From Pocillopora verrucosa (taxonomy: Eukaryota > Cnidaria > Anthozoa > Scleractinia > Pocilloporidae), in contig NC_089325.1 of NCBI RefSeq assembly GCF_036669915.1, positions 16,656,718 to 16,720,717 on the forward strand: 64,000 bases of DNA, in the 5' to 3' direction. The position numbers and the translations under genes are program-made. Positions 1-64,000 of this stretch are shown piece by piece. Under the pieces are notes generated by a model. It did not search any database and was not told the origin of the DNA. It saw nothing but the letters and a program-made list of their open reading frames with translations. Each line of letters starts with the position of its first letter. Within the stretch, counting starts at the first letter, position 1.

Positions 1-169
1 GTAGAGTTTATCATTTTGTCAATTTATGAATTGGAGTTAAGAAAAATGGAGGAAAATGCAATCAATTCTTACCATGAAAATCATAGGTGCTGCAACAGTC
101 ACCATTGACTGGTGACTGGACCACAATGAGAACTACTGGTTCTATCAGTAATTGTGTCATCCAATAAAG

Positions 170-221
<52 letters not shown>

Positions 222-399
222 GTGGCAGTGTATAGTTAAGTATGCCTAGGCATGATTACTTAAAGTCGGGCAGGTCAGCTGTGGCCGAGAAAACAAAACC
301 TATAAATATATATTTACAAATCTAAAACTATAAATCTAATTTGTTTATATTCATTAAAAAATTAGTGTCCATAACTGTTTGCTTTTGTCCATCAAAAAC

Positions 400-430
<31 letters not shown>

Positions 431-578
431 ACAAAAAATTTTTGAAATTCTTAAAATATTAAAAGATATAAAAATGTTTATATTTAAGTAATTAGCTAAT
501 AAGACTTTTCATAAAAATATTATAAAACTTGATTAATATGATATGTTTTTATAAGGATTTATTTGTTGAAATGAACTA
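1..578. other. AT-rich noncoding flank with microsatellites
   Basis: No coding potential is apparent. The stretch holds an (ATT)n microsatellite at about 172-220 and an A-rich AAAAC repeat at about 394-438. It lies beyond the 3' end of the nested retrotransposon, next to a LINE-derived fragment. Confidence 0.7.
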
Positions 579-958
579 TTATGAAAGTACTTTAAATGAT
601 CTGGTAATGTTCAGTGTACTTGATATTACTGCCTTTTGCATGTTAAATAAGGTCTTGTCAGCTTTTGTCTTGCCAAGAAGTAGTATAACATTCGCTCTCG
701 TTTCTGACGAATATCCTCCTAAAACGTCTATAATGATGTTATATTGCTTGATGGTGTAGCCCTTGTGCTGTTGTTTGAGTTCCCATCTTAAGGGTGCATA
801 TTTGGTGGTCTTTTCTTGATTCTTCTGCTTCCTGTTTTCTATCCAGGGGCAACTCATCTTTATGATCTTTACTGTTTCTGTCTCCTTTTCAACTATCCTG
901 ACATCTATTCGGTTGGCTCTTACTTCCGTATTTCCTGCAAATACTGGTACATCCCAGA
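579..958 (-). pseudogene. LINE-associated C-terminal domain fragment
   Basis: The minus-strand frame is open from about 958 to the stop at 579. It contains the blocks [27 protein letters not shown] and [20 protein letters not shown]. The same blocks recur on the same strand at 60596-60900 and, more decayed, at 60300-60511, so this is a repeated family. From memory, this segment follows the reverse transcriptase in some invertebrate non-LTR retrotransposons; that assignment is inference. No reverse transcriptase lies beside it, so it is a truncated 3' fragment. A (TAT)n microsatellite at 961-985 separates it from the Ngaro-like element. Confidence 0.5.
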
Positions 959-960
959 TT

Positions 961-985
961 TATTATTATTATTATTATTATTATG
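961..985. repeat. (TAT)n microsatellite at retroelement edge
   Basis: Eight TAT/ATT units run up to the 3' boundary of the Ngaro-like element at 989. The opposite boundary at 59973 also opens into a TTA/ATG-rich microsatellite, so the retroelement may have inserted into a trinucleotide array. Confidence 0.85.
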
Positions 986-988
986 ATT

Positions 989-1577
989 TTCTTGAATTCC
1001 CCGCACCCAAAAAACTGACAACCAGAAATGCGGTGCGGGATAAGCAGACAATTCTTAGCCCATTTATTGAACTAACCAACTAATCACAAGACAAAAACAA
1101 CTGTTTACACTGTTTAGACACCAAAAAATTAAACAAACTCTATACGTTCGACGCAGCCAAAGTAAATTGAATAAACAAAACCACTTATAATGACTGTCAA
1201 TCATCAGGAAAGCACAACTAAAAATCGTTACGAGGAAATGGATTACAGGATTCCAACCAAAAAATAAAAAAGAACAAAATTTAACTGTCCGCTTGTAAAA
1301 ATCCACAATGAAACTTGTTTACTGTTCAGCGAATATATACTTGCTAGTTTACATATCACACTTCTTTCCCATAATCTCACGCCGGCACTTAAAACACACT
1401 GCCGACACTTAAAACACTGCCGGCAAATGTACTCGTGCTCGGGAATTCAAGAAACCATTTATCTTTTGTTTCATTACGCTTTGCTACATTCAGGCAAAGA
1501 TAAATGAACAATTCTTGAATTCCCCGCACCCAAAAAACTGACAACCAGAAATGCGGTGCGGGATAAGCAGACAATTC
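989..1577 (-). repeat. Ngaro 3' terminal block: B1, A2, B2 direct repeats
   Basis: The 66-bp B repeat occurs identically at 989-1054 and 1512-1577; it contains CCCGCACCCAAAAAACTG. Between the copies, 1278-1511 matches the 5' A1 repeat at 59759-59973, including a duplicated start MDFYKRTVKF of the gag gene. The left A2 copy has about 20 extra bases from a small internal duplication of the CACTTAAAACACTGCCG word. About 223 bp at 1055-1277 are not shared with A1. Confidence 0.85.
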
Positions 1578-1842
1578 ACAATCAGTGGCAAAAGCATATA
1601 AGGATACAATATAAGGCAATGTTCATTAAGCAAACATATTTACAGTATAATAGACAGCTAATCGCTTGGATACCATAAGGGTACTGTCCAAAAATTGTTA
1701 AGCATATCCACCTGCGGCAAGGATTCTGTGTCATCGAGCAACGTTAGGCCATCAGAATTAATTGGGCAAATGTAAATCCCTCCATACTGCAACAAACAAC
1801 ACAACTCGCGCAATGTTTATCAAGCAAATCACATACTGAAAA

Positions 1843-2847
1843 TTAAAGAGCCAAATTTCTAGACACCACAAGGGTATTTTCCAAAGATTCATCGACATAA
1901 CCATCTGCGGCTTGGATACTGCGCCAACCACCATGTCTACGCCATACTCTCCCAGAAACTCCGCTGCGTGCTGCTTGGGAAGCACCACCTGAACGAAGGC
2001 TATGTAAACCAAATTTGTTCGAGTCCAAACCAAGTTCGGAAATCATTTGACGAAACTGTTCCCGTGCCCGAGAATATGACAGAGCAGCTTGTCGCAGCTT
2101 GTACCCGGCACCCAATTTCTGGCAGAGACAAAATAAAGACTGAGATGGTTGATGCTCTCCGCGCTCAAGGAATAACTCTAACAGTTTCACTGGACAAGAG
2201 CTGGAAGGTAAATGAGCAACTTTAACCACAGATCCCTGACGGAATTGATCGTTCTTACGCCTGCCCAGGAAAATAGACATGTGGGTGGTGCAAAACCTTA
2301 AGTCACAGGCACGTAAGTCACGCAGCTCTGACCAACGTAGGAAAGCACAAAAACGAAGCGCAACTAGTGACACCCTTTGTAGGTTCGGTAGAGAAGCACG
2401 AGGGTGACCATAGGAACGAATCAGCGCCCTGACGTGATGAGATTCAATAGGCTGCTTTTTCCTAGATGGACCAGCCAGGAGGCGTTTAAAGCCAGCCAAG
2501 GTCTGAGAAACGAGCAGATCATCAACAGGATTAGGACATCCAAGTTTCTTATGTAGCCATGCAATGCCATAAGCTGCTCCAAGGATTGACGAGCGAGATA
2601 AGCCTCGGTCTGAAAGACTTGTTAAGTAGAGAGCAACTGCGGTTGGGTTAGACTGTAAAGGAGGAAACGAGTAACACTTGCACCAGTCAATCCATCGATT
2701 GGCTGCCCCTGCATACGAAGACACGGTTGAAACGGCACAGTCATTAAGTATGACAGTCTTTAACAGTTCTACAAGCCTCTGAATCTCCGCGTTGCTCCGT
2801 TGGTAAGGCGACAAGCCTAAAGTGAAAATCAACAATGTCCAAAACAT
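1843..2847 (-). CDS. Ngaro/DIRS-type tyrosine recombinase
   Basis: This 334-residue ORF encodes the integrase that inserts the circular cDNA of DIRS-type retroelements by site-specific recombination, instead of a DDE integrase. A core-binding-like segment (about residues 35-125) precedes the catalytic half. The candidate catalytic residues are all present: Arg171 in FLRWSEL, Lys198 in GRRKND, His282 and Arg285 in HSLRSGG, His305 in RRHGGW, and nucleophile Tyr317 in DGYVDE. It lies downstream of RT/RNase H on the same strand and just before the B1-A2-B2 repeats, the expected place. It is the best-preserved gene of its element. The true start is uncertain; 2847 is the first ATG of the open frame. 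Confidence 0.88.
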   Translation of the reverse strand: MFWTLLIFTLGLSPYQRSNAEIQRLVELLKTVILNDCAVSTVSSYAGAANRWIDWCKCYSFPPLQSNPTAVALYLTSLSDRGLSRSSILGAAYGIAWLHKKLGCPNPVDDLLVSQTLAGFKRLLAGPSRKKQPIESHHVRALIRSYGHPRASLPNLQRVSLVALRFCAFLRWSELRDLRACDLRFCTTHMSIFLGRRKNDQFRQGSVVKVAHLPSSSCPVKLLELFLERGEHQPSQSLFCLCQKLGAGYKLRQAALSYSRAREQFRQMISELGLDSNKFGLHSLRSGGASQAARSGVSGRVWRRHGGWRSIQAADGYVDESLENTLVVSRNLAL

Positions 2848-3261
2848 GGCATTTTAAAGACAGGAACAACATCCAATCGCTACAGAACACTAAACGCGCA
2901 AGAAACACATCGTCTGCTACGAGAAACTGCCCACATGGCAAGTAAACACAGCACCAGCACACACTCCAGCACAAGGAGGCTTGGTCCACTCGGCGTCAAC
3001 TGGTAAGCAAATTCACACAAAGGATAGAGGAGTCCACTTGACTCTAAAAACGAACACACTACTGTGTCAGCAGTGCCCTCTCGGCTTGCTTCAGCTGCAC
3101 AACTCGTGCGTACTAGTACAGTTCCAAGTCCACTGACTTGCAAAAGAGCAAAGGCCCACACCTAGGCCAAAGAGGCTCAGATAGAACAAAAACAAATAAT
3201 TAGGATGAACAACTCGTTCAAGGTACTCATCTAATACCCGAAAAAATGTTCTACAGCAAAG
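2848..3261 (-). other. Spacer between RT/RNase H end and recombinase in Ngaro element
   Basis: The stretch is 414 bp long and belongs to the retroelement. A short minus-strand open frame at 2880-3161 has a Leu/Val-rich end but no recognisable domain. In related elements the recombinase frame can begin in this kind of region, so part of it may encode the recombinase N-terminus. Confidence 0.4.
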
Positions 3262-3533
3262 CTAAGGAAACACAATTCTCAAAGCAAATACTCTACATGA
3301 GGGAATGCCATGCCCGAAAAGATCCGCGGCTGCGGAACCAGGGAGAAAAGTAGATTCATGTAAAGGAATCTCCTGCCAGTCAAGAACAAAAGGGTGGAAA
3401 ACCCCGGGGCTTGGAGACACCAACGGCGACCAATGAGCAGACTGCCAAAAGGGGATAATGAGAGTGCCCTACTCTCTACCCAGCTTCATGTGATTGATAA
3501 CCCTGGGAATAAGGAACACTGGGGGGACCAACA
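3262..3533 (-). pseudogene. C-terminal remainder of Ngaro RT/RNase H
   Basis: The minus strand reads on from the codons interrupted at 57165: the frame continues with LVPPVFLIPR, then GTLIIPFW and SAHWSP, which I recognise as the usual end of DIRS RT/RNase H polyproteins. An in-frame TAG at 3469-3471 interrupts it, and the natural end is the TAG at 3262-3264. It begins directly at the AATT flank of the ISL2EU-like element, which is the main evidence that the two distant halves were once contiguous. Confidence 0.8.
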
Positions 3534-3537
3534 AATT

Positions 3538-3613
3538 CGCCGGTAACAAAACGAAAAAGGACCTGGGACCGAATTTCGATCGCAAAGCATGCATGGATTG
3601 ATTGGCTGGACAG
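3538..3613 (+). repeat. ISL2EU-like left terminal inverted repeat
   Basis: The 76 bp match the minus strand of 57087-57163 with a few substitutions and one indel. Shared words include CGCCGGTAACAAAACG and CGATCGCAAAGCATGC. The transposase start lies 75 bp further in. Confidence 0.85.
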
Positions 3614-3688
3614 GAAGACATGTTGACATACATGTGATGTAATTTATCCTGTTCAAAAGAGACTAATTCAAAGCTGTTTTGAAGGAAA

Positions 3689-5248
3689 ATGCCACATCAT
3701 TTTAGCTGTTGTGTGCCCCAGTGTACCAACAACTTTAGAAACAAACCAAATCTGGAATATTACAGGATTCCCAAGTGCGAAAAGGCTCGGAAATACTACA
3801 AAGTATCGCTTAGAAACGAATCGCTAAAGCTGGATTCTTCCCAAACGAGAATCTGTTCTGAACACTTTGAAGGTGGCCAAAAACTCAGCAGAAATCATCT
3901 GCCAACATTATTTCCATGAACAAAAGAGAGAAAATCAAGGAGAGAAATCTTTAAGCATGACTTTGTGCCAAAGAAAAGGAAAGTCGCATCAGTTGTTGTA
4001 TCTACTACTGATACTGACAGCAGTTACTCTGACAACAATGCCAACATTGTAACCCAAACAACACCGACCTCGACTGAATCACTGCACGAGGATCCATACT
4101 ATACGAGAGAAGTTCAACCTGAGGAAATACTGAATAATTTTCGAGAAGAACAACATCAATATCTTTCTAAACACACTCAAACTGACATAGATTTGGCATC
4201 ATTGGAAGAGGTATTGAATGAGGTATCTAAACTCAAGGAGGAAAACAAACAATTGAGAGATAAATGTGACCAGTGAACAAAAGAAAACAAACATTTGAAC
4301 TTTATTTCAAGTAATAGTGAAGTTTTTAATATTGAGAAGTACAAAGATAATCCTGATGACATTGCATTCTACACTGGACTCTCTGATTATGAAATGTTAA
4401 TGATGTGTTACAACCTAGTGAAAGACTCAGCTAAGAATATAAGCTACAATTATGAAAGAATATACTGTGACTTAGAAAGTACAAAACAACCTGGCAGACC
4501 TAGAGCACTATCAACATTCCAGGAATTCATAATGACTTTGGTGCGAATATGACTGGGATTGTTTGAGAGAGACTTGGGCCATAGGTTTAATGTTTCTCAC
4601 ATGTCTGTTTCAAGGATAACTAACTCATGGCTGAGATTTTTGAGGTCAGAGTTCGAGCCGCTTATACAGATACCACCTGATGATGTTTTGAAATTTCATA
4701 TGCCGAAAGTCTTCAAAGAAATCTGTCCTGACACTGTTGTCATTGTAGACTGCACTGAGTTCCAGATGGAAAAGCCATCGTCACTCGATGCCCAATCTGC
4801 CTGCTATTCATCCTATAAGAGCACTAACACAATGAAAGCTTTATTAGGAATCACACCAAGTGGAGTTGTCTGTTTTGTTAGTGAACTATTTCCAGGAAGT
4901 ACTTCTGATCTAGAAATAACAATGCAAAGTGGCTTTCTTGGCAAACTTAAAAGAGGTGACAAGGTAATGGCTGATAAGGGGTTTAATTGTCAAGATGAGT
5001 TAGCATCAGTTGGAGTTGTGCTAGTTAAACCTAATTTTCTAAAAGACAAAAAGCAATTTTCTACCAAAGAAACAGAACATAATAAAACAATTGCAAGTCT
5101 CCGTGTCCACGTGGAAAGGTTAATGGGACGTATTAAAAACTGGCATATTTTTGATTGTAAAATTCCCATTTCAATGTCACCTGTTGCCTCTGATATATTA
5201 ATTGTGGTGGCTGCTCTATCAAATTTTCTTCCTCCCTTAATAGACTAA
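3689..5248 (+). pseudogene. THAP-DDE transposase (ISL2EU/IS5-like), three in-frame TGA codons
   Basis: One reading frame runs 519 codons from the ATG at 3689 to the stop at 5246 and is broken only by TGA at 3917, 4274 and 4550. A THAP zinc finger (CCVPQC...CSEHF...LPTLFP, residues 1-76) would bind the TIRs. It is followed by a nuclear-localisation-like PKKRKVA, an acidic linker and a heptad-rich coiled coil (LEEVLNEVSKLKEENKQL). Then come a helix-turn-helix (HRFNVSHMSVSRI) and a DDE_4 RNase H-like catalytic core. Counting the TGA positions, the probable catalytic residues are Asp354 (IVDCTEF), Asp429 (MADKGFN) and Glu476 (VERLMGRIK). All three stops sit where Arg (CGA) would fit, as CpG decay predicts. 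Otherwise it is full length. Confidence 0.85.
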
Positions 5249-6000
5249 TTAGATTTTGTACATGTTCATGGTAGAGTGCATTTCATTGTTGATGTGTGAA
5301 ACACTTTGAAAGCAAAATTGTGCAAATTAGTGTTTCACTCTTATAATGAAATGCACCCAAGGTGTAAGATAGAGCAAAAACACGAACTTTGAAATGATAT
5401 TAAATAGTGATTGACAAATATTTAGTATGTAGTGACAAATTAATGATATCACTGGACCAGAATAGTTTTTAGTCTTGCTATAAAACAAATGCAATTGACA
5501 GAGACCACTTTAAATATATGGTACTGTCATTAAACTGTTCAGGATTGAGCACAAAGCAAAATGAAACAAAACTATTTATTCTAAAAATGAACAAAAGCTG
5601 CAGAATATAATACATTACATGATAATATATTTGCTTGACGTTTTGATCTGATAAATCTTTAAATTGTTTTCCACACATGTGCAGTCTACACTTTGATGCA
5701 TTAACTTTAACTATAACTAAATATATTATACTTTGCCTCTTTTGTATTCTTTTGTCCAGTGACAACTATTGTGGTTTATTAAACTTTGAAATTACAATAA
5801 CTGCACAGGTATTTAAAAGCCACTTATTTCAATAAATAGTGCCTGTTATTTTTGTTAGTATTTTAGCCTTTTTAAAGGTTACACTACATGTAGACCCATT
5901 ATGTCCAAGATAATTAAAATTGTGCAACTTATATTCAAGACTGCAAGGTTTTCTTTTACACTGTTCTAAATGAATTCATTTAAATCAATTTAGGCACAGT
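5249..6000. other. Spacer between convergent transposase and YqaJ genes
   Basis: This AT-rich stretch of about 750 bp holds the 3' ends of both convergent genes. I see no further gene, repeat or clear structure in it. Confidence 0.6.
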
Positions 6001-7006
6001 CTATTCAAATCTCAACTGACATCTTGCTAACCCATATTTGACTCGAGGATATGACATCTCTGGTAAAACTTGTTGTTGAAAGAAATTGCAAAGTTTAGGA
6101 AGAACACTTTCCCAAAACTCAGAGTTGAAGTTGACTCGCTCAATGTATAGCTCATTTCCTGTTGATCCCTTGACTACAAAATCTGTCCATTTACGCTGGG
6201 TTACAAACATCTGTTGTTGTATTTGATAGAAATACTTATGTCCAGTGTTCATCTTTAGATGGTTGTCACCACAGTCCTTACATATTCTTCTTTGAAGCAG
6301 ACCTTGTCTAAGACTCTCACTGTCATTTAACTGTATCAATTTCATTTCAAGAAGCCCAAGTGGTTGGGAAACATGAGGATCTGACACTAGACCATCAGGG
6401 GTGGCTGCTAAGAAACCATGGCTTTGGCTTATAAAAAGCCCACATGGCTCAACTGAAAGATTCCTGTAGCCTGAGTTATGCTTAGATGTAACATATAATC
6501 TTTCAATTTCTTCTTCTTTCTCTAAGCCCTGATTCATTGCAAAACTCTGATACTGTTTATTATACTGTAAGACATCTGCAAGTGCCTTTGTTGGTGATGT
6601 AGTGGGCTTCAAAGAGGCAACCCGGTAACATTTCGAAGCTGTTGTTCTACACTTTCTGTGATAATTCCAAAGCTTGTCCTTTGATTGTCCTCTAGTCTTT
6701 TGCTCAACTTTGGTAATTTCCTTTTCCTCTAGATTCAACTTTTTCTCAATTTCTTTGCATTTTTCACTTATTTCCCTTAGGGATGGTGGAAGGACTTTGA
6801 GCGGCGAAACAATGGTGTCTTCTTCTTTAACCTCTTGTGGCAGTATGTGACTCCAGCCAACAATGTTACCACTTTTGGTTTGATAGTCTTTGATAGTTTG
6901 TAACATATTGTTCACTTTGGCATCTGACCACGCTCTCTGATGTATAGCTCGAACATCTTTCCCTTTCTTGATATTTGGTGTTCTGTCAGTCTTAATTTGT
7001 TTGCCA
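6001..7006 (-). pseudogene. YqaJ-type nuclease domain, 3' half of the SAP-SWIM-YqaJ gene
   Basis: The minus-strand frame holds a basic linker (GKQIKTDRTPN, AIHQRAWSD), a helical region and a lambda-exonuclease/YqaJ-type PD-(D/E)XK domain. Visible motifs are GFLAATPDGLV (metal-binding Asp), LGLLEMKL (the E-x-K motif), YFYQIQQQMF and WTDFVV. A Cys pair lies in RRICKDCGD. Such nucleases resect DNA ends; in this transposon class the role in mobility is unknown. The open frame extends to 7137, but upstream of 7006 it is antisense sequence of the inner element, so that apparent start is not real. The 5' half of the gene lies at 56110-57078. No stop interrupts this half. Confidence 0.8.
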
Positions 7007-7008
7007 CG

Positions 7009-7038
7009 CTTGGAAATTTTGACCTCAAATTGGGCCAA
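7009..7038 (+). repeat. Left 30-bp TIR of the 49-kb element
   Basis: The sequence starts CTTGGAAATTTTGACC and ends AAATTGGGCCAA. It is the exact reverse complement of 56078-56107. The left flank ends in CG, which is repeated after the right end. Confidence 0.9.
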
Positions 7039-7087
7039 ACTCTTTCGGCCGCGCAGGGTCTGGGCCCATGTACACAAACAAATCAAA

Positions 7088-7723
7088 ATGGCGTCCCAAA
7101 GTGAGCCTGACCAAGAAGAACTTTTTAATGGGATCAAAGGAGCATTAAAGCGGCAGAAATCGAAATTCGAACGCCAGATTTCAAATGTTCACAAGTTGAA
7201 AGATCTAGATGAGACATTTAACGCACTAGAGAAACTGGCCGAAGCTGTTGTGAAAGGAAAATATGGTCCCCTTCGCTATCGACACGAGCATGAAATCAGT
7301 CATGTATATCCAATGTTGGAACGAACAATGATAATAGCTAAGAATGGAATTAATACACGCCTTACTCCACGGATGAGTAAAATCCATCCTTGGGTGATCT
7401 GTTTCGATGTTCCGATGCCGCAGGAAGTGTTCAGTCTATTAAACAAAGGGATCGTAAATCGCACAAGTTATGGTGTAGATGTTTCGGAGAAACCCGGTTC
7501 AGTGACAATAACATTCACAAATATGAGAAGACTGTGTGCTTTGTTCAATAAATTTGAGGACTGCGAAGCATTTACAAAGGAGCTAGGAGCTGGAAAAGGG
7601 GTGGTAAAACTTATTGTTGACGACAGGAAGAATGGAATTATGAGATACAAGTTTAAAGAGGAAATTTTACAATTTAATTTCCATTACGGGTACTGGAATG
7701 CATTTGGCATCATTCAGCATTGA
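7088..7723 (+). CDS. Conserved-looking protein of unknown function at the left end of the 49-kb element
   Basis: This intact 211-residue ORF starts at ATG 7088, in the context AAATCAAAATGGCG, 49 bp inside the TIR. The same frame is open further upstream to 6968, but that part crosses the TIR into the YqaJ gene and is not real. The N-terminus (MASQSEPDQEELF) is acidic. A helical, Lys/Glu-rich part follows (ALKRQKSKFERQ, ALEKLAEAVVKGKYG), then a mixed alpha/beta C-terminal half (HPWVICFDVPMPQEVF, GSVTITFTNMRRL, GVVKLIVDD). I recognise no domain and no catalytic motif. Its position mirrors the large gene at the other end, so it may be a transposition or DNA-binding partner; that is inference only. 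Confidence 0.65.
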   Translation: MASQSEPDQEELFNGIKGALKRQKSKFERQISNVHKLKDLDETFNALEKLAEAVVKGKYGPLRYRHEHEISHVYPMLERTMIIAKNGINTRLTPRMSKIHPWVICFDVPMPQEVFSLLNKGIVNRTSYGVDVSEKPGSVTITFTNMRRLCALFNKFEDCEAFTKELGAGKGVVKLIVDDRKNGIMRYKFKEEILQFNFHYGYWNAFGIIQH

Positions 7724-10700
7724 AACAGGAGCAGTTTGTTTTTCCAGTATTGATTGGATGCAGTGGTACATTCTTAAATTGTAATCGAGTCGAGACAACA
7801 ACATATATGTAATAGATATTATATTTATGATTTTATACACTTCTAACACAATTGTGGGTACATTAATTGTCTTATATGTTATTGTTGCAATGCCCTCAGT
7901 GGAATTAAAATATAGAAAAGGGGAACAGTCTCTGGCAGACCCCTAACAATAAAAATTATTCTCTTAAGGAAACTATTAAGCAGATTTACTAACAACACTG
8001 TACATTTAGAATATTCGTTACATTTAGAATATTTTTGACATTTATTATAGTTATAATTACATTTATATTCTTAATTAATTTAAATTTAAATCTGTATTTG
8101 TAATTGTATTGTGTTTAGCTGAAAAACCCTTTCTAGGGAGCATCAATAAAAGTATGTATGTATGTGTGTGTGTGCGTGCACCTTTGCACACCTATGGGGA
8201 CATTCATATGAATACACACCAGCAAAGTGGGGTCTGTTCAAATTGTGGGGACATTTTCAAGTCCCCACAAAAAAGTCCTCATAAATACGTTGTAATAAGA
8301 GAAAAGACCATCATAGTGAGGACTTTTTTAATGGTCCTCATAAGTCGGTTCGTATAACACACATCTTGAGTCCTCACAAGAAGGTAAAAACACAGAACCT
8401 GGAAAAAAGTTTTTTTGTGTCCTGAGGCACATGAAGAAGTGCCCAAGAAAACCATTAAGATACTTAGATTAACGAAAAAATCATATTTTAATGGTTTACA
8501 CACTCAAATTCTTCATAACGTACACACACTGTGTGTATTCAGATACACACAGTGCCTGAGTGATACTAAGAATTTCAGAGTGTACTTTGTTAAAAACTGT
8601 ATTCTTTACATTAATTCTTAATGTAAGTATCTTTATGACTTTTTTAGAGCACCTCCTAAGGTGCTTTATGGCTAAAAAAATTTTTCCAGTCTTTTGTTTT
8701 CTCCCTTTTTGAGAGGAATTAAGGTGTGTGTTCTCCGAACCAAAATAAAGGGACTCTTCGGGAGTCCTCATTATGAAGGTCTTATTTCAAAGAATTACCC
8801 TCTAAAGAACACAAGCACCACCCATTTTCTTTGATCAGGTTTTTATACTGAGGTGACACAGACTCTCAGACCCAAAAAGAACATCATCAAAGTCTCATTA
8901 TTATTATTATCATTTTTATTACTGCTAGTTCTCTTTTGGCAGAAGAGTTATCTTACCAAGGGATTTTGATTGTGCATGGAATCCTCTAAAGAGCTCTATC
9001 TAGTGCCTTTTTGATAGAACTTAACAATATATGTAACTTTATGGCTTTTTTGAGCACCTCTAAATGTGCTTATTGCTTCTTATAAGTTCCCTTATGTATC
9101 ATTCTTTCAGTACATCCAGTAGTGCCATGTCCAATCAGAAGATGTCTGTCTATTAGCAGAACTTTGAGTAATGTGTGGGCTGTTCTACACAGAGACATAT
9201 CATATTATGTCAGTCACCAGATTATGCAATGACTTAGAAAAACTGACAAAGTAGATGTTATGGGACCAAAGCTGTGTGGCACAGAATGCTGTACCAATCA
9301 CTGATTAGTTTTGTCACTACCAACTAATTCAATTTTCATCAAGGAAAATGATCTTTCCCTTGACTCCAAAGTGTTACCCTAAACTACAGTGAACACCTTT
9401 CACAGTCCTTAGGAAACAGATTGAACTAGATGCACTAACATATATAAAACAATGGCTCACTCATTTACATTTAGGCCATATATATTAGTACTGATCTTGC
9501 ATCTTTTAACTCATCTATGGCCCCCAAAAATACATGAAATTGACCACACTGTGTTTTCATTTTTTTACCTCTACATGTATTTATAGCAATAAGGCCCTAC
9601 ATTATCTTACATTAAAGTGTATTAAAATAAGAATTTCAGAAAAATTAGCATTAATTTGTTATCATATTTCAGGAAAAAAAGATTTTTCATCAAAATGTCA
9701 GTAATTATTATGAATAATTATTATGAAGTAATACAAAATTGATCCTCCAGATGTCAGCCACATTCCTGAAAATTTGAAAGGAGAAAAGTAAATTCTAAAT
9801 CTTTTCACAAAATTTTCATGTTTTCCAATATCAGTCAAACCCTTACTAGGAAGAAATATTTTTGGGAAAAATGGGGGTGTGTCAGCATGGGAGCAGGTTT
9901 GAAGTGTTACTAAGTAAATAAATATGCCCTCCACTATCCCTGCTAATCAATAGGAGGTCTCTTTGGCAAAACTAGCATCAAAACACAACTATCATAACTC
10001 ATGACTGACAAAGTTAAAATGAATGCTGCAAAGTGGCTTTTATGACATTCTTCACTTCTTTTTTTTTTTTTCTTTTTTTGCATCTTCAATTATTTTGTTT
10101 TTTTGTCTCTTCTTTGGTATTTCCTTTGAGTAACAAAACATCTAAAACCATTGACAGTGATTAAAATGGGAAATATTTTTTGCAAAACAATAAGCTATGA
10201 CACTCTTCGGTATGACACAATGCAAAGCAATTTCAATCATTTCTAGCATGCACTTCCAGGCACTATGGCAAAACCAAACTTTTAAATATCCCCTTTTCAT
10301 TTTATGATACACCACAAAGCATATGTTGTTCCCAGAGAAAGCTGAAATACTCCTAAACTCACTTTGGGTTTGGTTAGGAAATATGAGGAGCAGTGGGCTT
10401 AGTATTCACAGATGATAAATCATTCTCAGGGAATTCACAAAACTGTCTCACAATGTCCCTGGGGAAATGAACCGAAGTATAATTTCAGGCCTGAATATAG
10501 CACTCTCATCAGAAAAATAAACCTGATGCTCTTTAAAAATACGAGACTACTAACTGCTGGCGAAACAGAACTGGGGGCAGCAGAAGCAGAAGAAATTTGG
10601 GGGTCAACACCAACACATTGAAACAAAAATGTATTTCAAATGAAGTCAACATATCAAGTTCAAAACATATACCCTGATTTACTGCAAAGCCCTATAGAAA

Positions 10701-10880
10701 TGGTAACTGATATGATAGTAACTAACTATGGTGCACATTTGAACTCAAACTATAATCAACTAGTTTTTCAGTCTGTGGTTTTGCCAAAAATAGGCTCAAA
10801 CTGAAATGGAAAATCATAAGAGGGGTAAAATAGTTGTCAAAATTTTATAGGTTGTCTCAAAGTTCATTTTCAACATCTCC
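7724..10880. other. Noncoding stretch with MITE-like and simple repeats
   Basis: No supported gene. It holds a TG/TATG repeat near 8150-8180 and GGGGACATT / GTCCTCATAAG-type words at 8190-8400. T-rich runs near 10060-10085 are also present. Short open frames here have no recognisable motifs. Confidence 0.6.
8150..8400 (+). repeat. GTCCCCACA/GTCCTCATAA MITE-like repeat
   Basis: Repeated short words (GTGGGGACATT, AAGTCCCCACAA, GTCCTCATAA, GAGTCCTCACAAG) follow a TG microsatellite. The arrangement resembles, in inverted orientation, that at 52316-52745: GCACCTTTG next to a TG run, followed by GGAC words and ACACACC. It is likely one small nonautonomous element family; exact ends are not resolved. 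Confidence 0.4.
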
Positions 10881-11092
10881 TTAACCCTTTAACTCCCATG
10901 AGTGACCAAGACAGAATTTCTCCTTACAATATCAATGCAATATCAACCAGATAAGTCATGAGAATAGCAAAAAATATAAATTAGGGGATAATTTGTTGAT
11001 CCAATACTAAATTATCTGAACTAACATCATAAGAATTGTATGGTTGACAGTGAGGAGAATGACAAATTTGATCTGGGAGTTAAAGGGTTAAA
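10881..11092. mobile_element. MITE with TTAACCCTTTAACTCCCA ends, copy 1
   Basis: The 212-bp unit begins TTAACCCTTTAACTCCCA and ends with the inverse, TGGGAGTTAAAGGGTTAA. The interior is noncoding. Related units lie at 13928-14139 and 32623-32829, so it is a dispersed nonautonomous family. Confidence 0.65.
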
Positions 11093-11650
11093 GGCTTCTG
11101 TCTTCTGCTTGCAACTTCTTGACTTCATATCCACTCCTTCCTGCTTCATTTGTGGTGATCAAGCAACTCTTTAGAAGAGTCGTTCTACATTAATGTTCTC
11201 TAAAACTGTGGCGATAAGTACTCTTCTTGGCTGATATTTTGCTTACAATTTCACACACTAAGAGACTAGGTATCAGCCGGCAGTAAAATCCCATTGTATG
11301 ATTTCAACAGCTATAATCAATTAGTATATAACACACATTCAGTGAATGGTTTTTTTTTCATGTGCTGATTGGCTAGTTCAGAATTGAATGGCAAGTACCA
11401 TTCACCTCCGAACAGATGATGAGAAAAAATTGAACAACAAGAATTGAATTCCCACCATTTTTCGGTATATTAAAAGAAATAAACTAAGTTTATGGTTCTT
11501 GTGTGATATACTATATATACTGAAACAAATTAATCACCTCAGTGTCGATGAAAATGATGGATATTTACCCCCATGAATACAGAGGGTAAGTTTCTAAAGA
11601 TACTGTGATGCTGCGTCGGTGGGAGAGTATAGCAGCTAATTTAGAGATAA
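11093..11650. other. Noncoding spacer
   Basis: I see no gene or clear repeat; the composition is AT-rich and similar to its surroundings. Confidence 0.5.
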
Positions 11651-11808
11651 CAACTGAGTTGAAAACGTAATTGGCCACCGTAAAGAGTAAAAAAAACTGA
11701 CGTTTCGAGCGCTAGTCCTTCGTCAATCGCTCTGACGATGGGATAACGCTCGAAACGTCAGCTTTTTAACTCTTTACGGTGGCCAATTTACGTTTTCAAC
11801 TCAGTTGT
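11651..11808. repeat. Palindrome of two hammerhead-ribozyme-like units
   Basis: Two arms of about 75 bp (11651-11724 and 11733-11808) are near-perfect inverted copies around an 8-base centre. The plus strand holds CTGACGA (11732-11738), then GAAAC (11752-11756) and GTC (11757-11759), the order of conserved boxes in a hammerhead ribozyme with a minimal stem III. Stem I could be GCT/AGC. The left arm read on the minus strand gives a second, mutated core (TTGACGA...GAAAC-GTC). It may derive from a Penelope-like element or a small hammerhead-bearing repeat. Confidence 0.6.
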
Positions 11809-13927
11809 TGACACTAAATTACCTGATATTTACCTCCACTTCGGTGAACACTTGTTAACTATCATGAGATGTTTGAACGCAAACATAACGGCAAATGATT
11901 ATTTCAACTATCATGAACTATCGTGACCGTTTGAACAGGGCTTAAAAATTCTGAGTTATTTTTGAGGATAAGCATTAAAAGATTGTACTTGTTATTCTCA
12001 ATTTATACCCGATGAAAACGTTTCACTCACCTCGTCAATTATAGCATCTTCTCCTTTGCTAAGAATACCAATGTGACAATGGTTTGTTGCGCTCCTAATT
12101 TGAAGTTGACTAAAACAAAACACACGTACAAACTAACTAGTAATCGCTTACAATCAAAATATGCATTTCTCTATGGCAACAAAACAACCAATCGTATTAC
12201 GCGTCACATGGTTTGAATCGCATAGTTGAGTCACATCCATTGGCGTAAATTATGGGCTCTTTGGTCTCGGATACTTGTTACAAATTTTTGATAAAAACTC
12301 AGGAACTGCACGCGAATGCGAAATAGGCTACTGGAGGTGAACGACTATGCTTTTCAAAACTATATGTTCGATGGCTCTCGATTTCTCGATCTCAATTTCC
12401 ACCCCCCGATCAAGTCTGCGTCCTTCACCATAAATGATAAATTTAACCTCTAAATTTAACCTCTAAATCATCATCAACGGAGATAAAATAAGATCGACTC
12501 ACATCGACGCCGATTGAACTTGAAATATTAGCTGTGTAGTGCATATTTAACTACCAAATTGGCTTTAATTTTCAACATCTTATACTCCAAATTTGGAAAG
12601 AATCGGAAGTAACGCAATTTTTCATAAGCGTCATTGACCAAGCGTGAGGTCAAGATGGCTAGATATTGGGTCAGTTCTTTTTTGTGTTTTATTTCCATAA
12701 AAACGGAAAAAAGAGAACGACACTAATATCCAGCCACCTCGACCGAAAAAGCTTGGTCAATATCGGATTTATTATAGAGCAAAGACATCGCCGCTTTATT
12801 ACGAATCAAGACTTGTTTATTTCGAGAGACGGGAAAGGAGGCCAGCTGTTTTTGCGCGGAATCACAGCGGGCAGTCCCGCGCCCATCTTGCCTGCTCAGG
12901 TGCCAATCAGAACAGAAGATATTTCAAATTTGGGTTATTTTCCCCAATTACCAAAATAAAGGGACAATTCCCTCTATCTGAACCAATCAACCTTTAGTAA
13001 TTTGCTCTCTATGTTAAAAAATAACAGAATCAACGCGCGCAACATTATTTGAGAATGGTAGGCTGTTTTCAGCCGAGGTAACCATTAGGGTGGTGCTTTG
13101 TTTTAGGGTACCGTTCGCACTTGCCTTATTGGGAACATTTTCTCTTTAATTTTCCTATCATGTTTGGAATCTTTAACGATATGTCCGTTTTGCTCCAAAA
13201 AAGTGTTTGAGAAAAAAGGAAGAAAAAAAGAAAAAAGAAAAAAAAGAGAACTGATGCAGGTCACAGGGCTCTTTAACGTCCCTGTTACAAAAGGCTATTA
13301 GTAAAGCGGCACCAATTGTTAAACACAAAAAATATACCCCAAAAATTTCATCCGCTTTCGACAATAATCGACCTTAAAAATGCTCAGCGATGGCAGGGTC
13401 AGGGCTCTTATAGCACATCCAGAGCCTTTCCGTTACCCTCCGAGTCTCAAGTAATCTGTAATCAGACTTTTTGAAACTCTAGGACGCATACGTGGGCTCT
13501 GAATCGTAAGGACCTCAACATGTAGACCTGGTGTGGATAGTAAAAGTGTGCATGCAGAGTCAATGGAGTATGCGCTTATCTCAACATTTTTTAGCAATTT
13601 ATTACCTATACGTCCGAATAATTGCTTAAAACTATCATTTTATTTTGTGGCTTCATCACAGCAGCTCGCTAAATCTCATCGATGCTTTTTTGTGCCTTTG
13701 AGGTGCAAGAGCAAATATACATAACACAAGGCTAGCTTAAACATCAAGGACAAATTGAATATCCATGTTGGCTCACCACGCACTAAGCTAGGGGTAATCA
13801 TAATGATTAAATCTCCATTTGTTTGCAGCAGTTTTCTTTTTTCCTGTATTCCGTCATAAAAAAACGCTTTCTTTTCCCTTATTTCTCTTTTAAAAGAGCG
13901 ATTTCATTCACGTCCAATTCTGAGTTA
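11809..13927. other. Noncoding stretch
   Basis: No supported gene. A small direct repeat of AAATTTAACCTCT lies near 12437-12468, and an A/G-rich run at 13200-13245. The open frame at 12666-12959 has no recognisable motif. Confidence 0.5.
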
Positions 13928-14139
13928 TTAACCCATTAACTCTAAAGGGTGACTGGCTTCTAATTTCTCATTTCAGTATCAACCTTGAATTGAATGTATA
14001 GGTAACGAGAAAAATGAAAATAATAACCAATTTGAAAAGCTTATGATTGTTAAACAAATTCTCCTTGTCCTTACCACAGGAAATGTAGAGAGATCAGTGT
14101 GGAGAATATGAGTACCAACCTAAGGGTGTAAATGGTTAA
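13928..14139. mobile_element. MITE with TTAACCC ends, diverged copy 2
   Basis: It begins TTAACCCATTAACTC and ends with the decayed inverse (GTAAATGGTTAA). Length and interior words (AATTTCTC, CAATATCAACC-like) match the copy at 10881-11092. Confidence 0.5.
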
Positions 14140-14924
14140 TGATCGAGCTAAGTGCAAGTTAATGCTATGTTTCATCTATTTGAGCGAACTGAAAAATTCC
14201 AACATCTGTGGCATCATGCAGTAGTTCAGTGATTAGATTCTGTCATATTGGTTCTATCATTCGTCTGTCTGCAATTGCTTGATTGGTGAGATTATCACAC
14301 CATGCACCTTGCTGTGACATACCTGTTAAATAAAATACCCTTTCCAGGAGTTCTCAGTATTGCTTTCAATAAACCTCACAGAATATTCACTTAGATACCT
14401 AACAGCAAGAGCTCTTACATTTAAATAAAATCTAGGACCGCTAAATAATTAGTTAGAGAAAGCTCGAAAAAAAATGTTTATCATCACTGGCTCGCGGGGA
14501 GGAAGGAAAGGATGTGAAGGATGGGAAGGATGGGAATCCTTGTTACAAGGATCTAGTTCTCATCTGTAAGTCACGGTGCACAAGATCAAGTAAGAGAACT
14601 ATCAAATTGAAATCATGTCATATATTGAACACAACTTTATTAATATCTCAAAATAGGCCAAGATACGTAATTCCCAAAATCTATCAAGAAATTCTTCAAA
14701 AAAATATCTATAAATCTCTTTTAACTCTAAAAATCTAAAAATATTTTTCTTCAAAAATCCCGACCATCTCAGCAATGTTTTTCAAATAATCACAAAATTT
14801 TGCATAAAATGTGAGATATTGTGGTGTAATTTCTCAGAAACACCTTTAAAACATTCGCACAAGTTGTGAAAAATTCGCATCTCCTATAGGAGGCGAAGCC
14901 ACCTAAGTTATTGCAGTTCTTACC
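14140..14924. other. Noncoding spacer
   Basis: I see no gene or clear structure. The reading frame at 14514-14738 is not supported by any motif. Confidence 0.4.
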
Positions 14925-16460
14925 GTGACACTACAGAAGATTAAAACACCAAAAAGGAATCATCCGTTAAGCCACAGAGATATAGTTGAGATGATTATGA
15001 AATTAATATTCCTCCCTGTGAACTGGAATCTTTTATTCGGGAAAATGAATGAACTTAAGTCATCAGTGACCTCATGGATAAGCTTCCTGATCTCCATTTC
15101 CGTGAAACAAGTCTTAAAGAGGAGTGGATTTTTCTATACTGCATCACTGCAACAGCTAAGCTCGGTCTCTTAGGAAAATCAGGATTGGTTTGATGACAAC
15201 GTCGTGGAAATAAACGAACTCTTAGAGTAGAAACGTAAGCACTTTCTTGCCTATCAAGTCAGCGCAACATCAGTATCGAAATGAAAGTCTTTATTGCCTG
15301 CAATAGTAAACTCAAGAGCATCTCAGAAAAATGCAAGACATCTGGCTACAGGCGCAGACGCCATCCCTGCGTAAATATGAAAGGCAGGTAATAAAATAGT
15401 CACCCAAAATCTGTGTGAAATGTTCTCATCCTTTTGGAGAAAAGATGTTCTATCTCAAGACTTCAATAAGGCTATCATTGTCCAATTGTAAGAGCGAGGA
15501 AACAGGCAGTCCTGCGACAACCACAAGGGAACACCGTTACTGCCGTCAGTTTTAGGCAAATTCCTTGCTAGAGTCATGCCTAATCGACTCATCAAACATT
15601 TGCAACAAGGTCTCCTGCCCGCGAGTCCGTGCAGCTTTCGAACGAGCAGCAGCGGAACAGTACATGTGATATTTACAGCTCGTCACTTTATGAGAAAATC
15701 CAGGAGTAACACTAGGACCTCTGTACCACCTTTGTTGACCTGACCAAGGTGTTAGACACGGTCAGTCGTGATGATCTATAGAAAGTCATTTCAAAGCTAG
15801 ATGCATCTCTATTATCATCACCATGATTGGAAAGTTTCTTAGTGAAATGATGGAACTTGTAAAATAGTGAGGTGTGGAAATATTTCCCGGTCAACAATGG
15901 CTTGAAACACGTATGTGTTCTCGCCCAACCTTCTTCTCAATGATGCTCTCAACAACGCTTCCAGGTGCATTCTCACAAGGTGATGCAGGCGTAGAAACTC
16001 GTTATAGAACTGATCACATGCTTCACAATCGTAGACGACTTAAGGAAACACTTGAGGTCAGTCTTACCACGATCCGTGATCTAAATTTTGCAAATGATTG
16101 TGCACTGGATAGTAACTGTGAAGAACAGATGCATCATGGCATGAACTCTTTGGGCACAACCTGTTAGAACTTTTGATTCACCGCACGTACCCACCAGCTC
16201 TGAGAAGCAATACAACTAACCTTACAGTCATTTAATTGGCACAAAACTCCACGCAATTGTAAAGTTCACCTATCTTTAAATTGCAGACCGCTGTCCATCA
16301 GCTCGGCGTACGGTAGACTTCGCCTGACTGTATAGGGACGCAGGTAAATCTCGACAGGTAGAAAACTCAAAGTCTATAAAGCTGGACAGTTTACAGCAGG
16401 TAAGCAGCCAAATTTAATCACATCCGCGCAACAAGCCTCCGAAATGGTTCATTGGTTCAA
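14925..16460 (+). pseudogene. Decayed LINE endonuclease-reverse transcriptase fragment
   Basis: Pieces of a non-LTR reverse transcriptase can be followed on the plus strand across several frames. In order: QDWFDDNVVEI near 15180, HLATGADAIPA near 15340, LPSVLGKFLARVMPNRL near 15550, and TSVPPLLT/TFVDLTK near 15720. Then come RMCSRPTFFSMMLS (15910-15950) and NFANDCALDSN, a mutated A/DD catalytic box, near 16090. The downstream KFTYL motif is near 16260. Frameshifts, stops and missing segments show it is long dead. The order matches the common invertebrate endonuclease-RT LINE family; clade not assignable by eye. Confidence 0.7.
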
Positions 16461-17548
16461 CTAAACAGTCGAACTAGCGAAACAGTTGAACTGTACAAAT
16501 TGCACAACCTATCTTACTTAGTTAAAGTAGTTCAAGTGATCAAACTAGCTTCAATTGTTCAACTGCACAAACTGCACAATCTAGCTGAATTGGTTCAGGT
16601 AGTTAAAACAGTTAAACTAGCGCAATTGGTTTACCTGGTTAAATAGTCAAACTAGCGAAAACAGTTAAACTGACAAATTGCACAATCTATCTTAACTGGT
16701 TGCAATAGTTAAAATGCTCAAACCTGCTTAAATGGTTAAACTGAAAAAAATGCATAAGCATCTTATAAGGTTCAACCTCACAAACTCCACAATCTACCAT
16801 AATTGGTTAAAGTAGTTAAAATAACCAAACTAACTTAACTGGTTGAATAACTAATTGGTTGAAGTAGTGCAAATGATCAAACTAGCTTAAATTGTTCAAC
16901 TGCATAACCTGCACAAACTGCACGATCTAGCAGAATTGGTTCTGCCTAGAAAGTAGTTATGTCATTTCTGCGAACTGATTCGAATGCGGACAGTCAAGTA
17001 GATATTTCAGTGTACCACTGGTTATTTTGCAGTCACGGTAAGATATCAAGTTTTCGAGAGCACATGGTCTGTTTTGAGTTTAAGTTTTAGTTTCTGCTAA
17101 GATTGTCGAACAAGATTTCATTTGTTATTAGCGGGACAAGACACAAATAACTTGTACTATTCGATCGTTTTTGTTTAGCTTTCTTATCCTTTGTGACTCG
17201 GTTATTTTGCTTTATTCAGCGGATTTATGCATTTGATTTCAGTGAATCGTTGTTCATGTAATAAAAAGAGTTTACAGTTCAGCGCAATTGGCTCAACTGG
17301 TTAAATAATCAGCGAGCGAAGACCGTTAAACTGAAAACAATTGAAAAATATATCGTAGTTGTTTAAAGTAGTTCAAATGGTCAAACTAGCTAAATGGTTT
17401 AACTTGAAAATATGTACAATTAGCTTAAATGGTTCAACTGCACAAGCTGCACAATCTAGATTCAAATACCTAAAATAGTCAAACTAACGAAAACAGTTAA
17501 ATTGCACAAATTTCACATTCTATCTTAATTGGCTAAAGTAGTTCAAAG
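16444..17548. repeat. Short-word satellite, blocks 1 and 2
   Basis: Blocks 16444-16945 and 17281-17548 are built from variants of GGTTCAACTGCACAAACTGC, GCACAATCTAGCTTAATTGG and TAGTCAAACTAGCGAAAACA. Units are irregular, about 20-25 bp each, and combine into longer composite periods. The intervening 16946-17280 is unrelated unique-looking sequence. The apparent protein at 16452-16646 is only translated satellite. Confidence 0.75.
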
Positions 17549-18562
17549 GGGGGATTTAGGATTTTCGGTTTTGCAGTTTTGGCTACGTTTTAGATCGGTT
17601 TTTTGGTTTTTGTGCCAAAAAACTTCGTTTTTTCGGTTTGGTGGTCATTGCGGTTTGCGGATTTTCCGTTTTTTTAGCATTTTGTTTTCGGTTTTCGGTT
17701 TTCGCAAAAAATACTAACTGGTTTTCGGCTTTGATATCCGATGCAGTTTTCGGTTTTTCCAATTAGACCTATTTGGGTTCCGGTTTCTCTTCGATCTGAG
17801 CGGCAACTACGCGCCTCCACTAATCTCGAATAGCCGCTAAACGCAAATTTTATCGAGAGGAATGAGTGACAAACCAATTGAAATATCGCAGGGATCCCTA
17901 GGTAGCTGACGTGTAGCCGTACCCTCCCCCTCCCCTGAGGTGGGGGGGGGGGAAGAAGGGAGGGTACGGCTACGCGCCTGCACGTAGGGCACGGCTAAGC
18001 ACGGATCATTTCCAAAGTTTCTTTATCAACGCCACCTCGAAGTTGGTGACCAAGTTACAGGCCATACGTGACTGATTGATTCAACATTCCAATGGAATCT
18101 CCAAACTTTCAGGTCTTAATTCGCGAATGGACATGTTAGATCAGGGATTTTTGGTGAAACTTTCCAGAGCTATAGCTTTTTGCGACTGCAAAATTGCAAT
18201 CCTATGAAGGGCTTTTGTGCGAATTTCCTTAATTTAATTAGGCTCCATTACCAGCTGCTGAGTCCGCAGAGACCACGTTTGAGGTCCTCGAGAGCGCAGC
18301 TGTTAATTTAAGCAGATACTAGAAGATACGAATGCCAAGTGCATGGTATTCATGGTCCTGTCATGAGATTAGTGTAGTTTGCTCTGTACGCTACACTTGT
18401 CATCACTGTATCGAAACGATCAGGGTTTTAATAACTGGGATGTGAAAGTGTATCGATTTTGACAGTTTTGCATGCCGTTTTCGGTTTTGATCGAGTTTTT
18501 TTTCGGTTTTGGATGATTTTTTCTACGGTTTTAAGGTTTCTAATGGGCCCCAATGCCCTCCT
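17549..18562. other. TTCGGTTTT-rich insert with hairpin, inside the satellite
   Basis: The flanks (17550-17760 and 18470-18540) are rich in GGTTTTCGGTTTT words, as if one low-complexity element had been split. A perfect 15-bp hairpin, GTAGCCGTACCCTCC at 17913-17927 and its inverse at 17959-17973, encloses C- and G-runs. No gene is apparent. Confidence 0.5.
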
Positions 18563-19450
18563 CAGTTCAAATGGTCCAACTAGCTCAAATGGTTCAACCG
18601 GAGGAAATGCATAACTAGCTTAAATGGTTCAACTGCACCAACTGCACAATCTTGCTTAATCGGTATAACTAGTTAAAATAGTCAAACCAGCGGAAAGAGG
18701 TAAACGGTATCGGAACAATTCGCCCCTCAAACAATTCGCCCCAATTTTTAGACAATTCACCCCCAATGTGAAAACACCGAGTCAGTCAACCGAATCATTC
18801 ATGCTCATCGTACATGAAACAAAGCTATCTACGGTCGAATTTATAAGTATAATAAGGGCGAACGCGTTCTCGCGCGTCTAAAACCGAAGAACTGAACACG
18901 TATCACCATCTTACGCTCACGCGATTGACGATCAGTAAATTATTTTGGTTTCGGTTGACTCGAGTAGTCGAGTTTTCTTTTTCTTTCAAGAAATGATTGC
19001 CTTGTGACAAAAGCTATATTTTCTACAATAATTTGGGTGTTTTCACATTGGGGGTGAATTGTATTGAAATTGGGGGCTAATTGTCCGGGGCGAATTGTCA
19101 GACATTCGAGGTGAACTGCACAAATTGCACAATGTATCTTAATTGGCTGAAGTGGTTCAAAATGGTCAAACTAGCGAAAATGACAAAATGCGTAACTAGC
19201 TGAAATGGTTTAACCAGCCAAAATTCATAACTGGCTGAATCAGTTCAACTGCGGAAACTGCTTAAGTCACCTCAAATGATTCAACTGGTTACATAGTCAA
19301 ACTGGCGAGGATAGTTTAACTTCAAAAATTGCACAATCTATCTAAAATGGTCTGACTACCTTAAGTGCTTCAACTGGAAAAAATGCATAACTGGCTTAAT
19401 AGGATCTACTGCACAAACTGCACAATCTAGCCTATTTGTTCCAACTGGAA
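18563..19450. repeat. Short-word satellite, block 3, interrupted by a MITE
   Basis: The same GGTTCAACTGCAC / CAAACTAGC words as at 16444 occur at 18563-18706 and 19111-19450. A separate inverted-repeat element sits between them. Confidence 0.7.
18713..19102. mobile_element. MITE with GGCGAATTGT-type inverted ends
   Basis: Left-end words ACAATTCGCCCCTC, CAATTCGCCCC and CACCCCCAATGTGAAAACACC recur as their reverse complement at 19040-19102 (GGTGTTTTCACATTGGGG... GGGGCGAATTGTC). The arms are about 65 bp and the total about 390 bp, with no coding capacity. It is inserted in the satellite. Confidence 0.65.
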
Positions 19451-19513
19451 ATAGTTTGATGCTACTCTGGTTTGCAGATTTAATGAATGTAACCGAAAAA
19501 GTTACAATTCATA

Positions 19514-19553
19514 GACCCAACGTTTCGACACTCCTGTCTAGTGCCTTCATCAG
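19514..19553 (-). ncRNA. Hammerhead ribozyme-like core of the Penelope-like element
   Basis: On the minus strand CTGATGA (19553-19547) is followed by a six-pair stem II, GGCACT/AGTGTC, then GAAAC (19526-19522) and a GTC cleavage-site triplet (19516-19514). Penelope-like elements are known to carry hammerhead ribozymes with very short stem III in their terminal repeats. Stem I is not obvious here, so activity is uncertain. Confidence 0.55.
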
Positions 19554-19667
19554 GGGTGATCTAAACGCTGCAACAAGAGGTCCTATTATATGATCACTAA
19601 TTAGCGGCCTTTTTTTTCGGACGAGGTGTAAATAGGCGTCAGGTAGCAAACCGTCACGGTCACGATT

Positions 19668-20027
19668 TTAAGGAGCGTGAGCGGAGTTAATATGCCAAGC
19701 CTCCAAACAAAGGCGCTGGTGGTAACGCCGATTAGTGGTGATAATTTTAGAATTATCCCACCCAATTGTATGGTTAGTTAGGCATGTATGCTCCGATAAA
19801 GCTGAATTTTCCTTTTTGCAAAGGAAAACCGCTTTTTGGTGCTCTTTTAACCGTGTACCAAACTGACGTTTGGTCTGTCCGATGTATTCGCTGACACAGT
19901 CATTGCAAGGAATAGAATAAATGGCGTCGGTTCGTTGTTCTTTCGTGACAGGATCCTTAGGTTTGGCGAAAATATGCCCCAAAGTCTGAAAAGGTTTTTG
20001 AGCAACTTTAACGTTGTGGCTATTCAA
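19668..20027 (-). pseudogene. Penelope-like GIY-YIG endonuclease fragment
   Basis: The 119-residue frame contains AIYSIPCNDC, the GIY-YIG-like EYIGQTKRQFGTRLKEHQKA with its Arg/His helix, and LSEHTCLTNHTIGWD, typical of the endonuclease domain that primes Penelope-like retrotransposition. Upstream frames on the same strand hold the reverse transcriptase. The preceding sequence is shifted or stopped, so this is the C-terminal part of a dead polyprotein. Confidence 0.8.
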
Positions 20028-20399
20028 AATTCTCTTGATGGGTTCCGTAACACCCTGTATATAAGGAATAAAAGCAAAACCAGTCGCTGGTTCCCTTGCG
20101 TCAAGAGCGTTACTGTTTGTAACTGATTTTTGGCAGTTACGGGGAAAAGTTTTTGTATGGCCATTTGCCTTTAGGACATTGGAAACATATTTCCTCTCCT
20201 CAGCCTTCGAATCGAGTGAAGATGGTAGACAGTCAGCCCTCCTAAGTAAAGTTTTGGCTACAGACTTTTTATGGAAAACAGGGTGGTGAGAATCGAAAGC
20301 GAGGTATTTGTGAGCGAGGTGTGGGTAGGTTTACAGTAAACACTTGTCTCTAAATTACCCTGAACACATTTAAACCAAGAAAGGGAAAATGTCTATCCT

Positions 20400-21513
20400 T
20401 TTCACGCTCAAGGGTGAATGGGATCGACGGCTCTACTGAATTCAAATGCGACAAGAGGCGCTCCGCTTCATTTCCAGATATCGCAGGAATAACATCATCG
20501 ACATATCATTTCCAGAAAAAGGGTTTAACCGGTGAAGTGGCTAACGCCTTTTGTTCCACGTCTTCATTACCATGTTAGCAATGACAGCAGAGACGGGCGA
20601 ACCCATCGCTGTACCAAAAACTTGTTGATAGTAGGCGCCGTTATATGTAAATTGCGTGGTTTTGAGGCAAAAAGACAGCAGATGACTAATATCCTCCACA
20701 GGCAAGGAAGTTCTTTGTCCCAGGGAAGCATCTTCTCTGAGTCATTCCTCCGCAACCTTGACGGCAAGATCAACTGGGATTTTGGTGAAGAGCGAAACAA
20801 CGTCTAAAGATACTAATTCTTCACAAGTGTTAAGAGTTTTATCTCTTATGAAATCCGCAAATTCGCAGGGATTTTTGACAGAGTAATCAGTATTCCCAAC
20901 AACAGGCGACAAAATTATCGCAAGATAACCAGAAATTGCATAAGTCGGAGAATTAACAAAAGAGACAATGGGTCTCAAAGGAATTGCCGGTTTATGAATT
21001 TTAGATAAGCCATGAAAACGTGGACATAAGCCGTCACTACTGTATAACATTTTGTACGTAGAGTCACTAATGATACCAGCTTTTTTCAAATCAAGCAACA
21101 TTTTGTTTAACTTTCTTTGAGTTTTACTGGTAGGTAGGATCAGAGTTAAAGACAGCATACGTACTCTTGTCATTAAGCAGAGACAAAGCTTTGTCGTGAT
21201 ATTGCTGTTTGTCCATAACCACAACACAATTACCCTTGTCCTCAATTACGAGCCTGTCCGGATCCTTTTTGAGAGCTATAAGCGCATTGAAAACATCCTT
21301 TTGAATGTTTTTGGGAGGAGGTTTAGCACGTGTGAGTATGCTTATTACTTCTGCTCTTACCAAATACCTACGATCGTTGTTGAGTTGAGAGATACTCTCA
21401 ACAACGGCGACAATATCGGCAGTCGGTATTTTGCGAGGAGCAATAGCAAACTTCAGACCCTTCTCTAAACCACTCCGTTCCAGCGCGGATAACTCCTTGG
21501 AGGAAAGGTTCAA
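20400..21513 (-). pseudogene. Penelope-like reverse transcriptase, broken
   Basis: On the minus strand, 21513-21124 gives an N-terminal part (VIEDKGNCVVVMDKQQY). A second frame to 20742 gives PRFHGLSKIHKPAIPLRPIVS and VSLDVVSLFTKIPVD (motif A), and a further frame gives FGTAMGSPVSAVIANMVM (motif B) near 20590. The YVDD catalytic box is at 20494-20505, preceded by an in-frame TGA where Trp is usual. Frameshifts occur near 21130 and 20740. Confidence 0.75.
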
Positions 21514-21655
21514 GACTCATTTATCTCTCAGAGATGAGCCTGAATTAACAGGAGACCTCTTACTGAGCAAGTGACGGAGTTTTCTGTCGTGTTTCTCTCT
21601 CTGTTTGGTAAACGTCTGCAGTTCTTTCGAACTTCTTTTCGAAATTTCTTTAATT

Positions 21656-22262
21656 TAACTTCAACTGCTTAAATGGTCAAACTTGCGAAAACAGTTAAAC
21701 TGTATAAAATTCATAACTAGCTTAACCAGTTCAACTGCAGAAACTGTTAAAGTTGTCTCAAATGACTTAACTGGTTACATAGTCAAACTAGCGAGGACAT
21801 TTAACTTCAAAAATTGCACAAGCCACCTGAATTTGTTGAAGTAATCCAAATGGTCAAACTAGCTTAAACTGTTCAACTGGACAAACTCCATAACTAGCTT
21901 AAAAGGTTCAATTGCACAATCTAGCTTAATAGGCTCGACTGGGTGAATAGTCAAACTAGCGTAGGCAGTTAAACTGCACAAATTGCACAACCTACCTTTT
22001 TTGGTTGAAGTAGTCCAAATGGTCTAACTAGCTTAAGTGCTTCAACTGCACAAACTGCACAATCTAGCTTAATTGGTCCAACTGGTTAAATATTCAAACT
22101 TACAAAAACATTTAAACTGCACAAATTGCACAATCTATCTTATTTGGTTGAAATAGTTTAAATGGTCAAACTAGCTCAAATGGTTCAACCGGAAAAAATG
22201 CATAATACATTTGGTTCAACTTAAATTGAATGCAGATGGTTCAATTGCACAAACTGCACAAG
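21656..22262. repeat. Short-word satellite, block 4
   Basis: The array continues after the Penelope-like insertion with GCACAAACTGCACAATCTAG, TTAATTGGTCCAACTGG and TGGTCAAACTAGCTTAAATG variants. It ends at the Harbinger remnant. Confidence 0.75.
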
Positions 22263-22580
22263 TCCCATTCTCCGAAAATAGCTCCTCTGTTGTAGGCTGA
22301 CACTGGAAAGAGATCCGTGGGTGGACAGAGAAAGCCTTTTACAAACAACTGAAAGTATTCATCAAAAACCTGGGCGAAGATCCTGAGAACTGGGTAGGAT
22401 AGGCTCACCTTGGGCCGTTCATGTGATTTACATGCGACAGACATTCTCGTGCACCGATTGGTCTCCACGGCCACCCTCAGACACAAATGCATACTCAACG
22501 GTATCAAGGGAAAAACAAAAAACTACATGGCTGAATTTTATTATGTGCAAATATATCTCGAAAGGCAAGGCTTTCTTTAG

Positions 22581-22847
22581 TTGCCTCAAACCATTGACTT
22601 GTCTCGGTGCCAAGACTTGGAGGAGGCGGCATTAAAGAAACAACAGCTGCAAATGGAGAAGGAGGTAAGAGAGGCAGAGGGCAAGTTGAATCCAGGAAAA
22701 AAACATGACGAAAGATTTGAGGAACAACCGAATACCGCAAGAGTGCATCAACAGCAGCTACGACAACTAGAACGTATGAACATGGTTTTGCTGCAGCGGC
22801 AAAGCCAGGCGCTTATGTTCTTGTTACAAAAACTTGCTGACAAATAA
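22581..22847 (+). pseudogene. C-terminal part of a Harbinger Myb-like DNA-binding partner
   Basis: The 88-residue frame is Glu/Gln/Lys-rich and predicted coiled coil (EEAALKKQQLQMEKEVREAE, then QQQLRQLERMNMVLLQRQSQ), ending LLQKLADK. In Harbinger elements such a tail follows a Myb/SANT domain, which is not visible upstream. The assignment rests mainly on the neighbouring transposase and is moderate. Confidence 0.45.
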
Positions 22848-23126
22848 AATTGTTCCGCAAATTATTTGAAACTTGGACTTTCTGGTTCAGATGCCTTGCG
22901 TATTTCTGTATATGTGATAGACAACAGGAAGAGAATATCAGCTGTCTGAAGAGAATATCAACAGTTTGTATAATTTGTATGAGTTATGCGATCATTTGAT
23001 ATAATCTTTTAATTTTAAAAGTTGTTTATAATTTTAAATTTTAGTACTTTTAAAATGCTTTTACATGGTAATGATCGTTTAAAGGAGATTAATTTATTTG
23101 AAAGTAAACTGAAGACTGATTGAAAA

Positions 23127-24137
23127 TTATTCGGAAAATTGATTTATTATGGACCATGCTTGAAATTTTTGAAAGTACTCATGGACAGTTGTGGGAAAGA
23201 ACTGGAAAAACTTAGATGTAATTGCACCACATAAATATGCCCGAGAATTATGAAGAAGAGCACATAAAATATACACTTTTCCCACAGCGCTTGAGCATAA
23301 CTTTGAATTCCTCTTGAAGTCCAAGAATTTAAAATACTTTGCGACATCACCGAAGATCCATTCAATTAAAAATCTCACTTCTCTCATTGACTTGTTCCAA
23401 GCTTTTGGAAGGTCTGTTAGTAACGCCGTGAAATGGACTCTGAAAGTGAAGTCGGAGAAGATACGCTGGATCGCCATGAATGCATAAGGTGCCTCCTCCT
23501 GAAGCTGGTTCAACACTTTGGATCGAGCCAACATTACGCTGTTGTGCCTTTTACCCTCCACCGGGCCATAGAGGGTAGCAATAAGGCCGTTGGGTGTAGC
23601 AATGGACTTAAATTTCATTGAATGTACTTTCGTAGGGCCGTTGTACATCATCCGCTCCTTTCTCGCTGATAATTTCTGTGAATGTCTACAAAGGTGGGCG
23701 ACTTATCCACGGCTGATCCAATCCAACAGCAAACGTATCCAGTCAGTGCAAATGGAATCCATCACAGTATGCGAAATCATTCAAAGTTGAGGCTCATGTA
23801 TCGCGAATCGTGGTATCAATTCCACTTACCTGCTCGGGCAGGCAAACCGCCTGAGAAATATACAGAATGCCTCAGTTGTGTCCATGCTGACGTCGTTATA
23901 GCAAACAATCAGGCCTGGAGGGTTCAATACTTCAGTAAGTTCTTGCATTCTTTATCTGTCATCATGTCCAGATTGAAGCGTTTGTGGCTCCAATATAGAA
24001 TAAAAGGATTTTTGGGAGAACTTAACGTTATATAGAAACAAGTACTCTGTATCATCGATCAAATTACGGGCATAAGCCATGAGAATAGTGTCTCTTACTT
24101 TTGGCATGGCAGATATTAGCAAGGACGAAATCGGCAA
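23127..24137 (-). pseudogene. HARBI1-like DDE transposase, broken
   Basis: The N-terminal piece lies at 24137-23952 (NLIDDTEYLFLYN). Frameshifts and stops follow, then an open frame 23651-23127 with MMYNGPTKVHSMKFKS, the motif GPVEGKRHNSVML and the EWIFGDVAKYF region of the DDE_4 core. The catalytic Asp expected after RH in the second motif is Asn (RHNS), so the enzyme would be dead even without the frameshifts. Confidence 0.7.
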
Positions 24138-24150
24138 GACACTCAGTAAA

Positions 24151-25298
24151 CTTTCAAAGGTTCACAATTGCTAGAATAAGAAACTCACGGTTTCCAAGAT
24201 CTTTTCGTAATGTAAACTTTTGGTAGGAACGCCGACGGCAACTGACGGTCTCGACGTTGAGTCACTTTACGTCGCCGTCGCCATAAGGTCTCGGCTGACT
24301 GTTTCGAGGTACGCGGGAGTTAAGCGTTAAGTGGACTATGTCAGAGGATCGCCTGATTTCCCAAGGTATTACTTTACGGAAGAAGGGCTGGGACTTTCAA
24401 AATAAATTATTTGTTTCTTATATCACTATCATGCCTTGCCAACTGGAGCTATACAGCAGGCGCTTGACCCATTTTGTGTCGCAAAAAGCAACTGGGACTA
24501 CCCGGTAAGTTAGCTCGTTGGACGTTGGAGGGGAAGAAAAATATCTGTATAAATTCTATGCATGCTCAGCACTCTTGTAGTTTAAGCAATTTATACGACA
24601 GGATCCAACGAGCTTTAGATATAGTGGCCTTCCAAGGGTACTTGTTTGTTTTTGGTCTTCAGAGAAAGGTGATAAAGTGGACGTGGCCTCAATTGGCATG
24701 TCAGTAGTTTTACACCATAAGAAGCATTGATGAGCTGGAGTCCAGAATTATTTCGTTCAAAAGGAAGCAGTAAATAGTTGTTCACTGGATTACTGACGTC
24801 AAGGCGAGCAACCATGCAAGGTTCAGGCAAGATGCTAACTGAAGGAACGAACAGATCCACTACAGATCAGACGAACAACAAGCAATGTGAAAATGATACA
24901 AAAAAGTTTAATTCACTCTTAAATCATTCTTTGGGGAGACAAGTACATAAGTATATAGGAGTTTACCAAACTATGGTTTTGAAAAAGGTAACGCTTTCAT
25001 ATCAAATGGGTGTTTTTCTGTGTAATGGAAAAAAACTTCGCACCTGAACCAATCCTTGGAATGGCTTGAGAAAACTCTGGGAGAATTTCTAAAGTTGGTC
25101 GTTGGACATAATAACGAGCCGGTATTATTAACGCGGTCGCAATGATAAAAAAACTGAATTTTTATTGGTGCCTGAGAGAATGCGGTCATGTTTTTGGGGA
25201 GAACCGGAGTCTAGCACGCCGGTGAAAAAGGTGGGGGGGGGGGAAGTAGGGGACACAACATCCGATTTATGTTCTGTATCTTAAGCTGCTGTACTAAT
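24151..25298. other. Noncoding spacer
   Basis: No supported gene. It contains a CpG-rich patch at 24220-24320 (GACGGCAACTGACGGTC...) and a G-run at 25230-25242. Confidence 0.45.
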
Positions 25299-25574
25299 TT
25301 ATCTTTTCAAACCGCCGTAAGTAGCAGACGACTTTTGCGCTCCGTCATTGTTCATATTATTACTTCGCTTAAAGCCAGATAGGCTTGATTTCCGCCGCTC
25401 TATAGCTGGCCCAGTCTGTGATCCTCCCCGATGAGATACCGCACTTTGCTTGACGCGTTCACCTAGTTTCCAAAGTAACAAATCACATTTATTTTGTCTT
25501 GTTTTCCTTAGTAGTTTGTCCTGTCGGTAAATGTGCTCACGTTGTAGCTGGGTCATCCAATAATGTTCTGCCAT
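25299..25574 (-). CDS. Hypothetical 91-residue ORF
   Basis: This open frame encodes a basic, Gln/Lys/Arg-rich helical N-terminus (TQLQREHIYRQDKLLRK) and a Ser-rich tail. I recognise no family. It could be a real small gene or exon; length and composition alone do not decide. Confidence 0.25.
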   Translation of the reverse strand: MAEHYWMTQLQREHIYRQDKLLRKTRQNKCDLLLWKLGERVKQSAVSHRGGSQTGPAIERRKSSLSGFKRSNNMNNDGAQKSSATYGGLKR

Positions 25575-25619
25575 TAAAATATATTCAATGGAGAAGAAAC
25601 TAATTGAAACGGTAAGTTA

Positions 25620-28600
25620 ACTGCCAAAGATAAGAAAGACCACAGGGTATAGACTTATTTCTTTTTATAGACCCCATTGCTCCGGTCTTGGAGCATTGAC
25701 AAATTAAGCAGACCAAAGGTGATAGCAATGAACGACCAAAGGACTACTTCTTGTCTGCGACATGGCGATGAATTCGCCATTTAACCTACTTAGAACTTCA
25801 TTCAGGTCCAATTTCAGCTTGTGAATCGTAACATTTGTCTGAATATATCTTGTGAATGGGTGATCAAAATATAGGGATCAATTTGTTTTGTCACTTGGTA
25901 TGAGTACGCAAGGAATTGTGTTTTTCATTAAACCACTCTTTGTAGGAAGTAACAAAACTGCGGTGGTCAAAGGCTGCTTATACTGTCATTAACTAGGTCA
26001 GAGGAATGAGTCAACGATGTCTGGCAGGTAGCAGAAGGGTTGTGAGCTGTTAACTTTTTGACGTCAGTGTATCAAAAAAACAAAACCTAATTAAGGGGAC
26101 CAACGGAATGGCGAGAGTACCTGTTAAAGATAAGAAACATTAAACGGCATAAACTTATTTTTTGTATGGTCCTCATTTCTCCGGTCCTAGGGCAATGGGC
26201 AATTAAGGGGACCAAAGTGATCGAAATTTTTCAACGGAAACGAAAGATGAAAAGACTATTTTTTTTGTCCAAAGAACCGACTGAAAAATGTTTTTTTCTT
26301 GACGTACGTTATCTACACTTTTAAGTGTTGTGAGAAATCCAGATGATTTGCATTTTTTTTACTGATCTGTTAATGACGTATCAGCCCAACTTCTAGTAGG
26401 ATAAGCATAGCAAAGTTCTTTGAGACCTCCGTTAAATCAGAAGGTTCTAGGGTTGGCTTCTTTGCTCTGCATTGCCCTGCCGTGTAATCTTTGGTGAACA
26501 TCGGACTGAATTTTAAAGATAAGGAAGATTAAAGGGTATAAAATTATTCTTTTGTATAGTTCCCACTGCTCCGGTCCTATGGCAATGAACAGTTCAGGGG
26601 ACCTAAGGTGATTGAAATTTATCAATGCATAAGAACAATGAAAAATGTTTTTGGTGACGTGCGTTATCTCCACCTCTAAGTGTTTTGGGAGATTCCGATT
26701 TTTTCTGCATTTTACTATTGATTTGTCCAAGACCCATTAGCTCAATACTAGTGTGATCAACATCGCAAGTTTCTCGAGAATTAAGTTAAATCAGGCGCTT
26801 CTAGGGTATAAGCGTAGTCGAAATGTAATTACTTTAAAGGTGAGCTATCGGTCAGTAAGCTTCTTTGTTGCCCTGCCGCATAGTCTTTGGTGAAAATTGG
26901 AATAAATTTAAAGATATGTAAGATTATAGGGTATAAACTTATTTATTTGTATAGTTCCCGTTACTCCGGTCCTGGCGCAATGAACAACTAAGGGACTCAG
27001 GGTAATCGAAACTTTCAAAGGATAAAAAAGATTGACAATGCTTTTTCGTGACGCACGCTATCTCTACTTTTAAGTGTTTTGGCAAATCCTGATTGTTTTG
27101 CATTTTCCTACTGATCTGTTGATGGCGCATCAGCCAAATTATCATGATCAATTTATGTGATGAACTGAAAGCCCCAAAGGATTTTTTGAAAAGAAAAATT
27201 GAACTTAGTCTAAGGAAATTAATCTCGTTGCTCGTTTTGAACAAATAACTAAGAAATTCAGGTAAAATTTCAAAGGGAAAGCGGCTTTCTTTTTTGCTTA
27301 CGACGGTCCCCATAATTTTTACTGCAAGATAACGATATGTCTGCACATATGGCATGAGCATTTTTGTGATAGAAAAGACGAGAAACTTAATGAAAACAAC
27401 TTATTTTCCTCTGGTAAGATATCTCTTGAAAGGGCTATATCGGGTGAAATAATCATCAAAATGCACGGATGTGTTTTCTCGTCATTTTTAGGGTCCCCAC
27501 ATGGTGGATTATGACTTAGGTAAAATTTCTAGCGCAAATGTAATTGTCATTTTCAAAATTTTGACCAAATAATGGGCTTGTTAGGTGGAGCTTTGCTAAG
27601 GAGAGCGATATCATTTCGATGGAATCCTGACGCACAAAGAAAGCAACGGATTCAACAGGAAATAAAAATTGGCGGTAAATTATTAAATACACACGCAAAA
27701 AAATAAAAACAGTACAGACTGGCCCAAAAAAACAAATGCTCAAGACGGCGTAAGTTAACATGCTACGTTGATGGAATATATGTATGAATGTAGGAGATAA
27801 GATCTTGCTAGAAGCGGGTGCTCATCAAATACACGGGGTAAAGTTATTGTGAAAATATAGCGCCATAGTTAATAAGTCCACACGTGCCCTGCAAACGAAA
27901 TTTCCCGCACAATTCTGTAACAGAAGTACGATGGTTAAAGGCTGCTTTTTCTCCTATAAACTAAGTCGGTGCAATGAGTCAACGTTTACTGGCGGTAAGC
28001 AGGAGGGATGGAAGCTGTTAACTATTTGACGTTAGCGTTATGTATCGAAACAACAAAACCTAATTAAGGGGAACCTGTTAAAGATAAGAAACATTAAACG
28101 GCACAAATTTATTTTTTGTGTAGTCCCCATTTCTCTGGTCCTGGGGCAATGAGCAATTAATGGGACCAAAGGTGATTGAAATGCGTCCACGGGTAAGAAA
28201 GATGAAAAGACTATTTTTTTTTGTCTAAAGAACCGAGTGAAAAATGTTTTTTCGTGACGTGCGTTATCTCTACTTTTAAGTATTGTGACAAATCCAAATT
28301 TTTTGCATTTTTTACTGATCTTTTAACTTGTTTATTTGTATAGTCCCCATTTCTCCGGTCCTGGGGCAATGAATAATTAAGAGGACCTAAGGTGATCGAA
28401 ATTTGTCAATGGATAAGAAACTATTTTAAGGTAAGCTATAAGTTGCTATGTTCTTTAACTTTTTTTTTTCTGTTCTACATTGTCCCTACCGGATAATCTT
28501 TGGTGAACAACGGAGCAAATTTTAACTTGGTCCCCACATTGTCCGAAGACAATATTTTAGTCGTGCAGTGTAACTGATTGCTGTGATTATCATGATCAAT

Positions 28601-31330
28601 TTATGTGATGAAATGAAAGCACCAAGCCTTTTCCACGGGAAGAATTGAACCTAGTTTGAGGGAATTTATTTAGCTGGTCGTTTCGAATTGAACGGTTGAC
28701 TAAGAAATTAGGGTAAAATTGCGAAGAGAAAGCGGCTTTCTTTTTTTCTTGCGACGGTCCCCATAATTTTTCACTACACGATAACAAAATGTCTGCACAT
28801 GAGGCATGAGCAGTTTGGTGATAGGACAGAAACTTAATGAGAACAACTTAATGTTTCTTTGGGTCAGATATTTATTGGAAGAGGCTATATCGGGTGAAAT
28901 AATAAACAAGATGCTCGGTGGGCAAAGGCTGCTTATGCTGTCTACTAAGTCAGTGCAATGAGTAAACGTTTACTGGCGGGTAGCAGAGGGATACAAGTTG
29001 TCAACGTTTTGACTTCAGTGTAATGTATCGAAAAACAAAAACCCTAATTAAGGGGACCCACGGAGTGGTGAGTGAATCTGTTCAAGATAGGAAACATTAG
29101 ACGGCATAAATTTTTTTTTTTTTTGTAGTTCCTATTGCTCCGGTCTTAGGGCAACGAACAATTTAGGGGACCAAAGGTGATCGAAATTTGTCAAAGGATA
29201 AGAAAGATGAAAAGACTATTTTTTGTCTAAAGAACCGAGTGAAAATGTTTTTTCGTGACGTGCGTTATCTCTACTTCTAAGTGTTGTGTTAAATCCAAAT
29301 GTTTTGCATTTTTTTACTGATCTGTTAATGAAACATAAGCCCACCTGCCAGTATGATAAGCATAGCAAGTTCCATGAGACTTCAGTTGCATCTGGAGTAT
29401 AAGCGGAGCCAAAATGTAACTATTTTAAAGGTAAGCTATAAGTCATCGTTATGTTCTTCACCTTTCACTTTTCTGTTCTGTTCTGTTGGGTGACATCGGA
29501 CCAAATTTTAACATGGTCCTCACATTGTCCAAAGACAAAATTCTCAGTCGTGCAGTGTTACTGATTGCTGCGATTATCATGATTAATTTATGTGTTGAAG
29601 TGAAAGTACCGAGCCTTTTCGACGGAAAAATTAAACTTAGTCTAAAGGATTTAATCTAGTTGCTCGTTTCGATCAGTCGATTTAGAAATTCAGATAAAAT
29701 TGCGAAGAGAGGGCACCTTTTTTCCTTGCGAAGGTCCCCATAAAATCTGGTGCATGATGATGACGAGTCTGTACATAAGGCGTGAGCAGTTTAACGATAG
29801 AAAAGGGCAGAAGCTTAATGAGAACAATTTATTGTTTCTTTTGGTAAGATGTCTATTGGAAGAGGCTATGTCGACTCATAAAATCGGGTGAAATGATAAT
29901 TAAAATGCACGGATGTGTTTTCTCGTCATTTAGAGGTCCCCACATGGTGGGTTATATCCATGGCAAAATATTTAATTAATTGCGAAAATAGTATGACCAA
30001 ATAGACTTGACGATGTTTCCAAACCATGGACTTGAGAGGTAAAATTTCGCTGAGTAGAGCGAAGAAAGTTCCATGAAATTGTGTGGCAGAAAGACAGCAA
30101 CAGATTCGACATTAAAAATTGGCGGGTAATAATTAATAACACACGCAAAAAAATAAAACAGTGTTAAGTGGCTCAAGAACACAAAATTGCTCAAGACGGC
30201 GTAAGTTAAATTGCTTCGTTAATAGGATTAACGTATGAATTTAGGCGATGAAATCTTGCTGGAAACTGGTGCTAATCAAATACAAGGGGTAACTTTTTTC
30301 GTAGAGATACAGCGCCATAGTAAGAGTCCCCATGTGCTCTGCAAACAAAATTTCCCGCGCAATCCTGTAATCTATTACTGTGCTGATAAATATATGTGAT
30401 GAAGTACAACTGCATATCGAGCCTTTTAATGGAGAAACCTGGACGTTATTTATCAGAACTTACTTTAAAAATAATTTACCGTGTTGGTTTTTAGCTGAAA
30501 ATCTACTCAAATTCGGGGGATTTGTTAAAAAAAAAAAAAACGGAATTTTTTTTCTTGTGCGGGAATGGCCATATTATTTAGTATGAGTTCATAACATGTT
30601 TGCGCGGTCTTTAGTTGCTAATATTCTCTGTGCTGCAATATGACCCTCAAGATAATTTTTTGCGATGATAGCGACCTAAGGTGCCCACACGGTCTGTACA
30701 CAAAATCGTTTGTCATGCTGTTACTGGTTGTTCGTTGTTGTTATTGTCATGATGAAATTATAGGATAAATTTGAAGCTATCGAATTCTTTTTTTTTCAAA
30801 TGATGAACTTAATTTAACAGAATTTGCCGTACAGAAAGTTACTTAGTTGGTCGAGTAAGAAATTTGGGTAAAATTGAGACGAAAAGACGGATTTATCTAT
30901 TTGCTAAATAGAGAAGGTCCCCGTTCTTATTCACCGATCACTCGGCAAAAAGTGTAAATACGATGATCACAATGTTTACCAAATATAAATTTAAGGGTTA
31001 AAACTTTGCTAAGGAGAGCGAGAGCATTTCGATGGAATCGTGTGGTGGAAAGTGATCAAGAAATTTGACAGGGAATAAATTGGCGGGAAATTAATGAGAG
31101 GCCAAAAATTGATCCGTACAAATCGGCCCAAGGACGCAAAATTTCTCAAGACGGCGTAAGTAAAACGTTCCTTTGATGTGATTTATTTGTGAATTAAGGT
31201 AATGAAGCCTTGCTGGAAAACGGGCGCCAATCGGGGTAATCTTTTTGTGGATATAGCGCCATAGTAATTCACAGAGTCCCCTCATAATCTAAAAATAAAA
31301 TTACCCGTGTTATCTTATCAACTTTTACTA
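25620..31330. repeat. Array of diverged GGTCCCCA / CTCCGGTCC repeats
   Basis: The core ATTGCTCCGGTCCTAGGGCA followed by GGGGACCAAAGGTGATCGAA recurs near 25679, 26178, 26570, 26962, 28131, 28350 and 29137; three consecutive copies are about 392 bp apart. Larger blocks also recur: a GGTCCCCATAATTTTTCACT block near 27305, 28756 and 29735; a TTGGCGGGTAATAATTAA block near 27666, 30113 and 31078; and a TATAGCGCCATAGT block near 27857, 30305 and 31253. This is an old segmental amplification. Open frames within it are not conserved between copies. Confidence 0.7.
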
Positions 31331-32622
31331 TGATTTTGAATTTATGCGATGAAGTGTAGCTTTGTAGAACACTGAAGTTTATTTAAAAAATTTGTCTTGT
31401 GTTCGAGTGAAAAAAGGGCTCAAACAACTTGCCATCTTTTAGGAAAAGCAAAGGAACGGTAAATTCATTGGATAAATTTTTGCTACTTTTTTTTTTTAAT
31501 TGGAAAAATTTACAAAATGTACGTGAATAGGGCGTTTGTTGTCTTTTGCCCGGCCCGCGAGAAAGAAACGTCTGCTGCTATTTGCTAAGGGAAGGTCAGA
31601 ATCATGCGGATCACAGTAGAGATTTTGTCACTACCGGGAAAGATTCATGAAAATGTTGCAACATTTTCATATATGATTTTAAAGTTGGCGTAAGCCCGGT
31701 TTTGGAGATTTTTGGAGGAAAAAGGCGGCCTTTTCAGATTTAAGAAATCAAAAGAATGCGTCGTTCGGAATACTCCACAGCTTAAAAAATGGTGTAAATT
31801 TATTGATCTTAAAAATTTTGTGATTATGTATTTTTTATCAGTTTGTTTATTTATTTGGTAGCAGTCCGTTACAACAAAGAATGACCGAGGGAGGTACATC
31901 GGTTAGCCTCATGCTGGCTATAGCTACAACCCTGTTTTGTCAGACGCTCAGATCCCCAACTAAAGGCAATTCAATGTACTTTACAGCTACCCCACATATA
32001 GGTGACATGGAACTGCAACAAAACTCCTTCTTCCTCTTAGTCCAAGATCATTAGACTACAATCCCTTTCAGACTCTATTTTATGCTAAACTTCCTCGTAC
32101 ATCTTATTGTGTCCAGGGAAAAACTGTTCGACTAAAATCGTAGCCAAAGGTAATATGTGCGACACAGATAGAGCAAACAAAAGAGAACAATACCAAAAAA
32201 ACTATTATTAGAATGGTTTAGACGAAGAGGGTCAGCTTTAGAAAATTGGAACGCTTTGGAAATTACTAATAGACCATGGAAAGGCAATTACATTACTTTT
32301 CTTGCTAGCTTAAAAAATAGGCAGTCTAACCTTGCATGTGGCCACTGATATAGTATGACTTTTATAACATTGAAGATAACTAGGGGTTGTATCATGATGC
32401 TAGAAGGTAGTGTTGCAGAAAATTTCCATTCACTTGTAAAACAGTAAACTGCCGTAACCCACGTATCTATGAGTACCCTGTTTGTGGAGAGAAAGATGAT
32501 TCGCGAATATAGTGATTGACTGACATTCAGGCAATAACTAAATGGTAACAAATAATCATAATAAAGATAATAATAATGGTAAATTTATAAGGGCTAGCTC
32601 GAGAACCTAACTGTTCTATCTC
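31331..32622. other. Noncoding stretch
   Basis: No supported gene or repeat beyond T-runs near 31490 and an AATAAT patch near 32540-32575. Confidence 0.5.
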
Positions 32623-32829
32623 TAACCCTTTAACTCCCAGAAGTGATCAACATGAAATTTCTCCCGATAATGTCCTTATATTATCTTGCAAACAGCTAAT
32701 GAGAATATTCAAACTTATCAGGTAGAAGTTGTTGTCCTGATTCTCAAATTCTCACAACTGATTTGCAAGGATATGTGTAGCAGCTAGAAGGGAGAATTAC
32801 CAATCAGATCTTGGGAGTTAAGGGGTTAA
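32623..32829. mobile_element. MITE with TAACCCTTTAACTCCCA ends, copy 3
   Basis: The 207-bp unit begins TAACCCTTTAACTCCCAG and ends TTGGGAGTTAAGGGGTTAA, matching the two copies further left. It lies just upstream of the SET pseudogene. Confidence 0.65.
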
Positions 32830-32964
32830 GGCTAAGAGTGATTAACTCATTTACAGCTACTCACTCATTTCGATAATATATGTGGCTTTGCCTCCCACAG
32901 GAGGAAGTAGCCACAAAAAGGGAAGCAAAATGATCAACGGATTTGGTATAATTTTGTTTTAAGG

Positions 32965-33777
32965 GTGAGGTGTGTTCCAACAGAGAAGTTTTCAAAGGGT
33001 GATCTCCCTCTTCAATATAAAGGGGAACTTGTCTCAGAGGATGAAGGTTATCAAAGAGAAGATTTGCATGTGGAAGAACTAAGAAGCTTTCTCTTCTTTT
33101 TTAAGGATGGATTCAAGTGTTTACGGTAAGTTATTTTAATTATAAAACAGTAAAACATCACTAACCGTAAGCTCCAAGTTAAACAAAAAAGATTTTAAGG
33201 TAGTGGGGGAAGCTGTCCTAAGACTACCGTACACAAATCGACCTGAATGAATTCAAAATAGGCTTCATGAGATTGTTAATCACTGATACTGAAATACATA
33301 CTATTTCGTGTGTAATGTGCTTCATGATTTGTCATCATTTGCATATTACTCCAAATGAAATAAAATTACCATCAAAATATATGGTACTTTTTTTGCACTT
33401 TTTTGGCTTTATCATGAGTTGCATTTAAGTTTCATTGTAAATAAAGTAGTTGTGTAATTTTAGATGGGCTTGGTCTGCGCCACACAACCGAAGGAAGAAC
33501 TGAAACTGAGTCATCAAACCTTACACTACACTTTTACAAGGAACAAATTGGGATTGCTTTTTTCCAATTATGACTTTGATTTTTGTGGATTTTCTAGCCT
33601 TGATGCAACATTCTCTGCTGGACTTGGAAGACTAAAGAACGATAATCCATTAAATAAAGCAAATGAGAAAGATTAAAGGTGAAAATAAAGTGTGCCTTGC
33701 CCTTTGTGGACTTCGGAACGGTGAAGGTCTACACTGTGACCATGAAGTTAGAGATCTTCCCAGGCGACAGCTAAAAG
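32965..33777 (+). pseudogene. Decayed SET-domain (KMT5A/SETD8-like) gene, two exons
   Basis: Exon A (about 32965-33125) reads KFSKGDLPLQYKGELVSEDE, the early SET fold, and ends at a GTAAGT donor. Exon B (33598-33777) follows a TTTTCTAG acceptor and reads LDATFSAGLGRLKND, then, after a one-base frame change near 33665, KVCLALCGLRNGEG and CDHEVRDLPRR, ending at a GT donor. These blocks match the DAT..GRLVND, CLFALR and Y-DYG segments of SET lysine methyltransferases in order. The invariant NHS-type and DYG residues are altered and the frame is broken, so activity is not expected. It is probably the 5' part of a longer gene continuing rightward. Confidence 0.65.
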
Positions 33778-34291
33778 GTATTGCAACCTAACCATTAATA
33801 ACCTGTTTTGGGAGACTTGTGTCATACTTAACAGAACTGCAGCAACTCTTTTCTTTGCTTGTGTTTCAGTGTAATGGACCCCATAAGCTATCAGGGTGTT
33901 TGCCCCATCTCTTCTAAAGATCATTTCGGTTTTTTTTTCTTGTTTTGTTTTGTTTTGTTTTTTTTAGGGGCACATTCATAGCCCTTAGGATAAAAAATTA
34001 TAACATTTAATTCTCCATTCCAGAATCAGATTTACTCAAATGCAAACCGTTTCAGTCCTGTTATGATTACGTATATTAATCTCTTTTAACATGAATATTG
34101 CAAATACCATACAATCTGTCTAGATATCATGACAACTCATACCGTCCTTGGTCAAAACAATCTAAAAATTATTTTTTTAATAATACTTCAAATGATGACG
34201 ACAATGGTTATGATGATGGCTCCAATTATCCATTCCTGGTTTCACACAAATTAGCAAAACTCTACACATTTCTTTTTCTTAACCACTTAGG

Positions 34292-34485
34292 TAATGAGAG
34301 CAAGGCAGATGGACTAAAGAATGGGACAGTAAGGTGCAACACAAAAAAAGAAGAAAATATGAACAAGGGCAACAGCAGTCCTGACAATGATGAAAGTTTC
34401 CACATGGATGTAACAACAAATTCTGAAAAGATTTACTCCCTGAATCAGATCAATAACTGTCTATTTGCAGACTCCTTGGAAACTG
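34292..34485 (+). pseudogene. Exon-like unit 1 of a duplicated pair
   Basis: The unit is bounded by a TTTTTCTTAACCACTTAG acceptor and a GTATGT donor and encodes GNESKADGLKNG...ENMNKGNSSPDNDESF...IYSLNQINN. It resembles 35152-35341, so one exon was duplicated about 860 bp apart. No known domain. It lies between SET-like exons and the Polinton on the same strand and may belong to the same dead gene. Confidence 0.4.
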
Positions 34486-35151
34486 GTATGTACATACACA
34501 CACCCTCTATTATATAAACTGTAGATGTCCCTTACACTCTAAGCCAATCAGTTCTTAGGGCTCTTTGGAAAATGAAAGATATTTTTTGCTATTACAGAAG
34601 TAGTTTTCCAATATTAAATCCCCACTGAGTTTTTAACAAGTGGCTTTTGCCATTTCAAATGTCTTCATAAATATCATTATACATTCTCTTCCAACGTCAA
34701 AGGTAAGTTGCAACCAAACAAAAGCCTTAAAAATCATAAAAACAATGAACTATTACTACCACGGCTAAAAGTAAAACAATGGTGTAAGAAAAGTGCAAGA
34801 AAAGGGGAGTAGTAAAAGTGAAAGGTGTAAGACTGCTTTTTGTGCATAACCAAACTGCGGAAGCTTATGATTTGCATCTGAAAGAACAGTATCTATAAAT
34901 GGTGTTTTGGACAGTTTTCGCTCTTCAGACCCTCAAAGTGACTAAAAGAAACGGTTTGAATAGCTTCGAAAGACATTCTCAGACAAAACTCCCAGGAACT
35001 AATACGTCAAAAGATGGTGGTTTTGACATAGAAGAGTTAAAGTTATTAAATGAAGTTTGGCTCTACTAAGAAATAATGATTATCATATATCCAAACTAAG
35101 TGTCACAAAACAAGAGAAAGACTGTTACATTCCTTTTTCTTAACCATGTAG

Positions 35152-35341
35152 TTAATGAAGGTAAGATGCCGGTAAAAGATGGCAAAATTGAGAGTAAGGT
35201 GCAACGCAACAAAGAACAAAATATGAACGAGAGCAACAACATGGCTGATGTTGATGAACAATTCCAGATAAATATCAAAACAACTAAGGATGTTTACTCC
35301 ATGAATCAGAATAACTAAATATCTGCAAACTCCTTGCAGCA
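35152..35341 (+). pseudogene. Exon-like unit 2 of a duplicated pair
   Basis: A diverged copy of 34292-34485: the same acceptor tract (CCTTTTTCTTAACCATGTAG) and the same protein blocks (VNEGKMP, NMNESNNMADVDEQF, VYSMNQNN). It acquires a stop (AATAACTAA) and its donor is lost. Confidence 0.4.
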
Positions 35342-36279
35342 ATGTCACGAGTGGAAACTTGGGTTGTGTGATAAGGAATGCTGGGTAAACGATGAAGCGA
35401 ATTACAAAGCAATCGAATAATTAGAATATCTGCCTTTCAATTTGGCTTAATTTTAAGGTAGTCACTAAATTTATATTGATAGCCACATATAAAGCAATTA
35501 CCTGACATATTTTGAAGGAAAAGGAACTTGTTATGCTGAAATAAGCGACCACTTGCCACACAGGTCTATCAGAGAGTAATCATTTTACGAAATGGCATTG
35601 TAAGGGTGATACAAACTGGAAAGAAACATCAAACTAGTACAATAACACAATTAGTGATCAATCTTAAACAACTCAGATTTATTTTATTGACTGGTTGGAT
35701 TGTTTTAATTTGGAGTGATTTTTTTTCTGGCCCGTATCTTGAACAATATGATCATCTCTTAATCTGGCCATTCTGTTCCACAGTAGTTGTCCTTGCTCAA
35801 CCAACGTTGCCCATTTTGTATAACTGCTTCAGTCAAATTTCCACAGACAGGTCATGTTCTACTCTCACTTACTTACACTTTTGTATACTGAACTGATCAT
35901 GCTCCCTTATTTCAAAGAATTTCTGTAAGGGGTGGTTTCCAAATCCTTTTTCGGGCTGAGTTCTTCAAAGCCAGGTTTAGATAATCCAGGCTTAGTGTGA
36001 AATCTGGTTCCAGATCTGAAAGCTTTAAATGAAAATTCAATACAATTCTTTTTGTCTCCAATTTAAAAATTGGATGCTATGAAAAGAAAAGAGAAGGTTA
36101 TCCAAAAAAGGCTTTTGAAAGAAGGAATAAAGAAGCTTGGATAAAAATTTGACCCTGGGTTAATGCTTATTGGCCTTTGAACAACTGGGCCCAGGAATCT
36201 CTCATCAACTTCTTTTTTTTCCCACTGGGGCATATATATTTATAATGCTTTCCTAGCTTAGAAGTTTCAAATTATAGTA
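35342..36279. other. Noncoding spacer left of the Polinton
   Basis: I see no supported gene. The open frame at 35606-35896 has no motif. The probable target site ATTAAG follows at 36280-36285. Confidence 0.5.
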
Positions 36280-36285
36280 ATTAAG

Positions 36286-36480
36286 AGTAGTAATAGAAAG
36301 TCAGTATAGCGCCAACCAATAAGAATCAAGTATATAGCCCATGTGACCGATATGGACCAATCAGGAAGCCGCGTTGAAAAATGACGTCACGAGCTGCCTA
36401 GAGGTCCTGGTACCGAGTGAAAAGAGCGCGCGCGTGTGGGTGTGGAATGGGTTTGCAAGCGCGAGGAGATAGGAATCTGT
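36286..36480 (+). repeat. Polinton left TIR (195 bp) with ATTAAG target duplication
   Basis: It is the inverse of 46129-46323 with one visible mismatch (GCCGCG against GCCACG). It contains a CRE-like TGACGTCA and an alternating GCGCGCGCGTGTG stretch, CpG-rich features that could serve as promoter or replication-end signals. The duplication ATTAAG lies at 36280-36285. Confidence 0.97.
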
Positions 36481-36687
36481 TACTCGTGGGTAAATAGATT
36501 TTTTGATAGATAAGAAGTGTTCTCCCCTCGCTAAAAAATGTTCTTGAATGAAAACAGACTTGTTTTGAATGAAACTTTGTTTATTTAACTCAACAGTTTA
36601 AGGTTTACAGTTTCATTGCTGGAAAAAAGTAGAAACGGCGGCTTCATGGCTTCGTTTCACTGTTTGAATAAAAAATAAATCCGTCCG

Positions 36688-37029
36688 TTAAAATATGCGT
36701 ACGGAAAAAAATATTTTCATCGCATTGAAAGTAAATCTTACCCGTTCAGGAGATTGCTCAGTTAATACGACCGAATAGAACTCTTGGGTGATCATTTCTG
36801 TGTCGATGTCACTTCCAGTTACTAAAAAAGAAAAGTTTGAGGTCAAAATTATGCGGCGTGTTGTTTTCAAACAGCAATGTATTGTCTTACCTTGAGTATG
36901 TTCATCCTTAAGAATACAACGTCGCGCTGTCTGGAAAACGCGTCGCAAAAGGAGCCATAATGCCAGCCAGAATAATACCATAGCTACTGGTACAATTATA
37001 CAAACGACTACTAATTTTGTGTGTTCCAT
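36688..37029 (-). CDS. Small membrane protein of the Polinton, possible 69-nt intron
   Basis: Starting at Met 37029 (MEHTKLVVV) the protein has one strong hydrophobic segment (VVCIIVPVAMVLFWLALWLL) followed by a basic stretch (RRVFQTARR), a signal-anchor layout. Inside the ORF, 36890-36822 looks like an intron: GTAAGA donor and TTTTCTTTTTTAG acceptor. It is 69 nt, so both spliced and unspliced forms stay in frame. The tail (DIDTEMITQEFYSVVLTEQ) is acidic. I recognise no family; some Polintons and adintovirus-like elements carry small unassigned membrane proteins. Confidence 0.5.
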   Translation of the reverse strand: MEHTKLVVVCIIVPVAMVLFWLALWLLLRRVFQTARRCILKDEHTQGKTIHCCLKTTRRIILTSNFSFLVTGSDIDTEMITQEFYSVVLTEQSPERVRFTFNAMKIFFSVRIF

Positions 37030-37073
37030 AACGCGGACCACGAGGTTTACACGGTTGAGTGAAAAGCTTTATG

Positions 37074-37380
37074 GTAGACCGTACTCTACGCATGCGTTCA
37101 GGGATAAATTTACCACTAGGATCGTGTTGCATAAAACGTGACATTAATTAATTCCAAAAAAAGTGTTTGCGTTATGGATTAGGATCTAATAGAAGTAATC
37201 CCTATCTCTATTGGATCTCCAATCCTTTTCGTATTTAAAGTGTTGTTTTAAATTAAGTATGGCTTAGGAACAGCAATGTAGTTTCGCGCGCTCTCCGAGA
37301 ATGTGTTTGAGAGAATTTTACCATTAGGATTATATGCTGTAAACGTGACATTATTTAATTAATTCCATAAAGTGTGTACT
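37074..37380. repeat. Diverged direct repeat in the Polinton left intergenic region
   Basis: Sequence 37080-37170 (TAAATTTACCACTAGGATCG ... ACATTAATTAATTCC) is repeated in diverged form at about 37290-37380 (GAATTTTACCATTAGGATTA ... ATTTAATTAATTCC). It may be the remnant of a duplicated 3' gene end or a paired regulatory sequence. Confidence 0.5.
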
Positions 37381-37768
37381 GTACGAGTCCTTCTTCAAAG
37401 GCTCTTATGATGTTCTTTTGTCCAACGGGGAAGGTACTCTGGGGGTTTTCCAACTTGAGATGATAAGACGTACATTTGATGCCGTAACTCTTTGCCGTCT
37501 TCTCTCTGAACGGAACTCGTTTAAAATTGAAAAATCCTTCACTCCCGCCAGCACCACCCCCGCGTTGTTGTTGTTGTTGTTCGGTAGTTTCTACCGCTTG
37601 CAATAAATCTTCATCCGAGATATAATCTCTTTCTAAAACTTCATCTGGAACATACTCCATGTTTGATCTGAAGCGAACTACTTCGTCTGACAGTACAAAA
37701 ATTATAGCAACGGTAAAAAAGCATAGCGTCAGTATTGCGCGCTTAGCATAACGACAGATATTCCTCAT
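37355..37768 (-). CDS. Polinton protein with N-terminal membrane anchor, unknown family
   Basis: The 137-residue ORF has a basic N-terminus, one hydrophobic segment (AILTLCFFTVAIIFVL, about residues 11-26) and an acidic region (YVPDEVLERDYISDEDLLQAVE). A Gln5 and Gly-rich linker follows, then a compact C-terminal part (FFNFKRVPFREKTAKSYGIK, YHLKLENPQ). It is the last gene but one of the leftward structural cluster. I cannot assign it; a virion membrane or minor structural protein is a guess based on position. Confidence 0.55.
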   Translation of the reverse strand: MRNICRYAKRAILTLCFFTVAIIFVLSDEVVRFRSNMEYVPDEVLERDYISDEDLLQAVETTEQQQQQRGGGAGGSEGFFNFKRVPFREKTAKSYGIKCTSYHLKLENPQSTFPVGQKNIIRAFEEGLVQYTLYGIN

Positions 37769-37855
37769 TCAGTAATTTTCCGATCACGCGTACGGAAAAA
37801 AGCAAGCGCGCGCAGTACGAACGAAAAAAACAAGAATCGGAAAAAAATGATGATT

Positions 37856-38056
37856 TTATTTCCTCCTTTTTCGAGTGGCAGCTCCTAGAGCTTTTTTAAC
37901 ACCAAAGGCTGCACCTCCACTGAGAGCCCCTAATCCAAGGGCTTTTCCACCAGCAATCAGTGCAGGAAGAAGTGCTGCTAAGGGTAAAATTCCTCCTTTT
38001 TGTCTAATTCGTCTTCGTCTTCTTCGTCCTCTCCATCGGGTTTTTCTTCGAACCAT
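37856..38056 (-). CDS. Basic, hydrophobic-core small protein resembling adenovirus pX-like proteins
   Basis: Taken from Met 38056 (the open frame extends to 38146) the product has 66 residues. It has an Arg-rich head (RRKTRWRGRRRRRR), the motif RQKGGILPLAALLPALIAGG and a basic tail (ATRKRRK). Polintons and adintovirus-like elements encode similar basic proteins with a GG-hydrophobic core, compared with adenovirus DNA-condensing protein X. The likely role is genome packing or membrane activity in a particle. It lies between the PLA2-like gene and the anchored protein, all on one strand. Confidence 0.55.
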   Translation of the reverse strand: MVRRKTRWRGRRRRRRIRQKGGILPLAALLPALIAGGKALGLGALSGGAAFGVKKALGAATRKRRK

Positions 38057-38156
38057 AATATCTCTGATTTTTTTGTTCACGAGTATATCTTGAGTGAATA
38101 ATAATGAGGAAGGTGGATGCGCGTTGTTTATATAGCGAATCGACACAGAGGCTTAT

Positions 38157-38600
38157 TTACAATTTGAGTTTTCTTTTAGCAGCGATAATATGCCTTGATA
38201 CCTTTTCCAGGAGTGATTTTCTACCGGGAAGTGCATCGATGGCATTCACCATTTTTTGATCCGCTTTCCATTTGTCGCGTATGTTGCTGGCATTGGAATA
38301 ATCTATATCGTGCTGTTTGGCAATTCGGTCCAAACGATTGATACCAGGATCACCGCGTGCGAGTCGTTTTTTTAGAAATGTTCCAGGGCCCAGGTATTGA
38401 TATCTCTTCAGTTTCGAGAGTGAAAAAGGATGGAATTCAATTCCTAATTTTTCGATTTTTTTCTGTATGTCAAATTTCCCTCCTCTCTGTCTTCTTTTCG
38501 TCGATTTACGCATATCGTATCGTTTTCTAGCCATGATTCTTCTTCTTCTTCTTTTTTTTTTCTTTGAATGACGCGCGGCGTGTTGTCGTTTTCTGGCCAT
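38157..38600 (-). CDS. Phospholipase A2-like protein (parvovirus VP1u type)
   Basis: The 147-residue ORF has a very basic N-terminus with two MARKR starts (residues 1 and 23), then a PLA2-like core. It contains the Ca2+-binding loop YLGPGT (residues 69-74) and the catalytic His97-Asp98 pair in QHDIDY, with Tyr101. This matches secreted/viral phospholipase A2, used by parvovirus capsids to breach the endosomal membrane; PLA2-like genes also occur in some Polinton/adintovirus-like elements. Cys residues are absent, as in viral PLA2 domains. Its N-terminal basic region may direct it to the nucleus or to DNA. The whole catalytic motif appears intact. Confidence 0.8.
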   Translation of the reverse strand: MARKRQHAARHSKKKKRRRRRIMARKRYDMRKSTKRRQRGGKFDIQKKIEKLGIEFHPFSLSKLKRYQYLGPGTFLKKRLARGDPGINRLDRIAKQHDIDYSNASNIRDKWKADQKMVNAIDALPGRKSLLEKVSRHIIAAKRKLKL

Positions 38601-38776
38601 GATAGAAGTGTGACTATTTGTCGAAACGAGTAAGGATGTCGTTTATATACTGTTCAATCATCAAAGTCAGCTATTCGTGGACGCGATTATGTAAATAGTT
38701 TATTACTTTGTCAAATAGTTATAGGTACAACAAGAAATCTTGATACGTTATAAAAATTTTAAGTTCCCTCAGCACT

Positions 38777-39511
38777 TTAGCTATCATCAAACGATAATTG
38801 TTTGGCAGCGGAACCTAGTTCACGTTTCCGTTTTTTCTTCTTTTTCCCAGAAGGATCCCAACTTGTCCATCCTTCAGCGGGTTTTAACCGTTTCACCTCT
38901 TGGGGTGTTTTTTGTGTATATTTAGCAGATATTTGTCGCACTTTTCTCAAACTTTTTCGAAGAGTATCTTCTACATCTAATTCAGGTTCTCTTTTAGCAT
39001 ATGGCAATTCATCCCACGGCACGCTATCGCTCGATTTCTTGATGGGAATTCTCGTCTTTTTTAAACGAGGTGTTGTCACGCTTTTGCTCGGTTTCTTGAT
39101 GGGAATTCTCGTCTTTTTTAAACGAGGTGTTATCACCGGTTCTCTTTTGGGTGCTCTTTTGGGGGTGACTTCACTCAAAATCCGTTTCAACAATTTCTGT
39201 TGTACGGGAGTCACCAAATCTTCTTCTTCGTCTTTTAAGGCGTCGGCCAACTTGGCAGGATCCGCACCCGCCGAGAATGCAGCTGGGAATTGCCTCATTT
39301 TCTTCACGTATAGTTCTATTTCCGGATCGAGCTGTTTAATGGTCTGCTTTTTGAAAGCGGCACTCGTATTAGGATTGTTTAAAATTTCCATTTTACGAGT
39401 CAGAAGTTTGGCCGCTGTATCCAAGGTAGGATCGCTGGTCAATCGTCCTTTGAAAAGATTCACCAACGCCGGGTCTTCGGCGGGAACCATGTACATTTTC
39501 TGATACGCCAT
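38777..39511 (-). CDS. Polinton structural-like protein with internal repeats, unknown family
   Basis: The 244-residue ORF opens with a helical N-terminal part (MAYQKMYMVPAEDPALVNL, LTRKMEILNN). A basic, Pro/Lys-rich middle follows with two copies of a 19-residue unit (TPRLKKTRIPIKK), then a basic tail (GKKKKKRKRE) ending in an acidic AKQLSFDDS. The DNA repeat is 57 bp, at about 39032-39130. It lies directly downstream of the core-like gene at 39524 with about 12 bp spacing. Comparable repetitive, basic proteins occur at this position in invertebrate Polintons as I recall; function unassigned. Confidence 0.6.
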   Translation of the reverse strand: MAYQKMYMVPAEDPALVNLFKGRLTSDPTLDTAAKLLTRKMEILNNPNTSAAFKKQTIKQLDPEIELYVKKMRQFPAAFSAGADPAKLADALKDEEEDLVTPVQQKLLKRILSEVTPKRAPKREPVITPRLKKTRIPIKKPSKSVTTPRLKKTRIPIKKSSDSVPWDELPYAKREPELDVEDTLRKSLRKVRQISAKYTQKTPQEVKRLKPAEGWTSWDPSGKKKKKRKRELGSAAKQLSFDDS

Positions 39512-39523
39512 AGGTTTCTCTGT

Positions 39524-39841
39524 CTAGGGACAACACGTCTTGACGACTGTGGTTAGACCATGCCACAATTTTCCACCTTTCTGCTGAATCAAGGCTTGTC
39601 TTCTCTTTTTAAGCGATACGGCTCGATTTCCAATTTGTCTCAGGATGTGTTTATAAGGTCTTAATCGAGCCATGGTGACAGGTGAGACGGGTACGTTGTT
39701 TTTGAGTAAATTCATCACGATTTCGCTGATGGCGTTGATTTGATCTTTGTTGGCGTGTTTGATCAGATCTTTTCTTGCGTTTCTATAAGCCGCTGCCGTA
39801 ATAGCTTTTAAAAACGTTTTCTGTCTACGTATTCTTTCCAT
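39524..39841 (-). CDS. Small basic core-like Polinton protein
   Basis: Taken from Met 39841 (MERIRRQKTF), 40 bp after the ATPase stop, the product has 105 residues. The longer frame up to 39997 overlaps the ATPase and is less likely. It is helical and basic (AYRNARKDLIKHANKDQINA, LKKRRQALIQQKGG), ending in TCCP. The IQQKGG-hydrophobic ending recalls the RQKGG motif of the pX-like gene. The family is common in cnidarian Polintons as I recall; a DNA-binding or minor structural role is inferred. Confidence 0.55.
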   Translation of the reverse strand: MERIRRQKTFLKAITAAAYRNARKDLIKHANKDQINAISEIVMNLLKNNVPVSPVTMARLRPYKHILRQIGNRAVSLKKRRQALIQQKGGKLWHGLTTVVKTCCP

Positions 39842-39881
39842 GGTTTTTTTCAATGTGTGGACTTTATCTTCCTTGCCTTTT

Positions 39882-40622
39882 TTATATAGGCGTAGCTCGT
39901 TTCCTCTTCCGCCTCTTGCCACCGCCGCCGTCGTCTGTCTGCACGCAGACGGGTGGGGTGATGCCGCCTTTGCGATACACGGTCGTATATCCTTCACCTT
40001 TCAAGAGATTGGATTTTAATCGATCCTCATCGGAAGAATTTGGGTGTAGATCAAACAACAAATACCCGTAGGGTCTTTCTGTAGCATCTCTGTACACACC
40101 CATGACCTCTTTCAAATCTTGTGGAAAAGCTTGTTGCGTCAGATGACGCACAGCCAATTGATCGCGAGGATTCTTGAAAGCTACAATGTAATGCGCATTT
40201 CTAGAAATGGTTTTGGCGTGTTTTCCTTTAGGAAACATGTCCTGAGTCATATACACCACGTTGATACTTTTATGATGCGATTCTCGGGTAAAGAGATCTA
40301 AGACTCTAGGATCGTCTGATCCTTCGCGCATAAGATCGTCCAATATTAAAATTCCACCCCTAGCATTCTTGTACCATGTGTCTAATAATGGGGTATCTGG
40401 AATGCCTTCGTGGAAACGGATGCCTTGTTCTTTTTTCATTCTTTCAAATGTCGTCGGTTGGTTAGCACCGTAACAATAAACAACTGGATTATAAGGAGGT
40501 GAAAACAACTGACTACGTTCCTTCATGAGGTTTTCCACAAACACGGTTTTTCCGCAACTGGATGGTCCTACCACCATGATACTACAGGGACTTTGAAACT
40601 GGAACGGTGTACACCACATCAT
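39882..40622 (-). CDS. Genome-packaging ATPase (FtsK/HerA type)
   Basis: The 246-residue ORF has Walker A GPSSCGKT (residues 19-26) and Walker B GGILILDD (about 89-96). A later YMTQDMF sensor-like strand and a SRNAHYIVAFKNPRDQ segment are typical of the A32/HerA-like ATPases that pump DNA into Polinton, adintovirus and NCLDV particles. The C-terminus is Lys/Arg-rich (GGGGKRRKRKRA), possibly nuclear targeting. It is full length for the group and intact, lying between the protease upstream and the core-like gene downstream. Confidence 0.93.
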   Translation of the reverse strand: MMWCTPFQFQSPCSIMVVGPSSCGKTVFVENLMKERSQLFSPPYNPVVYCYGANQPTTFERMKKEQGIRFHEGIPDTPLLDTWYKNARGGILILDDLMREGSDDPRVLDLFTRESHHKSINVVYMTQDMFPKGKHAKTISRNAHYIVAFKNPRDQLAVRHLTQQAFPQDLKEVMGVYRDATERPYGYLLFDLHPNSSDEDRLKSNLLKGEGYTTVYRKGGITPPVCVQTDDGGGGKRRKRKRATPI

Positions 40623-40684
40623 GACAAAATACTAATGAAAAAACATTGTTTTTTATTTATATACATAGTCATGTCACAAAAGTT

Positions 40685-41227
40685 TTAAGTATCCAAGTCA
40701 CAGGTTTTTTCATTGCTTTGTGCTTTTCGTTTCAGAGTATGGACTCGCCACCCTAACAAAGGTCGGATCATTTCACCTACCAAATGATCGTTGTAGACGT
40801 AATCCCTTTTGTTAAATACGCTTATGAAATCCTGCATGCTTTGACCTCTGGCTTTAGCTTTCAAATACATCAATGCATACTGGCCACACGACTGTGAGTT
40901 CAATTCTTGTAATGTCGTTGCGTTACTGCGCACGATTGCAAAATTTTCGAAAATCCAGTTCACTACAGCAGATGGCCTGTACCACCTTAACGGTAATCCA
41001 TAACTGTCCATGACTTCGCAAGTGTGTTTTTTGGTGAAAATAGCCAACCAATGAGATCCGGGTTTATCGCGGGGGTCGGTGTTGACGATGTAAGCTCTTC
41101 TTTTCCATAGTTCTGGTAACGGTGGTAATGCATCGGCTGCAAAGACGCCTGCGAAAATAGGTGCTAGATAGGGATCTTGTTTGGCGAGATACGATAATTG
41201 TTCTGTAGTAAATGGAACGAATTCCAT
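40685..41227 (-). CDS. Adenovirus-type cysteine protease
   Basis: The 180-residue ORF has the C5/Ulp1-type catalytic set: His59 in GSHWLAI, Asp74 in MDSYG and Cys114 in NSQSCGQYAL, with the upstream Gln112. In adenovirus and Polintons this enzyme matures capsid and core proteins during assembly. The length fits the family. It is immediately downstream of the capsid fragment (9-bp gap) and upstream of the ATPase, the usual morphogenetic cluster. No lesion is seen. Confidence 0.92.
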   Translation of the reverse strand: MEFVPFTTEQLSYLAKQDPYLAPIFAGVFAADALPPLPELWKRRAYIVNTDPRDKPGSHWLAIFTKKHTCEVMDSYGLPLRWYRPSAVVNWIFENFAIVRSNATTLQELNSQSCGQYALMYLKAKARGQSMQDFISVFNKRDYVYNDHLVGEMIRPLLGWRVHTLKRKAQSNEKTCDLDT

Positions 41228-41236
41228 ACCCTCTTT

Positions 41237-42016
41237 TCAACCCTGATTTCTTCCGGCCAGGGTCTGGCTGTAAATGTCGTACTGAGTACTTCCTGTGGGT
41301 TTTATTTGCATCATGTTTTCGAATTCCCCGTAGATGATGACGGTGACTAATGAATTGACAGCTCCCTTGGTCAAAGATATTTTGACACGTCCTTCTTGTT
41401 TGGGGTTCAATTGTACACTGTCTGCGCAGCCAGAAGCTACGTTATCCCACATGTATAAGGTGGTATGGTGATCATCTCCCCAATGTTCTGGTTTGATCAT
41501 ACATCTTCCTCGGAAAGCCGAACAATTGGCACTGAGAAGTCTGTGGTAGCCTGCCATGTCTAGTTGTCCATTGTTTCCATTCAGTTCTAGGGCTTGATAG
41601 GGGTACTCTTCTCCTTCCACAATCTGTTTCATACTAGTGACTTCAAATTTGGGAAAATTGAAAGGGTTGTAGGCGTAATTGCCAGAGAAAGCCTCTTGAT
41701 AGACCAATCCTACCACCACACGGTCTGGGACTCTTCCACTGAACACGTCTGTAGCTGTAAAGGTTGTGTGATCGTTTTGCAAGGTATAGGTCCTGACTTC
41801 CGAACGGACGGTGGGATAGAATACTTCTCTGTTGTTTTTGAGTCTGGCTACAGCGATTTCATTGTAGATGTCTGACCTGACTTTAACCATGCACGCATAG
41901 AATTTCATTTTCAAATCACCGGCTTGTATTATAGGTCTACCTCCGTATACTGAAGGTAGTAACGAACGTATTCTGATTTTGTTGCATACAAGTATAACAT
42001 GACATGTCTGAAACAA
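41237..42016 (-). pseudogene. Major capsid protein, C-terminal fragment
   Basis: The 259-residue open frame contains NPFNFPKFEVTSMKQ, LLSANCSAFRGRCM and VTVIIYGEFENMMQI, blocks I associate with the C-terminal jelly roll of Polinton/adintovirus hexon-like major capsid proteins (many annotated as F54H12.2-like). The known protein is roughly twice as long; homology-like sequence begins about residue 18 (RSLLPSVYGG) and the N-terminal half is missing. The break coincides with the central AT-rich block that also truncates the polymerase. A penton-like minor capsid identity is less likely given its place beside the protease. Confidence 0.65.
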
Positions 42017-42718
42017 AGATCACCCATGACCTTACACAAACGACAAGTGAATAATGGATAACATCTGACTATTTGGTTAATGGCGCTTTTAAAAAACAGA
42101 ATTAGATACAATGAGGTAGTTTCCATCTAGAAAAAATACAGAAAGATACAAAAATTATCATATGGAATCAATCCGCTCATTTGGTAAATATAAAAATAAG
42201 TATTAAAATATCGAAATCGAAGTTTGTGAAAGTCTATTCAGCAAAATTATTCCAAAATCGGTATGAGTTATTGCAAACAGAAGTAGATACAATGCGGAAG
42301 TTTCCATCTAGAAAAAATACAGAAAGATACAAAAATTATCCTATGGAATCAATCCGGTCATTTGATAAAGATAAAAATAAAACCAAGGACTTGTTTCAGG
42401 ATATACACCCATCTGAAAAAAATAATTATACCGATATAGAAGTTCGTAAGAGTCTATCCAACAGGATTATTTCAAAATCGGAATGAGTTATTGCAAAAAT
42501 ACGCATTTCACGGCGAAGACGTTCTAGAGTTGATTCAGAATAATGACGAATTGTTTCATGTAAATGAAATGCAAAACATAAATATCCTTTTAGAACTGGA
42601 GTAGCGACCTAAAACGAAGAATGATTACCGTTATTATTGTCAAAATAATACATATTACGCTTGCTATGAATAAACGGTCAAATTGCTGATCTAAGAAAAA
42701 ATAACGAGTGGAATATAA
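42017..42718. repeat. AT-rich block with imperfect tandem duplication, at the Polinton deletion junction
   Basis: A unit starting near 42094 (AAACAGAATTAGATACAATG) is repeated from 42275 (AAACAGAAGTAGATACAATG) with small differences and an insertion of about 40 bp. Both copies end in GAGTTATTGCAAA (42265, 42485). The second copy can encode a Lys-rich peptide (SRKNTERYKNYPMESIRSF). After a one-base shift it continues into HGEDVLELIQNNDELFHVNE to a stop at about 42605. It sits exactly where the N-terminal parts of the capsid and polymerase genes should be. Confidence 0.65.
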
Positions 42719-45028
42719 TTGGAATTACCCAACCTCAAATTCATCGACTCCATGAACTTTTTTCCCATGGCACTGTCCAACTTCCCTAAAACATTCGGAC
42801 TCAATGAATTGAAGAAAGGCTTCTTTCCACATTTCTTCAACACTCAACAAAACCAAATCTACGAAGGGTACATGCCCGACAAATCCTACTACGACCCCGA
42901 TGGAATGTCCCCTCAAAGAAAAGAAGAATTCCACAAATGGTACAACGAGAAAGTATCCGAAAGATACATTTTCAATTTCCAACACGAACTGTTGACGTAC
43001 TGCCAATCCGACGTAAGGTTATTGAAACAGGGGTGCACAAAGTTTCAGTCCCAGTTCCGCGACATTTGCGGTTTCAACCCCATGGTGCATTGCATCACTA
43101 TTGCCTCTGCCTGTAATATGGCCTACAGAAAAAATTGGATGCCCAAAAACAAAATTGCCATCGAACCCGTACGTGGATGGAGACCGAATCACACCCAATC
43201 TCATGCTGCTCTAAAATGGCTTTACTGGGAAGAATCCAAACTCCACAAAACCAACCATCTGCCTCGAATTGCACATGCCAGAAACAAAGGCGAAAGAAGA
43301 ATAGTCAATGGCACCAAAACCTACCTGGTAGACGGCTACGACGCACAAACACATACCGTCTACGAGTTCCAAGGCTGTTTTCACCACGGCTGTGTAGATT
43401 GCTTCCCAAACCGTACCAAGAGACATCCCATTCATCAGAATAAAACCATGCGTGATGTTCGTCAACAAACACGAACTAAAGTCAATGAACTTACCGCCTT
43501 AGGTTACCACGTCAAAGAAATCTGGGAGTGCGAATGGAATGACATGCAAAAAACCGATCCACAACTAAAAGCGTTCGTCGAACACCTAGACATCGTACCC
43601 CCTCTCCAGCCACGAGACGCCTTCTTTGGCGGTCGCACCAACGCCATAAAACTACACCACGCCGTTGACGACAACGAGAATGAAAAGATCGAATACAGAG
43701 ACATCATATCGCTGTACCCGTGTGCAAATTTGGAATGCAATTACCCCGCCTGCCATCCCGAGTTCATCGACCAACCAGGAACCACAGACATCTCACGATA
43801 CTACGGATTAATAAAATGCAAAATTCTACCTCCCTATGAACTCTACCATCCAGTTCTACCATGGAGGTACGACTCAAAACTCCTCTTCCCATTGTGCAGA
43901 ACATGCGCGCAACAAAACACAGAACGAACCCTCTTAGAAAGAAGCTACAAGTGCCCCCATTCTGCCCAGGAACGATGCCTCACAGGTACGTGGACAACCC
44001 TGGAACTACAGAAAGCCCTCGAAAAGAACTACGTCATCATGTACGTTTACGAAGTCTGGAACTTCCCACAACGTTCCAAGGAACTTTTTTCCCCCTACAT
44101 AAAAACGTTCATGAAACTCAAACAACAGGCTTCTGGATGGCCTTCCGAATGTGACACCGAGGAAAAAAGACAAACCTATCTCGATGACTACAAAGCTCAC
44201 CAAGGAATAGAACTAGATCCCGCCAAAGTCGAAAAGAATCCCGGTCTACGCTCCCTCGCTAAACTAATGCTCAATTCTTTCTGGGGAAAATTCGGACAAC
44301 GCCCTAACCAAACCCAAGTGACCACGTGTACCAAACCGTCCGAATTCTTCCAGATCATCACAGACGACCAACAAGTCGTACACAGAATTGAAATAGCCAA
44401 TGACCAAATGGTAGAAGTGTACCACACCTTTGAAAATGAATGCAAACCCATTCAAACCAACGTCAACATCTTTATTGCATGTTTCACAACCAGCTACGCA
44501 AGACTAAAACTATACGATGCTCTTGATACCCTGAAAGAAAGAGTACTGTACTTCGACACGGATTCTGTCATCTATACCAAGAAACCCACTGAATCGTCCA
44601 TTCCCACCGGAAATTATCTGGGCGAATTCACGAACGAACTCGACGAAGGTGATCACATTACAGAATTCGTTGCTGCTGGACCCAAGAATTACGCCTACGA
44701 AACCTTCAAAGACAACCAATGTTGCAAAGTGAGAGGATTCACCTTAAATGTGCGTGGACAAAAAATCCTCAATTTCAACAGTATGAAAGACTTAGTGTTG
44801 GACGAAATCTTACACGAAGACGACGAGGAAGAACCTCGCACCCTAACGCTTCACAATCCTCACAAGATCACACGATGCGCCGCTACAAAAACCATCCAAA
44901 CAGTGTCCCAAGACAAAACGTACAAACTCGTGTTTGACAAACGCGTCATTGATCATGACACCTTTCAATCTTTTCCATACGGCTATAAATGCACCTCGTT
45001 ACTGATTTCGAATTTATTACAATCATGA
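42719..45028 (+). pseudogene. Protein-primed DNA polymerase B, N-terminal part missing
   Basis: The open frame (769 codons after an upstream TAA; first ATG at codon 12) starts in the exonuclease domain at FIDSMNFFPMALSNFPK (Exo II-like) and continues with Exo III LLTYCQSDVRLL (Asp98). An endonuclease-like insert with VYEFQGCFHHGC (residues 214-225) comes next. The polymerase motifs are A, RDIISLYP (327-334), B, LAKLMLNSFWGKFG (513-526), and C, YFDTDSV (611-617), all with intact catalytic residues. Polinton PolB is usually over 1000 residues; Exo I and everything upstream are absent. The rest is undamaged, so loss came from one deletion rather than gradual decay. The stop overlaps the next gene by ATGA. 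Confidence 0.93.
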
Positions 45029-45387
45029 ACAATACAACTCATGATGATGATGCACTTGACCTCGAACTTTACTCCTGTAAATTCTACGATAAAGACATTC
45101 ACGTAAAACATACCCATTTCCTCATCGTCCCTACAGATAAAGACAATACTACCATCCACATCCATTACGATCTTGATGTTCCACCTAGCAATGAAGCAGT
45201 GAAACGCTGGACACAACAACCATGGTTTCATCATTCTATCATCGAAAAGTACCATTTACTTCAACCGAAACACAGTCTTCCAACATCCAACAAAAATCCC
45301 TTCAAACGATTATGGACCAAGTGGCAAAAAAAAGGTGACAAGGTACATTATCCATCATTCATGTACTCCCAACATGTCGTGGAGTGA
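45025..45387 (+). CDS. Polinton right-arm small protein A (paralogue 1)
   Basis: The ATG overlaps the polymerase stop (ATGA), suggesting coupled or read-through expression. The 120-residue product has an acidic start (HDDDALDLELYSCKFYD) and a shared body: FLIVPTDKDNTTIHIHY, EAVKRWTQQPWF and FKRLWTKW. It is a paralogue of 45483-45803; the two form a tandem pair. I recognise no domain. The longer frame from 44989 overlaps the polymerase and is not favoured. Confidence 0.6.
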   Translation: MNNTTHDDDALDLELYSCKFYDKDIHVKHTHFLIVPTDKDNTTIHIHYDLDVPPSNEAVKRWTQQPWFHHSIIEKYHLLQPKHSLPTSNKNPFKRLWTKWQKKGDKVHYPSFMYSQHVVE

Positions 45388-45482
45388 CACCGGAGTGACA
45401 CCGAAGTGACACCTTTCAACCTTTCCCTATACCTAAATAAATACAACTTCACTACTCATTTATACTTCGCTACAATACAATC

Positions 45483-45803
45483 ATGGTTGGAACGGATGAT
45501 GATGATATCGATCTTGGTATTGATCTTGAACTCTATCGATGTAAATTCTACAGTACAAACAACGAACTACAACACACTTATTTCCTCGTCGTACCTACAG
45601 ATAAAAACAATGCTAGCATCGACATCCATTACATTCCCCATGTTCAACCTATCGACGATGCAGTGAAACGTTGGACACAACAACCTTGGTTTTATCGCTC
45701 TGAAATCGAGAAATTTCAACTCATTTACCCCAAAGGAACTATTCCCGCATCAGGCTTCTACCCCTTCCGAAGATTGTGGACCGAGATGGCAAGAAGAAGG
45801 TGA
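45483..45803 (+). CDS. Polinton right-arm small protein B (paralogue 2)
   Basis: The 106-residue product shares with its upstream neighbour LDLELYRCKFY-like, YFLVVPTDKNNASIDIHY, DAVKRWTQQPWF and FRRLWTEM blocks. The strong conservation of VKRWTQQPWF between paralogues suggests purifying selection on a real protein family. Between them, 45388-45480, is a short spacer with a GAGTGACACC repeat. Function unknown. Confidence 0.6.
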   Translation: MVGTDDDDIDLGIDLELYRCKFYSTNNELQHTYFLVVPTDKNNASIDIHYIPHVQPIDDAVKRWTQQPWFYRSEIEKFQLIYPKGTIPASGFYPFRRLWTEMARRR

Positions 45804-45807
45804 AACC

Positions 45808-46050
45808 ATGACAAGGAGTCACCGAAGAACAAACTACAAAAAAACAAAAAAACTCATCAAAAAACTAAGAGATGACCGCTTTCATCTCGAAAAACATTAC
45901 CAAGAAAAAATCACCACGCTCACTATTCAACTTTTAGATAAAGAATATTATCTCAACTCCATTCTTAACTTTATGAAAGATTATTATCGTTCGCCTTGGG
46001 ATACCGCTGTATACAGAGGTTTCCGAAACATGTGTTTTAATAATCAATAA
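45808..46050 (+). CDS. Polinton right-arm coiled-coil protein
   Basis: The 80-residue ORF follows paralogue 2 by 4 bp. It is strongly basic and helical at the start (RTNYKKTKKLIKKLRDDRFH), with leucine heptads (LTIQLLDKEYYLNSIL) and an aromatic tail (YYRSPWDTAVYRGFRNM). It is the last gene before the right TIR. No known family; a small DNA-binding or structural protein is possible. Confidence 0.55.
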   Translation: MTRSHRRTNYKKTKKLIKKLRDDRFHLEKHYQEKITTLTIQLLDKEYYLNSILNFMKDYYRSPWDTAVYRGFRNMCFNNQ

Positions 46051-46128
46051 AAAACAGTTGAGAGATTTCTTTGTGTCGCATTGCTTTTTTTACTTAATTT
46101 TAAAAAAACCTTTCTTATCCACACGTAC

Positions 46129-46323
46129 ACAGATTCCTATCTCCTCGCGCTTGCAAACCCATTCCACACCCACACGCGCGCGCTCTTTTCACTCGGTACC
46201 AGGACCTCTAGGCAGCTCGTGACGTCATTTTTCAACGTGGCTTCCTGATTGGTCCATATCGGTCACATGGGCTATATACTTGATTCTTATTGGTTGGCGC
46301 TATACTGACTTTCTATTACTACT
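46129..46323 (-). repeat. Polinton right TIR (195 bp)
   Basis: Exact inverse of 36286-36480 except for one visible base. It ends CTTTCTATTACTACT and is followed by ATTAAG (46324-46329), the same hexamer as at 36280. Confidence 0.97.
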
Positions 46324-46379
46324 ATTAAGCTTTTTTTTATTTGTTCCAGTCTTGCCATAAACAAGACTTTCAGCATAAC

Positions 46380-47650
46380 TCACTATTTTTCCTCTTGAAT
46401 TCAAAGGGGAAAGAAATCTACATCTCCAGTTCCTTCTTCTTACAACGGTGGAATAATGCATCACAGAGAAATGCATCTGAAAAAGTCCTTCATTTTGTGT
46501 CAGGTAATAATGATTATTATGATAATAATACTTTTAAACATGCTTATAACATAGCATGCTTGCCCTATCTTAGTCCAAATCTTATTTAGGTCGTATTTTT
46601 ATCTCTAACTTCAACAAAGTCTCCAGTTATCAAGGAAAATGTCAAGAAAATTCTGGAATTGAGCTTCTTGAAGACACTCAAACTGACTGACCAAAAACAT
46701 TGCTTGACAACAACAATGAAACCAGGAAGGGTAGATCTAACTGGTGGCTAAATCTGTGGAATGATAATATTATGATTGCAAAAATGTACTATAATATTAA
46801 AGAGTCTCATGCTGTTACATCGATACTTTTTCGGTTTTTCCTTTTTTTTTGGTTCTTTATTTAGCTTTCTAATTTCTAAATTAAATCTGGAAAGTCATTG
46901 TTTTAGCCTTGCCCCCTTCTCCTTGGTATTTTTATCAACCCTGACTGGTTAACACATTGCACATCTTGATGTCATGATATCACAATTACAGCAAAGACAG
47001 TGAGAACATTTTATGAAGTCTTCAAAATGTTCAGCATAATGACGTGTTTTTCTGATGCTAATAATGTCTTTTTGGGCCATTAAAAAGAAAATATTTCTAT
47101 TTCATTTTTTATATTTTAATTCCTTGGGGGGAATTTCTATAATTTGAGTTTGTAAAATATTGTTTGAGTAAACGTAATTTATGTTTCAATTATCATATTT
47201 TTAAAACAGATCAGACATAGTTGAGATTCGTAGTAAGTGGGGCAGGACGGTAACAGTAATTTTGACACCTGAGGTGAAAAACAGCATCGACCTCCTCAAC
47301 AAGACAAGGAAAGCCGTGGGTATTCCAGATGAAAATCCATTTAATAGTTGCTAGGTCAAACAGACAGTCAAATTTGCTACGGAAGGCGACCCACCTCTGT
47401 CAAACCTTACAGAGATAGCCAGCACCAAACTCAGAAAGTATATGGCAACCATTTCCCAAGTAGTCTCTCTCAAAAGAACAGAGGTAGACCGACTAAGCAA
47501 GACACCTTGGTCATGAAATCCAAGTGCACGGAGACTTCTACTGTCTTCACGAATCTGCAGTTGAAATTTCCAAAGTGAGCAAGCTTCTTCTTACAGTCGG
47601 TCAAGGAAAAACAAGAAAGTTCACAAGGAAAACACTGGCAGAAAATGACT
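46380..47650 (+). pseudogene. Tyrosine-recombinase-like C-terminal gene remnant right of the Polinton
   Basis: From about 47219 the plus strand reads IVEIRSKWGRTVTVILTPEV, ENPFNS, then KLRKYMATISQVVSLKRTEVDRL. After a one-base shift near 47490 it reads RHLGHEIQVHGDFYCLHES and EISKVSKLLLTVGQG. Blocks like KLRKY...ARHLGH...FYRL are the R...LGH...Y pattern of tyrosine recombinases (Crypton-like) and occur in a large, unnamed cnidarian/fish gene family as I recall. A TAG (47353) and the frameshift kill it. Exon-like pieces at 46380-46505 (GT donor after TGTGTCAG) and 46620-46700 may belong to the same gene, whose 5' part could be the SET exons left of the Polinton. Confidence 0.55.
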
Positions 47651-48555
47651 GAAATGGTGAGTACAAAATTGTAGATGATTTCAATTTCATAACTAATTTC
47701 TCTTGTTCTTCTGTCTATATTGTTCTTGAGAGCCATAAACTACACATTTTTTTGTTCTTCACAAACACGTTTAAGCTGCTAACTATGTTAAAAAAGAGAG
47801 AGGAAAGATCGGTCACTTACCAAGTTGAACAACACTAGGAAGCGATCCTAGACCGTTTCATGCTTAGCTGCCAACCTCGTCCCAGGGTACATCGGTCACT
47901 TTTTCAAAATGGCGGCCACGCGTACGTAGATTCCCGTGCATGAGTGTACGAGGGGATATGCATGCTAAAACAATTACTTATGGGGACTACCAGCCATACT
48001 TATGGGGACATCCTAAAACAACTAGTTATGGGAATTACTTGCTATTCTTAAAGAGCTTATGACACGAATTTTTTTACGTAAATATTTAGCTTATCATATG
48101 TACAAACCAATTCCGATTGAAGAATAGTCCCAGACTTAAAACTCGGTTTTTTCGGGCCCTAAAGTGCTTTTGTCTTAAAAGTGTCCCGTGGACTGGTAAC
48201 GAATTAGCGGCTGATGACGTAGAAAACTGTGAAAACTCTCAGTCGACACCAAAATCCCTTTCACATCTCTCGCAATTTTGTATAAGTCAGCGCTGAAATA
48301 ATTTTGAAATAACGACCGATAGCGATGTCTACCTACCTTAAGTAAGCTCTACCGAGAGTTGTAATACATCGTACTCAAGTTATAAAGAAGAAATGAAAGT
48401 TGCGAGTACGGTTCAGCCCTAAGAAGGAGAACCGCGCTGCATCAAACGAAGATTTCTACGAAGACTGACAAAGGCAGTTTCCCACTTGCGTTGTTTAGGT
48501 CAAGATTAGAACAAAAATTCCCGTTACTGAATGTCTAGTTTGCTGCGCTTGTGTT
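47651..48555. other. Noncoding, with minisatellite words
   Basis: No supported gene. At 47975-48058 the word CTTATGGGGAC(T/A) is repeated (ACTTATGGGGACTACCAGCC, ACTTATGGGGACATCC), a family that returns at 50030-50160. Confidence 0.5.
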
Positions 48556-48843
48556 TTGTGGATAGCTCTGTTCGTTTCTGTTGCAATAACATTTTATTCC
48601 TTCCTCTCGGTCAGTGCTCTAGTGTTTCGTTGCTGTAGAGAAATTCCCTTGGTAAACCAAAAGCTAACTTTTGAAGAAAGAATCAGTTGTATCATGAGGC
48701 ACGATGATTTTCCACCGAGGAGTAATCGGGCAGTTCTACTGCAAGTTGCTCCTTCTCCCATAGATTGCAAAGGCAGAGGCTATGGTCACGGTCGTCGAGC
48801 AGGTCAAACCGAAAGGAAAACGAGTGAGTTTATAGTCATCTGA
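48556..48843 (+). CDS. Hypothetical 95-residue ORF with possible signal anchor
   Basis: The N-terminus is hydrophobic (MWIALFVSVAITFYSFLSVSALVF, signal peptide or anchor) followed by a basic, Pro-rich body. I recognise no family. It could be a first exon of a host gene, since GTGAGT-like sequence follows the KT codons near 48823, but nothing downstream supports this. Confidence 0.25.
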   Translation: MWIALFVSVAITFYSFLSVSALVFRCCREIPLVNQKLTFEERISCIMRHDDFPPRSNRAVLLQVAPSPIDCKGRGYGHGRRAGQTERKTSEFIVI

Positions 48844-50029
48844 TTCAAGCTAATCTCATAAAGGCATTTTAATAGAAAAAAACCTTATTTAGTTTAAGTG
48901 CAGCATTACCATATGACCCATTCCGCACAAAGGAAATAACTGACATCAGTATTATTAATGAATATTTCGTACGCATCGACTTTCATACGGCACTTGAATT
49001 CGTTACCATCTAATTCAATAAAATTTGTGTTTCCTTATTTATATCGTTGCGGTGCTGTTATCCCAATGAAATTGCTAATATTGCTACTTTCGGTTTCTTG
49101 AGGGTAGGGGGGAATTGATAGCTCGTGAGATGGACTTTCGGAAACCTAGGTTAGGAGAATACACGGCCCCTTTAAGCTTGTTTTTATGCCAGTATCCGTC
49201 AGAGGTTGCGCACTGTTCACGCAACAGGATATCGGTCAGCTCAGGAAAGGGCTTGAACTTCATTACAATTGATGTAAATCTTTTATCAAAATACGATGGA
49301 AACTACAATTGGTATGATATTCATACGATAAGAAAAGCGCAAACGTAGTCATGTGGAAAGACAAAAAGTGTGAGTACATCTCAAGCGCGTGAAATTAACA
49401 TCAAGAAGGAGCTCACCACTTTTCATTTGCGAAATGTCAGCCGGAAAGAATGTTGAACAATCGTGTATAGTGTGGAAACAGGGCCCTTAATCAGCATTCG
49501 TTTTAGCTGAATTCATCGGTTATCTTACCCTGATTTGTGGTATGTGTTCGCAACAGGCGTCTTCGAAGCCGGTACGGAGAATAAGGCCGACGACATTAAA
49601 GAGTAGAATCTCCTCGATGTCGACGATCGAAAGCGTCCATTTTGGCCATAAAGCTACATCATTTGGAAAGTAATGTATATAAATGCCCGGTTTATGTGTA
49701 TTATTCTTGAAGCGAACATCATTTGGCGCTCCAGCCACGCACTATGTTCGTCCTCTCTTTTACATTTCTCCTTTCTCCACCATAATTGCTTACGCGTCCT
49801 CACAGTTTTCTACGTCACAGCTAAACATCGTTTTGGCCGCTCGCTTAATGGCGACACTTTTTGGCCGCCAAATCGTACTTTCAATACACAAAAAAATTGG
49901 TCAAGGAGAACTCGCTAAGCGCTATGGTTAATGATCTCTAATTTTAAATACAGCTATCAACCAGAAAATGCAAAATAAAAAATTTCAAAATTTCGTGTCA
50001 TAGGCACTTTAAAGGGAAAAGCTCTACAT
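48844..50029. other. Noncoding spacer
   Basis: I see no supported gene; overlapping frames at 49670-49930 show no motif. Confidence 0.4.
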
Positions 50030-50186
50030 AGCTACTAATGGGGACTACTTGCCGTACTTATGGTGACATGCTAACACGCAACTACTTATGGGGACTACTT
50101 GCCATTCTTGTGGCGACATGCTAATACACAGTTATTTACGGGGACTACTTGCAAAGAAATCAACCCCCCCCCCCCCCCCCCCCCCC
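50030..50186. repeat. GGGGACTACTTGCC minisatellite and poly-C run
   Basis: Three copies of a roughly 55-bp unit (ACTTATGGGGACTACTTGCC ... GACATGCTAA) end in a C homopolymer at about 50164-50186. The same unit is present at 47975-48058, about 2 kb upstream. Confidence 0.65.
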
Positions 50187-52315
50187 GAAAAACGCAGCAG
50201 TCACATGGACATGGAAAATGAGGACCGGGGAATGTCAAAGTCAAAGAGTAAGTAGAGAAAATGTTATAATTATAAGAGGAGTCAGTTTTAGCTGAAAGCT
50301 TACTTGTTATGCTTATTTTGATTTTCTTTACAGAGTAAGATGCCTATATTTTATGTACAGAAGAAGAGAAGGAGGCAGTCTTTAAGCACCCTAGTTCATT
50401 TTTTCCCCACCCTTAATGACAACCCTTAATACCTTGCTAAAATTCAACCTCGATCGCTGCAAGGAAAACGAAAAATAGTAATTCATGATAATTATGAGCT
50501 AAGGGTTATATCCAGAATTTTTACGGTTTTTAAGTCTCTTACACTTGATCATCGATAATTCCAGAGGTGGATTTTAGTATACACTAACTAAGAGTGCTTC
50601 ATTTCTGGAGTATAAGCAAAAACAATGAGAGAGTTTTGCATAATGATTTTAACAAAAAAGACTGATAACTAAAGTGGTTGAATTGAACTGTTATTGAGCA
50701 AGCATTGTGAAACCAACATCAGAGGGTTGCGCAAACAAACTACGTCTTAAGTTAAATTTTAGTTGCCCATTAGCATACAATTTTATTGCCAATCTCACTA
50801 AAAAGATGTCTGCAACATGGGATGCAGAATATCTGCTCTACTCACTAGTGAGTGGCTTTGGTTGATAACTCTCCTGTGACAGTTAAATAGACATCGCTGC
50901 TTAAAATTATATTAAAGTGTTACAGTTACATTAACTTCAAACTTCTCTTGCCTTCTTTTTTTGTGAAAAGCCACCTGAAGTTCCAAGATTATGAGGAGGG
51001 CTTACCAGTCTGGCCTATATATATGCTACGTGTAGGATGGAAGCCAATGTTAACTAAGTTCCAATTACTAGATCCTTTTTTTTCTTTTATAAGAACCTTT
51101 TTTAATAGGAACGTTCAGGCTGAGATTAGCCCAAATTTTTAAAACATTCTTAGAACATACCCAGGCTGAGAGTCAGTTGAGAACTTTTTTCATTTTGCTC
51201 ATCTTTTTTATCTTTTTTTTATGAGAAGAATAAATGAAGGCAAAAGAAATGTTAAGCTGTGGTCAAACAGGACAATAAACTCAAATACTTAAGAATGCGG
51301 TTTTCATTGTTGTACGATAAACTGAAGAACAACTCAGATTATGGTCGAATTTAGTCCGTAATAATAAAAGTTTCAGAACATCTTGAGAAAGTTTTCAGAC
51401 TCAAATTGCATAAAAAAGAACGTTCAACCTCAGCCCCCGAATTAGACGTTAAAAAAAAGGGTGTGTTACCAAAATGAAACCCATTGTAGTGCTCAACTTG
51501 TATTTGTCAAGTATTGCCTTTCCTCCAGTTGGCCAATATCATGGGTTTTTTTTATACACCAAACTGAAAAGCTATCTCTTAATCAAAGAAGCTGAATTCA
51601 GAAAGCTTTTACAATAAATATTTTTGTGCCCTTTTCCTAAAATTATTACTGTCGAGTTGGTGTTATTTAAAGCGTGGCCGTTGGACTTTTGTTGTAAACA
51701 TTACAGGATTCGAGTTATATCAACTGTCTCTTGCCTTCTTCACAGAAAGATACCCGCAGGTTTGAGTTTCGAATTTGAAAGATAAAGATTAGGTCTTCCC
51801 TGCAAAGAGTATTTTATCCCAAATTGAAGGGTCACTTTTGAGATTTTTTCAGTTGGGCTTCCTTAAGTCGCAGTCATCCTTTATTGTAGGCATGCTATGC
51901 ATGCAAAAGTTATTTCTTTGGATGGATAAGTTCAGGTGGGACACTAAGTGACTGACGTTTTCATTTTTGTAAAAAGAGAAAAAGTATTAACTTCAAAAGA
52001 TTCCGACAAAAATTTCTTTCAATGGAGAGCAAAAAAGACCCATCCAATTTATCTGAAATGAATTTAGACTCAGGTGTTTTTCTGGTCTATTGTCACTGGT
52101 GTCTGAATAGTTTTAAGCAACACTAAACTGCATTGGTGTCACACTTGCGGTAGTCTCCGTCGCAGCCGTTGTTTAGTCTCGCCACGCAGTGCAATCTCTC
52201 TCCCATTGCAAGACCAAACAACGACTGCAAAGGCGATTACGCTAACAGGCCTTCATTATTAATATTTAATCACGAAGGTTTTATTCCGCTGCAGGAAAGT
52301 ACCAGGCCTTCAGCA
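50187..52315. other. Noncoding stretch
   Basis: No supported gene and no strong repeat. The frame at 50948-51142 has no recognisable motif. Confidence 0.5.
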
Positions 52316-52649
52316 AAACTTCTTTGCCTTCTCCAGCAAAAGGAGAGGTGGTCCTCATAAGAGGGGTGTGGAAACAGAGACCCCATAAGTTAGGTAAGTA
52401 TGTCCTCACAAGTCTTATATTAAAAGTAGTACCCACAAGTAGGCAAAGTTGAGTAATGGACAGGTCCCCATAAGGAAGTCCCCACAAGAAAAATTGAAAT
52501 TTCCTCAATTCTAATCAAGTGTATAAAGAGTAAGGCAAACAAGCTATCAAACATCGTAGTTTTTATTTTGATACTGCCAGCAGAAGGGGGGGTCTCCGCA
52601 AGCGGTGTGTGTAAACACAGTCCTCACAAGTTGCCAAAGGTGCGTATGG

Positions 52650-52730
<81 letters not shown>

Positions 52731-52745
52731 TGTGTGTGTGTGTGT
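52316..52745. repeat. GTCCTCATAAG/GTCCCCACAAG MITE-like repeat with (TG)n/(TGCG)n microsatellite
   Basis: Words GTCCTCATAAG, GTCCTCACAAG, GTCCCCATAAGG and CCCACAAG recur at 52330-52630. A TG run and a TGCG tetranucleotide array at about 52646-52745 follow. The Cys/Val/Arg-rich open frame across the microsatellite is translated repeat. Confidence 0.6.
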
Positions 52746-52904
52746 ATGAAAATAAAATTTCTTTCCCGGTTATTAAAATAGGTTCACGCTCTCAGAATTT
52801 GTTATTATTATGAAAATAATTGAGGTAGCCGGAGAGTGTCTGACACATGATCCCAATTCTGTTATTTCTTTGGTACAATGTTTTGACTCCGATTTATAGT
52901 TAGT

Positions 52905-53158
52905 CGGAGACACGGTGGCCTAGTGGTTAGCGCGCTGGACTCCGGATCCAGAGGTCCGGGTTCGAGCCCTGGCCAGGTCATTGTGTTGTGTTCTTGGGCA
53001 AGACACTTTACTCCATAGTGCTTCTCTCCACCCAGGAGTATAAATGGGTACCAGCAAACTGTCAGGGAAACCTGACAATAGTTGCTTCATGCTACGGAAA
53101 CTGGGATAAGCTCTGGCAGTCATGGGCCACTAGGCTTGTAAGACTAAGCCACGACCAA
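52905..53158 (+). mobile_element. tRNA-derived SINE
   Basis: Bases 52909-52979 form a tRNA-like head with an A-box-like TGGCCTAGTGG, anticodon arm CTGGA-CTCCGGA-TCCAG (anticodon CCG) and a B box GGTTCGAGCCC. A body with TTCTTGGGCAAGACACTTTA, common in metazoan SINEs, and TATAAATGGGTACC follows. The acceptor stem is mismatched, so it is a SINE promoter rather than a working tRNA-Arg gene. The 3' end lies near the stop codon of the neighbouring transposase-like gene. Confidence 0.75.
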
Positions 53159-53159
53159 G

Positions 53160-55623
53160 TTAAGACAAGTACTTCAAACACTCTCTAGTAGGCTTTCCCT
53201 CCGCAACAGACTTCTTGATCTCATCCATGAATTTATGACCACATAAGAAACATTTGTCGTCGTGTTCACCTTTGGAAAACCCACAGGAGCAAAAGTGTTG
53301 TGCATCTGTGGTAATGCGATTGTGGATGAGGCTGTCTCTTGATTGATGATATGTCAAGAGAGATGGCTGGCGGAGAGGGAGCCAAAGTTTACTGATGTAA
53401 TCATGCCTGAATACCTGATTCCAGCGGTCTTTATAAAGGCTGTTTCTTGCATAGCTGGCAATTTGAACATGCTTGGCTTCCCTCCCTTGCATGGTGTTCA
53501 CTCCTAATCCAGTTTCATATTTCTCAAATACCCACTGGGTGTGAACTGGGACCAAATGTCCAATGCTCCAAACTGTCCCTGATACAGTGCCTGTGAAGAG
53601 TGTGACTGCTGTGAAGTAATCCCGAGCTAAGACTTTGAGTTCATCAATGGCTGGCTGAGTAATGTGGTACATTGAAAAAATGGAGGCACAATCTCTGAGC
53701 TTCATTGCAATGAAAACAATGAACAAAAGTTTCATAAGCAATTTGGGATCATCTGAATCCCCCCTGATGGCATTCACAAGGTACATAAACCCATGCAAAA
53801 TAAGTCTTGAGTCCTTTCCAGTCAGTCTGTAAGAAAAGTCTTTGTCCTTAGACCTATCTTCCAGCATCCACTTTCCTAGCTGCTTTTTCAAACGTCCAGC
53901 TTTTACATCACACTCTAGTGCCTTCATGTACCTTGACATTGCACATGCTGGGGATAGGTCTGATAGGCTGGAGATCTTCTGTGGGAGGTTACTTGAAGAA
54001 ATTGCTAGGTTTAATAGCATTGTGTAAATGCTGTACCCCATTGTTTTTAAGGTGAAGGGGCTCTACAACCTCTTTATCACACAACTTTCCAATCAGTGGC
54101 TGAAATTCCTGCCTTGATTTATTACTGGCAATAAATTTGGTGATTTTTGTTCTTTTTGTTGAGGCTGCAAGGCTGGAGGGAAGCTTTGCCTTAAAACTTT
54201 CTACCTGTTTGGCAATGTTTAATCTATCTTTGTATGGCCATGGTTTCCACTTGCAATCATTCATTAGCCCAAATTTTCCATTCAGTGTAACACAGTCCTC
54301 TTTTGATACATTTGCAAAGCTGGAAAAATAAGTGGCAGCATTGTTAAGTTCCCCATTAAGGAAAGCCAGAAATTTCATGTCTGAGGGAACCAGTTCAAAA
54401 GTGAAGGTTACTTGCTTCTCTGACACTGTATATGTTTTCTTCTCAATTGCTTCAATCTTGGAGGTTAATTGCAGAGTAAATTGCTCTACACATGGGTGGT
54501 CTTCTTTGCAGTTGGCACCAAATAAAAGAAAATTGTCATTTGGGCTAGCCACTCTTGGCCCAACATTTAAGAAACTCACCAACCAGGACATTGACTCATC
54601 CCACTTCCCAAAGGGTGCTCCATCCCCCCCAATTGCCACTTTAAAGGATCCTTCTTTGTGACCAAACCAATTAAGTTTGTCATTGTCCTTTCTAAATTCA
54701 TTTGTTTCAAAGTAAAATTGACTAAGCATAATTAGCATTGTCTCTAAGTCTCTGTAGACCCCATCAACTCGTTGATCCCTGGGTAAGGTAGTGCACAGTG
54801 TTTCTCTCACTGACAAGGTCTCTCCAACATTGATTTCTTCAATTTTGTGCATGAGAGCACTGTAAGCAAGTGGCCTTGGAATGGGAACTCCAAAGCCAAA
54901 TTTGATTCTCTCCCTTGAAAGATAACCTTTCATGGTTCTTTTCCCAGTATGTCTCATAACCATTGCTGATCTCCCCTGCTGGTATTTTACTTTTCCAATG
55001 ATCCCCCCTGCATACAGTAGAGATAAGGAACGGATGAAATTTTCATTGCTTTCCTCGTACTCCTTCGCTTGAGCATTTATTTTCGTCGCAGCTGCCCTTT
55101 TAAGCTTTTTAGAAGAATCGAAATATTTAGAAATATCAGCCATTTTGCCATATTTGAGAACAGTGGAAAACATTCCATCAAGAGCAGGAGTTCTATCTTC
55201 CACGGAACCTCCGTTCACCTCTGAAGCAGCAATCAGGGTCTCTAATTGCCTTCTGTGGGCACTTCGTCTCGGTAAATTTAATTTACCCTCTCCAGTGAGT
55301 TCAGTTGGGCTTTTTTTCCTACTTGTAGAAGTGTTTTGCAAGATTTCAAATGCTGTCGCACGGCTTTGAGTTGGCGGGGTCACCTCAAGCTCAAGCTGAT
55401 CCACACATTCTCGTATTTTCTCGCCATTTTTTTGTAGGCGCTCTAACTTTTTTCTCAGAGCAGAGAGCTCTTTACTCTTTGACAGATACTCTTTTCGAAG
55501 GGTAGCCCTTTCTCTAGCTAGTTCAGCTACAGGGAATCGTTTCTTCTGCGAAAATGCAAGCGATCTCCGAGGGGTTCTTCTCTTCTTACTTCCCATTGCC
55601 CGATCGCCACGGTCATGGGCCAC
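53160..55623 (-). pseudogene. Large probable transposase of the 49-kb element, one frameshift
   Basis: Two overlapping minus frames (55623-53989 and 54041-53160) make one gene of about 820 residues, with a shift near 53990. N-terminal: basic (KKRRTPRRSLAFSQKKR) and coiled coil (LSKSKELSALRKKLERLQ). Middle: VAIGGDGAPFGKWDES with an Asp-rich core, SWLVSFLNVGPRVAS and LLFGANCKEDH. The C-terminal frame has TGLGVNTMQGREAKHVQIA (a conserved Glu) and a Cys cluster, CSCGFSKGEHDDKCFLCGH. The order Asp, Asp, Glu fits a DDE-type transposase, but I cannot name the superfamily; the family is widespread in cnidarians as I recall. Start could be Met 55596 (MGSKKRR). It faces inward from the right TIR. Confidence 0.6.
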
Positions 55624-56077
55624 AGGCTATTTCCTTTCAATTAAAATTGAGTATTTTTGTTACAAATTTTTACACATATAAAAGCAAAATTATGACCGCT
55701 CAACTCGAAATTATAAACGATCAATATCTCTTCTGTGGTTCTACCGTTTCCTTTTTGAGCAAAACGAGTGCTTTAACATTATTTACCTCCGTTTTTGAAG
55801 TCGACTGAAGACTTATATTTGTAACTGCGATCGTTCTTTGGAGCCCTGTGTTCACTACGAATGCAAAAATCAAGAAATATGGACAAAGTCGATGAATCAG
55901 ATATCAAACTAAAGCTTGAAAGGAATAGATTTTATTTTTTAGCGCCAAACGTTTGTTTTCATTACAAGTCTCCCGCAAACAGGCAAAATAGATGACTCCC
56001 CGGGTCCCTCTGAGTCGCCATGAAAATGGCCGAGCGAAATTTGGCCTTAAAAGGACTGGAATCTAGTGGACATTTCC
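55624..56077. other. Upstream region of the probable transposase, inside the right TIR
   Basis: Holds the presumed promoter. A short minus-strand ATG at 56022 (GGCCATTTTCATGGCGACTC) mirrors the AAATGGCG start of the left-end gene but stops after a dozen or so codons. It could be a first exon or an upstream ORF. Confidence 0.4.
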
Positions 56078-56107
56078 TTGGCCCAATTTGAGGTCAAAAT
56101 TTCCAAG
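56078..56107 (-). repeat. Right 30-bp TIR of the 49-kb element
   Basis: Exact inverse of 7009-7038, followed by CG (56108-56109) as in the left flank. Bases beyond it continue the SAP-SWIM-YqaJ gene. Confidence 0.9.
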
Positions 56108-56109
56108 CG

Positions 56110-57078
56110 TCTGCTGTAGTCATGTTTATGAAATGACATGGCTGAGATTGGTGATACAGGACCTTTTCATTTCCTTGGGATATTCCATTTACATGGTTTA
56201 GAAGTACATGATTCTATGGAGATCTTTTCTCTTTCTTTGTAATATTCATCCAAGGCAAAGAGAGTTGCAGACACATGATTACATCTTCCGTCTATTCCTG
56301 CTGGGCAACCACAATATGCTTTGAGTACTCCTCCAATACTTGACATTACTATTTGACATTGGTATATTAAGTTCTTTTTCATTGATGGGAGAACTTGGCT
56401 CTTTATAAAGTGCTTCCCACTTTCCTTTAAATGGTGAATAGAATGTACGTTCCCAGACTTATAAAAATTGAACCCCTTTACAAGAGGTTTAGCAGTTGAG
56501 AGTTGTTTTTTTGAGTCAACTGAGTCGATCATGTAACGCCAGATGGTTCCAAATGATACTTTAGGGAGAGCATTGAGATCAGAGTTGAAACCTTCTTTTG
56601 GAAATTTTCCATTTGTTTGAGGCTCTTTCTTATCAAGCAAACCAAGATCTGCTTTTTTCTTCATAATATTAGTGCCGTTGTCGGGGTCTCTAAGATATTT
56701 CTTGTCAAGGCCATTTTCTACATAGTGTTTTACCCTATGCAAAACGATTTTAAATAATGTTAATTGAGTTCTAAGCAGACGATTTAATGTATAAAATCTT
56801 TAAGTGAATATGTTTTCCATCAGAAATATTTATGATTTCTATGTAAGCAAAAGAAAGAGCTACGAAAAAGCTGAATTTGACCCTTTACCTGCTGACTAAA
56901 GCTGACTTTTTACCACTTGTTTTCGCTCCCCTACAAATCAGCCAGCGCTTTAGCTGTACCACACTGGATGCCTCTACATTCTGTTTGGCAAAACAGTCCC
57001 AGGTATATCGTCTTCAGTTAAAATAAAGCCTTCTTCTTTAGTTTCTGAGAGCTTACTATCATTCGCAATGGACGCCAT
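56110..57078 (-). pseudogene. SAP-SWIM half of the ISL2EU-like second gene
   Basis: Start ATG 57078 lies 9 bp inside the TIR. Exon 1 encodes an acidic leader (SETKEEGFILTEDD) and, after a one-base frame change near 56977, a SAP DNA-binding helix pair (VQLKRWLICRGAKTSGKKSA). A 154-nt intron (56888-56735, GTAAAG...TGCATAG) joins in frame to exon 2, with HYVENGLDKKYLRDPD and a SWIM zinc finger, AYCGCPAGIDGRCNHVSATL. An in-frame TGA at 56167 replaces an expected Arg in NIPRK(R)KG. The frame then runs to HDYSRR at the CG insertion site and continues in the YqaJ part at 7006-6001. Likely a DNA-binding nuclease assisting transposition. Confidence 0.82.
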
Positions 57079-57086
57079 TTTGATTT

Positions 57087-57163
57087 CTGTCCAGCCAAAC
57101 AATCCATGCATGCTTTGCGATCGCAGTTTCAGTCCCAGGCCCTTTTTCGTTTTGTTACCGGCG
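57087..57163 (-). repeat. ISL2EU-like right terminal inverted repeat
   Basis: The 77 bp match 3538-3613 inverted; the outer end is CCGGCG followed by AATT (57164-57167). The apparent tail of the RT frame to 57129 (SPVTKRKRAWD) is TIR sequence read through, not retroelement protein. Confidence 0.85.
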
Positions 57164-57164
57164 A

Positions 57165-59083
57165 ATTGTTTTCCCCTCCCCAGCTGACGGTAAAAGCATC
57201 AACAGTTTCGGTCCCAGGACACCACCACCGAGAACAAAACCTGGGCAACTGGAAAGAATTATGACTCGCAAAACGATCTACAGTGTGGGGTCCCCACAGA
57301 ATATCCAACTGGCGAAAATGGACAGGGTTGAGCATCCAATCATCGGTGTCGACAACTTTCGACCAATAATCAGCTTTGAAATTATAGTAGCGAGGTATCC
57401 ACTCCGCAGAAAAGCGAATACCGGCTTCATGGCACAAACTGTAAATGGCAACGGCTTCTTTTTGCAAATGAGGCTTACTACTGCCGACGGACAAAATACT
57501 GCAGACGCTCTGATTGTCAGATCTATGCTTGCACTCCTTACCCGCCAAAAGACCGGAAAACGACTGAAGAACAAATCTAATTGCACGAATCTCGTGGAAA
57601 GAAGAGCTGCATAGGGCCTCGGAACCCAACCAGTTCCCTCTAGCGATGTGCGTACCGAATTGAACAATAAATCCCGCCCAACCCACATTGCTGGCATCCG
57701 AATAAGACAAAAGCTCTATCTTTGAGGAGGGCCTCCAGATTGGTTTGCCGCACAAACGAAAGAAATTATCTCTCCAAAAATAAAGTTCCTCTACAGCTTC
57801 ACGCGTTAAAGCCACCTTGCAGCTAAGGCAATGAACGCTATTAAGGACTGCGTACAAGGCTCGGGTGCACAAACGCACAATTGGACCTAAAGCGAGCTCC
57901 ATGGAAATAAGGGTACCCGTAATATGAGACACATCCCTAGCCGTGGGTGAAACATCGTCAAGAAGCAGTGAAATCAGATTAAACAGGTGATCAATCTTGC
58001 CTGGTGGGATACTAAATTCTCCTTTGGTAAGGTCCAAAATAAAGCCTAAGTGCTCCCCTTTTTGGCACGGTTCAAAATTGCTCTTCTCCTCATTCACTAG
58101 CAGGCTAGGCGATAAAGATCGCCTCGCACAAGTTGCGCTTCCTGAGAACACGAATCTTTACTTGAATCAGTGCCGATACCGTCGTCCAAATAGACAGAAA
58201 TCCTAATGCCTTGTGACCGCCAGTGTGAAACAATTGGTCTTAACAATTTGGTGAAAACGTGAGGAGACGTACTTAAACCAAAAGGAAGCAAACAAAACAA
58301 AAAATAGCGTGGCTTACCATCGAAAGTAAACGAAAAAGCCAAATACTTCCAATGCTCTTGAAAAATGTCAACATGATGGTAGCCATTACGAAGATCGAAA
58401 GTAAAAAACCAATCACCTGGCTGAAGAATTTCTGCCACGACTCGAAGGTCCTCGAACTTAAACTTACGCTTGGCTAGGTGCTTGTTAAGAAAGCGAAGGT
58501 CGAGAATCAATCAACATTTGCCATTCTTTTTAGGAACTACACCTAAGGGACTGCAAACATGAACTTGGTCACGCTTGACTTCCACCGCACTACCCGCCAA
58601 CAACAATAGCTCGATAGCTTCACAAACAAAAGCTCTATTATCAACAGCGCTTTTATGATTACTAAAGAAATACCTCAATGGAATTGAAACAATTGGTAAC
58701 TTATAACCGCTTTCAATAACACTAAGAACAAAAGAAGAGGCCCCAATAGAACGCCAAACATGCAAAAACTTGCGCAAGCGGCCTCGAATCCAAAATACTG
58801 AGGAAACGCCCGTGTCAAGTTCAGCCTCGCCGCGATCCAAAAATTCGTCAAAATCAGAGTCAGCTAGTCACTTAGCGGAAGAGGACACTTTACAATCCTT
58901 GATAAAATGGCCCGCTTTGCCACAACCAAAGCAGCGATAAACAGAAGCTTTTTTCTCCGGTAGAGGATTAACCAAAAGCTGACCGACATCTGGGCGGAAA
59001 TCCACGATTCTATGTGATGGGCCAAAGTTAGCACCGGGGCCGCTTTTGGAAGACGTAGACTGAGACTTAAAACGAGTTCCCAT
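57165..59083 (-). pseudogene. Ngaro-like zinc knuckle-RT-RNase H polyprotein, 5' part
   Basis: From Met 59083 the frame gives a CCHC knuckle (CFGCGKAGHFIKDC). In-frame TGA follows at 58868, then the DTGVS region and VVPKKNGK, TGA at 58511, then LILDLRFLNK. RT motifs are FTFDLRNGYHHVDI (A), LPFGLSTSPHVF (B) and YLDDGIG (C). A frameshift near 58118 leads to EHLGFILDL and an RNase H with LLSYSDASNVGWAG, Glu in SSFHEIRAI and Asp in HRSDNQSV. The last codons (VDAFTVSWGGENN) stop at the AATT of the ISL2EU-like insertion; the rest is at 3533-3262. Both TGA codons fit lost CGA (Arg). Confidence 0.85.
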
Positions 59084-59091
59084 TTTGCTTC

Positions 59092-59787
59092 TCAGACTAT
59101 TTTTTCGACTGCTTCCTTGCGCGCGACACGAAGTTTCTTCTCCTCTTCGTCATTTTTAGTGAGGGGGTCCGCCTCAAAATATTCTACCACATCCCAGCCA
59201 TCCCGGTTAGCAATAGAAATAAGCTTATTTCTCTTATCAAGGAGTGACATACCTTCGTTGGCAATCTTAGTGATGGCGTCATCCGCCCCAGCCCTCTCTA
59301 AAATCTGGTTGAACTTCTCCTTGACGTCAGAGTTGAACTTGAACTGTTTCTTGTTACTCTTATATTTGAACTCGGGCTCCTCCTCCACAGACTTGCGTTT
59401 TAATGAGTCGAGCTGTTCTCTGACAACCTTGACCTCTTGCGTTTTCGTCTCCAAGGCCTTTAAGATTTCCTTCGCCCACGTTGGGGGCTCAGGGCTGCGA
59501 GAAGCCGAGCGACTTCTACAGTGCGAACGCTCGCGGACACTCCTTCGCGAAGGCGAAGCACTACGACCAGAACCGCTTGAAGCTGCAACATGTGAGCGAG
59601 AACTACGACAGCCTGAACTTCGAAGTTCTCTTGACCTGGACGGCCGGACAACAGGGAGTTCAATGTCTGGGTTGACTCTCGAAGCATGAGAACGAACTGA
59701 AGCAGGGCGACCACGACGGCCCCGCGCCATATGGACAAGATAGGAAGAACAAGCTAAGAATTTAACTGTCCGCTTGTAAAAATCCAC
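59092..59787 (-). CDS. Ngaro-like gag protein
   Basis: The 231-residue ORF begins inside the A1 repeat (MDFYKRTVKF). It has an Arg/Ser-rich region resembling SR proteins (RSRELRSSGCRSSRSH, SRSASRSPEPPTW), a coiled-coil part (KEILKALETKTQEVKVVREQ) and a globular end (NQILERAGADDAITKIANEG, LISIANRDGWDVVEYF). This is a typical nucleocapsid-like ORF1 of DIRS/Ngaro elements that packages template RNA. It ends 8 bp before the pol start in another frame. Intact. Met at 59730 (MARGRRGRP) is an alternative start. Confidence 0.7.
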   Translation of the reverse strand: MDFYKRTVKFLACSSYLVHMARGRRGRPASVRSHASRVNPDIELPVVRPSRSRELRSSGCRSSRSHVAASSGSGRSASPSRRSVRERSHCRSRSASRSPEPPTWAKEILKALETKTQEVKVVREQLDSLKRKSVEEEPEFKYKSNKKQFKFNSDVKEKFNQILERAGADDAITKIANEGMSLLDKRNKLISIANRDGWDVVEYFEADPLTKNDEEEKKLRVARKEAVEKIV

Positions 59788-59973
59788 AATGAAACTTGTT
59801 TACTGTTCAGCAAATATATACTTGCTAGTTTACATATCACACTTCTTTCCCATAATCTCATGCCGGCACTTAAAACACACTGCCGACAAATGCACTCGTG
59901 CTCGGGAATTCAAGAAACCATTTATCTTTTGTTTCATTATGCTTCGCTACATTCAGGCAAGATAAATGAACAA
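59759..59973 (-). repeat. Ngaro A1 repeat (5' terminal)
   Basis: Matches 1278-1511 with few substitutions; includes the gag start codon. Its outer edge (GATAAATGAACAA) is where the retroelement begins. Confidence 0.85.
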
Positions 59974-59976
59974 ATG

Positions 59977-60053
59977 TTTATTATTATGATGATGATTATT
60001 ATTATGATTATTATTATGATTATTATTATGATTATGATGATGATGATTATGCA
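59977..60053. repeat. TTA/ATG trinucleotide microsatellite
   Basis: Irregular TTATTATGATGATG units directly outside the 5' end of the Ngaro-like element. The Met/Ile-rich frame across it is translated repeat. Confidence 0.85.
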
Positions 60054-60299
60054 GCAGTAAAAACTATCTGTATGCTATACAGTTGGAAGGAACATAGGGC
60101 GCTAAGGCGTGGTCTGTGCTCCGGTAAGTGAAACTAGAATTAAAAGGTAGTGTACAATGAAAAAGTAAGGTTAAAATAAGTATATGTATCTATATAATAA
60201 ACTAAACAAATTTACTCTAAAATATGCTAAATGTTCAAAGTTCTAGAGCAGGAGACAAACCGAAGCACGGGTAAGATAATGTCTTATGTGTCACAACCT

Positions 60300-60511
60300 T
60301 AAAAGTACGTGCAATGTTCAGTATGATGGATAGGCATGCCCTTTGCATCTTCTTGAGGATGTCTCTTTAACGCCTGCCAACTAGCTCCTTCACTGCTACC
60401 TCCATGTCTGTCGACCAGCCCCCGAGTATGTCCACAATGATGTTATACTGTGAAATCATGTACCCGGGGTACTTCTGCTTCAGCTCCCATCTGAGTGGGG
60501 TGTATTTCATA
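60300..60511 (-). pseudogene. LINE-associated C-terminal domain, copy 2 (decayed)
   Basis: Minus strand: [32 protein letters not shown], an in-frame TAA, then ILKKMQRACLSIILNIARTF. Same family as 60596-60900 and 579-958, more diverged. Confidence 0.5.
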
Positions 60512-60595
60512 AAATAATTCGCAAAATAAAGAAATTCTCAAATGATATTAGAAACCCAAAAAGTTACGGGTAAAAGTTTGGCCAGTTCATAGGTC

Positions 60596-60899
60596 CTACG
60601 CAGTGAGAACTTTGAAACTCCGTGCAATGTTAAGGGTACTTGAGATGACTGCCTTTTGCATATCCAGTAAGATCTTATCTGCCCTGACACCTACAAGGTC
60701 TTTAATACTATCTAGTGTCTTTCTTGATACGCCCCCGAGCACATTGATGATGATGTTGTACTGTGCAATCTTATAGTGTGGGTACTGCTGACGGATCTCC
60801 CATCTGAGTGGTGCGTACTTCGAGGTTTTCTCTTCTTCCTTCTGTTTCCTGTTTGCCATCCACGGGCAACTCATCTCTAATAGTAGCACCTTCTTCTTC

Positions 60900-60900
<1 letters not shown>
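60596..60900 (-). pseudogene. LINE-associated C-terminal domain, copy 3
   Basis: Open minus frame with [45 protein letters not shown] and [20 protein letters not shown]. The frame runs further upstream into an A-rich tract (to 60955), probably an artefact of the LINE tail junction. It is a tandem neighbour of the decayed copy at 60300. Confidence 0.55.
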
Positions 60901-60933
<33 letters not shown>

Positions 60934-61044
60934 TACAGTTTTTACAAGTACGCAAGATACATCACAAATTTCGACATGCATAAATTTACATTACACTACT
61001 CTATTACACAAAGAAAATACCACTACACTGGACTACGAGAATAA

Positions 61045-61089
61045 AAGAAAAGAGAGAAAGAAAGAAAAAAAAAAAAAAAAAGAAAAGAG
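61045..61089. repeat. A/G-rich tract at the LINE 3' side
   Basis: A run of AAAGAAAG and poly-A just beyond the 3' end of the minus-strand LINE (as T/C on that strand). It may be low-complexity sequence at the LINE insertion boundary. Confidence 0.5.
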
Positions 61090-61125
61090 GCATCGTTTAT
61101 TGGTATAAATAATGAATTAGTTCAG

Positions 61126-61904
61126 CTATTGTTCTATCAGTTGAAGGAGGGGTTTCCATTTGTTGTAATGGATCTCAAGTTTATTATTCTTTCTGGCTAT
61201 AAAACGTTCTATTTGAAACGTACTCTTAATTCTTTCGAAAAAGGATTTAAAGGATAGAGAAGTCTTATTTAGCTTGGTGCGATAAATAAAATATTTACCT
61301 TCTATTACAATATAATTAAGAATGATTCTGTCATTGTCATGATTTGGCGCGTCAAAAAAACCAAAAACAATATCTTTAATATCAGGAGACTTCAAAGTAA
61401 TGCCCTGTGAGTTTAACATGACAGTGACTTCATCCCAGAAAGCATGCACTCTTGGACAATAAAATAACAAATGTTCTAAAGTCTCTAACTCCTTTTCGCA
61501 AAAATAACACAATGGGGAGTCTACTTTCTTAAATTTAAACAACATAACATTTGTGTATAAGATTCTATTTAGTATTTTATATTGAAACTCCCTTAGTTTG
61601 GTATGCAAAGTTGTTTTAAAAGGCAGTAAATAAATCTTCTCCCAATCAAGATGAAAAGTGTCTGTATTAAATGCTTTGTCGTATTTCTTCATTGCAGTTG
61701 GTATACTAGATATCTTAGAGACGAAAATCTGGTAAAATGATTTTGAATAAAGCTTCTGTAAAGTCTTCTTTTCACCATCAACCCACAGGGAGAAATTATT
61801 TAGATTTTGGTATTGTGTGTTTCCGTAGATAGAAGTCCTATTTAGTTTCAATTCTCTACGCCACTCTTGTGGGAAAGCATTGAGGAGACGGAAAATTAGG
61901 AAGC

Positions 61905-61952
<48 letters not shown>

Positions 61953-61978
61953 GCTCGCCATTTTCATCATAGAGGTTG

Positions 61979-62025
<47 letters not shown>

Positions 62026-62032
62026 TCTGGAA

Positions 62033-62086
<54 letters not shown>

Positions 62087-64000
62087 AAGGAAGGGTTGTC
62101 CTTGCTCAAAGAAGACCAAGTTGAAATGCATTCTTTGTAGAAGTCTGGAAGAGCTATTGGTAACTTTGTAAAATCAAAGTTACATTGGAACAAAAATTTA
62201 CCTCCCACCTTTTTGAGGTAAGACTCCAAGAAAAATTTCCACCCAGCTGAGCTGGTTTCTAGAAATTTCTTATTACAGAGTACTATTTGAGTTTTAATCA
62301 TGGACTCAATGTCGGGCATTTTTAACCCCCCTTTTTCGAGGGAGTTTATCAGTGCATTTCGCTTAACTTTGTCCTTGCCCTTCCAAACGAATGAATATAG
62401 TAGATTATTGATTTTTTTAATGAAGTCTTTCTTGGTTGAAATAAGAGATGCTCGATACCAAATTTTTGGTATAGCGAATGACTTGATTACTTGTATTCTT
62501 CCTAACAAAGTAAGACCTCTCCAACTCCAGCCTTTCACAGATTCTCTCAGGGATTTCTCGATAGTTTCAAAATTCATTTTGTAAAACAAAGATGGATTAT
62601 GGGTGAGGTGGACCCCCAGGATTTTAACCACCTTACTTATCTCCTTTACACCTAGTTCCGAGGCTTTTATTTCCATATTACCAAGCAAAATAATTTCCGT
62701 TTTGTCGTGATTTATACACAAGCCTGAGTATGTGCTAAAAAGGTTAATGGTATTGAATAGGGCGAGGTGTGACTGCTTGTCACGGACAAATGATGTCATA
62801 TCATCTGCAAATATAACTAATTTCAGTTCATTTCCATCTACGTTAATACCTCTTATTTGATTGTTATTTCGCACAGAGATAGCAAGCAGTTCAAGCACTA
62901 TGATAAAGAGGGATGGCGATAGTGGATCGCCTTGGCGGACACCCCTTTTGAGGTTAAAAGAGGGAGTTGAAAAATCATTATTTGTCACAGAGCTTGATAT
63001 GTTACTGTAGAACGTTTTAATCCATGAGAGACTCTCCAAAACCAAACGATTCCAGTGATTTTGATAGAAAATTCCAATTTACAGAGTCAAAGGCTTTCTC
63101 AAAATCTATAGCAGTGATAATACCTTTGTAGTCTTTTGCTTTCGTAAAATCCATTACATCACTTATTGTTCGGGTTGCGTCAAATATAGTCTGTCCCTTA
63201 ACGAAGGCATTTTGATCGTAATGAATAATATCCGGCAATACTTTTTCAAGTCTCTTTGCAATGGCTTTTGACCCAATTTTAATGTCTACGTTTAGGAGGG
63301 ATATTGGTCTCCAATTTTTTATCAATCTCCTGTCCTTACCCTTTTTCTCTTTTAATGTTATTACGGCTTGCTTTTGTGTATTCGATAATTCCCCTTGAAA
63401 GTAAGCATAGTTTAATGTGTCTACAAGAAGCGTACCAATTTCTGGCCAAAAGAATTTGTAAAATTCTATTGTAAGCCTGTCGTTTCCAGGGGTTTTATTA
63501 TTTTCAAATGTAGATAGAACTTTATAGCATTCTGAATATTTCAGCTGTCCCTCGCATAGGTCACGCTGATCATCATTTAATGTTGGAATAGAAGAACGAT
63601 TCCCCACAAAGGGACAGGTTGATTCGTTTATTTCTATTTCCGATTTTTCGTCGTAAAGTTCCAAGTAGTAAGAGTGAATTTCATTTAAAATGGTGTTGGG
63701 GCTTGTGCACTCTTTTCCATTTTCTTGAAGAAGTTTTCTAATACAGCTCTTTGTTTTGTTATTATTTTCTAAGTTGAGAAAATACTTGCTGTTCCTTTCT
63801 CCTTGTTCAAACCATGTTGCCCGGGAACGAATGATCGAGCCTCTTACAATATAGTCGTATTCCCTTTCGTATTCAGCCTTAAGCGCTTCAAGCTTAGCGA
63901 CATTTTCCTGTGTTGCTGATTCTGCTAAATCCTTTTCGCATATTTTAAGCTTATTTTCAATGGTCTGGAGTTTCTTTTGCCTTTCTTTTGCTTTTGATTT
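61126..64000 (-). pseudogene. L1/Tx1-like LINE reverse transcriptase, extends past the window
   Basis: The minus strand holds ORF2 from its middle to its end. RT blocks: KTPGNDRLTIEFYK, NWRPISLLNVDIKI, QNAFVKGQTIFDATR, AIDFEKAFDSVNW, GVRQGDPLSPSLF, the catalytic FADD in LVIFADDMTSF, and KILGVHLT. A terminal zf-RVT-like CYFCEKELETLEHLLFYCPR follows. The frames 63664-63017 and 63045-61126 are offset by one base near 63030, so it is broken. Upstream, to 64000, the same frame reads the pre-RT linker (SRATWFEQGERNSKYFLNLE); the endonuclease domain would lie outside the window. Apart from the shift it looks fairly young. Confidence 0.88.

Follow-up and report, generated by a model that had tools for sequence, protein, structure and literature searches.

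Layout of the locus and the target site

The 64,000-nucleotide stretch of DNA analyzed here (the window) contains mobile elements lying one within another. An ISL2EU-like transposon at 3523–57176, with inverted ends at 3523–3616 and 57084–57176, is the recipient of the insertion under study; its label is drawn from a DDE_Tnp_4 transposase (4553–5245), a YqaJ domain and the inverted ends. The focal transposon (7005–56111, 49,107 bp) splits the YqaJ gene into two halves, at 6001–7004 and 56112–56799. The interrupted gene thus belongs to the ISL2EU-like transposon and is not a host gene.

The focal transposon is bounded by 34-bp terminal inverted repeats (TIRs) beginning CACG. The left TIR (CACGCTTGGAAATTTTGACCTCAAATTGGGCCAA, 7005–7038, plus strand) has an identical counterpart in L009–L012, the four other copies in the genome. 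The right TIR (56078–56111, minus strand) has its outermost base altered, reading CGTC for CGTG, with C rather than G. Two genes point inward from these ends. An accessory gene of 211 aa lies at 7088–7723 on the plus strand, and a transposase gene with a predicted RAG1 fold lies at 53160–55596 on the minus strand. The inward gene reported at each end in the preliminary description is present in both cases, but the gene of ~820 aa consists in the window of a 535-aa frame from 55596 and a second frame (54062–53160). The spacer between the genes holds a microsatellite with a left part of (GTAT)n/(GT)n (8152–8177) and a right part of (GT)n/(GCGT)n (52644–52746), the limits of both being approximate, and it is split by a nested giant element of about 44,466 bp (8178–52643). 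The spacer also holds a stretch resembling tRNA-Arg(CCG) (52909–52980, plus strand), which was found in all five close copies and probably represents an inherited SINE head.

Searching the genome with the left flank returned two matches, the window itself and an empty copy (C14:17388042-, L041). This paralogous copy fits the joined window flanks at 207 of 210 bases, in agreement with the earlier statement that the gene is whole once the interval is removed. The empty site reads TTTGC|TGTAG, in longer form ...TTTGTTTGC|TGTAG..., with TGC present once, and its window counterpart is TTTGC-CACG...CGTC-TGCTGTAG. TGC is therefore the target-site duplication (TSD), at 7002–7004 on the left and, on the basis of the empty site, at 56112–56114 on the right. 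The perfect 30-bp inverted ends originally described (7009–7038 and 56078–56107) stand, with CG on each side; the empty site shows, however, that this CG completes the terminal CACG and is part of the 34-bp TIR. We dropped a target model of CG or CACGTG, since the empty site and the divergent families gave 3-bp duplications outside CACG.

TSD length was compared among 12 TIR-bounded copies, comprising four of the close family and eight of 17 divergent transposase loci fetched, TIRs being located at 8/17 of the latter. A 3-bp match was seen in 8/12 copies, against a chance expectation of 0.19 of 12; a 4-bp match was seen in 1/12 and a 5-bp match in 0/12. The four copies without an exact 3-bp duplication were L011 (one of the four close copies), L024, L019 and L027. 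Termini were CACG, except that L019 had CACA and that three copies departed from CAC/GTG at a single outer base: CGTC at the right end of the window copy, AACG at the left of L026 and CGTT at the right of L027. These three variants were retained among the 12, with element limits placed at the CAC/GTG position.

Copies, true size and the nested insertion

A 28-mer of the TIR occurs at nine places in the 353-Mb genome (52 contigs), and likewise at nine when up to three mismatches are allowed. Its reversed control has no occurrence, and the TIR is therefore no chance repeat. The nine places resolve into five element copies, four complete (the window, one on C6 at 5349131–5353787 and two on C11) and one single-ended (C8). 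The complete copies measure 49,107 (window), 4,657, 5,699 and 4,584 bp. All five carry both genes as a convergent pair between TIRs, the single-ended copy included, and no copy of the TIR was found apart from these genes. Both genes belong to the element, and the two-gene TIR part of the original proposal of an undescribed transposon is supported by these copies. Compared pairwise (ten pairs), the five copies differed in their two arms by 0.09–0.52% substitutions, gaps left out, and by BLAST the window arms were 99.3–99.7% identical to those of the other copies. Homology of the window with the other complete copies is confined to 7005–8173 and about 52731–56110; in those copies a microsatellite joins the two arms, and the window copy minus about 8178–52643 would be 4,641 bp. 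As judged from these sequences, the 4.6-kb transposon has probably been active recently.

The ends of the insert were fixed from genome copies and bear GCACCTTTG in inverted orientation. Beyond this 9-mer, local alignment of the inverted ends scored 33, below the highest shuffle score of 37, and is not significant. The first 1,500 bases of the insert gave 12 near-full genome matches at 92–100% identity (27 rows in total) and the last ~1,480 bases gave 12 at 89–100% (41 rows in total), the window's own counted in each case; beyond these, rows were weaker and partial. Pairing nearest ends on one strand, by ends only, yielded seven further end pairs, on C4, C7 (two), C1, C9, C3 and C8. Six of the seven lie 34–37 kb apart, and the remaining one, on C7, spans about 117 kb. 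The giant element of the window comes to about 34.4 kb once a virus-like element within it is subtracted. GT repeats abut both ends at all three loci read (window, C9 and C1), with unrelated sequence beyond, and the focal spacer microsatellite is therefore a site of this kind. On sequence grounds, the insert is an independent dispersed giant element lodged in the spacer microsatellite of the focal element.

The preliminary description had taken the 49 kb as possibly one transposon carrying very large cargo. A single giant transposon moving as a unit, with large cargo between its two genes, has practically no credit with us. One TIR pair and TSD do bound the whole length, but the shorter copies whose search had been advised exist: all three other complete copies span 4.6–5.7 kb, unlike a giant cargo-carrying transposon with several large copies and shared ends. 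Nor does such a unit fit an insert that has dispersed copies of its own, with seven further end pairs, and that lies between GT repeats in all three copies read. The apparent cargo of 44.5 kb is a nested insertion from outside the family, since the other copies measure 4.58–5.70 kb and the insert is itself dispersed. The size was misjudged earlier because of this nested element, and 49 kb is not the type size.

Open frames are few in the giant element, six being of at least 130 codons, and a complete transposase belonging to it was not recognized. A DDE_Tnp_4 fragment lies inside it at 23130–23702. A count of the motif RTGRGGAC over the window gave 31, with 13 at the two ends of the insert (eight in 8194–8771 and five in 52358–52627), 17 in the rest of the insert and one outside; with 17/31 elsewhere in the insert, a motif confined to the giant-element ends was ruled out. 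The virus-like element (36281–46328, ~10 kb) has 200-bp inverted ends (99%) and frames for DNA_pol_B_2, a PLA2-like, a protease-like and an ATPase-like protein, the last two below Pfam cut-offs. From the split pieces we infer nesting at least five deep, with a DIRS-like element holding in turn the ISL2EU-like, focal, giant and virus-like elements.

Both split points fall in a microsatellite, where assemblers fail, and an assembly artefact joining unrelated pieces was therefore weighed. We consider it very improbable, as the pieces rejoin consistently at the level of the outer direct repeats, the ISL2EU-like ends, the focal element and the giant element, and the giant element is found in GT repeats at two other loci too.

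The transposase and its partner gene

Three of the five copies (L009, L010 and L012) have an uninterrupted transposase frame of 822 codons, and the frame is broken in L011 and the window. Its predicted structure is confident, and all 45 PDB matches at E≤0.001 were RAG1, RAG-like or Transib chains. The P element gave a far lower Z than RAG1 for this fold; P elements make 8-bp duplications. A DDE triad (D334, D415 and E716) is conserved, which together with the predicted RAG1-type fold bears out the suspected DDE enzyme, catalysis being predicted. The advised profile searches found no Pfam transposase family for the large protein, none appearing among rows of 54 transposase members at E≤1. Likewise, PDB sequences searched by profile (E≤10) yielded no RAG1 chain. 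Matches to PF12940 numbered zero in the transposon's own genome and also zero in 14 controls, and so carry no information. The link to RAG1 is thus one of predicted fold, because neither RAG1 nor Transib was matched by sequence. No conserved C(2)C was found between D415 and E716 in the 54 members. Histidine stands at 690 in 24/54 members and at 695 in 54/54, giving H(4)H in part.

The accessory protein is 100% identical in four of the five copies, including the window, and 99% identical in the fifth. Pfam PF26709 is recorded (precomputed) on 44/47 of its homologues. The sole Pfam row of the protein itself was BppU_N (E 0.035, below cut-off), with no match to kelch repeats. A PDB sequence search with the accessory alignment returned 9bk1 alone, at E 0.18.

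Across the genome, the accessory protein gave 19 match rows at 17 loci. A transposase match lies beside it at 12/17 loci, tail to tail in all 12 (in the window, across the insert), and no such match was present at 5/17. In the reverse direction, 17 divergent transposase loci were fetched out of 63 genome match rows and searched locally; the accessory gene was present at eight, tail to tail in 8/8, and absent at nine. Profile comparison supported partner homology for pieces of L019, L027 and L030 (probability 92–97%). It did not find homology for the N-terminal piece of L019, and the convergent frame present in L022 and L024 was not detectably related to the accessory gene. By analogy with RAG2-like proteins, the likeliest partner of the 211-aa protein is the transposase, which it would assist in end or target binding or in assembly of the paired complex. 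This cofactor role is inferred from conserved pairing only, and it is a guess because the structure model is poor (pLDDT 49.6).

Relation to known transposons and a proposed mechanism

The locus is explained best by a cut-and-paste DNA transposon of ~4.6 kb with a DDE transposase of predicted RAG1 fold and, tail to tail with it, an accessory gene, a reading to which we assign a probability of about 0.88. Its bases are the 34-bp TIRs, the 3-bp duplications with the paralogous empty site, the five copies with their arm differences of 0.09–0.52%, and the second gene kept beside the transposase in divergent families. TIR, TSD, empty site and conserved triad are the general features of a cut-and-paste DDE transposon and are all present here, catalysis being predicted.

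RAG-like transposons (RAGL/ProtoRAG) resemble this element in the predicted RAG1 fold with a DDE triad, in TIRs starting CAC and in two convergent genes between the TIRs, and RAGL transposons have been reported from corals (PMC9435367). An ordinary RAG-like or Transib transposon of the kind already described in corals is nevertheless very improbable. RAGL and Transib duplications are given as 5 bp (PMC7204232), whereas those found here are of 3 bp with a 5-bp match in 0/12 copies. The RAG-like partner is a RAG2-like protein with kelch repeats, in contrast to a 211-aa protein without a kelch match, and a RAG1 sequence match is undetectable here. Transib differs likewise in its TSD and in the second gene present here. 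A C(2)C motif further separates Transib from this family, which conserves none in the interval from the second D to E.

EnSpm/CACTA transposons share other features. According to Kojima 2025 (PMC12730594), EnSpm has 5'-CAC..GTG-3' ends and 3-bp TSDs and is placed in the CMCT clade; such ends and a 3-bp TSD (8/12 copies) are seen here. The transposase motif EPLHLKNN is also similar, by eye, to DPMHNLFLG of an EnSpm protein of this genome, an xPxH likeness. These points favor a prior Repbase entry for this lineage (as EnSpm, Chapaev/Chapaev3, Mirage or Lanisha) with its second gene unmentioned, an alternative that we regard as doubtful although it deserves real weight. In contrast to EnSpm, PF02992 (Transposase_21) was matched in 0/54 members and no C(2)C is conserved. 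The EnSpm loci of the genome (PF02992, 28 rows) lie at other places than the 63 transposase rows, as compared by eye. In hhalign, the EnSpm protein (n=1) scored against the family profile with a probability of 1.2% and E 0.042, which is not significant, in a comparison that covers EnSpm alone; five shuffles gave E 0.17–0.53 and a 25%-identical member gave E 7e-55. For the CMCT clade as a whole (EnSpm-Mirage-Chapaev-Transib and kin), the 5'-CA..TG-3' ends and 2–5 bp TSD are matched here, but the shared C(2)C motif is not.

The preliminary description could place the pair in no known superfamily. This holds for the Pfam transposase families by sequence, but the transposase shares its predicted fold with RAG1/Transib, and 3-bp TSDs with CAC..GTG ends agree with the wider EnSpm-Mirage-Chapaev-Transib group. 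No description of the gene pair was found in the titles and abstract openings of CC-licensed PMC literature. The most fitting reading of the ~4.6-kb transposon is a new lineage of predicted RAG1 fold that has an accessory gene of its own, where the sequence comparison comprised Pfam, PDB and one EnSpm protein. More tentatively, at somewhat less than an even chance, it would represent an undescribed animal superfamily, in which a RAG1-fold transposase diverged beyond a sequence link to RAG1, Transib and EnSpm and independently acquired a tail-to-tail gene.

By analogy with the RAG/Transib group, the transposase would bind and pair both TIRs, and cleavage by the D334/D415/E716 triad would occur just outside the terminal CAC. 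The freed ends would then be joined to target DNA 3 bp apart, and the 211-aa protein may assist the transposase in the way that RAG2-like proteins serve RAG-like transposons. The 49 kb of the window copy result from a separate element of ~34.4 kb that entered the (GT)n tract of the spacer and itself received the 10-kb virus-like element.

A two-gene transposon is considered the source of RAG1 and RAG2, the builders of antibody genes (PMC7204232), and the need of a RAG-type recombinase for a partner calls for explanation. What is new here is a predicted RAG1 fold combined with a conserved, unrelated, tail-to-tail partner gene. A second two-gene lineage of this predicted fold, with an unrelated partner and a target step of 3 bp versus 5 bp, offers a natural comparison, and near-identical copies with open genes make it testable in cells. 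If the superfamily is indeed undescribed, a RAG1-type recombinase and a convergent helper gene would have been paired more than once, and the 211-aa family would be a further solution, unrelated to RAG2, to the task that RAG2 performs. Structure prediction, moreover, detects RAG1-type enzymes missed by sequence families.

Viral contigs scanned with the large protein (P0001), the DNA polymerase frame, the TIR and profile A1 contained no relative, nor did prokaryotic genome contigs scanned with the TIR and profile A1. Among the best 120 of 248 and best 120 of 176 relatives of the large protein, nine rows have named sources: Desmophyllum, two Porites species, Paramuricea, Nematostella, Exaiptasia, Dendronephthya, Actinostola and Montipora, all of which are anthozoans. 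These relatives point to an anthozoan host, probably a stony coral. One of the 47 relatives of the accessory protein, P0121, carries the identical 211-aa protein, lengthened at its N-terminus by residues read from the TIR. Its flank is unlike that of the window, a sign of a putative further insertion.

A giant element inside the focal transposon

The focal two-gene transposon carries a separate insert, a giant element spanning 8178–52643 in the window. This element was dispersed in the genome at ~34–37 kb, with paired ends located at C4:16152004–16189012, C7:13719016–13753319, C1:7308654–7344216, C9:22136454–22173314, C3:1765365–1802019 and C8:23731623–23768645 (C numbers denote contigs of the same genome). 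Identity of the ends between copies was 89–98%. (GT)n repeats flanked the element in all three copies read, and it is possibly a giant transposon targeting GT. Two copies on C8 are arranged in tandem: they share one orientation, and ~130 bases (23768645–23768776) separate the right end of the first from the left end of the second.

Open frames were few. The interior includes long arrays of diverged repeats (16445–22234 and 25949–31165) and a DDE_Tnp_4 fragment (23130–23702). A weak GIY-YIG match (E 0.02) was detected at 19671–20330; by eye, this stretch appeared Penelope-like.

Nested virus-like element

Within the giant element lies a 10 kb virus-like element (36281–46328) with 200-bp inverted ends and TTAA at both outer borders. 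It encodes a DNA_pol_B_2 frame and a PLA2-like frame, together with protease-like and ATPase-like frames that both scored under Pfam cut-offs. No integrase was recognized among the frames searched. The element gave 75 DNA match rows in the genome, at 65–88% identity.

Variation in the focal family

A tRNA-Arg(CCG)-like stretch within the focal element (window 52909–52980) was present in all five close copies versus none of the four divergent loci scanned, and is probably a SINE borne by the master copy. The divergent transposase loci L022 (C6:8518974), L024 (C11:10350540) and L032 (C7:23519445) form a branch of ~25% identity and ~5.0 kb with the TIR CACGGTGGTTCGTTGC. L022 and L024 contain a convergent frame of 192 or 239 codons, with no detectable relationship to the 211-aa accessory gene; this frame may represent a swapped partner.

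Probable outer retroelements

Pieces of a probable DIRS-like element were found at 1278–1511 and 59759–59973, 1846–2853, and 57132–58157, with a Phage_integrase domain and flanking direct repeats on both sides. Their RNase H match was weak (E 0.071, under the cut-off). The pieces probably constitute one tyrosine-recombinase retroelement split by the ISL2EU-like element, itself the host of the focal insertion. LINE-type reverse transcriptase frames (RVT_1, zf-RVT) occupy 61126–64000 on the minus strand.
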